Virus record (IMG/VR): IMGVR_UViG_3300009164_000257 | Location: 1 to 29,428 of that record | Source: a virus | Length of the DNA stretch: 29,428 nt | Direction: 5' to 3' (one strand) | Shown: piece by piece, positions 1 to 29,428 of the stretch | How the letters are laid out: every line of letters starts with the position of its first letter | How positions within the stretch are numbered: the first letter of the stretch is position 1 | Notes under the pieces: generated by a model | Seen by the model: the letters and a program-made list of their open reading frames with translations, nothing else | Told to the model about the DNA's origin: nothing | The model's database searches: none | Position numbers and translations under genes: made by a program

Positions 1-123
1 AATTTCAGATTGGACAACTATTCTAATTTCAAAATCAAGATACTCAAATGAGCTACTTGAAGAGGGTAAAAACTTTTATTTAAAATTAGGCTATTCAATT
101 AAATAATAAATTCTAAACACAAT
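1..123. repeat. Terminal direct repeat, left copy
   Basis: Bases 1-123 are identical to 29306-29428. The repeat starts in the middle of a codon of the gene at 29214-29411 and ends inside the leader of the gene at 128, so it does not coincide with a natural gene boundary. The simplest reading is the overlap left when a circular or circularly permuted genome is assembled; a true 123-bp direct terminal repeat cannot be excluded from sequence alone. Confidence 0.95.
2..106 (+). CDS. 3' fragment of small early protein (duplicate of the gene at 29214)
   Basis: This stretch is open from the first full codon (ATT TCA GAT TGG) to a TAA at 104-106 and encodes the last 34 residues of the protein whose complete copy lies at 29214-29411. 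It is a fragment only because the window is linearised within the gene; on the circular genome it is the same gene. It is followed by the leader TCTAAACACAA and the next small gene at 128. Confidence 0.85.
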   Translation: MSDWTTILISKSRYSNELLEEGKNFYLKLGYSIK

Positions 124-127
124 CAAA

Positions 128-238
128 ATGAGAGAGCATCTTAAACAAATCGACAAAAACGACATCGCTGGAGCTATTCTAGTTTCTACATTCGTTTATA
201 TTACTTACTATATCATTTACTTCATTCAAAACATATAA
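128..238 (+). CDS. 36-residue single-span membrane protein
   Basis: A short ATG-to-TAA reading frame of 36 residues. The first ~12 residues are charged (MREHLKQIDKND) and the remainder is a continuous hydrophobic, aromatic-rich segment (about residues 13-33, rich in Ile, Tyr, Val and Phe) that would span the membrane once. It sits in a tight series of early genes, 3 nt before the next start codon. The ATG follows the leader TCTAAACACAA that also precedes the gene at 650. Function is unknown; small early membrane proteins in phages can act on the host envelope or exclude other phages, but nothing here shows that. Confidence 0.55.
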   Translation: MREHLKQIDKNDIAGAILVSTFVYITYYIIYFIQNI

Positions 239-241
239 GCT

Positions 242-397
242 ATGTCTATCTTAAAAGCACAATTCAAAGACGAAGCTGGTTTATATACTATGACTTGGTC
301 GTATAATGCAGAGCTTTGGTCAGTCAAAGACTTAATTCAAAACGAATGCTCTAAATCAAATTCTAAACTTGTAAATATCTTATCAAATGGAAAATAA
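242..397 (+). CDS. 51-residue hypothetical early protein
   Basis: An ATG-to-TAA frame of 51 residues that fills the gap between 238 and 387 and overlaps the next gene by 11 nt, as expected of translationally coupled phage genes. The junction with the upstream gene is TAA-GCT-ATG, a spacing also seen before the gene at 2465. The product is soluble-looking, with two tryptophans (WSYNAELWSV) and a polar, lysine/asparagine-rich C-terminus. The order Met-Ser-Ile-Leu-Lys-Ala with a later 'YTMTWSYNAELWSVKDLI' pattern does not let me name a family. Confidence 0.55.
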   Translation: MSILKAQFKDEAGLYTMTWSYNAELWSVKDLIQNECSKSNSKLVNILSNGK

Positions 398-638
398 ATT
401 AAAAACATTAAATAAATTTATAGACCAGTATAATCTGGACTTAACAAACTTTTATGCAATAACTCTTAGTAGTTCTGCAATAGTTCTACAAGGTCATATC
501 AATGAAACACGAGATGCAGTTCGAGAAATTATTATTGACACCTTAAATAGAAATATGGAAGTTAAGTCTAGCTTAGATTTAGAACTAGATATTTACTTTG
601 ATTACAACGGACAGAAATTCAATATTTTTTTAACTTAA
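387..638 (+). CDS. Hypothetical early protein (83 aa)
   Basis: An 83-residue soluble protein, overlapping the upstream gene by 11 nt and followed by an 11-nt gap before the ERF-like gene. No motif, signal peptide or membrane segment is visible. It has a mixed helical/strand look, with an acidic middle (SSLDLELDIYFDY). I do not recognise the family. Position directly ahead of a recombination/replication cluster, in the same transcript, suggests an early accessory role. Confidence 0.7.
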   Translation: MENKLKTLNKFIDQYNLDLTNFYAITLSSSAIVLQGHINETRDAVREIIIDTLNRNMEVKSSLDLELDIYFDYNGQKFNIFLT

Positions 639-649
639 TCTAAACACAA
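639..649 (+). promoter_or_regulatory. Repeated translation leader TCTAAACACAA
   Basis: The 11-mer TCTAAACACAA lies immediately before the ATG at 650 and also at 112-122, six bases before the ATG at 128. Neither gene has a Shine-Dalgarno sequence. An A-rich, unstructured leader is typical of Bacteroidetes translation starts; an exact repeat of 11 bases suggests this leader is under selection, although two copies are little evidence. Confidence 0.3.
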
Positions 650-1171
650 ATGAAAAACTTAATTAAAGCGTTATCTGATTTCCAGAACGATTGCCCAATT
701 ATCCACAAGGATACTAAAGGTCACAATTACACTTATGCGGATTTACCGCAAATCTTTAGCGTTATTAATCCGCTACTTAAAAAACATAAGCTATGCTTTA
801 CGCAACTACTTCAAGACAATGGGATTAGAACGATTCTTTTTCACGTAGAATCTGGAGAGCAATTAGAGAGTTTCACTACTATTCCGCTTGTAAAGCTAGG
901 CGCAATGAATGAGTATCAGAGTTACGGAGCGGGTGTTTCCTACTTTCGTCGTTATGCCCTTTCGAGCTGCCTCGGGATTGTGACCGACAAAGACACGGAT
1001 GCAGCTGGTTCTTCAATGCCAGTAGCACAATCGCCTAAGTTTCGCTTAGATATGCTTACAAACGTGCATACAGAAGATGAACTAGGATTACTTTATAATT
1101 CATTTAAAAGCTCACTAACTCCTAGCGATTTAGAAGCATTCAAAACTCGTAAACAACAAATCAATAAATAA
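650..1171 (+). CDS. erf: ERF-family single-strand annealing protein
   Basis: The 173-residue product has the organisation of ERF (essential recombination function) proteins: an N-terminal segment with the pattern HKDTKGHNYTYADLPQI, a central beta-rich part, and the typical glycine/aromatic stretch around residues 92-112 (YGAGVSYFRRYALSSCLGI) followed by the acidic DKDTDA. ERF proteins anneal complementary single strands and promote recombination-dependent circularisation or replication of phage DNA. It is shorter than P22 Erf (about 200 residues) but in the usual range for siphophages. The neighbour 1 nt downstream is an SSB-like protein, the usual partner of a phage annealing protein, which supports the call. 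Confidence 0.85.
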   Translation: MKNLIKALSDFQNDCPIIHKDTKGHNYTYADLPQIFSVINPLLKKHKLCFTQLLQDNGIRTILFHVESGEQLESFTTIPLVKLGAMNEYQSYGAGVSYFRRYALSSCLGIVTDKDTDAAGSSMPVAQSPKFRLDMLTNVHTEDELGLLYNSFKSSLTPSDLEAFKTRKQQINK

Positions 1172-1172
1172 A

Positions 1173-1451
1173 ATGGGAAAATTAATCAATGCTCAAATTA
1201 ACAAGTCTAAATTACAAGGCTTAACTCACTACACGAACAAACGTACTGGAGAGGAATCTGTAAACATCACAATCTCTTTAAATGATACACCAGACCAATA
1301 TGGAAATAATGCTTCTATTTGGGTATCTCAAACCAAAGAAGAACGTGATACTAAAACACCAAAAGTTTATATTGGTAATGGAAAGGTTATTTATGACTCT
1401 GAGATGCCACGTCAGAACGCTCCAGAAATTCCAACTGACTTACCATTCTAG
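1173..1451 (+). CDS. SSB-like single-stranded DNA-binding protein
   Basis: A 92-residue protein with a strand-rich body (residues 1-75) and a C-terminus ending in PTDLPF. Bacterial SSBs end in an acidic tip closing with Pro-Phe (DDDIPF), which docks partner proteins; DLPF is a plausible reduced version. The order annealing protein then SSB is common in phage recombination modules, and only one base separates the two genes. The body is short for a canonical OB-fold SSB (~110 residues), so it may be a minimal phage SSB or another small ssDNA-binding protein. The assignment rests on tip, size and context. Confidence 0.55.
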   Translation: MGKLINAQINKSKLQGLTHYTNKRTGEESVNITISLNDTPDQYGNNASIWVSQTKEERDTKTPKVYIGNGKVIYDSEMPRQNAPEIPTDLPF

Positions 1452-1453
1452 CT

Positions 1454-1786
1454 ATGTATAAGCAAAACCTAAAATTTACATTTGTAAATCTACAAGGTAG
1501 CAAATGGAAAGTAACTAAGGACTTTGAAACTAAAATCGATTTTGATTTATTTGAAAAGTCTTGGTTAGATGGAGGATTTTATTTACAAAGCGAAGAGCTT
1601 ATAATTAAGCCAGCTCCGAGTATTTATCCACAAGTATTACAATTAGATTTAAAAAGTTCTTTAGGCTCTTATTTAACAACAATACAAATGTTTTCTTCAC
1701 AAGAAGACTATAATAAATACGAGCAAGAACAACTTTGGAATGGATTAAAGATTATAGGCGAAAGACCTTACAGAAATTTTAATTAA
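1454..1786 (+). CDS. Hypothetical protein (110 aa)
   Basis: A 110-residue soluble protein whose start follows the previous stop in the arrangement TAG-CT-ATG. It is rich in aromatic residues and alternating hydrophobics, suggesting a beta-rich fold, with no catalytic motif that I can identify. It lies between the ssDNA-binding gene and a small helix-turn-helix-like gene, in the same direction and with no intergenic space, so it probably belongs to the early transcript. Function unknown. Confidence 0.7.
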   Translation: MYKQNLKFTFVNLQGSKWKVTKDFETKIDFDLFEKSWLDGGFYLQSEELIIKPAPSIYPQVLQLDLKSSLGSYLTTIQMFSSQEDYNKYEQEQLWNGLKIIGERPYRNFN

Positions 1787-1791
1787 AAGAA

Positions 1792-1980
1792 ATGCAAAAG
1801 ATAAAAAAAATGAATTTATACCAGCTATGCGCTGACCGTCTAAACGCTAAGGGGATTCAACCCTTTAGCGCTAGGGAATGGAGCTTGCCAATAATCCAGC
1901 AAACGGTTTATGGTAAAGTAAACTACCCAGAAGTAATGGAAGAAATTAAACTAATAATGGAAGAACTAAACATAAAATAA
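1792..1980 (+). CDS. Small protein, possible helix-turn-helix regulator (62 aa)
   Basis: A 62-residue, mainly helical protein. The pattern FSAREWSLPIIQQTVYGKVNY followed by PEVMEEIKLIMEEL resembles small phage helix-turn-helix proteins in which a 'recognition' helix is followed by an amphipathic helix; this is a weak resemblance, not an identified domain. A second in-frame ATG at 1810 (MNLYQLCADRL) would give 56 residues and is an equally good start. The coding sequence contains a fully paired 10-bp inverted repeat at 1845-1870. Its stop overlaps the next start by one base (TAATG). Confidence 0.6.
   Translation: MQKIKKMNLYQLCADRLNAKGIQPFSAREWSLPIIQQTVYGKVNYPEVMEEIKLIMEELNIK
1845..1870 (+). 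repeat. Inverted repeat (10-bp stem) inside the gene at 1792
   Basis: CGCTAAGGGG (1845-1854) pairs throughout with CCCTTTAGCG (1861-1870), with a single G-U pair, around a 6-nt loop ATTCAA. It stands out as a GC-rich hairpin in AT-rich surroundings and lies wholly inside a reading frame. It is not followed by a T-run, so it is not an intrinsic terminator. It also creates the palindrome TAGCGCTA at 1866-1873. It could be an RNA element or a DNA-binding site. Confidence 0.6.
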
Positions 1981-2234
1981 TGAGAGAAGTAATAGAAGTT
2001 TTAAAATCAGAAAGTGGATTACCGATTAAGATTTATGAGGTAAATAATTATAAACTTTCAATGGGCGAAATGTACCACGTAGACTACAAGCTAGGTAATT
2101 CTAGTCAAGAGTTTGAAAGTAGATTAGTTGGTACAACAGAAGGCGAAAGAACGCTAATTTTTAACCATCCTGATTTAGTAAATAAAACAATTGGAATACC
2201 AAACTGGAACATTAATAAACTTACAAGAATATGA
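1980..2234 (+). CDS. Hypothetical early protein (84 aa)
   Basis: An 84-residue soluble protein starting one base into the previous stop codon (TAATG) and overlapping the next gene by 4 nt, so it is coupled on both sides. A strand-rich pattern with the segments LPIKIYEVNNYKLS and EFESRLVGTTEGER can be seen but I recognise no family. No signal peptide or membrane segment. Confidence 0.65.
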   Translation: MREVIEVLKSESGLPIKIYEVNNYKLSMGEMYHVDYKLGNSSQEFESRLVGTTEGERTLIFNHPDLVNKTIGIPNWNINKLTRI

Positions 2235-2461
2235 CACCGAAGGAAAAAGCAGACCAGCTAATACGAAGATTTACTTTAGATTTTACAATGGATTTTGATT
2301 TGACTAGAGAAGCTGCATTAATTTGTGTTTATGAAATAATACAAGATAGAATCGATGGCGAGTTAGATTCAGCTTACTGGCAAGAAGTTAGAATGGAATT
2401 AGCCTATATGCGTACTGGTAACTATGAGGCAAAGGCAGATAGATTTAATATTAATAGTTAA
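2231..2461 (+). CDS. Small helical protein, paralogue 1 of 3
   Basis: A 76-residue helical protein opening MTPKEKADQLIRRF, then a helix with EAALICVYEIIQ and a final acidic helix with SAYWQEVRMEL. The same scaffold (Pro-Lys-x-Lys-Ala-x-x-Leu-Ile, a central Ala/Glu helix, then a Tyr-Trp-x-x-Val motif) recurs in the next gene (2465) and in the gene at 6317, so these three are probably paralogues. Starts in a 4-nt overlap (ATGA) with the gene before it. The biochemical role is unknown. Confidence 0.7.
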   Translation: MTPKEKADQLIRRFTLDFTMDFDLTREAALICVYEIIQDRIDGELDSAYWQEVRMELAYMRTGNYEAKADRFNINS

Positions 2462-2464
2462 GCT

Positions 2465-2659
2465 ATGAAACAAAGTCCAAAGCAAAAGGCAACCGATTTA
2501 ATTAAGAAATTTAAGGATGCTCAAGTAAAAATTAAACAAAGTAAAGAGGAGGCAATAGCTAGTAGTATTTTGTTTATAGAATTGCTTTTAAACTACTGCG
2601 AGATTCAAGATGTAGACTATTGGCTTGAAGTAAAAGATGCGCTTATAAATCACAATTAA
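2465..2659 (+). CDS. Small helical protein, paralogue 2 of 3
   Basis: A 64-residue protein that begins SPKQKATDLIKKF, continues with a helix containing KEEAIASSILFIELL and ends with VDYWLEVKDALINHN. It matches its upstream neighbour (2231) in order and spacing of these three blocks, which indicates tandem duplication and divergence. Three bases (GCT) separate its ATG from the preceding TAA. Function unknown; the family looks like an all-helical adaptor. Confidence 0.7.
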   Translation: MKQSPKQKATDLIKKFKDAQVKIKQSKEEAIASSILFIELLLNYCEIQDVDYWLEVKDALINHN

Positions 2660-2660
2660 T

Positions 2661-2795
2661 ATGGAAAATCAAAAATTCAACCAATGGCAAAACCATATAG
2701 CCAAAGAGCTAGATAAGGACTACAAAAAGCTTTACTACTCAGCTAAGTATTCTGCCAAAAAAGAAGTAAAAAAAGTTTTACTATCTAAGAATTAG
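2661..2795 (+). CDS. 44-residue basic protein
   Basis: A 44-residue ATG-to-TAG frame starting one base after the stop of the preceding gene. The product is highly basic and tyrosine-rich (DKDYKKLYYSAKYSAKKEVKKV) and probably forms one long amphipathic helix. It is the last gene before the structured leader at 2812-2907. Tight packing supports it being real, but its small size and simple composition keep confidence modest. It could be a small nucleic-acid-binding protein. Confidence 0.5.
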   Translation: MENQKFNQWQNHIAKELDKDYKKLYYSAKYSAKKEVKKVLLSKN

Positions 2796-2811
2796 TTTTA
2801 TATTGCAAAAT

Positions 2812-2907
2812 AATAAGCCGAAGGGGTCAGAGTCTTCGGGTTATTTTAAGGGTTAAAACAACCTAAAGCCAGTTCTGTACTCTGACACAGACTGGCTTTT
2901 CTTTTTT
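2812..2907 (+). ncRNA. Structured leader RNA with two kissing hairpins
   Basis: Three hairpins occupy this gene-free interval. Hairpin 1: CCGAAG (2818-2823) with CTTCGG (2834-2839), extended by AATAA/TTATT (2812-2816/2841-2845). Hairpin 2: GGGTT/AACCT (2850-2854/2860-2864), small. Hairpin 3: AAAGCCAG plus TCTGT (2865-2878, one bulged T) with ACAGA plus CTGGCTTT (2887-2899). The entire 8-nt loop of hairpin 3, ACTCTGAC (2879-2886), is the exact reverse complement of GTCAGAGT (2826-2833) in the loop of hairpin 1, which predicts a kissing-loop tertiary contact. The RNA ends in a T-rich tract and lies directly before the replication-initiation gene at 2914, so it is probably a cis-acting leader; no known RNA family is claimed. 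Confidence 0.65.
2865..2907 (+). terminator. Terminator-like hairpin in the leader of the replication gene
   Basis: A 13-bp stem with one bulge and an 8-nt loop, followed by TTTTCTTTTTT (2897-2907), has the form of an intrinsic terminator. It stands only 6 nt before the ATG at 2914. Placed there, it would either end the first early transcript or act as an attenuator whose folding depends on the upstream hairpin it can kiss. Which of the two applies cannot be read from the sequence. Confidence 0.6.
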
Positions 2908-2913
2908 ATTAAT

Positions 2914-3612
2914 ATGGCAGCATTTCGCAAAATATCAGTAACCTACTGGGCTGATTCATTTGTAGGGGAACTAACTCCAGAGCAAAAGTATTTTTATCTT
3001 TACTTGATGACAAACGATAAGACAACGCAATGCGGAATCTATGAAACATCAATTAGAAAGATTTGCTTTGACACAGGGTACAACTCTGAAACGGTACAAA
3101 AATTACTTGATTTTTTTGAGGAAAAGAATAAGATTAGATTTTCCAAAGAAACCAATGAAATTGCTCTTTTAAACTGGGTTAAGTTCAATGACTCAAATTC
3201 TCCTAAAGTATTGGCTTGTGTAGAAAAAGAGCTAAAGCAAGTCAAGAATAGAGTATTGATACAGTATCTATACAGTATGGATACACATCCACAAGAAGAA
3301 GAAGAAAAAGAAGAAGAACAAGAAGAAGAATACCAACAAGAAGAAATTTTGTCTTTTAGGGATGAATTATTTAATAGATGGTTTTCTTATAAGAAAGAAA
3401 AAAAATCTAAGTATACGGCAATTGGTAAAAATCAATTATTTAAATTGTGGGAACTTAAAAGCGACAAAGAATTAGAAGAAGCTATTAACAATTCTATCGC
3501 AAATAATTATCAAGGAATATTCGAACCTAAAAAACAATTCAATGGAGCTACAAACAACGAACCGAAACTCGGAACTTCAGCAGCAAGAATGGAAGCCATT
3601 AAAAATTGGTAA
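2914..3612 (+). CDS. DnaD-like replication initiation protein (replisome organiser)
   Basis: A 232-residue protein with the layout of phage replisome organisers. Residues ~1-105 form a winged-helix-like N-terminal domain (FRKISVTYWADSFVGELTPEQKYFYLYLM, then two helix-rich blocks and a hairpin ending ALLNWVKFND). A low-complexity acidic linker of Glu and Gln follows at ~127-143, then a DnaD-like C-terminal helical domain (RWFSYKKEKKSKYTAIGKNQLFKLW, and NSIANNYQGIFEP). Proteins of this kind bind the phage origin and recruit helicase loaders. The start is the first ATG after the structured leader. The last 71 nt overlap the next gene in another frame. Confidence 0.75.
   Translation: MAAFRKISVTYWADSFVGELTPEQKYFYLYLMTNDKTTQCGIYETSIRKICFDTGYNSETVQKLLDFFEEKNKIRFSKETNEIALLNWVKFNDSNSPKVLACVEKELKQVKNRVLIQYLYSMDTHPQEEEEKEEEQEEEYQQEEILSFRDELFNRWFSYKKEKKSKYTAIGKNQLFKLWELKSDKELEEAINNSIANNYQGIFEPKKQFNGATNNEPKLGTSAARMEAIKNW
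3295..3345 (+). repeat. GAA-rich microsatellite encoding the Glu linker
   Basis: A run of GAA/CAA triplets (with AAA and GAG-free variation) encodes the poly-Glu/Gln linker of the replication initiator. In-frame triplet repeats can lengthen or shorten without frameshift, so the linker length may vary between related phages. Confidence 0.7.
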
Positions 3613-4303
3613 CGCAGAAGCAGATATTATAATGCAAGCGAGAAGCACCCAAACCTTGCGTGTAAGGCACGAAGAAGACCTTAAACAAGTATTGCGTTAT
3701 TCGATGGTATTAGTGGGGATTAGGGGAAACAATATGCCTACCGAAGAAGAAAAGTTTGTACTTATAAATTTTATAAAAACAAACTTTGGAAACTTAACCC
3801 CAGAAGAAATAAAATTAGCCTTTGAATGGGCAGTTTCTGGCAAGCTAGGTATAGATGCTAAATGCTACGAAAATTTCTCTTGTGAATACTTTGGTCGAAT
3901 TGCAAAGTCTTACATTGATTACTCAAGACAATCTACTTTGACCGTAGTAAAAGAAGTTGAGGCTTCAAAAGAAATACCCAGCGATGCAGATTTAAAGATG
4001 GCAGCTATTAATTCGGCTAATATGTATTCTCAAGAGATGATTCGTTGTCACGAGCGAAACATTAAAATGAACTGGATAGCTGGAGGTTTACACGTTCTTT
4101 ACGACTACATAGTTAAATTTCATATTTACGAAACAACTCCAGAAGATAAAAAAAGGATTTACGATACACTTGTAAACAAATTTGCTGATAAAGAAGAGTT
4201 AATTATGGCTTGTAAAGCCCAATGTTATAGGGAGTTTATTGAAAACTTAGCAGATTTTAAAGCATATCTTGATGAAAATGGCAAAATTCAACCAATAGAC
4301 TAA
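3542..4303 (+). CDS. Probable helicase-loader-like partner of the replication initiator
   Basis: A 253-residue protein, helical and without a Walker motif, encoded directly behind the DnaD-like initiator, the position usually taken by a helicase loader in siphophage replication modules. Blocks include PTEEEKFVLINFIKTNFGNL followed by a helix with FEWAVSGKLG, and FSCEYFGRIAKSYIDY, a pattern seen in Bacteroidetes phage proteins of unknown biochemistry. The long start at 3542 overlaps the initiator by 71 nt; an in-frame ATG at 3632, 19 nt beyond the upstream stop, would give 223 residues and remove the overlap. I cannot decide between them. The loader role is inferred from position. Confidence 0.5.
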   Translation: MELQTTNRNSELQQQEWKPLKIGNAEADIIMQARSTQTLRVRHEEDLKQVLRYSMVLVGIRGNNMPTEEEKFVLINFIKTNFGNLTPEEIKLAFEWAVSGKLGIDAKCYENFSCEYFGRIAKSYIDYSRQSTLTVVKEVEASKEIPSDADLKMAAINSANMYSQEMIRCHERNIKMNWIAGGLHVLYDYIVKFHIYETTPEDKKRIYDTLVNKFADKEELIMACKAQCYREFIENLADFKAYLDENGKIQPID

Positions 4304-4650
4304 TGATAACAATACTTGGACAAGTACCTAGCAAATCAAACGGATACAAGATTGGAAACAATAGGCTTTATAAATCTAAAGAGCTAACGGAATATGAAAA
4401 GCGATTTACTTGGTTACTTGCTTTGGCAAAAGGAAAACCAAATGAGCCTATAAAAGATAAGTTTAGCATTGAGATACACGTTTATTTTCAGTCTAACAGA
4501 AGCGATTTAGATAACGCTGCTAAAATTATACTAGATTGCTTGCAAACCAGCGGAGTAATAGAAAACGATAGACTTTGCTATAGGCTGCTAATGTATAAAT
4601 TCATAGATAAGGATAATCCTAGAATTGACTTTGAGATAAAAGCAATATGA
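4303..4650 (+). CDS. rusA: RusA-family Holliday-junction resolvase
   Basis: A 115-residue protein of the length typical for RusA. It carries the family signature: Arg66-Ser-Asp68-Leu-Asp70-Asn71, Lys74, a following LDCLQTSGVI segment and Asp89 in ENDR. The acidic residues coordinate Mg2+ for cutting symmetrically across four-way junctions. RusA enzymes resolve branched DNA before packaging. The ATG lies in a one-base overlap with the previous stop (TAATG) and the gene ends in a 4-nt overlap with the next. Confidence 0.88.
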   Translation: MITILGQVPSKSNGYKIGNNRLYKSKELTEYEKRFTWLLALAKGKPNEPIKDKFSIEIHVYFQSNRSDLDNAAKIILDCLQTSGVIENDRLCYRLLMYKFIDKDNPRIDFEIKAI

Positions 4651-5009
4651 ACTTTAACAACGATTTTAAATTTGATTTAGAGTTTGGGCAGTTAGACGGC
4701 GAGACTTGGTTTCACGAATTAGTAACTGGCAAGAAAGTAGAAGTTAAAAGTGATAGAAGAACTGCAGAAACTGGAAACGTTTATATTGAGTATTGGTCAA
4801 GAGGTAAGCCCAGTGGAATATCAACAAGCCAAGCTGACTATTACGTTTATAAGGTAGCTGAAGACACCGCAGTTTTAATATCAACAGACCAACTTAAGAA
4901 AAGGATTAAGCTATTAGTCCAACAAGGTAAGGCTAGAATGAATGTTAAAGGTGGAGATAATAATACAAGCTTAGGAATTTTATGCAAACTAAATGATTTA
5001 ATATGCTAA
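4647..5009 (+). CDS. PD-(D/E)XK-like nuclease-fold protein
   Basis: A 120-residue protein. Residues ~28-75 contain KKVEVKSDRR, then TGNVYIEYWSRGKPSGIS, then TSQADYYVYKV. This order (E-V-K strand, then a strand with the E-Y motif, then SGI-x3-ADYYV) is characteristic of small phage PD-(D/E)XK-type proteins, with Glu/Lys in EVK as candidate active-site residues. The fold is found in exonucleases, resolvases and repair nucleases; the substrate is unknown here. Its place directly after RusA fits a DNA-processing role. Its start overlaps rusA by 4 nt. Confidence 0.65.
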   Translation: MNFNNDFKFDLEFGQLDGETWFHELVTGKKVEVKSDRRTAETGNVYIEYWSRGKPSGISTSQADYYVYKVAEDTAVLISTDQLKKRIKLLVQQGKARMNVKGGDNNTSLGILCKLNDLIC

Positions 5010-5224
5010 CGACAAACCAAACAAGAGCTATCGAATGGATAGATTCCCAATTACTTAAGCCTAACGAACAATTTATACTAAAAGATGGTATTCATATAGA
5101 TGACTTACATTCATGCCTTAAAACGCAAAAAGAAAGAATACTATTTAGTATAGACCCATTAAGAAAGTTAGCATTTTTAAGAGTGAGAGAAATTAAAGAC
5201 TATCTAAACAATAAATACAAATGA
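5003..5224 (+). CDS. Hypothetical protein (73 aa)
   Basis: A 73-residue, mainly helical soluble protein, overlapping the upstream gene by 7 nt and the next by 4 nt. The opening MLTTNQTRAIEWIDSQLLKP and the closing LAFLRVREIKDYLNNKYK suggest a small helical bundle. No family recognised; coupling to the replication cluster suggests an early accessory role. Confidence 0.65.
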   Translation: MLTTNQTRAIEWIDSQLLKPNEQFILKDGIHIDDLHSCLKTQKERILFSIDPLRKLAFLRVREIKDYLNNKYK

Positions 5225-5568
5225 CACAAGAAGACAAAGATAAAGCATTAACATATTTTACAATGTGCCAAGCATTAATACATATTATCGAAGATGACTG
5301 GATAGGTAACCCAGCTAATAAGCAAAGAGTTAAGTCAATTACAAATCAGCAACTTGTAGAGCTTGAAAAGGTAGTTGAGATTTTATTACCTAAAGGAGAA
5401 TATAGTGAAGAAGGTATGAGAGCAACCGAGCAGTTTATAGATGCAGCTGAGGCAATGATACAATTTTACAAGATTGGTATTCAGATGTCTAGATTAGATG
5501 ACACTAAAAGAGAAACTCTAGGAACTCAGTTAAAAATACTTTTAAAATCTTATGAAATAAATGCTTAG
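5221..5568 (+). CDS. Hypothetical protein (115 aa)
   Basis: A 115-residue, strongly helical and mildly acidic protein (ALTYFTMCQALIHIIEDDW; QQLVELEKVVEILLP; TEQFIDAAEAMIQFYKIG). It starts in a 4-nt overlap (ATGA) with the preceding gene and is the last member of this tightly packed early block before the promoter-bearing gap at 5569-5619. No catalytic motif or family recognised. Confidence 0.65.
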   Translation: MTQEDKDKALTYFTMCQALIHIIEDDWIGNPANKQRVKSITNQQLVELEKVVEILLPKGEYSEEGMRATEQFIDAAEAMIQFYKIGIQMSRLDDTKRETLGTQLKILLKSYEINA

Positions 5569-5572
5569 AAAT

Positions 5573-5604
5573 TTTGTTTAATCATTTTTTTTCATTAACA
5601 TTTG
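5573..5604 (+). promoter_or_regulatory. Candidate host-type (Bacteroidetes) promoter for the HNH gene
   Basis: In the 51-nt gap before the HNH gene, TTTG at 5573-5576 and AACATTTG at 5597-5604 are separated by 20 nt. The known Bacteroidetes primary-sigma consensus is TTTG (-33) and TAnnTTTG (-7), so seven of eight fixed bases agree. This would give the homing endonuclease its own transcription, as is common for free-standing HNH genes. Confidence 0.45.
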
Positions 5605-5619
5605 CGAAACTAAAATAAT

Positions 5620-6123
5620 ATGAACTACGTAGAACCTAACGAAAGACTTAGTTTAGTTAATCATCCATTAAGCCTTGTTAAAAGGTTTTGGCAATATGTG
5701 GATAAAAAATCAGATAACGAATGTTGGGAATGGAAAACTAGTCTTATGATTAGAGGTGGTTATGGACAATTAAGGCATAACTTAAAAACATTAAAAGCTC
5801 ACAGATTATCTTACGAAATTAATGTAGGAGAAATACCAAAAGATAAAATGATTTGTCATTCTTGTGGAAATAGCAAGTGTTGTAATCCCAATCATTTATA
5901 TGCTGGAAGTTCTAAAGACAATTGGAATGATTCTATTAAACATTTAACTGCATATCAATTACCTGCAATTAAACCTGAAGATGTTCATTGTGCTAAAATT
6001 AATTATTTAATTGCAAGTGAAATAAGAAATAGTAATGAAAGCGGAAATGTTTTGGGTAAAAAGTATAATATTTCAAGAGCAATGGTAAGCAGAATAAAAA
6101 GAAATTTAGCGTGGAAAATATAG
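5620..6123 (+). CDS. HNH homing endonuclease with C-terminal DNA-binding helix
   Basis: A 167-residue protein. Residues ~35-105 form an HNH domain of the HNH_3 type: CWEWK, GGYGQLR, AHRLSYE (His61), then ICHSCGN (C79, H80, C82), CCNPNHLY (C87, C88, N91, H92) and KDNWND. The Cys pairs would bind structural zinc and the His/Asn residues form the nicking site. The C-terminus (~128-165) resembles a helix-turn-helix (VLGKKYNISRAMVSRIKRNL) that would supply DNA specificity. The gene is free-standing, has its own candidate promoter and overlaps the next gene by 13 nt, as expected for a mobile insertion between conserved phage genes. Confidence 0.85.
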   Translation: MNYVEPNERLSLVNHPLSLVKRFWQYVDKKSDNECWEWKTSLMIRGGYGQLRHNLKTLKAHRLSYEINVGEIPKDKMICHSCGNSKCCNPNHLYAGSSKDNWNDSIKHLTAYQLPAIKPEDVHCAKINYLIASEIRNSNESGNVLGKKYNISRAMVSRIKRNLAWKI

Positions 6124-6320
6124 AATATGTTAATTCCCCCTTGCATTATCAAGGTAATGGAATCGAAGTAATAGATATTATTGAATCGTTCGAATTAAAC
6201 TTCTCTCTAGGTAACTCAATAAAATACATTTTAAGAGCCGATAAGAAGGGTAATAAAAAGCAAGACCTTGAGAAAGCCATTTGGTATCTTAATAATGAGC
6301 TAAACAAATTTAAAGGATGA
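6111..6320 (+). CDS. DUF3310 protein
   Basis: A 69-residue protein with the DUF3310 pattern: HYQGNGIEVIDIIESFEL, then GNSIKYILRADKKGNK followed by DLEKAIWYLNNEL. The family is widespread in phages and is often labelled a nucleotide-kinase-like or SaV-like protein, without firm biochemistry. The ATG is inside the end of the HNH gene, so the homing endonuclease was probably inserted directly before this gene and now contributes to its translation. Overlaps the next gene by 4 nt. Confidence 0.8.
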   Translation: MENIEYVNSPLHYQGNGIEVIDIIESFELNFSLGNSIKYILRADKKGNKKQDLEKAIWYLNNELNKFKG

Positions 6321-6493
6321 AGCCAGATGAAAGAGCAAAGTCGTTAATGAATAACGCTTATTACTTTACTGGTAATAAGAATTTAGCTAAAGAGTTATGC
6401 TTATATATGTGTGAACTATTTGGAGAATATAATCAAAGAGTAGATGATAAAATTTATTGGAAATTAGTCGCTGAAAACATTTATCTACTTTAA
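6317..6493 (+). CDS. Small helical protein, paralogue 3 of 3
   Basis: A 58-residue frame filling the space between two coupled genes: it starts in the ATGA overlap with the DUF3310 gene and its TAA shares one base with the ATG of the sigma-like gene. The product opens KPDERAKSLMNN, continues with LAKELCLYMCELFGE and closes with DDKIYWKLVAENIYL. These blocks match the genes at 2231 and 2465 (P-x-E/Q-K/R-A-x-x-L; an Ala/Cys-containing helix; Asp-x-x-Tyr-Trp-x-x-Val). Function unknown. Confidence 0.65.
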   Translation: MKPDERAKSLMNNAYYFTGNKNLAKELCLYMCELFGEYNQRVDDKIYWKLVAENIYLL

Positions 6494-6945
6494 TGGAACA
6501 TATATACTCTAGGCATAAGCACTGGGTTTCAATGGTTAAAAAGTTTGGCGAGATTAACTATGCCGAAGATGTAGTACAAGAAGCATATATAAAAGTTTAT
6601 GGAAAAGATATTAATGAAGCTTATTTTTATTATACGCTTAGAAGCCTTACGATGGACTTACATTCTAAGAAGGTTATTAAGGTCGAAGTAACACAAGACA
6701 TTGAGTATAGTTTAAAAGAAGATGAAAGCAATGAGTTTGCAGAAGAACTAGCTCAACCTTACATAGAATTTATAGATACTTGGGATTGGTACGACAAAAA
6801 GCTATTTATGCTATGGGTAAATAATAGAATTTCAATTAGAAAACTTTCACGAGAAACGAACATAGGATTTATGAGCGTTTACAATACAATCAGAAAATGC
6901 AAACAAAAACTAAAGGAATGGCAAAAAGAAAACCACAAGGCTTAG
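6493..6945 (+). CDS. Phage-encoded sigma-factor-like protein (ECF-type layout)
   Basis: A 150-residue protein with two helical domains, the layout of small sigma-70/ECF factors. Residues ~1-60 resemble region 2 (AEDVVQEAYIKVYGKD at 24-39, then a helix with YYTLRSLTMDLHSKK). An acidic linker (~66-95) leads to a region-4-like domain (~98-143): YDKKLFMLWVNN followed by a helix-turn-helix, SIRKLSRETNIGFMSVYNTIR (114-134), and a basic tail. Such proteins direct host RNA polymerase to specific promoters. Four ECF-like promoter motifs stand before late genes in the same genome (10374, 17303, 20350, 26477), which would be its natural targets. Identification rests on pattern; family membership is likely but divergent. 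Confidence 0.7.
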   Translation: MEHIYSRHKHWVSMVKKFGEINYAEDVVQEAYIKVYGKDINEAYFYYTLRSLTMDLHSKKVIKVEVTQDIEYSLKEDESNEFAEELAQPYIEFIDTWDWYDKKLFMLWVNNRISIRKLSRETNIGFMSVYNTIRKCKQKLKEWQKENHKA

Positions 6946-7301
6946 GGGATACTATCGAAGCGATAACCGAAGCAACTGGAATTAAAGCAGGTGTTGAATT
7001 ATTATCTAAAGCCTTAGACTGGGATTGCGGATGTGATGAGCGCAAAGAAAAATTAAATAAGCTATGGTCTTATCGTAAGCCACAATGTTTAGTGCAAGAG
7101 GACTACGAATACTTAAAAGAGTTTTTCGCTAAACCACAGAATGAAATAGTTCCTAAAACCCAATGGGATTTAATGGATATTTACTTCAGAATATTTGGAA
7201 TACGTTTAGAAAATTCTAATTGTTCTTCATGTTGGAGAGATTATATCTCACAAATTAGACAAGTTTATAACGTTTTTGAAGAAGATAATGCCAGTAATTA
7301 A
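6918..7301 (+). CDS. Conserved phage protein with Cys-x-Cys and Cys-x-x-Cys motifs
   Basis: I place the start at the ATG at 6918 (MAKRKPQGLGDTIEAITEATGI), giving 127 residues; a start at 6897 would only add seven residues of the sigma gene's tail region. The product carries DCGCDERKEKLNKLW near residue 40 and NCSSCW near residue 108; the four cysteines could bind zinc. This arrangement is familiar from Bacteroidetes phages, usually near the terminase genes, but the function is unknown. It overlaps the sigma-like gene by 28 nt. Confidence 0.7.
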   Translation: MAKRKPQGLGDTIEAITEATGIKAGVELLSKALDWDCGCDERKEKLNKLWSYRKPQCLVQEDYEYLKEFFAKPQNEIVPKTQWDLMDIYFRIFGIRLENSNCSSCWRDYISQIRQVYNVFEEDNASN

Positions 7302-7719
7302 ATGCACCAATGGTAAATGGAGAATCGGCTCTGGCTTATGTCAATATGATACCAAAGAAAAAGCGACAGAAGTATATGTCGCAATTATCTCCAGCGGTAG
7401 TCTTGCAGCGCAAGGTAATAAAGTGTCTTTTGATTTTGATGACACGCTTAGCACTAAAAGAGGGCAAGATATTGCGAAGAGAGTAATGAAAGATGGTAAG
7501 ACGGTTTATATTATTACCAGAAGACAAGAAAGTGCAAGTGCTGAAGTTTATAAAGTAGCCGATGAGCTAGGGATTCCACGCTCAAGAGTTTACTTTACTA
7601 ATGGAAGCTTAAAGTGGGAGACCGTTAAACGTTTAGAAATTGGAACTCACTACGATAATAACCAAAACGAAGTAGATAAGATTAGAGAGAACACGGACGC
7701 TAAAGCAATTAAATTTTAA
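7288..7719 (+). CDS. HAD-superfamily phosphatase with N-terminal extension
   Basis: Starting at ATG 7288, the protein has 143 residues. Residues ~1-32 ([20 protein letters not shown], then [12 protein letters not shown]) form a small separate module seen attached to several phage proteins. The rest is HAD-like: motif [10 protein letters not shown] (DxDxT) near residue 48, motif II VYIITRR, and the C-terminal [14 protein letters not shown] and THYDNN, where the Asp would be motif IV. HAD enzymes with this compact form act on phosphates of nucleotides or polynucleotide ends; the substrate is unknown. The upstream in-frame TTG at 7276 is a less likely start. It overlaps the preceding gene by 14 nt. 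Confidence 0.75.
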
Positions 7720-7720
7720 T

Positions 7721-8827
7721 ATGGTAATTAAAAAAATAAGCGAAGTAAAACTTAATCCTAATAATCCTAGATTAATTAAGGATGATAAGTTTAAAAAGCT
7801 AGTTCAGTCTATAAAGGATTTCCCCGAAATGCTATCTATTCGTCCAATAGTAGTTAATCAAGATATGATTATACTAGGTGGTAATATGCGTTTTAGAGCT
7901 TGCAAAGAAGCGGGAATAAAAGAGATACCAGTTATTATAACCGATTTACCAGAGGATAAGCAAAGGGAGTTCTTAATTAAGGATAATACCAGCGGAGGCG
8001 AGTGGGATTGGGATATGATTGCAAACGAATGGGATGCAGATGAGTTAGAAGCTTGGGGATTAGATTTACCTGTATTTGATATTAAGGATGAAGGAACGGC
8101 AGAGGAAGATGACTATGAAGCACCAGCAATTATTGAGACAGATATTGTTGTAGGAGATTTATTTGAAATTGGACAACACAGATTACTTTGCGGGGATTCA
8201 ACTTCAGTACAAGATATAGATAAATTATTAAATGGGGTAAATCCAGATTTAATTCATACTGACCCTCCTTATGGAATGAATGCGGTAAGTAAGTCTGGTG
8301 TTTTAAAAAAGAATTACGCAACCGATATTTTAGGAGACGATAATACAGATGTGGCTAGAGATAGCTTTAATTTATTGTATTCAATGTTTCCTAAATCTCA
8401 TCATATTTGGTGGGGAGCTAATTACTATTCAAGCAATTTACCAGATAGCGAATGCTGGTTAGTTTGGGATAAAAATAACGGTGGGAGCGACCAGACTGAT
8501 TGCGAACTCGCTTGGACTAATATACGTTCGGTTGTAAGACAATTTACACAAGCATCTGAAAAAACTAATAGAGTGCACCCGACACAAAAACCAGTTTCAT
8601 TAGTAAAATGGTGTATTGACAAAACAAAAGATAAAATTAAAACTATTGCAGATTTATTTGGAGGTAGTGGAGTTACAATGGTAACGGCAGAACAATTAAA
8701 GTTAAAGTCATATTTAATGGAGTTTGACCCTAAGTATTGCCAAGTGATTGTAGATAGAATGATTAAATTAGATTCAACTTTAGTTATAAAGAAAAACGGA
8801 CAACCTTATGACGTACAAAGCAAGTGA
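7721..8827 (+). CDS. ParB-like domain fused to a DNA methyltransferase
   Basis: A 368-residue fusion. Residues ~1-95 are ParB/sulfiredoxin-like: KLNPNNPR, then [25 protein letters not shown] and KEIPVII. Residues ~140-355 form an amino-methyltransferase of the DNA N6-adenine/N4-cytosine type: LLCGDST, the catalytic DPPYG (181-185), [13 protein letters not shown] (295-307) and the S-adenosylmethionine-binding DLFGGSGVT (311-319). The catalytic motif precedes the FxGxG motif, the beta-class order. Such fusions are common in phages and probably modify phage DNA against restriction; no cognate endonuclease is seen. DPPY favours N6-adenine, but N4-cytosine is possible. The gene ends 20 nt inside the small terminase gene. 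Confidence 0.88.
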
Positions 8828-9164
8828 TTTAGAAAAATTATCTGTTGAGGCAATTCAAAAGTATAAATTGTTTTTTATAGATGATATTGTAGCTTATTTA
8901 CCTTGCTCTAGAGCCACGTTTTATAATCACGGCTTGGATAAATTAGACACTATAAAAGATGCGCTTACACAAGTAAGAACTGAAATTAAAGTTTCTATGC
9001 GCTCTAAATGGTATAAATCAGATAATCCAACTTTACAAATGGGTTTGATGAAACTTATTGCAAGCCCAGATGAGTTAAAGCAATTATCTATGAGCCATAT
9101 AGAAAGTAATAGCAAGCACGAGATTACTGGCTTTGATATAAAAGATATTATTAAATTTAAGTGA
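8808..9164 (+). CDS. terS: Terminase small subunit (putative)
   Basis: A 118-residue protein encoded immediately before, and overlapping by 4 nt, the large terminase gene. The N-terminal half contains a helix-turn-helix-like segment ([22 protein letters not shown]), suited to recognising the packaging site, and the C-terminal half is helical ([19 protein letters not shown]), as in oligomerising small terminases. Size and position agree with small terminases of Bacteroidetes siphophages. Confidence 0.75.
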
Positions 9165-10372
9165 TAGAATTAAATAGTAAATACATTCCTTTATTTAATA
9201 GCGAAAGTAGATACTATGTAATTACTGGTGGAAGGGGTTCGGGTAAATCGTTTGCTTTGAACTCCTTTCTTTTGCTTCTAACGTACGAAGTCGGACACGT
9301 AATACTTTTTACTAGATATACTCTTACTTCGGCTCATATCTCAATTATACCCGAGTTTGTAGAAAAAATAGAGATGGCTGGTATGGAATCAGACTTTTAT
9401 ATTACCAAAGATGAGATAATTAACACTCGCACTAATTCAAAGATTTTATTTAGGGGAATTAAAACATCAAGTGGAACTCAAACTGCTAATCTTAAATCCT
9501 TGCAAGGTGTTACTACTTGGATACTAGATGAAGCTGAAGAGCTAATTGACGAAGACATCTTCGACAAGATAGATTTCTCAATTCGTAATAGCCAAAGACA
9601 AAACCGAGTAATTCTTATTCTTAACCCGACTACAAAAGAGCATTTTATTTACAATCGATTTTTTGAAGAGAAAGGAGTGCAAGAAGGAAACTCGCTTACT
9701 AATGGAGATACAACTTACATACATACCACGTACAAGGATAATATAGAATATCTTAGTGAATCCTTCTTAAATCAAATTGAAGCTTTAGAGCAAGGTAATA
9801 GGCGAAAATACGAGCATACTATTTTAGGTGGATGGCTAGACAAAGCCGAAGGAGTTGTATTTACTAACTGGAGTTTTGGAGCTTTTAACCCAGATAACTT
9901 ACAAACCTCGTTTGGGCAAGACTTTGGTTTCTCTATTGACCCGACTACTTTAGTCGAGGTAGCCATAGATAAGACTAAACGCAAAATTTATATTAAGGAG
10001 CATCTTTATAAACCAAAGCTAACTACAAGCGAGATAGCTCAAATTAATAAACGAGTTTGTGCTAAAGGATTAATTATTGCGGATAGTGCGGAGCCTAGAC
10101 TAATAGCAGAGCTACAATCTCAAGGATGTAACATAGTAGCAACAGCAAAAGGTGCTGGAAGTATTACCGCTGGACTGGCTCTTATGCAAGACTATGAATT
10201 AATAATAGAATCTAACTCACAAAACATTGGAAAAGAACTTAATAACTACATATACTCTGACAAGAAATCTGGACTCGTGGTCGATAACTTTAACCACGCT
10301 ATTGATGCCATACGTTACAACGTATTCTACCAGCTATCTAATCCCAATAGCGGCAAGTATTTCGTGTACTAA
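9161..10372 (+). CDS. terL: Terminase large subunit
   Basis: A 403-residue packaging motor. The ATPase domain shows Walker A GGRGSGKS (residues 23-30) and Walker B ILDEAEE (121-127), followed by the coupling-motif region ILILNPTT. The nuclease domain is RNase H-like: Asp254 in GQDFGFSID, Asp308 in IIADSAEPRL and Asp382 in HAIDAIRY are the expected metal ligands. This is the Terminase_3/PBSX-like type. It cuts concatemeric DNA and drives it into the prohead with the small subunit from 8808. The gene is followed by 31 nt with an ECF-like promoter. Confidence 0.95.
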   Translation: MIELNSKYIPLFNSESRYYVITGGRGSGKSFALNSFLLLLTYEVGHVILFTRYTLTSAHISIIPEFVEKIEMAGMESDFYITKDEIINTRTNSKILFRGIKTSSGTQTANLKSLQGVTTWILDEAEELIDEDIFDKIDFSIRNSQRQNRVILILNPTTKEHFIYNRFFEEKGVQEGNSLTNGDTTYIHTTYKDNIEYLSESFLNQIEALEQGNRRKYEHTILGGWLDKAEGVVFTNWSFGAFNPDNLQTSFGQDFGFSIDPTTLVEVAIDKTKRKIYIKEHLYKPKLTTSEIAQINKRVCAKGLIIADSAEPRLIAELQSQGCNIVATAKGAGSITAGLALMQDYELIIESNSQNIGKELNNYIYSDKKSGLVVDNFNHAIDAIRYNVFYQLSNPNSGKYFVY

Positions 10373-10373
10373 T

Positions 10374-10399
10374 ACAAAAAACAACAAATAACGTTTATA
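10374..10399 (+). promoter_or_regulatory. Candidate late promoter A (ACAAAA ... CGTTTATA)
   Basis: ACAAAAAA begins at 10374 and CGTTTATA is at 10392-10399, with 16 nt between the AC and the CGT. This matches ECF-type spacing (AAC, 16-17 nt, CGTnTA). The same two boxes stand before 17333, 20382 and 26524. The ATG of the tail chaperone is 4 nt after the second box, so a transcript started ~7 nt after CGTTTA would begin at the ATG itself. Confidence 0.6.
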
Positions 10400-10403
10400 C
10401 ATT

Positions 10404-11081
10404 ATGAAGCTAGAGCTAACAATTCCAACGCATCTAAAAGAAATTAAGTTACTTCAGTACCAAAAATTTCTAAAGATTGCCAAAGAAAATGAAGAGAGCG
10501 AATTTTTGCATCAAAAGATGGTGCAAATATTTTGTGGTATTGATTTAAAGGATGTCGCAAATATTAAACGAAAGGATGTAGCTAGTATAACAAGCAATCT
10601 AGGAGTTTTGTTTAATAGTGACCATAAACTAATAGAACGCTTTAAAATAGGAAATTTAGAGTTTGGATTTATTCCTAATCTTGATGACATGACTCAAGGG
10701 GAGTATGTAGATTTAGATAGCTATATTACTAACTGGGAAGAAATGCACAAAGCGATGGCAGTTCTTTATAGACCAATTAAAGCTAAAATAGGCGATAAGT
10801 ATCGTATAGAAGAATACAATGGTTCAATAACCTATGCCGATATAATGAAACACGCACCACTTGATGTTGTTCTTGGTGCGGTGGTTTTTTTTTATCATTT
10901 AGGGAACGAATTGTTGAAAAGTACGCTGAGTTATTTGGAGGCGAATCCGAAGATAACGGATATAGTGAACAAGCACAATTTGGAAAACGGTGGGGATGGT
11001 ATAGCTCTCTCTATGCTCTCGCTCAAGGAGATGTTAGAAGATTTGATGAAATTTCAAAACTTAGCGTTCATCAATGCCTAA
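10404..11081 (+). CDS. Tail assembly chaperone, frame-0 product
   Basis: The unshifted product has 225 residues and is helical. Segments such as EFGFIPNLDDMTQGEYVDLD, then MHKAMAVLYRPI and APLDVVLGAVVFFYHLGNELL are familiar from Bacteroidetes siphophages. Tail chaperones coat the tape measure during tail assembly and are usually made in two forms by ribosomal frameshifting. Here a run of nine T (10885-10893) gives the slippery heptamer T-TTT-TTT in frame, and the -1 frame beyond it is open to 11146. The frame-0 end past the slip (LENGGDGIALSMLSLKEMLEDL) also looks like real protein, so the last 190 nt appear to be used in two frames. The 11-kb-wide gene order (terminase, chaperone, tail genes, tape measure) supports the call. 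Confidence 0.75.
   Translation: MKLELTIPTHLKEIKLLQYQKFLKIAKENEESEFLHQKMVQIFCGIDLKDVANIKRKDVASITSNLGVLFNSDHKLIERFKIGNLEFGFIPNLDDMTQGEYVDLDSYITNWEEMHKAMAVLYRPIKAKIGDKYRIEEYNGSITYADIMKHAPLDVVLGAVVFFYHLGNELLKSTLSYLEANPKITDIVNKHNLENGGDGIALSMLSLKEMLEDLMKFQNLAFINA
10886..10892 (+). promoter_or_regulatory. Programmed -1 frameshift site T_TTT_TTT
   Basis: In frame 0 the codons read GTT TTT TTT TAT, so bases 10886-10892 are a canonical X_XXY_YYZ slippery heptamer. After a -1 slip, reading continues TTA TCA TTT AGG. The -1 frame is closed upstream by TGA at 10862-10864 and has no ATG before 11081, so it can only be entered by shifting within 10865-10892. Confidence 0.8.
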
Positions 11082-11146
11082 TGTTTTTAACTTTTGAAAA
11101 GCAAAAGAATAATTTGGAAATGAAAATGATTAAAAGTCAAAAATAA
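10892..11146 (+). CDS. -1 frame extension of the tail assembly chaperone (T domain)
   Basis: After the shift, 84 codons are open to TAA at 11144-11146. The peptide is coherent: RERIVEKYAELFGG, then FGKRWGWYSSLYALAQGDVR, RFDEISKLSVHQCLMFLTF and a charged helix ending MIKSQK. This W-G-W plus 'LAxGDxxRFDEI' pattern is typical of the shifted C-terminal domain of tail chaperones. Joined to residues 1-163 of frame 0 it gives about 247 residues. The stop shares a base with the ATG of the next gene (TAATG), which removes an otherwise unexplained 64-nt gap. By analogy with lambda G/GT, the extended form would bridge the tape measure and tail tube. Confidence 0.8.
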   Translation, partial: LSFRERIVEKYAELFGGESEDNGYSEQAQFGKRWGWYSSLYALAQGDVRRFDEISKLSVHQCLMFLTFEKQKNNLEMKMIKSQK

Positions 11147-11601
11147 TGAACGGATATTATTACATAGTAAATACTTTAAAAGACTACCTAAAAAATACTG
11201 GTGTTATTAATACCGTTACTATTGGAGATATTTTTAAGGTTGATTTAAGCAAGCAGACTATTTATCCTCTTTCGCATATTATTGTAAATAATGCCCAGTT
11301 AGGAGAAAGTACTACTTCTTTAAATGTTTCAATTTTATTTATGGATTTGGTAGATGAAAGCAAAAAAGAAATTACTAATATTTGGGATGGCAATGATAAT
11401 GAGCAAGATGTTTTAAATACTCAACTTACTTTAGGCTCAAGACTATCTAGTGCTCTAATGAGGGGAGATTTATTTTCTTATTTAATTCAAGTTACAAATG
11501 CTCCAAATGCAGAGCCATTTACAGATAGATTTGAAAACAAAGTGGCTGGATGGACAATAACGTTTGACGTAAGTATTCCGAATGATATGACTATTTGCTA
11601 A
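11146..11601 (+). CDS. Probable tail terminator/completion protein
   Basis: A 151-residue protein with an alpha/beta pattern: an N-terminal helix (YYYIVNTLKDYLKNTG), strands with FKVDLSKQTIYPLSHIIVN, a long helix (LNTQLTLGSRLSSALMRGDL) and a C-terminal strand pair ending in GWTITFDVSIPNDMTIC. The 'YP-x-H-I...' strand followed by a helix and final strand resembles small tail-terminator proteins such as gpU, and the size fits. This is a resemblance in layout and context (between the tail chaperone and tail genes), not a domain match. Confidence 0.45.
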   Translation: MNGYYYIVNTLKDYLKNTGVINTVTIGDIFKVDLSKQTIYPLSHIIVNNAQLGESTTSLNVSILFMDLVDESKKEITNIWDGNDNEQDVLNTQLTLGSRLSSALMRGDLFSYLIQVTNAPNAEPFTDRFENKVAGWTITFDVSIPNDMTIC

Positions 11602-12138
11602 ATGGAACTAAAGAACGTAGATGAGCTAATTAAAAAGTATAGAGGATACGTTATTCAGCAAGCTAGAAGCAATTTAACTAAAGGTGGTAAGAATGTTTCA
11701 AGTCAGCTTTATAATAGCCTTAAAAGCGAAGTATTAAAAGAAAATAATTATTCTTTAATTAACTTCTCTATGGAATCTTATGGAGCTTATCAAGATTTAG
11801 GTGTACAAGGTAAATCTAGCAATAGAAAAGCTCCTAATAGCCCATTTAAATTTGGAAGTAGTAAAGGTTTAAAGGGTGGTCTTACTCAAGGAATTGATAA
11901 ATGGGTTAGGACTAAAGGAATACAATTTAGAGATAAAAAGAGTGGTAAATTTTTGAGTTATCAATCTACTGCATTTATTATTACTAGAAGTATTTACCAA
12001 ACTGGGATTCGTCCTTCTTTGTTTTTTACAAAACCTTACCAAAGAGCAAATGATTTGTATTTAGGTAATGAATTAATAAAAGCATTTAAAGCGGATATAG
12101 ATACGCTTGTAAGTTTTAAATTAGAAATTAAAAAATGA
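11602..12138 (+). CDS. Putative head-tail joining/tail completion protein (178 aa)
   Basis: A 178-residue basic protein directly joined to the previous stop (TAA-ATG) and overlapping the next gene by 4 nt. The N-terminal helix (VDELIKKYRGYVIQQARSNL) and the middle segment MESYGAYQDLGVQGKSSN then PFKFGSSKGLKGGL, followed by IRPSLFFTKPYQRA, resemble HK97 gp10-type neck or tail-completion proteins, in which a helix, a glycine-rich loop and a 'RPSLFF' strand occur in this order. Role inferred from this pattern and its place among tail genes. Confidence 0.5.
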   Translation: MELKNVDELIKKYRGYVIQQARSNLTKGGKNVSSQLYNSLKSEVLKENNYSLINFSMESYGAYQDLGVQGKSSNRKAPNSPFKFGSSKGLKGGLTQGIDKWVRTKGIQFRDKKSGKFLSYQSTAFIITRSIYQTGIRPSLFFTKPYQRANDLYLGNELIKAFKADIDTLVSFKLEIKK

Positions 12139-13208
12139 TACTTTACGCACGTAGTCCTTACTTTATAGAAGTAAACGAAACAAGTCAGTTAGGCTCAAAA
12201 ATAGAGTTAAGAATTTGGAATAATCCAAACTCACGACCTACTGACCCGACATATACGTTTACTAAATCTATTGCATCTGCAACTAATAGAAAGAACGTTT
12301 ATAATATTGCCCCATACATAAAAGAATACATTGAATCTATTAAACCTAGTGATAACACAGATTCTATGATGGCAATCTATGAAGTGAAAAGATTCAAAGA
12401 AGCTTCATTAGGTACTTATACTTTATTAGATACAACAACAAATTATTCAACTGGAGGATACACAAACTATTCTGGTGGTTATAATCAAAGTGGTTCAACT
12501 GCTACAATACTTCCTCTTGCAAATACAAGCCTTGAATACTTTTATGAAGAAGATATTGTTGAATCTAAATATCCGTATATTAATGTATGGGCTAATAACA
12601 TAAGTCCTGCAACGCTTACCGTATCTTATAAAGATAAAAGAGGTAGAAATGAAGTAATAGTTACTATTGCTAGAGATGGGGCAAAGCTTTATAAAATACC
12701 TTTAAGAACAACTAGCTCAAAATTTGATAATGGTAATACTTGCTCTATTAAATGGAAGCCGACTGGAGAATATACGGATGACATAGCTACTATAATTGTA
12801 ACACCAGTTTGCGAGCCAAAGTATAGTCCTATTCAATGCCAGTTTATTAATCGATATGGTGGGTGGCAATTCTTAACATTCTTTAAGGCTCAAACTAATA
12901 CTATTCAAACAATAGGAACTACTTATAAATTATTGCCAGATGCAGTAAATTATAATGCTTCACGAGCACAAACAAAATCATTTAACATAAATGGAGGACA
13001 AAGTATTAAATTAAATACTGGATGGCTTCCTGAAAACTATAATGAGCTTATTCAAGACTTACTTTTAGCTGAAACTATTCTTTTAGATGGGATACCAGTA
13101 GAAATAAAAACTACTTCAACTGATTTAAAGACTAGTTTAAAAAATAAAAATATCAATTACGAGATTGAATTTGATTATGCGTTCTCACTTATTAACGATG
13201 TAGTTTAA
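12135..13208 (+). CDS. Tail-associated structural protein (357 aa)
   Basis: A 357-residue beta-rich protein with many Thr, Ser, Asn and Tyr residues and repeated short strands (YTNYSGGYNQSGSTATIL), typical of virion surface or tail proteins. Visible blocks include ILYARSPYFIEVNE at the start, a central GRNEVIVTIARDG and CEPKYSPIQCQFINRYGGWQFLTFF. The last motif recurs in Bacteroidetes phage structural proteins. It lies between the tail completion gene and a large tail protein, overlapping its neighbours by 4 and 1 nt. It is probably part of the distal tail or baseplate. Confidence 0.6.
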   Translation: MILYARSPYFIEVNETSQLGSKIELRIWNNPNSRPTDPTYTFTKSIASATNRKNVYNIAPYIKEYIESIKPSDNTDSMMAIYEVKRFKEASLGTYTLLDTTTNYSTGGYTNYSGGYNQSGSTATILPLANTSLEYFYEEDIVESKYPYINVWANNISPATLTVSYKDKRGRNEVIVTIARDGAKLYKIPLRTTSSKFDNGNTCSIKWKPTGEYTDDIATIIVTPVCEPKYSPIQCQFINRYGGWQFLTFFKAQTNTIQTIGTTYKLLPDAVNYNASRAQTKSFNINGGQSIKLNTGWLPENYNELIQDLLLAETILLDGIPVEIKTTSTDLKTSLKNKNINYEIEFDYAFSLINDVV

Positions 13209-15208
13209 TGATTAACGTACTACTTTATATTTATGATGATGCAACTGGAGAGCCTAGAAGAGTAGAACTTTTCGATGATGAAACTATTAGCGTTACAAGT
13301 AACATTCAAAATGTAAATGATATCAGTAAAGTTTTTACTGATTTTAGTCAATCTTTTACCGTTCCTGCAACTTCGCACAATAACCAAATTTTTAAACATT
13401 GGTATGAAAATTCATTAGATAATGGTTTTGATGCTAGAACACGAAAAAATGGTTATATAGAGCTTGATTATGCTTCTTTTCGTAAAGGTAAAATTCAATT
13501 AGAAAAAGCAAGTTATAAAGAAGGCAAAGTAAATAGTTATCAAATTACATTCTTTGGAGCTTTAATTTCTTTAAAGGATGCTTTTGGTGGCAAGTTTTTA
13601 AAAGACTTAGATTTAAGTTCATACAATTTTACATATACTGGTAACGTAGTTAAAAATCGTGTTACGGCTTTAGCTGGAACAGATGTAATGTTCCCATTAA
13701 TATCTTCTAAAAATGCTTGGAGATATGGAGGAGCTGGAACAACTTATGATAACTGGGATATTTCTAATAGTGCAACACCTATTTATTATAATGACTTATT
13801 TCCTGCAATTAGAGTAAAGCGTGTATTTGATGCAATAGCAGCTTTATTAGGAGTAACTTTTCAAGGAGATTTTCTTTCAGATGCAAGATTTACTCGTGCA
13901 TTTTTATGGCTAAAAAATAGTGATATATTTGAACTTAAAACCGTAGCTAATAAACTTAACTTTCAAACAAATACATCTACAACTGGAACGCAGGGTATTT
14001 TTAACGTATTTAGTGATACGCTTAACTATGTAAAGCCAACAGCTCCAGAATATCTTAGTCAATCTCATATAACAATTACGTTTAGCGTTCCTAGTATTGG
14101 ACAAGACGCACAAGAGTTTTTCTTTTATGTTTATAAAGATGGAGTCGTAATTAATACACAAAGTTATTTAACGCAAATTACTCCAATGTATTTAGAAGTT
14201 CCTTTGGAAGAATCTGGTGCATATACTTTCTATATTGCTTCTACAGCAGCAATATCTTTTACAAGTGTTTATTATTATGAAACTGGTAGACTTGATGGTT
14301 CAACTTATACTAAGATGACTGATTTAACGGTCACTCAAAGTACAACGCAGACTACTACAACTACTATGGCAGTAAATCAGTATATGCCAGATATTACTAT
14401 TGAAGAATTCTTTAGTGGTATATTAAAGATGTTTAATTTAACCTGCTATTCAGATTCTACTGGAGTATTTAAAATTGAGCAATTAGAAGGATGGTATGCA
14501 AATGGAACTACTAGAGATATTACTCAATATATTGTAAATGATGTAATAGATATTGAAAGAAGTAAAGCATATAAAAAAGTAAATTTTAAATACCAACCTG
14601 CTGAATCTTTTTTAAACGTAGAGTTTATGTCACGCTCTAAAGTTCCTTATGGAGATTTATACTATGAGCTTGACAACGATGGCGAAGAATACAATGTAGA
14701 GCTTCCGTTTGAAACACTTTTAGGAACTAAATTTACTGGTACTAATTTACAAGTAGCTTTTGCTTTAAAGCCTAGTTATATTCCTTACATTCCAAAGCCA
14801 GTTATACTTTACGATTATGGCTCAACACAAACTACTTCGGCTTATAAATTTAACGATGGTACTTCAACGACAAGTGTAACTTCAGCTAATATATTTGGAC
14901 AAGATACTTTAATTAGCTCGGTAGATTATACTCTAAACTTTGGAGCTGAACAATCTACTTATACAAATGCAATAGAAAACCAATCTTTGTTTAAAAATTA
15001 TTATTCAAATTACCTTAATAACATTTTTGGAATTAAATCAAGGATATTTAAACTAAAAGCAGTTTTGCCAATTAGTCTTTTAACTAATTTAAAAGTAAAC
15101 GATAGAGTTATTATTAGAGATAAACGATATACTATTAATCAGTTCACAACTGATTTAATAACTGGCGAGGTTGAATTTGAATTATTAACAGACTTTAGAA
15201 CGATATGA
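13208..15208 (+). CDS. Large tail/baseplate protein (666 aa)
   Basis: A 666-residue beta-rich protein. The N-terminal 130 residues carry VELFDDETISVTSNIQNVND, then DFSQSFTVPATSHNNQIFKHWYEN and RKGKIQLEKASYKEGK, a module familiar in Bacteroidetes phages. A central carbohydrate-module-like, Thr/Ser-rich stretch (~residues 260-400) and a C-terminal section with FSGILKMFNLTCYSDSTGVF, followed by KVNDRVIIRDKRYTIN, suggest a tail-tip protein resembling the domain order of distal tail and tail-associated proteins. It lies before the tape measure gene. It could be a distal tail protein or the tail hub; no enzymatic motif is seen. Confidence 0.6.
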   Translation: MINVLLYIYDDATGEPRRVELFDDETISVTSNIQNVNDISKVFTDFSQSFTVPATSHNNQIFKHWYENSLDNGFDARTRKNGYIELDYASFRKGKIQLEKASYKEGKVNSYQITFFGALISLKDAFGGKFLKDLDLSSYNFTYTGNVVKNRVTALAGTDVMFPLISSKNAWRYGGAGTTYDNWDISNSATPIYYNDLFPAIRVKRVFDAIAALLGVTFQGDFLSDARFTRAFLWLKNSDIFELKTVANKLNFQTNTSTTGTQGIFNVFSDTLNYVKPTAPEYLSQSHITITFSVPSIGQDAQEFFFYVYKDGVVINTQSYLTQITPMYLEVPLEESGAYTFYIASTAAISFTSVYYYETGRLDGSTYTKMTDLTVTQSTTQTTTTTMAVNQYMPDITIEEFFSGILKMFNLTCYSDSTGVFKIEQLEGWYANGTTRDITQYIVNDVIDIERSKAYKKVNFKYQPAESFLNVEFMSRSKVPYGDLYYELDNDGEEYNVELPFETLLGTKFTGTNLQVAFALKPSYIPYIPKPVILYDYGSTQTTSAYKFNDGTSTTSVTSANIFGQDTLISSVDYTLNFGAEQSTYTNAIENQSLFKNYYSNYLNNIFGIKSRIFKLKAVLPISLLTNLKVNDRVIIRDKRYTINQFTTDLITGEVEFELLTDFRTI

Positions 15209-15360
15209 TAAAACAGATATTAGATATGCTAGTAGCGTTAGACCACTATGGCAAATGTGAAGAAATAGAAATAGCAAAAGGAAAAAATGAGCTTCCAAGA
15301 AGTTTTAAAATGGGATTTGAACAAATTAAAAGATTTATAAAATGGCAGAACAAAAAGTAG
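15205..15360 (+). CDS. 51-residue protein overlapping the tape measure start
   Basis: An ATG-to-TAG frame that starts in an ATGA overlap with the large tail gene (stop 15206-15208) and runs 19 nt into the tape measure gene in a different frame. It fills the 133-nt gap completely. The product is helical and mixed-charge (ILDMLVALDHYGKCEE, then FKMGFEQIKRFIKWQ). Coupling at both ends suggests a real gene. Small proteins beside the tape measure may assist its folding, but nothing identifies a function. Confidence 0.55.
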   Translation: MIKQILDMLVALDHYGKCEEIEIAKGKNELPRSFKMGFEQIKRFIKWQNKK

Positions 15361-17291
15361 TTGAACTTGTAGTAAAAACCAGTTCTGGCAATGCAGAGAA
15401 AGTTTTAAGTGACATTAAGAATGGCATTAAAGATGCTAAAAATGAAGCTGGTAGTTTAGGAGATAAACTTCAACAAGTAGGAGGTAATAGCAATGCTTTA
15501 GATGCTTTAAAAAAAGGTGCTTATGCTTTAATTCCAGGACTTGAAGGGGCAACTGCTGCAAGTAATGGATTATTAGTTAAATTATATGCTTTAGTGGCTA
15601 ACCCAATAGGATTAGTAATTACTGGTATAGTTGTAGCTTTAAAATTTTTATATGAAGCATTTCAATCTTCAGTAGTTGGAGGAAAAGAATTAAAGGCGAT
15701 ATTTGCTGGTATTGATGGAGTAATGACTCAAGCAAAAGATGCAGTTTTTGGTTTAGGTCGCGCATTTATTGATTTAGTTGCAGCTGGTTATAAGTTTATT
15801 ACTTTAGATTTTAGTGGAGCAATGGAATCTTTTGGTAATGCTACAAAAGAAGCAAAAACTTCGATGAAGCAGTTAGGAGATGCTACTACAACAACTTATG
15901 GGGCTATGGCTGAATTAGAAAGACAGCAACAAGCAAATGATAAGGCACGCAAAATAGCTGCGGTAGAAGAATCAAAGAATAATAAATTACTTGTTAAATC
16001 TCGTGATATATTAACAGATGAAACGGCTTCTATTAAAGATAAAAAGAAAGCTTTAGATGAAGTAACTAAATCTGAAAATGCAGCAAGTATAGAAAGAATT
16101 AGAATTGCTAAAAAAGATTTACAAATTATAGAAGCTAAGCAAAAGACATTAGGAGGAGAAGCAGCTAAGAAATTAAATCAAGATGTAAGAGATGCACAGA
16201 TAGCTTTAAATGATGCGGAGGCAGAAGGTGCTAGAAATGGTATTAAATTAAATCGCCAGCGCAAAATGCTTAATCGCCAAGCAAATGCAGATGCAAAAGA
16301 AGCACAAGCTGAACAAGATAGAATTAGAAAAGAAGCAGCAGCTGCAAGATTGGAAGCAGATAAAGTTAATAGAGATGCTGAACTTTCTTTATTAGATGAA
16401 CGTAACAAAGAATTACAAACAAGGATTGATAAGTATAATCAAGATAGAGCCAAATTAATAAAAGCAGGGTATAATGATTTTACTAAAATTGATGCAGCTT
16501 ATTTAAGTGATAAAAACAAAATAAATAAAAAGTTTGATGATGAAGCAGAAAAATTAAGATTAGATAAAATAACAAAAGATAATGCAGCTTTAGCGGCAGA
16601 AACTCAAGGCTTAATAGATGAATCTAATCGTCAAATCAATAAGATTGCTGATAAAAATTTAGAGAAAGCTAATAATGAAAAACTTTCTTTTGATGCAAGA
16701 TTAGCAGCAGTAACTCAAAGAGAATCTTTAATTAAAGATGTAATTTTTAAAACTGAAGAAGAAAAAACTGCTTTTGAAAAAGCGAATGCTGATGCAAGGA
16801 AAAAAATTGCAAAAGATGAAGCTCAAGCTAAAGTAGACCAATTAAATTTTTATGCAAGTGCTTTAGGTTCAATAAGTAGTTTAATTGGAGATAGCACAGA
16901 TGCTGGTAAAGCTGCTGCTATTGCTTCAACTACAATTTCTACTTACTTGGCAGCTCAAGGAGCTTATGCTTCTCAATTAGCTATTCCCACTCCAGATGCA
17001 CCATTTAGAGCTGCTTTAGCGGCTGGTATTGCAGTTGCTTCTGGTTTAGCTAATGTACAGAAGATTATTAGCACTCCTACTCCTAATGGTGGAGGCGGTG
17101 GTTCTGCTCCATCTGCAAGCACTCCACAAGCACCTTCATTTAATGTAGTTGGAACTTCTGGGGCTAATGCTAATCAAATACAAAAACTTAGTCAATCACA
17201 AGCACCTTTAAAAGCTTATGTAGTTTCTAAAGATGTAACAACTCAGCAAGCGCTAGATAGAAATATTATTAAGACTTCTAGTCTAGGTTAA
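15342..17291 (+). CDS. Tape measure protein
   Basis: A 649-residue protein: an N-terminal polar segment, a hydrophobic region (~60-108, YALVANPIGLVITGIVVALK among others), then a long alanine-, lysine- and glutamate-rich coiled coil (~180-530) and a second alanine-rich hydrophobic stretch (~505-575) before a glycine/serine/proline-rich tail (GGGGGSAPSAST). This is the standard build of a tape measure, which sets tail length and enters the host envelope. At the usual 0.15 nm per residue the tail would be roughly 100 nm. The expected chaperone lies upstream at 10404. The start is the ATG inside the small gene at 15205. Confidence 0.85.
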   Translation: MAEQKVVELVVKTSSGNAEKVLSDIKNGIKDAKNEAGSLGDKLQQVGGNSNALDALKKGAYALIPGLEGATAASNGLLVKLYALVANPIGLVITGIVVALKFLYEAFQSSVVGGKELKAIFAGIDGVMTQAKDAVFGLGRAFIDLVAAGYKFITLDFSGAMESFGNATKEAKTSMKQLGDATTTTYGAMAELERQQQANDKARKIAAVEESKNNKLLVKSRDILTDETASIKDKKKALDEVTKSENAASIERIRIAKKDLQIIEAKQKTLGGEAAKKLNQDVRDAQIALNDAEAEGARNGIKLNRQRKMLNRQANADAKEAQAEQDRIRKEAAAARLEADKVNRDAELSLLDERNKELQTRIDKYNQDRAKLIKAGYNDFTKIDAAYLSDKNKINKKFDDEAEKLRLDKITKDNAALAAETQGLIDESNRQINKIADKNLEKANNEKLSFDARLAAVTQRESLIKDVIFKTEEEKTAFEKANADARKKIAKDEAQAKVDQLNFYASALGSISSLIGDSTDAGKAAAIASTTISTYLAAQGAYASQLAIPTPDAPFRAALAAGIAVASGLANVQKIISTPTPNGGGGGSAPSASTPQAPSFNVVGTSGANANQIQKLSQSQAPLKAYVVSKDVTTQQALDRNIIKTSSLG

Positions 17292-17302
17292 AATGAAAAT
17301 GT

Positions 17303-17328
17303 AACAAAAAATAATATAAACGTTTATA
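17303..17328 (+). promoter_or_regulatory. Candidate late promoter B (AACAAAAAATA ... CGTTTATA)
   Basis: AACAAAAAATA starts at 17303 and CGTTTATA is at 17321-17328, with 15 nt between the AAC and the CGT. The AACAAAAAATA box is identical to that of promoter D at 26477. The ATG of the protease gene begins 4 nt after the second box. The motif lies in the 41-nt gap that separates the tail block from the head block. Confidence 0.6.
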
Positions 17329-17332
17329 GGCT

Positions 17333-17911
17333 ATGAGAATTGTCGAATTAGTTATCGAGAAAGATTTAGATGGGATTGATGCGGTAAGCTTGGTAGATGC
17401 ACCAGCTATCGAAGAGAATTTTATCGCTTTAAATAAAGAGTATAAAATGGACTTAGCAGAAGTCGATTCTGAGAAGCGCATTCTTATGGGTGCCGCTCTT
17501 ATTCCTAATAAGCAAATCTATCGTAAGAATGGCAAGGATGAGTTCTACGTGTTCTTTAGTGAGGCAACGGTTAAGCAAGCAAGTGAGTTATTTTTAAAGA
17601 ATGGTAACCAGTCAAACGCTACCTTAGAGCATAAGGCTAAATTTGATGGAGCTACGGTTGTAGAGTCTTGGATTATAGATAACCCAGATATGGACAAGTC
17701 TAAGCAGTATGGATTTAGCTTACCTAAAGGCACTTGGATGATATCTATGAAAATAGAAGATGATAATGTTTGGGCAGATGTTAAGGATGGTAAATATAAA
17801 GGTTTCTCTATCGAAGGTTTTTTTGCTGATAAATTAGAGATGTCTTTACAAGAATTAGAAGAGCAAGAATTAGTTAATCAAATCATAAATATATTAAACG
17901 ATGGCAAATAA
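17333..17911 (+). CDS. XkdF-type (Peptidase_S78_2) prohead protease
   Basis: A 192-residue protein matching the putative phage serine proteases of the XkdF group. It opens VELVIEKDLDGIDAVSLVDAPAIE, has the block NATLEHKAKFDG with candidate catalytic His100, VVESWIID, YGFSLPKGTWMISMKI and then YKGFSIEGFF with candidate nucleophile Ser159. Such enzymes cleave the scaffold and capsid proteins during head maturation. It directly precedes the scaffold and major capsid genes and follows promoter B, so it opens the head operon. It overlaps the next gene by 11 nt. Confidence 0.82.
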   Translation: MRIVELVIEKDLDGIDAVSLVDAPAIEENFIALNKEYKMDLAEVDSEKRILMGAALIPNKQIYRKNGKDEFYVFFSEATVKQASELFLKNGNQSNATLEHKAKFDGATVVESWIIDNPDMDKSKQYGFSLPKGTWMISMKIEDDNVWADVKDGKYKGFSIEGFFADKLEMSLQELEEQELVNQIINILNDGK

Positions 17912-18083
17912 AAAAACTAGCCCACAAGATTCTTCTCGTGCTTGTCTTTGCGAAGATGGTACTTATTCAAAAGATTGTTGTAATGGCGAAGAAATTAATC
18001 AAGGAATTGGCTCTTTAGTTTCACAATCTACTTCTGTAATTGTTAATACAAATGAGCCAAGAGTAATTGTAAGAGTAAGTTAA
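17901..18083 (+). CDS. Small Cys-rich conserved head-region protein (60 aa)
   Basis: A 60-residue protein with a cysteine cluster, RACLCEDGTYSKDCCNGE, followed by NQGIGSLVSQS and a short strand. The C-x-C ... C-C arrangement resembles small Bacteroidetes phage proteins found between protease and scaffold genes. It may bind metal. It overlaps the protease gene by 11 nt. Function unknown. Confidence 0.6.
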   Translation: MANKKTSPQDSSRACLCEDGTYSKDCCNGEEINQGIGSLVSQSTSVIVNTNEPRVIVRVS

Positions 18084-18101
18084 TTAATTAAATAAATAAA
18101 A

Positions 18102-18716
18102 ATGGAATACAAGAACAAATTAAACAAGATTAAGGCTGTTCTTTCTATGGAAGTTAAACTCGCACAAATGAAGCTTGAAGATGGTATTACTATCATTGAA
18201 GCAGAATCATTTGAGCCTGATTATTCGATAGGAATTGTAACGGCTGATGGAATTGTGCCAATGCCAGTAGGCGAGTACAAGTTAGAAGATGGAAACATCT
18301 TAGTTGTTGAAGTTGAAGGTATTATTTCTTCTATTGCTCCTGAGGCTGAAGAAGAAGTTATGCCAGAAGCAGCTCATCCAGCAGCAGAAGCTGGAGAACC
18401 AATGCCTGAAGAAGTTATAGCTCCTCAAATGAGCGAAGAGCCTAAAGCTAAGCGTATTGTAGAATCAGTTTCAAAAGAAACATTCTTTGCTGAGATTGAA
18501 AAATTACGCCAAGAGTTCTCATCTATTAAGGAAGAAAATCAAGCTTTAAAAGCTGAAAATGAATCTTTAAAAGTTGAAATGTCTTCTATTGAAGAAGGTG
18601 CTCAACCTTTGGCACACAATCCAGAAGCTGGAGTTGCTTCAAAACAATTTAAAATTAGTAAAAACAGAACTTCATCTATTGAAGATGCAGTATTTAACAG
18701 AATCTTTTCAAAATAA
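18102..18716 (+). CDS. Capsid scaffold protein (putative)
   Basis: A 204-residue acidic protein. An N-terminal domain (~1-75) with EVKLAQMKLEDGITIIEAESF and DGIVPMPVGEYKLEDGNILVV is followed by a Glu/Ala/Pro linker (~78-115), a clear heptad coiled coil (~125-165, FFAEIEKLRQEFSSIKEENQ) and a basic C-terminus (KISKNRTSS). A disordered linker, coiled coil and basic end are typical of scaffolds, and the gene lies between the prohead protease and the major capsid gene. The scaffold would be degraded by the protease from 17333. Confidence 0.7.
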   Translation: MEYKNKLNKIKAVLSMEVKLAQMKLEDGITIIEAESFEPDYSIGIVTADGIVPMPVGEYKLEDGNILVVEVEGIISSIAPEAEEEVMPEAAHPAAEAGEPMPEEVIAPQMSEEPKAKRIVESVSKETFFAEIEKLRQEFSSIKEENQALKAENESLKVEMSSIEEGAQPLAHNPEAGVASKQFKISKNRTSSIEDAVFNRIFSK

Positions 18717-18736
18717 TTATTAAACAAATTTAAAAA

Positions 18737-19696
18737 ATGGCTACTACAACTAGTATTACTACAACTTATGCTGGCGAGTTTAAAAACCAAATTATCTCGG
18801 CTGCATTATTATCTTCCCCAACTATTGATGCTGGTGGAATCACGGTTAAACCCGGAATTAAGTACAAAGAAGTTGTTAAGAAAATTTCTACTGATGCAAT
18901 CTTAAAAGATGCTTCTTGTGATTTTACTGCAACATCTACCGTTACTTTAACTGAGCGTATCTTACAACCAGAAGAGTTCCAAGTAAACTTGCAATTATGT
19001 AAAAAAGATTTCCACTCTGATTGGTTATCAGCTCAACAAGGTTACTCTGCATTCGATACATTACCTTCTTCTTTTGCTGATTTCTTAGTAGGTCACGTAG
19101 CTGCTAAAGTTGCTGCAAAGAATGAGACTAACATTTGGTCTGGTGTAACTGCTAACGCAGGAGAGTTTAACGGATTTATGACTTTGTTATTGACTGATGC
19201 TGGCTTACCAGCTGCTCAAGAAGTTGCTGGAACTACGGTTACTGCTTCTAATGTAGTTGCTGAATTAGGCAAGATTGTTGATGCTATCCCTGCTTCTTTA
19301 TACACTAAAGATGGTCTTTACCTTTATGTATCTCAAAACATTGCTCGTGCTTATGTTCGTGCTCTTGGTGGATTTGGTGCTTCAGGTTTAGGTGCTAACG
19401 GTACTAACACAATGGGTACACAATGGTACAACAATGGTTCTCTTTCTTTTGATGGTGTTAAAATCTTTGTAGCTAATGGTTTAGCTTCAAACACTGCAAT
19501 CGCTACTTTGAAAGAAAACTTGTTCTTCGGGACTGGTGTTCTTGCTGATATGGATTCATCTTCTGTAAAGGTTATTGATATGGCTGATGTTGATGGTTCT
19601 GAGAACGTACGTGTAGTTATGCGTTTAACTGCTGGTGTTCAATATGGTGCGGTAGAAGATATCGTTACTTATGGTATCACTAACTCTGCTAACTAA
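18737..19696 (+). CDS. Major capsid protein (HK97-fold, putative)
   Basis: A 319-residue protein directly after the scaffold gene, with codon use visibly more GC-ending than its neighbours (e.g. GCTGCT/GGT-rich), consistent with high expression. Features include an N-terminal extended arm (MATTTSITTTYAGEFKNQII), a long beta/alpha stretch (GVTANAGEFNGFMTLL), a central helix (NVVAELGKIVDAIPASLYT) and C-terminal VVMRLTAGVQYGAVEDIV, the last resembling the closing strands of HK97-type capsids. Length fits a small capsid protein. The gene is followed by an intrinsic terminator. Confidence 0.75.
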   Translation: MATTTSITTTYAGEFKNQIISAALLSSPTIDAGGITVKPGIKYKEVVKKISTDAILKDASCDFTATSTVTLTERILQPEEFQVNLQLCKKDFHSDWLSAQQGYSAFDTLPSSFADFLVGHVAAKVAAKNETNIWSGVTANAGEFNGFMTLLLTDAGLPAAQEVAGTTVTASNVVAELGKIVDAIPASLYTKDGLYLYVSQNIARAYVRALGGFGASGLGANGTNTMGTQWYNNGSLSFDGVKIFVANGLASNTAIATLKENLFFGTGVLADMDSSSVKVIDMADVDGSENVRVVMRLTAGVQYGAVEDIVTYGITNSAN

Positions 19697-19707
19697 TTAG
19701 CGTTAAT

Positions 19708-19739
19708 AGCACCTCGTTAATTCGGGGTGCTTATTTTTA
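19708..19739 (+). terminator. Intrinsic terminator after the major capsid gene
   Basis: AGCACCTCG (19708-19716) pairs with CGGGGTGCT (19723-19731) in a 9-bp stem (one G-U) around TTAATT, followed by TATTTTT. It lies between the capsid and tail tube genes, 27 nt before the tail tube ATG. Confidence 0.85.
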
Positions 19740-19758
19740 ATCTTTTAAATTTTATAAA

Positions 19759-20286
19759 ATGGCTTGTGATATTTCTTTAGGCAGAATTGAGCCTTGTAAA
19801 ACAAGTAACGGTGGATTAAAAGCCGTATACTTTATTAACGAGGGCGATGCTACGGGAGTTACTTATGATGCTACGAATACTGATGCTATCTCTGCGGTAG
19901 CTGGTACTCCAAGTGGATTTAAGTACGACTTAAAAGGTAATAGTTCTTTCGAGCAAACTATTACTTCTTCTCGTGAGAACGGAACTACGTTCTTCGAGCA
20001 AACTTTGAATTTAACATTAAAAAAATTGTCTGTTGTAGACCATAAGCAAATTAAGCTTTTGTCTTACGGACGTCCTCAAGTTATTGTAGAAGATAATAAT
20101 GGAAACTTTTTCTATTGCGGTTTAAAGAACGGTATGGAAGTATCTGGCGGTACTATCGTGACTGGTGCAGCAATGGGAGATTTAAGCGGTTACACTTTAA
20201 CCCTAATGGGTCAAGAGCCAGTACCTGCTAACTTTATTTCTGTATCATTGACAACGGCTGGCTTTACAATCGTAACTGGTTCTTAA
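19759..20286 (+). CDS. Major tail (tube) protein, putative
   Basis: A 175-residue beta-rich protein, typical in size for a tail tube monomer. It starts MACDISLGRIEPCKTSNGG, then has strands such as FKYDLKGNSSFEQTITSSRE, FFEQTLNLTLKKL and SGYTLTLMGQEPVPAN. The pattern 'G-x-E-V-S-G-G' and a final 'T-L-T-L-x-G' strand occur in tube proteins. It follows the capsid gene and lies between two intrinsic terminators, so it may be expressed at its own level. No ECF-like box lies in the 27 nt between the upstream terminator and the ATG. Confidence 0.6.
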   Translation: MACDISLGRIEPCKTSNGGLKAVYFINEGDATGVTYDATNTDAISAVAGTPSGFKYDLKGNSSFEQTITSSRENGTTFFEQTLNLTLKKLSVVDHKQIKLLSYGRPQVIVEDNNGNFFYCGLKNGMEVSGGTIVTGAAMGDLSGYTLTLMGQEPVPANFISVSLTTAGFTIVTGS

Positions 20287-20314
20287 TTAGTTTTGTTGTT
20301 TGAGGTTTGAAACT

Positions 20315-20340
20315 GGGTAGGCTGATGTCCTACCCTTTTT
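20315..20340 (+). terminator. Intrinsic terminator after the tail tube gene
   Basis: GGGTAGG (20315-20321) pairs perfectly with CCTACCC (20329-20335) around the 7-nt loop CTGATGT, followed by TTTTT. It ends the head/tail-tube transcript just before candidate promoter C. Confidence 0.88.
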
Positions 20341-20349
20341 CGTTTTAGA

Positions 20350-20376
20350 AACAAAAGATATTAAAAAGCGTTTATA
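20350..20376 (+). promoter_or_regulatory. Candidate late promoter C (AACAAAAGATA ... CGTTTATA)
   Basis: AACAAAAGATA starts at 20350 and CGTTTATA is at 20369-20376, with 16 nt between the AAC and the CGT. The next gene's ATG begins 5 nt after the second box. The site lies 10 nt beyond an intrinsic terminator, which is the natural place for a new transcript to begin. Confidence 0.6.
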
Positions 20377-20381
20377 CAATA

Positions 20382-20708
20382 ATGATAGTTTTAAAAGAAA
20401 TAGGAACGGCTCAAACGGTGCAATTTGTGCCTACTCGTAGAAATGCGGGCAATAGGCTTTTTTTGACTAATGAAACAACTAACGTTACAACTGAGTATTC
20501 AATTACTTGTACTCAAGTTTCATACTATCTTACTTTCTCAAAGATTTTAGCTTTAAAAGAAGGGCATTTTTATACGATGATTATTCAGCAAAATGATGAA
20601 TTAATTTATCGTGACAAAGTATTTTGTACTAATCAAACAATCGGAACGTATAGCGTTAATAAAGACCAATACGTACAAAACGAACAAAACATAATTTTCT
20701 ATGAGTAA
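20382..20708 (+). CDS. Conserved hypothetical protein preceding the portal (108 aa)
   Basis: A 108-residue protein of alternating strands with the pattern AQTVQFVPTRRNAG, LTNETTNVTTEYSI, LKEGHFYTMIIQQNDE and IYRDKVFCTNQTIGTYSVN. Proteins of this form are common in Bacteroidetes phages beside the portal gene, without a known function. It overlaps the portal gene by 8 nt and would be the first product of the transcript from promoter C. Small size and gene context suggest a minor structural role. Confidence 0.65.
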   Translation: MIVLKEIGTAQTVQFVPTRRNAGNRLFLTNETTNVTTEYSITCTQVSYYLTFSKILALKEGHFYTMIIQQNDELIYRDKVFCTNQTIGTYSVNKDQYVQNEQNIIFYE

Positions 20709-22470
20709 CGTTCACGTTTTTAATTTTGAATCGCATAAGCCACCGCAATCCAAAGAATCTAATAGAGAAGCTTGGGTTGAATTTGGCGATGATAACGACT
20801 ATTTTCAGTATTTAATTAATCGGTATAATAATTCGACTACTAATAATAGCATTATTAACTCTATCGTTAAATTAATCTATGGTCGTGGTTTAGATGCTAC
20901 TGATTCAAATAAGAAGCCTAATGAGTATGCTCAAATGAAAATGTTATTTAGACCCGATGTCTTAAAGTGCGTTATTACGGACTATAAGCTTTTAGGTCAA
21001 GGATATTTTCAAGTAATTTATAACAAGGCAAAGAATGCTATTGTAAGAATTGAACATGCACCAGCTCAATTAATTAGAGCGGAGAAATGTAATGAGAAAG
21101 GCGAAATTACTGGGTATTATTATTCTGATAATTGGTCAGATGTTAAAAACTTTGTTCCTAAACGTATTGGTGCTTTTGGTTATGGCGATAAAACGCTAGA
21201 GATTCTTTGTGTACGAGATTATTCAGTAGGACAAAAATACTATTCTAATGTAGACTATATTGGTGCTTTGCCTTATACTCAATTAGAAGAAGAGATAGCT
21301 GACTATTTAATTAACGATGTACAAAACGGATTCTCTCCTACTTCGGTTATTAACTTTAATAACGGAGTTCCAGATGAAGAGAAAATGGCTTTACAAGCTG
21401 CGGATGTTAAGCGAAAATTAACTGGAGCTAGTGGTGCTAAAATTGTTGTTTCATTCAATAGCGATGAAACTAAAAGAACTACTATTGATAACGTTCCATT
21501 AAATGATGCTCCAGCTCACTATACTTATTTAAGTGAAGAATCTCGTGGCAAGATTTTATTAGGACACTCTATTACTAGTGGTTTACTTTTTGGTATTCCT
21601 TCAAGTAATGGTTTTACCTCTAATGCAGATGAGTTAAAGAATGCTTCTATCTTGTTTGATAATATGACAATTCGTCCTAAACAAGGAACAATTTTAGATG
21701 CTATTGATAAAATTTTAGCTTTTAATACTATTAGCTTAAATCTTTACTTTAAGACTTTACAACCTTTAGAATTTATTGACCAAAATCCAGTAATGGATGC
21801 GGCTACAATGGAAGAAGAAACTGGGATTAAATTATCTAAGCATTTAGACGAATTAAACCTAGAAGAGTTTGGAGAAGAACTTGACCCTAACGAGTGGGAA
21901 TTAATTGATAGTAGACAAGTATCATATGAGGATGAAGCTCGCTTAGATGCGGAGCTAGAGGCTTTAAACAACCCAGAAAAGTCTTTGTTATCTAAAGCGT
22001 GGGAGTTTGTAACTACTGGAGTAGCAAGACCAAATATTGGAAGTTCTCAAGATGGTAAACTTTATGCTTCACGTTATAGATATAATGGTCAAACTACTGA
22101 AAAGTCTAGGGAGTTTTGTAAAAAAATGACTCAACTAAATAAATTATATCGTAAAGAAGATATAGAAGCAATGAGTCAAAAGACAAATACTAATCCGGGA
22201 TGGGGCCCGAGAGGAGCAGATACTTATGACATATTTTTGTACAAAGGTGGCGGAGCTTGCCATCATTTTTGGACTCGTGAAACTTATAAACGTTTTATAG
22301 ACCCACGCAGAAAAGGAGCAGAAGAAATAACTCCAGCAGAGGCAAGAAAAGCAGGGGAGATTTTACCAGCTCCATTTAACAAAGAAGATGGAAAAGGTTA
22401 TAAAAAAGACAATCAATTAGTTTACACGGCTCCTATTAATATGCCTAATAAAGGATTTTTACCAAAATAA
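20701..22470 (+). CDS. Portal protein with a C-terminal extension
   Basis: A 589-residue protein. Residues ~1-415 follow the portal pattern: EAWVEFGDDNDYFQYLINRY, NSIVKLIYGRGL, IEHAPAQLIRAEKCNEKGEI, then VSFNSDETKRTTIDN, HSITSGLLFGIPSS and ADELKNASILFDN. Residues ~430-589 form a separate extension with LYASRYRYNGQTTEKSREFC, RKEDIEAMSQKTN, WGPRGADTYDIFLYKGGGAC and HHFWTRETYKRFIDP; this module often occurs with portal or minor head proteins in Bacteroidetes phages. It forms the dodecameric DNA gate at one capsid vertex. The gene is unusually far from the terminase, beyond the tail and capsid genes. Confidence 0.8.
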   Translation: MSNVHVFNFESHKPPQSKESNREAWVEFGDDNDYFQYLINRYNNSTTNNSIINSIVKLIYGRGLDATDSNKKPNEYAQMKMLFRPDVLKCVITDYKLLGQGYFQVIYNKAKNAIVRIEHAPAQLIRAEKCNEKGEITGYYYSDNWSDVKNFVPKRIGAFGYGDKTLEILCVRDYSVGQKYYSNVDYIGALPYTQLEEEIADYLINDVQNGFSPTSVINFNNGVPDEEKMALQAADVKRKLTGASGAKIVVSFNSDETKRTTIDNVPLNDAPAHYTYLSEESRGKILLGHSITSGLLFGIPSSNGFTSNADELKNASILFDNMTIRPKQGTILDAIDKILAFNTISLNLYFKTLQPLEFIDQNPVMDAATMEEETGIKLSKHLDELNLEEFGEELDPNEWELIDSRQVSYEDEARLDAELEALNNPEKSLLSKAWEFVTTGVARPNIGSSQDGKLYASRYRYNGQTTEKSREFCKKMTQLNKLYRKEDIEAMSQKTNTNPGWGPRGADTYDIFLYKGGGACHHFWTRETYKRFIDPRRKGAEEITPAEARKAGEILPAPFNKEDGKGYKKDNQLVYTAPINMPNKGFLPK

Positions 22471-22473
22471 GAA

Positions 22474-22974
22474 ATGGCACAAGCATTATTTGTAAGTCGC
22501 GATGACATTGTAAAGTTTACCGCAGTTAGCGGAAACCTAGATGTAGATAAATTTATTCAATGGGTTAAAGTTGCTCAAGATACACATATTCAAGGATATC
22601 TAGGAACTAAGCTATTTAATAAAATAAACGATGGTATTGTAGCGGCTAATTTAACTAGCCCTTATACAATGCTTTTAAACGTGTATATTAAGCCTATGGT
22701 TATCCATTGGTCTATGGTAGAGTTTTTACCTTTTGCAGCTTACACAATCGCTAATAAAGGAGTATTTAAGCATAATAGCGAAAACTCTCAAAACGTAGAT
22801 AAAGCTGAGGTAGATTATCTTGTAGAAAAAGAACGCTCAATAGCTGAACACTACACTCGTAGGTTTATTGATTTTATGTGTTTTAACCAGTCTTCATATC
22901 CAGAATATAATACAAATAACAATGCAGATATGTTCCCCGACAAGCAAAGTTCGTTTTCAGGCTGGTACTTATAA
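22474..22974 (+). CDS. Head-tail connector protein (DUF6712-like)
   Basis: A 166-residue helical protein. It opens with FVSRDDIVKFTAVSGNLDVD, then VAQDTHIQGYLGTKLFNKI, YIKPMVIHWSMVEFLPFAAY and IAEHYTRRFIDFMCFNQSSYP, ending FSGWYL. This pattern (helical head-completion protein with an 'I-Q-x-x-L-G-x-x-L' segment) corresponds to the connector family called DUF6712 in Bacteroidetes phages. Its position right after the portal supports a role in closing the head and joining the tail. Confidence 0.7.
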   Translation: MAQALFVSRDDIVKFTAVSGNLDVDKFIQWVKVAQDTHIQGYLGTKLFNKINDGIVAANLTSPYTMLLNVYIKPMVIHWSMVEFLPFAAYTIANKGVFKHNSENSQNVDKAEVDYLVEKERSIAEHYTRRFIDFMCFNQSSYPEYNTNNNADMFPDKQSSFSGWYL

Positions 22975-22986
22975 GCCAAAAAAATC

Positions 22987-23012
22987 GAACATTAAAAAAC
23001 TAAAGGTTTATT
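22987..23012 (+). promoter_or_regulatory. Degenerate copy of the late promoter motif (uncertain)
   Basis: In the gap before the gene at 23028, GAAC (22987-22990) and GGTTTATT (23005-23012) are separated by 14 nt. This resembles the four better copies but differs in the first base of the second box and in spacing. It could be a weaker member or chance in AT-rich sequence. Confidence 0.25.
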
Positions 23013-23027
23013 TAAACAAAATAGAAA

Positions 23028-23366
23028 ATGGCTCTTAATTTTACGCATATAAAAGGCGATACATTTAATCAAGTAGCTTTCGAAGTAAAGAAAAATAGCA
23101 CTGCTATTAACTTAACTGGAGCAACAATTAAAATGCAACTTCGTAAGTGTTACTCTGATACTACTCCAGCATTATCATTGACTTCGGTATCTTCTGCTGG
23201 AATTACTATTACTAATGCAGCGGCTGGGCAATTCAAGATAAATGCTCAAATAATTGACATTGAAGTTTTTAATTACGTTTATGATATTCAATTTATTTTA
23301 TCTAGTGGAGAAGTAAAGACATACGTAAAAGGAGGATTCAATATTACACCAGAAGTAACACGCTAA
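23028..23366 (+). CDS. BppU-like baseplate/fibre-attachment protein (112 aa)
   Basis: A 112-residue all-beta protein with the N-terminal BppU/DUF2479-type pattern: FTHIKGDTFNQVAFEVKKN, INLTGATIKMQLRK, AGITITNAAAGQFKINAQII and YVYDIQFILSSGEVKTYVKGG then FNITPEVTR. In other siphophages such domains attach receptor-binding proteins to the baseplate. It lies 4 nt ahead of the fibre gene, so it is a plausible fibre-anchoring partner. Confidence 0.65.
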   Translation: MALNFTHIKGDTFNQVAFEVKKNSTAINLTGATIKMQLRKCYSDTTPALSLTSVSSAGITITNAAAGQFKINAQIIDIEVFNYVYDIQFILSSGEVKTYVKGGFNITPEVTR

Positions 23367-23369
23367 GAA

Positions 23370-26144
23370 ATGGAAGATATTATAGACATCATAGTTACTG
23401 AAACTACCAATTTAATCGAAATTACATCTCAATCAACTGATGAGGTAATTGATGTCAATATCATTGATAATAGAGAGGATATAACGCTTAACGTTACTCC
23501 TACGGTTGTTGAAATTAATATCAATTCCTTAACGGGAAATTTTGGGGTAGCTTGGGGACAAATAACTGGAACGCTTTCTAATCAAACTGATTTAAATACG
23601 GCTCTAGGTTTAAAAGCTGATTTAGTTGGTGGTAAAGTTCCATCTTCTCAGCTTCCTTCTTATGTTGATGATGTAGTTGAAGTTGCTAATTATGCTGCAC
23701 TTCCTGCGACTGGCGAAACTGGCAAGATATATATTACCTTAGATACAAACTTTATTTACCGCTGGTCTGGTTCGGCTTATATTGAAATCAAAGATTCTAG
23801 TGCGGTATGGGGTGCAATAACTGGAACGTTATCAAGTCAATCAGATTTAGTAACTGCTTTAAATGCAAAGTTTGATGACCCAACTGGAGACACTACTCAA
23901 TACATTGCTGGCGATGGCTCATTAATTACGTTTCCAGTTGCTGGGCAATCTGGCACTTTAGTTCGTGAAGTAAGAAATACAACGGGAGCAACATTAACAA
24001 AAGGTACAATTGTTTATATTTCGGGAGCGACTGGCAATAAGCCTACCGTTTCAAAAGCTATTGCTACGGGAGATTCTACTTCTGCACAAACGTTTGGAAT
24101 GTGTCAAGCTAACATTTCTAATAACTCTAATGGCTATATCGTTTGTGTTGGAGATATAACTGGCTTAGATACTTCAGCACTTAGCGAAGGAGTACAATTA
24201 TATCTTTCATCTACAACGGCTGGAACTTATACAACGACTAAGCAATTAGCCCCAGCTCACTTAGTTTATATCGGTGTTGTAACTCGTTCACATCCGAATC
24301 AAGGACAAATTGAGGTTAAGATTCAAAACGGTTATGAACTAGATGAGATTCACGATGTAGCAATTTCATCGGTTGCTAATAATCAAGGTATTTTCTACGA
24401 ATCATCTACTAGCCTTTGGAAGAACAAAAGCATTGCAACGGTTTTAGGTTATACTCCTGAGCAACCTTTGACTTTCAACACACCTTTATCACGTTCAACA
24501 AATACGGTTTCAATTCCTGCTGCGACAAGTTCAGCAAATGGTTATTTAACTTCTACCGATTGGACTACATTTAACGGCAAGCAAGCGGCATTATCTGGAA
24601 CTGGATTCGTTAAAATTAGCGGAACTACAATAAGCTACGATAATAGCACTTATGCTTTAGATTCTTCTGTAGTTCATAATACGGGAGCTGAAACTATTTC
24701 TGGTATTAAATACTTTTTTTCGGGTTCAAAACACGATTTACTTTTTGTTAGTGAAACCGTAGGTTATGCAAGTATTGCTGGTTATTCTCATTTTAAAGCT
24801 AATACTAACCACGTAGAATTTATTAATAGCACAAATACAAAAGCTACTAAGTTTATTCACGGTAATGCAGCTTATGAGTTTACAATGCCTAATGCAAGTG
24901 GAACTATTGCCCTTACTAGCAATTTATCCTCTTACCTACCTTTAAGCGGAGGCACACTTACCGGAGCTTTAAGCGGTACAAGTGCTACGTTTAGTGCAAA
25001 TGCTAGTGCTACTTATTTTACTGCAACTGCTGGACAAGGATATAATGGAAATTTAAACTTCAATTATAATAACGCAAATACTTCTAGTTTTGGTTATTGG
25101 GGTGGTGGTACTAATACTGTATTTTTAGTAACTTCAGCAGGCGCAGCCACGTTTTCGAGTAGTGTTACGGCGGGAAGTAATTTATCAGGAACAAATACTA
25201 TTTTCAAAACAAATGATGCAAGCGGATATGGAATAGGAATTGGATATGTATCAGGAAGTTATGGATATATTACTACTCAATCTGGTAGTTCTCCTTTAGC
25301 ATTATCTATTGATGGAAGTCCTAAATTATGGGTGGCTAGTTCTGGCAACGTAGGCATCGGAACTACTTCGCCGAGTAACAAACTATCAGTTCAAGGTTCA
25401 TCATTAGCTAATATGATTAGTTGGACTGATGCAATTAATAACACAGGATATTTAGGAATTCGTTCATCTGCTGCTTCTATTGGTGCAGATAATAATTTAG
25501 TTTTTGAAACTGCGGCTACCGAACGTATGCGGATTACTAGCGGGGGGAATGTCCTAATAGGCACCACAACGGATGTAGGAGCAAAACTATTAGTATCAGG
25601 AAATATGCGAGTAGGAACTTCTGCTGGAAATTTTGCAGAATTAAATGCAGTAGGTTCTACTCCTTATTTATTCTTAAATGGTCCTGCAAGTAGCTCTACT
25701 ATTGGAGCTAGTTCTCACGTTAATATATTTGATTCTCCAAATGCTAGAGGGTGGGTAATTCAAAGCAATGCTTCACAAAATTTGTGTTTGTGGCATTATA
25801 GCGGGTCTTGGTCTAATGTAGGAAACTTTAATAACTCAAATGGTATTTACACTCCTTTATCTGATAAAAATAAAAAGAAAGATTTTGAGGTTTCAAACAT
25901 TGGATTAAATGAAGTAATGCAATTAAAGCCTACTTTGTACCGAATGAAATCAGATGAAAGCGAAGGTCAAAAGGAACTTGGATTTATCGCTCAAGATGTA
26001 AAGTCTGTAATCCCTAATGCTTATGTAGAAAGCGGAGATTTTATCGGACTTAACTTTAATCCTATTGTAGCAGCATTAACTAAAGCAGTTCAAGAACAAC
26101 AAGTTCAAATTCAAGAATTAAAATCTTTATTAAACAAACAATAA
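23370..26144 (+). CDS. Tail fibre/receptor-binding protein with C-terminal S74 chaperone
   Basis: A 924-residue fibre. The N-terminus (~1-60) holds Asp/Ile-rich strands for attachment. Two related units follow, WGQITGTLSNQTDLNTAL (~66-83) and WGAITGTLSSQSDLVTAL (~151-168). A long beta-repeat shaft follows, with SGNVGIGTTSPSNKLSVQG and a second SGGNVLIGTT unit. The last 94 residues are an intramolecular chaperone of the peptidase S74 type: Ser831-Asp-Lys-Asn-Lys-Lys836, LKPTLYRM, LGFIAQDVKSVIP, and a coiled-coil end ELKSLLNKQ. In this family the Ser and the Lys five residues on cut off the chaperone after trimer folding; both are present. A short GC-rich patch is at ~25532-25572. Confidence 0.85.
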   Translation: MEDIIDIIVTETTNLIEITSQSTDEVIDVNIIDNREDITLNVTPTVVEININSLTGNFGVAWGQITGTLSNQTDLNTALGLKADLVGGKVPSSQLPSYVDDVVEVANYAALPATGETGKIYITLDTNFIYRWSGSAYIEIKDSSAVWGAITGTLSSQSDLVTALNAKFDDPTGDTTQYIAGDGSLITFPVAGQSGTLVREVRNTTGATLTKGTIVYISGATGNKPTVSKAIATGDSTSAQTFGMCQANISNNSNGYIVCVGDITGLDTSALSEGVQLYLSSTTAGTYTTTKQLAPAHLVYIGVVTRSHPNQGQIEVKIQNGYELDEIHDVAISSVANNQGIFYESSTSLWKNKSIATVLGYTPEQPLTFNTPLSRSTNTVSIPAATSSANGYLTSTDWTTFNGKQAALSGTGFVKISGTTISYDNSTYALDSSVVHNTGAETISGIKYFFSGSKHDLLFVSETVGYASIAGYSHFKANTNHVEFINSTNTKATKFIHGNAAYEFTMPNASGTIALTSNLSSYLPLSGGTLTGALSGTSATFSANASATYFTATAGQGYNGNLNFNYNNANTSSFGYWGGGTNTVFLVTSAGAATFSSSVTAGSNLSGTNTIFKTNDASGYGIGIGYVSGSYGYITTQSGSSPLALSIDGSPKLWVASSGNVGIGTTSPSNKLSVQGSSLANMISWTDAINNTGYLGIRSSAASIGADNNLVFETAATERMRITSGGNVLIGTTTDVGAKLLVSGNMRVGTSAGNFAELNAVGSTPYLFLNGPASSSTIGASSHVNIFDSPNARGWVIQSNASQNLCLWHYSGSWSNVGNFNNSNGIYTPLSDKNKKKDFEVSNIGLNEVMQLKPTLYRMKSDESEGQKELGFIAQDVKSVIPNAYVESGDFIGLNFNPIVAALTKAVQEQQVQIQELKSLLNKQ

Positions 26145-26145
26145 T

Positions 26146-26475
26146 ATGGCATTTAACTGGGTAATATCTCAATTAGACTCTATCCCATCACTTGATGGAA
26201 TGGACAAAGTAATTAGCGTAATTCATTACAGAGCGCAGAAGCAATACGAAGAGGATGGAGTAGTAGTCTTAACTTCCGATACGTATGGAGCTTTAAGTCT
26301 TACAGCGCCACACGAGGCGAGCTTCACTCCTTACGATGAAGTGACAAAAGAAATGGTCGAAGGATGGCTTGAATCATCTTTGGACTGCGAAGCAATCGAG
26401 GCGAACTTAGATGCACAGATTGAGAATTTTTTAAATCCTCCTTTAGTCGCTTATCCTTTACCATTCGAAAATTAG
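26146..26475 (+). CDS. Fibre-associated accessory protein (109 aa)
   Basis: A 109-residue acidic protein beginning one base after the fibre gene. The pattern FNWVISQLDSIPSLDGMDKVI, VIHYRAQKQYEEDG, then FTPYDEVTKEMVEGWLES and a final LPFEN resembles a small protein common beside tail fibre genes of various phages (a short beta domain plus a helix with 'E-x-V-x-x-W'). Its role there is not established; fibre assembly is a reasonable guess from position. Confidence 0.55.
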   Translation: MAFNWVISQLDSIPSLDGMDKVISVIHYRAQKQYEEDGVVVLTSDTYGALSLTAPHEASFTPYDEVTKEMVEGWLESSLDCEAIEANLDAQIENFLNPPLVAYPLPFEN

Positions 26476-26476
26476 A

Positions 26477-26503
26477 AACAAAAAATATCTAATTACGTTT
26501 ATA
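26477..26503 (+). promoter_or_regulatory. Candidate late promoter D (AACAAAAAATA ... CGTTTATA)
   Basis: AACAAAAAATA starts at 26477 and CGTTTATA is at 26496-26503, with 16 nt between AAC and CGT. It lies in the 48-nt gap before the lysis block. Unlike the other three, its second box is 20 nt from the next ATG, so this transcript would have a short A-rich leader. Confidence 0.6.
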
Positions 26504-26523
26504 GTGAAACAAACAACAAAAAA

Positions 26524-26793
26524 ATGAAAATTGATTTAAACTTTAACTTAGTCGATTTAGATGGGAAAGCCATTGAAAACGCTAACGCTGGTAAGTTAGT
26601 AGCTAACTCACTTGTTCAACAATCTAAAGGAGATGCGCTTAAATTTTGGGAGTGGGCTTTAGCTCTTAATAAAGGAGAGGTTCTTGACCTAGATACTTCT
26701 GACCAAGAGACTTTAAAGAACTTTGTTAAGGATAGCGAGAACTTTGCTATTATTGCAAAGGCTCAAATTTTACACAAACTTAAAAAAGATTAA
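26524..26793 (+). CDS. Hypothetical protein at the start of the lysis block (89 aa)
   Basis: An 89-residue soluble helical protein: KIDLNFNLVDLDGKAIENAN, GKLVANSLVQQSKGDALKFW, WALALNKGEVLDL and FVKDSENFAIIAKAQILHKL. It has no membrane segment, so it is not itself a holin. Related proteins accompany lysis or tail genes in Bacteroidetes phages. It is the first gene after promoter D and its ATG follows an A-run. Function unknown. Confidence 0.65.
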   Translation: MKIDLNFNLVDLDGKAIENANAGKLVANSLVQQSKGDALKFWEWALALNKGEVLDLDTSDQETLKNFVKDSENFAIIAKAQILHKLKKD

Positions 26794-26795
26794 AG

Positions 26796-27122
26796 GTGCT
26801 TAACTCCCTACCCGACTGGTTTACTAATATTCTTACGGCTACTATTGCTTCTTTAGCAACTTATTTTAGCACACGCAAAAAAGAGAATGTAGACATACAA
26901 GGTGGGGAGTTGTCGAATACCGAAGCAGCGATTAAAATTTGGAGAGAGATGGCTCAAGATATGACAGACAAAGTAAAAGAATTAAGTGAAAAAATTGACC
27001 ATCTAACCGCTGAAGTACATAGTCTTAAAAGCGAAAATTCCACGCTTAAATCTAAATTAAACATCCTTGATGAGAATAACGAAATTAAGCCAAAAAGGGG
27101 TAGACCTAATAAAGCAGTTTGA
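26796..27122 (+). CDS. Putative holin-like membrane protein with coiled coil
   Basis: A 108-residue protein with a GTG start. One hydrophobic segment (~8-23, FTNILTATIASLATYF) is followed by a charged region, a coiled coil (~52-92, DMTDKVKELSEKIDHLTAEV) and a basic end KPKRGRPNK. A single membrane span next to an endolysin gene suggests a holin or a regulator of lysis. The RGRP end resembles an AT-hook, which is odd in a membrane protein. Its last 53 nt overlap the endolysin gene in another frame. Confidence 0.45.
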   Translation: MLNSLPDWFTNILTATIASLATYFSTRKKENVDIQGGELSNTEAAIKIWREMAQDMTDKVKELSEKIDHLTAEVHSLKSENSTLKSKLNILDENNEIKPKRGRPNKAV

Positions 27123-27525
27123 AGGATTGAGCCTAGTGCCATATGTCTGCGCTGGGGGTATAAATACGATTGGTTACGGCAACACTTACTATATGAACGG
27201 TAAGAAAGTTACTTTACAAGACCCAAAGATAACACAACAACAAGCCGAAGAGCTACTTAAAAATTCTCTATCTACTTATGAAAAAGCAGTTGATTCGTTT
27301 TGTCGTGATGACATATCACAATCTCAATTCGATGCTTTGGTTTCTTTCTGCTATAATCTAGGAGCTGGAAATCTCCAGAAGTCAACCTTAATCAAAAAGG
27401 TAAACGTAAATCCAAACGATGTGACTATTGCGGATGAGTTTATGAAATGGAATAAAGCTAATGGAACCGTTCTAAAAGGATTAACCAGAAGAAGACAAGC
27501 AGAAGCCAACCTTTATTTCTCATAG
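27070..27525 (+). CDS. Endolysin, GH24 (T4-type lysozyme)
   Basis: A 151-residue lysozyme of the T4/P21 type. The catalytic signature is E18-(8 residues)-C27-(5 residues)-T33 inside QFEGLSLVPYVCAGGINTIG; the family allows Asp or Cys at the second position. SQSQFDALVSFCYNLGAGNL and GLTRRRQAEANLY are the conserved C-terminal blocks. It cleaves the glycan strands of peptidoglycan. There is no signal peptide or signal-anchor, so it needs a holin. I use ATG 27070 rather than the TTG before it. The gene starts inside the holin-like gene. Confidence 0.92.
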   Translation: MRITKLSQKGVDLIKQFEGLSLVPYVCAGGINTIGYGNTYYMNGKKVTLQDPKITQQQAEELLKNSLSTYEKAVDSFCRDDISQSQFDALVSFCYNLGAGNLQKSTLIKKVNVNPNDVTIADEFMKWNKANGTVLKGLTRRRQAEANLYFS

Positions 27526-27527
27526 AT

Positions 27528-27983
27528 ATGCAAAAATTCCTTATTCTTTTGGCTTGTGTTGGATTCTTATCTTGCAAGCCTAGTAAATCTATTACTGAGT
27601 ATAAAGAAGTCGTTAGAATCGATACCATACAAAGCGTGAAAATAGTAGAAAAGTATAATGCTTTTCACGATACTTTAACAATCGTTAGTCCTTGTGATTC
27701 TACTGGGCTTCTCACAAACTTTTATAGCAAGATAGCAACACCACAAGGACGAGTAATAATTCGCTCGGTAGGTGGAAATATTCAAGCCCAGATAGATTTA
27801 GATTCTATGCGTACGCAAATAGAAAATAATTATAAATCTTCACTTGGTAAAAGTATTATATTTAGAGACAAAGAAGTTATAAAGTATAGAGTACCTATGT
27901 GGGTAGTTTGGCTTTTACTTATTGAGTTTTTAGCTTTGGTAACTTGGCTTTACCTTAAATTTGGATTTAATGCAATTAAATAA
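27528..27983 (+). CDS. Putative unimolecular spanin (u-spanin)
   Basis: A 151-residue protein with both an N-terminal lipoprotein signal (FLILLACVGFLSC, predicted lipid on Cys16) and a C-terminal membrane span (~124-147, VPMWVVWLLLIEFLALVTWL). An outer-membrane lipid anchor plus an inner-membrane span on one chain is the layout of u-spanins, which fuse the two membranes in the last step of lysis. The middle (~25-120) is a polar, beta/helix mixture. It directly follows the endolysin gene by 2 nt. The lipobox (Phe-Leu-Ser-Cys) is not perfect, and no experiment-like evidence is available here. Confidence 0.6.
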   Translation: MQKFLILLACVGFLSCKPSKSITEYKEVVRIDTIQSVKIVEKYNAFHDTLTIVSPCDSTGLLTNFYSKIATPQGRVIIRSVGGNIQAQIDLDSMRTQIENNYKSSLGKSIIFRDKEVIKYRVPMWVVWLLLIEFLALVTWLYLKFGFNAIK

Positions 27984-28959
27984 TAAGGCGCAAGCAATTA
28001 AAGAACATTTCTTTTCGGTCAATTTAACTCGTGTAGATTTTGAACGAGAGAACTTTGCAAGTTACGGATTTGATACTCAAGAAAACTTTCATCGCCATTT
28101 AAGTAGATGTGGTATTTCAGTTAAAGCTCGTTCTGAACATTTTAAAAAGACTAGACCAAATGCGGTAATAGAATCATTTGACCTTAGCGAAGTAGATAAT
28201 TTCGGAATAGAAGAAAGTCTTGGTAAAGAATACACTAGTTTAAAAATAAAAGATGACTTTAAAAAAGTTGGCATCCTTTCAGATATTCACGTTCCATATC
28301 ATTCTCTTAGCGCTTTAACTTGTGCAATCAAATATTTAAGAGAAGAACAAATAGACTGCTTAATATTAAATGGCGATATCTTCGACTTCTATGCAATCTC
28401 TAGACATGAGAAAGAAAAAGATTTAAGAGATTTTCCTAGAGAAATTGAGATGGGAAGAAACTTCTTACAAAAAGTAAGAGATTTATTTCCTCATATACCT
28501 ATTTATTATAAGATGGGTAACCATGAAAATCGCTGGCAGCGTTATCTTAACGAACAAGCTGAAGAGTTTAGCCAATTACATGAGATGCAGTTTGAGCAGT
28601 TCTTTCGCTTAGATAAACTAAATTTAATATACGTTCCAGATTGGCAAGGTATAGAGCTTGCAGATTTACTAATATTACATGGTCATGAGCTTATGGCTGG
28701 AGGTATGAATCCTTCGCAATCTACGTTCAATAAAACTTTTTGTAATACGATTATAGGTCACGTTCATAGAACGACCAGCACAACTAAAAAGAATGGCTTT
28801 AAAGAGTTCTTTCATACTTACTCGACTGGATGCTTAACCCAGTTGTCTCCTAAATATTATCCTTTTGCTCAGCACAATAACGGGATGGCTATGGTTTATA
28901 TTGAAAATGGCAAAACAAAAGTTTCTAATATTATGATAAAAGATGGAAAAATAGTTTAA
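27970..28959 (+). CDS. Calcineurin-like metallophosphoesterase with N-terminal helical domain
   Basis: From ATG 27970 the protein has 329 residues. Residues ~1-75 look like a helical, HTH-like domain (NFHRHLSRCGISVKARSEHF). The phosphoesterase domain has all motifs: SDIH (D105, H107), GDIFD (D136, D139), GNHE (N184, H185), HGHE (H237, H239) and GHVH (H264, H266). The enzyme would need two metal ions; its substrate could be a nucleotide, cyclic nucleotide or nucleic acid. Such proteins are common in Bacteroidetes phages, often late. A start at TTG 27961 is less likely. It overlaps the spanin gene by 14 nt and is followed by a strong terminator. Confidence 0.85.
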   Translation: MQLNNKAQAIKEHFFSVNLTRVDFERENFASYGFDTQENFHRHLSRCGISVKARSEHFKKTRPNAVIESFDLSEVDNFGIEESLGKEYTSLKIKDDFKKVGILSDIHVPYHSLSALTCAIKYLREEQIDCLILNGDIFDFYAISRHEKEKDLRDFPREIEMGRNFLQKVRDLFPHIPIYYKMGNHENRWQRYLNEQAEEFSQLHEMQFEQFFRLDKLNLIYVPDWQGIELADLLILHGHELMAGGMNPSQSTFNKTFCNTIIGHVHRTTSTTKKNGFKEFFHTYSTGCLTQLSPKYYPFAQHNNGMAMVYIENGKTKVSNIMIKDGKIV

Positions 28960-29012
28960 CTTAGATTGTTTTTCATAAAATAGTGTTTTTATAGGTTTAG
29001 AATTGTGTATAG

Positions 29013-29044
29013 AAAGCCTCTGGATATTATCTAGGGGCTTTTTT
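29013..29044 (+). terminator. Intrinsic terminator ending the late transcripts
   Basis: AAGCCTCTGGAT (29014-29025) pairs throughout with ATCTAGGGGCTT (29029-29040), including two G-U pairs, around an ATT loop, followed by a run of six T (29039-29044). This 12-bp stem is the strongest terminator in the window and separates the last late gene from the early promoter. Confidence 0.9.
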
Positions 29045-29104
29045 GTGTTCAATATATTGTATAACATTAAGGCTATTTTACATTATAACCCGAATTGATT
29101 AAAT

Positions 29105-29120
29105 ATATTTTACAAAATAT
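29105..29120 (+). repeat. Inverted repeat upstream of the early promoter
   Basis: ATATTTT (29105-29111) and AAAATAT (29114-29120) are a perfect 7-bp inverted repeat separated by AC. It ends about 23 nt before the possible -33 box of the early promoter, a suitable place for a regulator to bind. The AT-rich surroundings make chance symmetry possible. Confidence 0.4.
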
Positions 29121-29142
29121 GTTAAAAAAAAGATTAAAAAAG

Positions 29143-29174
29143 TTTTTTATTTCCAAACCAATCTATTATATTTG
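29143..29174 (+). promoter_or_regulatory. Early promoter, Bacteroidetes housekeeping type
   Basis: TATATTTG at 29167-29174 is a perfect match to the Bacteroidetes -7 consensus TAnnTTTG. A T-run at 29143-29146 (TTTT instead of TTTG) stands 20 nt upstream, and A-tracts lie further upstream. Transcription would begin near 29181 and run through the gene at 29214 and, on the circular genome, the whole early block from 128. Confidence 0.6.
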
Positions 29175-29180
29175 TTTCAC

Positions 29181-29198
29181 AATAGCAACGTAGCTATT
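29181..29198 (+). promoter_or_regulatory. 5' leader hairpin of the early transcript
   Basis: AATAGC (29181-29186) pairs with GCTATT (29193-29198) around AACGTA. With the predicted start near 29181, the hairpin would form the very 5' end of the early mRNA, where it could protect it from degradation, or it may be a DNA operator. Confidence 0.4.
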
Positions 29199-29213
29199 CT
29201 AAACTATAATATT

Positions 29214-29411
29214 ATGGAATACTTATTCATGCCAGATGTAAAAATTGTTTCATCTGATTTTATCCAAAACTTTATTTGCGCTTTTCAAGTGCGTAAAAAC
29301 AATCAAATTTCAGATTGGACAACTATTCTAATTTCAAAATCAAGATACTCAAATGAGCTACTTGAAGAGGGTAAAAACTTTTATTTAAAATTAGGCTATT
29401 CAATTAAATAA
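29214..29411 (+). CDS. First early protein (65 aa)
   Basis: A 65-residue soluble protein, complete here and interrupted at the left end of the window. I choose ATG 29214 (MEYLFMPDVKIV) because the predicted transcript starts near 29181; the longer frame from TTG at 29172 would start inside the promoter. An in-frame ATG at 29229 is also possible. The product ends SNELLEEGKNFYLKLGYSIK and shows no signal or membrane segment. Phages often place host-takeover proteins first, but the function is unknown. Confidence 0.65.
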   Translation: MEYLFMPDVKIVSSDFIQNFICAFQVRKNNQISDWTTILISKSRYSNELLEEGKNFYLKLGYSIK

Positions 29412-29428
29412 TAAATTCTAAACACAAT
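29306..29428. repeat. Terminal direct repeat, right copy
   Basis: Identical to bases 1-123. It covers the last 35 codons of the gene at 29214 and its downstream leader up to AAACACAAT. Removing one copy leaves a circle of 29,305 bp. Confidence 0.95.

Follow-up and report, generated by a model that had tools for sequence, protein, structure and literature searches.

A covarying kissing-loop RNA with a hypervariable loop code ahead of the replication genes of uncultured phages

The main new fact to come out of this analysis is a hypervariable code inside nearly identical flanks, the code being that of two complementary loops in an RNA element found ahead of phage replication genes. Judging from covariation among relatives, the structure of this element and its kissing interaction are almost certainly real. 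The same architecture was found ahead of the replication module in more than 100 related phage loci, all sequences compared being metagenomic contigs, with about 38 distinct loop codes (42 listed minus doubtful entries), nearly all of them perfectly complementary. The RNA family is undescribed in the open-access literature and is widespread in uncultured phages of Bacteroidetes, the putative hosts having been assigned from the promoter type and from rare matches to MAGs.

The element was analysed in a 29,428-base virus record (the window, by which we mean this whole stretch of DNA), in which Erf, RusA, terminase, portal and endolysin genes are present; all features of the element and the genes given with coordinates just downstream of it are on the + strand. 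Hairpin 1 (2812-2845), supported by folding and covariation, comprises in the fold an outer stem (2812-2816/2841-2845), a purine mismatch (2817/2840) and an inner stem (2818-2823/2834-2839) that closes the loop 2824-2833. This loop contains K1 (GTCAGAGT, 2826-2833), which is perfectly complementary to K2 (ACTCTGAC, 2879-2886), the loop of hairpin 3 (2866-2898), also supported by folding and covariation. A small hairpin, P2 (2850-2864), was tentatively placed in the linker, its basis in the fold and the alignment being weak; its stem is GGUU/AACC or GGUA/UACC in relatives and is absent from one of them (L011). Hairpin 3 has the features of an intrinsic terminator, a G+C-rich hairpin followed by a T-tract, in the window and in the type A and type C alignments; the T-tract was read at 2897-2907 in the window and is also present in the listed relatives. 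Folding of the window region that includes hairpins 1 and 3 gave -34.2 kcal/mol (z = -4.5), and none of 200 shuffles folded as well. The first gene past the terminator (2914-3612) encodes a replication initiator, a DnaA-like replisome organizer (phrog_6251, E = 4.6e-45), and its ATG at 2914 comes 6 nt after the end of the T-tract at 2907. The original prediction was confirmed as to the coordinates and the perfect 8-nt match of the loops, the strength of both stems, and the 6 nt between T-tract and replication gene.

Relatives were viral contigs with a homologue of the window initiator, in which the stretch just upstream of the gene was read. Those carrying the element had codes such as GTGAGAG/CTCTCAC, GTAGGAGT/ACTCCTAC, GTCGGAG/CTCCGAC, GTTGCAG/CTGCAAC and ATGGTAC/GTACCAT, among others. 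The loop-loop helix was 95% paired in the type A alignment (A2, 36 sequences) and 100% paired in a second set, the type C alignment (A5, 15 sequences). In both, most positions of the helix showed compensatory changes. For the whole structure in A2, 97.8% of the cells were paired, 16 of the 28 pairs showed double changes, and the covariation score was 0.371; shuffles scored 0.129, and slid structures no higher than 0.09. Double compensatory changes were found in 9 of the 11 pairs of type A hairpin 1. In type C, the 7-bp kissing helix was paired in every cell; double changes were seen in 6 of its 7 pairs, and one position took UA, AU, CG and GC. Because the eighth pair of type A (2833-2879) was broken in 14 of the 36 relatives, the conserved type A kissing core is 7 bp. 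RNAalifold independently recovered the nested stems of types A and C. Compensatory changes in the stems and both loops of related phages, the check proposed with the original prediction, were therewith found; a relative in which one loop had changed alone, which would have spoken against it, was looked for and not seen. We judge the covariation support for the kissing interaction to be exceptionally strong.

A descriptor scan of 2.46 Mb of fetched loci gave 88 kissing pairs of this kind versus 12 after shuffling, which, together with the compensatory changes in homologous leaders, bears out the claim that the match goes beyond chance. An exact-pattern scan for GTCAGAGT...ACTCTGAC returned mostly chance matches and few true relatives. 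Because the descriptor itself demanded complementary loops, we also ran tests blind to complementarity. Covariance models built without the loop pairing, the E-values of which are rough, led to further elements with new codes, all matching (for example GTCGTAG/CTACGAC, GTTAGAG/CTCTAAC, GTAAGAG/CTCTTAC and GTAGCCG/CGGCTAC). A second blind search, based only on a promoter, two hairpins, a T-tract and an ATG, yielded 69 elements, 59 of which had own loops matching over at least 6 nt; after swapping loops between elements of different code in this set, 2% matched. The misses mostly came from a loop drawn too small in the fold or from the wrong promoter being picked, and two of them, L059 (the same contig as L401) and L409, carry matching pairs elsewhere. 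A chance match of the loops was ruled out by the shuffled scan, the covariation and the complementarity-blind test. No recognisable element was found in 11 loci of an examined set.

The variability of the code was most evident in pairs of loci with near-identical flanks. Between L393 and L395, identity reaches 96% upstream and 99% in the initiator; their RNAs are 44% different and have unrelated codes, and the divergence begins directly past the promoter box. Likewise, L453 and L466 differ by a new RNA and code, their flanks being 96% identical upstream and 98% identical in the initiator, and between L393 and L394 the small downstream gene is nearly unchanged and the RNA differs. Fourfold sites in such pairs showed 0 or 1 difference per ~30 (about 3% or less). 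On average, RNAs differed by 3% when they shared a code versus 31% when they did not. L443 and L446 differ at two core-code letters, with matching changes on the opposite side. Hypervariability within near-identical flanks is as would be expected of a specificity determinant exchanged or diversified between phages; neutral exchange of modules between phages is another candidate source of the code differences.

A -7 promoter box (TATATTGC, 2799-2806) precedes the element in the window, with a predicted start near 2811. It fits TAnnTTGY, and most relatives have TAnnTTTG, which 38 of 57 elements have 3-8 nt ahead of the base of the hairpin (0.84 expected). TAnnTTTG is the -7 box of Flavobacterium sigma-A promoters, at -12 to -5, and a TAnnTTGY variant has also been described (PMC9723704). 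The form TAnnTTGC, which replaces TAnnTTTG in the window and in about ten relatives, resembles the F. psychrophilum SM5 motif, and a different sigma factor may serve some members of the family. The stems use G-U rather than A-C (50 versus 0 cells in type C, 14 versus 3 in type A), indicating that the + strand RNA is what is selected. The element very probably has its own promoter and terminator. Transcription is predicted to begin 1-2 nt ahead of hairpin 1 and to stop within the T-tract, giving an RNA in which the 5' and 3' termini are both closed off by stems. Because the predicted promoter sits at the base of hairpin 1, the element is very probably a transcription unit, more than a leader. 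Its earlier description as the leader of the replication gene therefore holds for its position but needed correction, also because some elements precede other genes: HNH genes (L206, L051), primase-helicase genes and small ORFs.

The ORF before the element is co-directional and usually stops 8-37 nt upstream of it. The distance from the T-tract to the next ATG has a median of 11 nt. It is at most 20 nt for 53 of the 61 elements, as compared to 2 of 44 control cases, which were the other terminators of these loci. Since there is no room for another such promoter, the downstream gene probably depends on read-through, which would be the simplest route to its expression. Every locus among L001-L046 that has sufficient flank contains the element, at most 700 nt from the initiator; most were counted in one tally, L009, L020 and L025 were read by eye, and L008 was found by a covariance model. 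The element is retained where the N-terminal part of the initiator is of another kind; a tie to one initiator gene was ruled out by these differences. The initiators of the window (2914-3612), L195 (8325-9029), L206 (5927-6637) and L072 (8087-8800) share a common C-terminal end (...KLGTSAARMEALRKW and similar) and have unlike N-terminal parts; by their sequences, they appear to be modular, with DNA-binding halves swapped. The conserved second gene of the type A replication module (3542-4303, 253 aa) weakly matches a PHROG of unknown function; its position leads us to guess at a candidate helicase loader.

We give an even chance to the element acting as a kissing-loop leader or attenuator of the replication operon and giving off a short RNA as well. 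Starting from the structure, kissing pair, strand, promoter box, terminator, position and hypervariability, which were read from the sequence, we infer read-through dependence, attenuation and trans action as follows. RNA polymerase would start at the box just before hairpin 1 and produce an RNA of 85-100 nt with two hairpins (three in type A). Most transcripts would stop at hairpin 3, giving a stable short RNA, and a minority would read through to form the replication mRNA, with its first ATG ~11 nt downstream. The loops of hairpin 1 and of the terminator hairpin would form 7 bp with each other, either within one RNA or between two molecules, and this pairing would tune termination. A terminator/antiterminator switch in the classical sense, one of the functions originally suggested, lacks support so far: neither the window fold nor the consensus folds predicted a conserved antiterminator, although in type C the basal stem P0 and cis kissing may be alternatives to one another. 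This negative, and the elements that stand ahead of genes other than replication genes (HNH in L206 and L051), weigh against the attenuator reading. Codes being specific to each phage, interaction would be limited to RNAs that share a code type, and the accumulated short RNA would report the number of genomes or the presence of a phage of the same type. It is conceivable, though we hold it only tentatively, that this amounts to a trans identity system, in which the short RNA with its 7-nt code recognises nascent leaders with the same code. Such an RNA would limit the replication genes of its own genome and of same-code competitors, and this limitation would drive rapid diversification of the code under frequency-dependent selection. 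If the code acts in trans, phage replication and inter-phage compatibility would be controlled by RNA alone, in a way that is easily reprogrammed, and the ~38 natural kissing-loop codes would make a set for RNA engineering. The element also opens a direct route to the timing of replication in Bacteroidetes phages, a subject that has been little explored.

Several known systems resemble parts of this proposal. In ColE1, the loops of RNA I and RNA II have a length of 7, and differences in the loop code set compatibility (incompatibility groups); loop pairing and heteroimmunity are known for the C4 antisense RNA. The element shares with ColE1 a loop-loop kissing of ~7 bp, here backed by covariation of the base pairs. 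However, the ColE1 antisense transcript comes from the opposite strand, and opposite-strand control of this type was rejected for the element since both loops are on the + RNA and the stems use G-U, not A-C. C4 of phages P1 and P7 is a small structured RNA in the immunity operon that controls genes downstream (PMC8198154). Its target, though, is the anti-repressor mRNA, and the element gave no covariance-model match to C4. IsrK of Gifsy-1 is likewise a short RNA that stops at an intrinsic terminator of its own; transcripts that run past it form the mRNA of the next phage genes, and the short isoform acts in trans on this long one (PMC4825925). The architecture of the element, with a predicted short form and a predicted read-through mRNA from one promoter, appears to fit this type, and trans control by a short RNA is plausible because IsrK exerts it (PMC4825925). 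In contrast, IsrK works on translation by refolding, its host and sequence are unrelated, and the paper describes for it no pair of complementary loops within one molecule that carries a variable code (PMC4825925). In satellite phage P4, pairing of the CI RNA with complementary leader segments causes premature termination and blocks the replication genes (PMC4825925). The likeness to P4 CI/SeqA was tested, and the element is indeed a leader with complementary segments upstream of replication genes; but CI arises by processing of a longer leader and has its pairing partners in the separate sites seqA/seqC, whereas the two partners in the element are loops within a single 90-nt RNA, one of them in the terminator hairpin. 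By analogy, the short RNA could limit replication genes by its code, as P4 CI does by another layout. GOLLD and ROOL are phage non-coding RNAs with covarying, partly intermolecular kissing loops (PMC12286853). Unlike the element, which has no Rfam match, they are hundreds of nucleotides long, lie near tRNA islands and have no kiss with a terminator loop.

Among the other explanations, a purely structural role, in which cis kissing stabilises the terminator or protects the 3' end and the code changes neutrally, by drift or exchange, and confers no trans specificity, seems unlikely. By rough A-form arithmetic, which gives an estimate of the geometry, kissing within one molecule can be drawn for type A (linker 18-24 nt), and self-kissing could occur there if the small linker hairpin opens; this, and the loop pairing energy of -7 to -11 kcal/mol, would suit such a role. 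By the same rough estimate, however, the 9-10 nt linker of type C spans at most 68 Å, while 80-110 Å are needed with the basal stem closed. Because the linker is too short, cis kissing in type C needs an open basal stem or a sharp bend; the basal stem P0 and cis kissing may be mutually exclusive, and two type C molecules could kiss without strain. Also against the structural explanation, RNAs differ by ~40% where fourfold sites differ by ~3% or less, which is beyond neutral drift alone.

A free-standing trans-acting sRNA, a regulator or decoy of host or phage RNA or protein, appears rather unlikely. Its position would then reflect conserved gene order, and the replication genes would be transcribed from upstream by polymerases ignoring the terminator. 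This agrees with the element having its own promoter and terminator, with both RNA ends lying in stems, and with its presence ahead of non-replication genes, but not with the next ATG being far nearer to the T-tract than it is for ordinary terminators; moreover, a target search of the window and of the loci checked revealed no second site at which K1 and K2 both recur. That the feature acts as DNA, as replication origin hairpins or as the target of a homing endonuclease, variable so as to evade cleavage, the RNA fold being a by-product, is very improbable: although the element adjoins initiators and in L206 and L051 is followed directly by HNH genes, the G-U bias of its + strand stems and the placement of the promoter box at the hairpin base argue against it. 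A riboswitch-like ligand sensor is extremely improbable; the leader position, the terminator and a tertiary kissing as in several riboswitches would fit, but hardly any unpaired nucleotides are conserved across types, and whole RNAs are exchanged for unrelated sequence.

Scans with the Rfam 15 covariance models (including C4, Flavo-1, ROOL, GOLLD, RNAI and riboswitches) gave nothing at the gathering threshold and, at E up to 5, only unrelated chance matches off the element. Membership in a Rfam family was ruled out by these scans, in agreement with the earlier remark that no named family has this layout. DNA searches of the phage collection gave nothing relevant, and the descriptor found no convincing element in the nearest cultured phages by terminase and capsid (Nonlabens P12024L/S) or by terminase (Riemerella RAP44, Olleya Harreka_1). 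In 395 Bacteroidota genomes, the element was found in one by the R1 search and in none by the R2 search, the R1 matches in bacterial genomes being mostly terminators alone. A prophage role is therefore not evident, and an integrated-prophage element common in hosts is unsupported; of the window-phage ORFs scanned, a subset of the total, none was recognised as an integrase or a repressor. The only convincing element in a bacterial genome assembly, L300:3064-3151 on a Saprospiraceae MAG contig (41.9 kb), precedes a primase-helicase gene and has stems unrelated to type A with the same code, GTAGGAG.

The window also encodes, at 6493-6945, a small protein placed like the sigma-70-region-2 gene (gp35) of P12024L, with no match in PHROGs. 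The searched records held one type A copy each, save for one weak opposite-strand echo. L327 and L329 belong to one 59-kb contig in which two replication modules of phages are present; it may be a concatemer or a fusion of two phage genomes. Finally, a 7.3-kb phage fragment (L206) carries two elements with different codes, at 3075-3170 and 5823-5915: CTGCAAC/GTTGCAG ahead of the HNH gene and GTCGGAGT/ACTCCGAC ahead of the initiator.

Follow-up and report, generated by a model that had tools for sequence, protein, structure and literature searches.

Predicted late promoters and a candidate ECF-type sigma factor in a family of aquatic phages with probable Bacteroidota-type hosts

Late sigma factors encoded by phages are known, including gp47 of Salmonella phage 7-11 and gp36 of phiEco32 (PMC8948821). 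In 7-11, gp47 has a region 4, works with the host core RNA polymerase (RNAP) and reads late promoters whose two elements are separated by a 16-nt spacer (GTAAtg-16-aCTA) and which precede several late genes, while in phiEco32 middle and late promoters are read by gp36, a sigma factor lacking region 4 whose promoters consist of a single element (tAATGTAtA); phiEco32 additionally has gp79, an inhibitor of host sigma70 transcription (PMC8948821). In the flavobacterium F. psychrophilum SM6, a CGT box at -10 has been attributed to ECF sigma factors, in that case at host genes (T9SS and others) (PMC9723704). Searches of the open-licence literature found no description of a late sigma system in Bacteroidota phages.

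The locus examined here lies in the IMG/VR virus record IMGVR_UViG_3300009164_000257, of which positions 1-29,428, a stretch of 29,428 nt, were analysed and are called the window. Judged from sequence, the window very likely has four late promoters, each with a -35 element (ACAAAA, usually AACAAAA) and a -10 element (CGTTTATA), that are recognised by host core RNAP carrying an ECF-type sigma factor of the phage's own (ORF 6493-6945). The arrangement resembles that of 7-11 in its region 4-containing phage sigma candidate and in its bipartite sites before several late genes, and shares with phiEco32 the use of a phage sigma for late promoters. It differs from 7-11 in box sequences, host phylum and phage type, and in that the 7-11 transcription starts were mapped; coupling of promoters to start codons is not reported for 7-11 in the available part of that source (PMC8948821). 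A further close match is found in the cultured Nonlabens phages P12024L and P12024S, where a homologous sigma gene (gp35 and gp33, respectively) lies upstream of terL and AACAAA ... CGTT precedes late genes with the ATG 12-13 nt from the C. Conversely, the -10 box of these phages is CGTTAATA, their sigma is only 20-21% identical to that of the window, and no site stands directly after terL. The principle is that of the known phage late sigma factors; new are the host phylum, the boxes, the start-codon-coupled promoters and the existence of lineages with different -10 boxes.

Genome layout and the four two-box sites

The window begins and ends with an exact direct terminal repeat of 123 bp (1-123 = 29306-29428), so the record closes on itself as a 29305-bp circle, a 29.3-kb genome. 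All recognisable genes are on the + strand. They include those for an ERF annealing protein, a DnaA/DnaD-like replication protein, RusA, HNH and ParB/methyltransferase proteins; these genes are followed by terL (9161) and then by the late blocks. An Rfam search of the window gave no match. The virus probably infects a Bacteroidota-type bacterium and probably carries its own sigma factor together with four matching late start signals.

A first-pass annotation of the sequence had proposed four copies of an ECF-like two-box promoter, before the genes at 10404, 17333, 20382 and 26524, and their exact positions were recovered with the pattern ACAAAA-N(11-12)-CGTTTATA, which has four matches in the window vs. 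0.01 expected from dinucleotide shuffles. All are on the + strand. Site 1 (10374-10399; TACAAAA-N-ACGTTTATA) lies directly after terL, its start codon at 10404 being 12 nt from the C of CGT, and site 2 (17304-17328; AACAAAA-N-ACGTTTATA) has the same distance to the start codon of an XkdF-type head protease gene at 17333. Site 3 (20351-20376; AACAAAA-N-GCGTTTATA) stands 13 nt from the start codon at 20382, that of the first gene of a portal/fibre operon, just downstream of a terminator-like hairpin on the + strand (20315-20335; z -3.1), a hairpin-like element that is also found in relatives. Site 4 (26478-26503; AACAAAA-N-ACGTTTATA) precedes a lysis operon with an endolysin, 28 nt from the start codon at 26524, and is separated from it by an A-rich leader (GTGAAACAAACAACAAAAAA, 26504-26523, + strand) that is conserved in relatives.

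Most details of the annotation stood up: the AC-to-CGT spacing is 16, 15, 16 and 16 nt in order, the gaps holding the sites are indeed short and intergenic (31-95 nt), the copy said to follow a terminator is the third, and the AACAAAA-(A/G)-ATA reported for three copies belongs to copies 2-4, while copy 1 reads TACAAAAAACA. The statement that each copy opens a functional block held for the head protease (site 2), portal/tail fibre (site 3) and endolysin (site 4). The "tail" label given to the block after site 1 was not confirmed, because the genes behind that site match only PHROGs of unknown function. Separately, a late protein of 666 aa (13208-15208) weakly resembles a structure of the SusD family (3jys, E 0.011).

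A weight matrix trained on relatives alone, with the window excluded, scored the four sites at 23-27 bits, vs. 10.4 for the next separate place in the window and a maximum of 14.3 over 20 shuffled strands. Neither the pattern search nor the matrix found a fifth site in the window, and the matrix scan found none upstream of 10374, all four lying after terL. Other copies of CGTTTATA (193, 4778, 4844 and 12296; 17315 and 22285 on the minus strand) lack a proper -35 partner and were set aside. An AAC-like -35 box and a CGT -10 box about 15-17 nt apart, as in ECF-type promoters, are present at the sites, with TAC at site 1. A scan for E. coli-type sigma-70 promoters found no more sites than in shuffles, and the housekeeping -7 box TAnnTTTG is absent between boxes and start codon at all four sites. 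The -10 box of site 2 is situated inside a perfect palindrome (TATAAACGTTTATA, 17315-17328).

The sites are not peculiar to this record. IMG/VR holds 550 related stretches, forming an aquatic phage family, and relatives were fetched from it through their terminase, portal and sigma genes. In most relatives examined, the same two boxes stand upstream of orthologous genes, so the proposal survives the refuting condition set out in the first-pass annotation, namely that the motif would not be conserved in relatives with the same gene order. With the window's four included, 116 distinct ACAAA-N-CGTTTATA sites were counted, all on the late-gene strand. When whole records of relatives were scanned with the strict pattern, each 30-kb genome of the nearest lineages had 4-5 sites and other lineages had fewer; the pattern read backwards gave almost no matches. 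Conservation is stronger in the boxes than in the spacer at the three non-lysis sites, and the site at the terL-downstream gene reads TAC, neither AAC nor CAC. A scan of viral contigs with the exact pattern matched many unrelated records and was not counted as evidence. In a few relatives the lysis gene or the terL-downstream gene has no site. In five loci (L112, L114, L117, L314 and L315) the lysis-gene promoter is missing while the A-rich leader is retained upstream of the lysis gene. One record of 59277 bp, IMGVR_UViG_3300027969_000114 (L010, L284 and L338), contains the site sets of two phages head to tail; these are the sets of 3300009164_000251 and _000250, and the record is probably a joined assembly.

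The motif also occurs in further relatives found via the sigma gene, a result that supports the coordinated late regulon suggested at first. For loci L334-L365, homology to the sigma was the only means of retrieval (some of their contigs were already among the earlier relatives); they contain 24 start-coupled sites on the sigma strand and one on the opposite strand, vs. 0.2 expected. In the sigma clade L346-L358 of this set the motif is looser (AC-GAA ... T/GGTTTATA): T or G replaces the C of CGT, and the -35 box is altered at the terL-downstream site. In a more distant sigma lineage (L085:11297 and L086:2830) there is a possible variant promoter, ACAAAA-N-TGTATTAT, the TGTATTAT box of which stands 12 nt before the start codon after terL.

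A candidate sigma factor and its probable link to the sites

The ECF-like reading of the boxes was strengthened by a candidate that the first-pass annotation had not seen, an ECF-type sigma gene (P0001) at 6493-6945 on the + strand, in the early/middle operon upstream of terL. Profile evidence places its product in a two-domain sigma family: with an iterated profile, 103 ORFs of the fetched loci are assigned to the family, and the window member joins the same profile family. The 150-aa protein has a putative region 2 ("YAEDVVQEAYIKV...") and a C-terminal helix-turn-helix as region 4, with neither region 1.1 nor region 3, and its length is in the ECF range (about 150-200 aa). Against P12024L gp35, which is annotated as containing Sigma-70 region 2, BLASTP gives E 1e-4 at 21% identity. 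For the NCBIfam sigma70-ECF model, TIGR02937, which has a curated cut-off of 42.9 bits, the window protein matches at 2.6e-5 with 23.9 bits, below the cut-off, as are P12024L (29.4 bits), L307 (26.2 bits) and L059 (23.8 bits); the cut-off is reached by L069 (44.3 bits), L084 (43.4 bits) and L086 (42.9 bits), and 30/30 aligned family members match at E up to 0.1. Pfam Sigma70_r2 is matched by 26/30 members at the same limit, with 25.2 bits for P12024L gp35 vs. a cut-off of 24 and a weak 13.6 bits for the window member. For region 4, the NCBIfam match extends to the end of the model, and Sigma70_r4_2 is found in 7/30 members, below its cut-off where shown.

Structural comparison points the same way. 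A profile search of the PDB with the sigma family has SigW as its best hit (6.3e-5). An AF2 model of the window protein, built on an alignment with rows from related loci only (rows from the phages collection were left out), has a pLDDT of 81 and a pTM of 0.43, which leaves the domain orientation open; in it, a linker of low confidence at 68-79 connects two helical parts. The PDB structures that the model matches best in fold are all sigma factors, mostly ECF, at E 0.005 and above, with none reaching 0.001, and the model superposes on region 4 of sigmaE at 2.4 A over 60-64 columns. Annotated phage sigma factors are among its best matches in BFVD. A tblastn search with P0001 found nothing among INPHARED phages, P12024L/S being reached via terminase and profiles only. 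Scanning genome contigs with the sigma alignment gave, among the matches listed, one weak, chance-like hit and no host or prophage copy.

Several lines of evidence link this protein to the sites. P12024L and P12024S possess the sigma and have 6 and 5 start-coupled sites, respectively, where 0.0 are expected; all but one read CGTTAATA (5/6 in P12024L), and P12024L has no sites in its replication block and none on the minus strand. In five other Bacteroidota phages (Riemerella RAP44, Flavobacterium FPSV-S20A2 and sniff9-2, Cellulophaga phi19:1 in its first 50 of 57 kb, and Bacteroides BC679P5) there is no match to the sigma profile and no site, counting as sites those with a start codon 12-13 nt away; looser box pairs without a start codon do occur in these phages, on both strands. 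Across lineages the core ACAA...CGTT is constant and the -10 extension varies (CGTTTATA, CGTTATAT, CGTTAATA or CGTTTTAA). The extension tends to be uniform within a genome: every one of the 3-4 sites in records G011, G022 and G024 reads CGTTATA and none reads CGTTTAT, L084 has CGTTTTAA at 2/2 sites, and within-record agreement is 0.87 vs. a shuffle maximum of 0.79. Such agreement of the -10 box with the sigma tracks common ancestry and does not amount to an independent test. The sigma of the CGTTATAT lineage differs from that of the window at V35 (C), Y47 (L) and T53 (A or S), in window numbering, which suggests these residues as candidates for -10 reading; the link is no more than suggestive, because the residues track descent. 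We infer that the sigma of ORF 6493-6945 is the factor reading these sites.

The boxes could alternatively be promoters of a borrowed host ECF sigma, with the phage protein serving otherwise, e.g., as an anti-sigma or repressor. Flavobacteria do have several ECF sigmas, and one F. psychrophilum promoter class has a CGT -10 box (PMC9723704). We consider this improbable, given that the phages examined have the sigma gene and the motif together while the five other Bacteroidota phages have neither, that the -10 box changes at several sites per genome together with the sigma lineage, and that the phage protein has both sigma regions. Even less probable is that the paired boxes are sites for a phage activator beside a degenerate housekeeping promoter. 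A TrmB/HTH-like ORF (7276-7719; E 4.6e-4) in the same operon as the sigma candidate could supply such an activator, but the sites show what is needed of a -35/-10 pair, namely a fixed strand, an AC-CGT gap of 15-16 nt and a set distance from the start of the gene, and the -7 box that such a housekeeping promoter would contribute is the TAnnTTTG found at none of the four sites. Promoters read by the phage sigma remain the preferred reading.

Start-codon coupling and a proposed early-to-late circuit

At 93/116 sites the start codon follows the C of CGT by 12-13 nt, and at 16/116, those of the lysis gene, by 28-29 nt, with the conserved A-rich leader in front of it. Three of the window's four promoters have the shorter distance, and this spacing is kept in nearly all relatives. 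A fixed 12-13 nt to the start codon at three sites might also be expected of a translation signal, the least likely of the explanations considered, but at the lysis gene an ordinary A-rich leader separates the same boxes from the start codon, 28-29 nt away, and a two-box element with a variable spacer better fits DNA recognition. As promoters of a phage sigma, the sites allow a prediction of where transcription would begin. In phiEco32 and 7-11, transcription from phage sigma promoters starts 6-9 bp from the promoter element (PMC8948821), so that at three sites the predicted start coincides with the ATG or lies no more than about 3 nt from it. The first-pass annotation had likewise predicted starts 6-9 nt after CGTTTA, a position that at three sites is that of the start codon. 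Starts at the start codon would in turn make the late mRNAs leaderless or nearly so, which would be unusual given that leaderless mRNAs make up only 5.5% of those mapped in F. psychrophilum (PMC9723704). By analogy with the mapped phage promoters, the late mRNAs from three promoters may hence be leaderless or near-leaderless. To our knowledge, Shine-Dalgarno signals are not used in the phylum Bacteroidota. A wider proposal is that, in this phage group, the fusion of late promoter and start codon makes the phage-sigma switch at the same time a switch to leaderless translation, in a phylum without Shine-Dalgarno signals, and that sigma and -10 box have co-drifted into several possibly orthogonal pairs; we hold this to be tentative, at somewhat short of an even chance.

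The other end of the genome offers a counterpart for early transcription. After the last late gene there is a terminator-like hairpin on the + strand (29011-29043; z -4.6), and behind it a -7 box of the housekeeping type (TATATTTG, 29167-29174, + strand), which heads the early operon. In relatives the corresponding place reads TAnnTTTG, the sequence matched by the -7 box of the flavobacterial housekeeping sigma (PMC9723704). The early -7 box, the sigma gene in the early operon and the late sites together suggest a simple early-to-late circuit. The host housekeeping sigma would start the early operon at about 29170, and early transcription would cross the circular joint into the replication genes, the sigma gene and terL. 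The phage sigma would then accumulate and bind host core RNAP, and the sigma-bound RNAP would fire the four late promoters, three of which would begin transcription at the start codon or about 3 nt from it at most, while the lysis promoter would yield an mRNA with a short A-rich leader. We infer both the temporal order of this circuit and its start points.

These findings suggest a likely function for an unannotated small protein of a large aquatic phage family, and a candidate late-gene switch for Bacteroidota phages. Among the lineages, sigma/promoter pairs with different -10 boxes on a constant ACAA...CGTT frame make up a natural series that would help in reading the ECF specificity code. 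Furthermore, the fixed promoter-to-ATG distance raises the question of leaderless translation in a phylum without Shine-Dalgarno signals.
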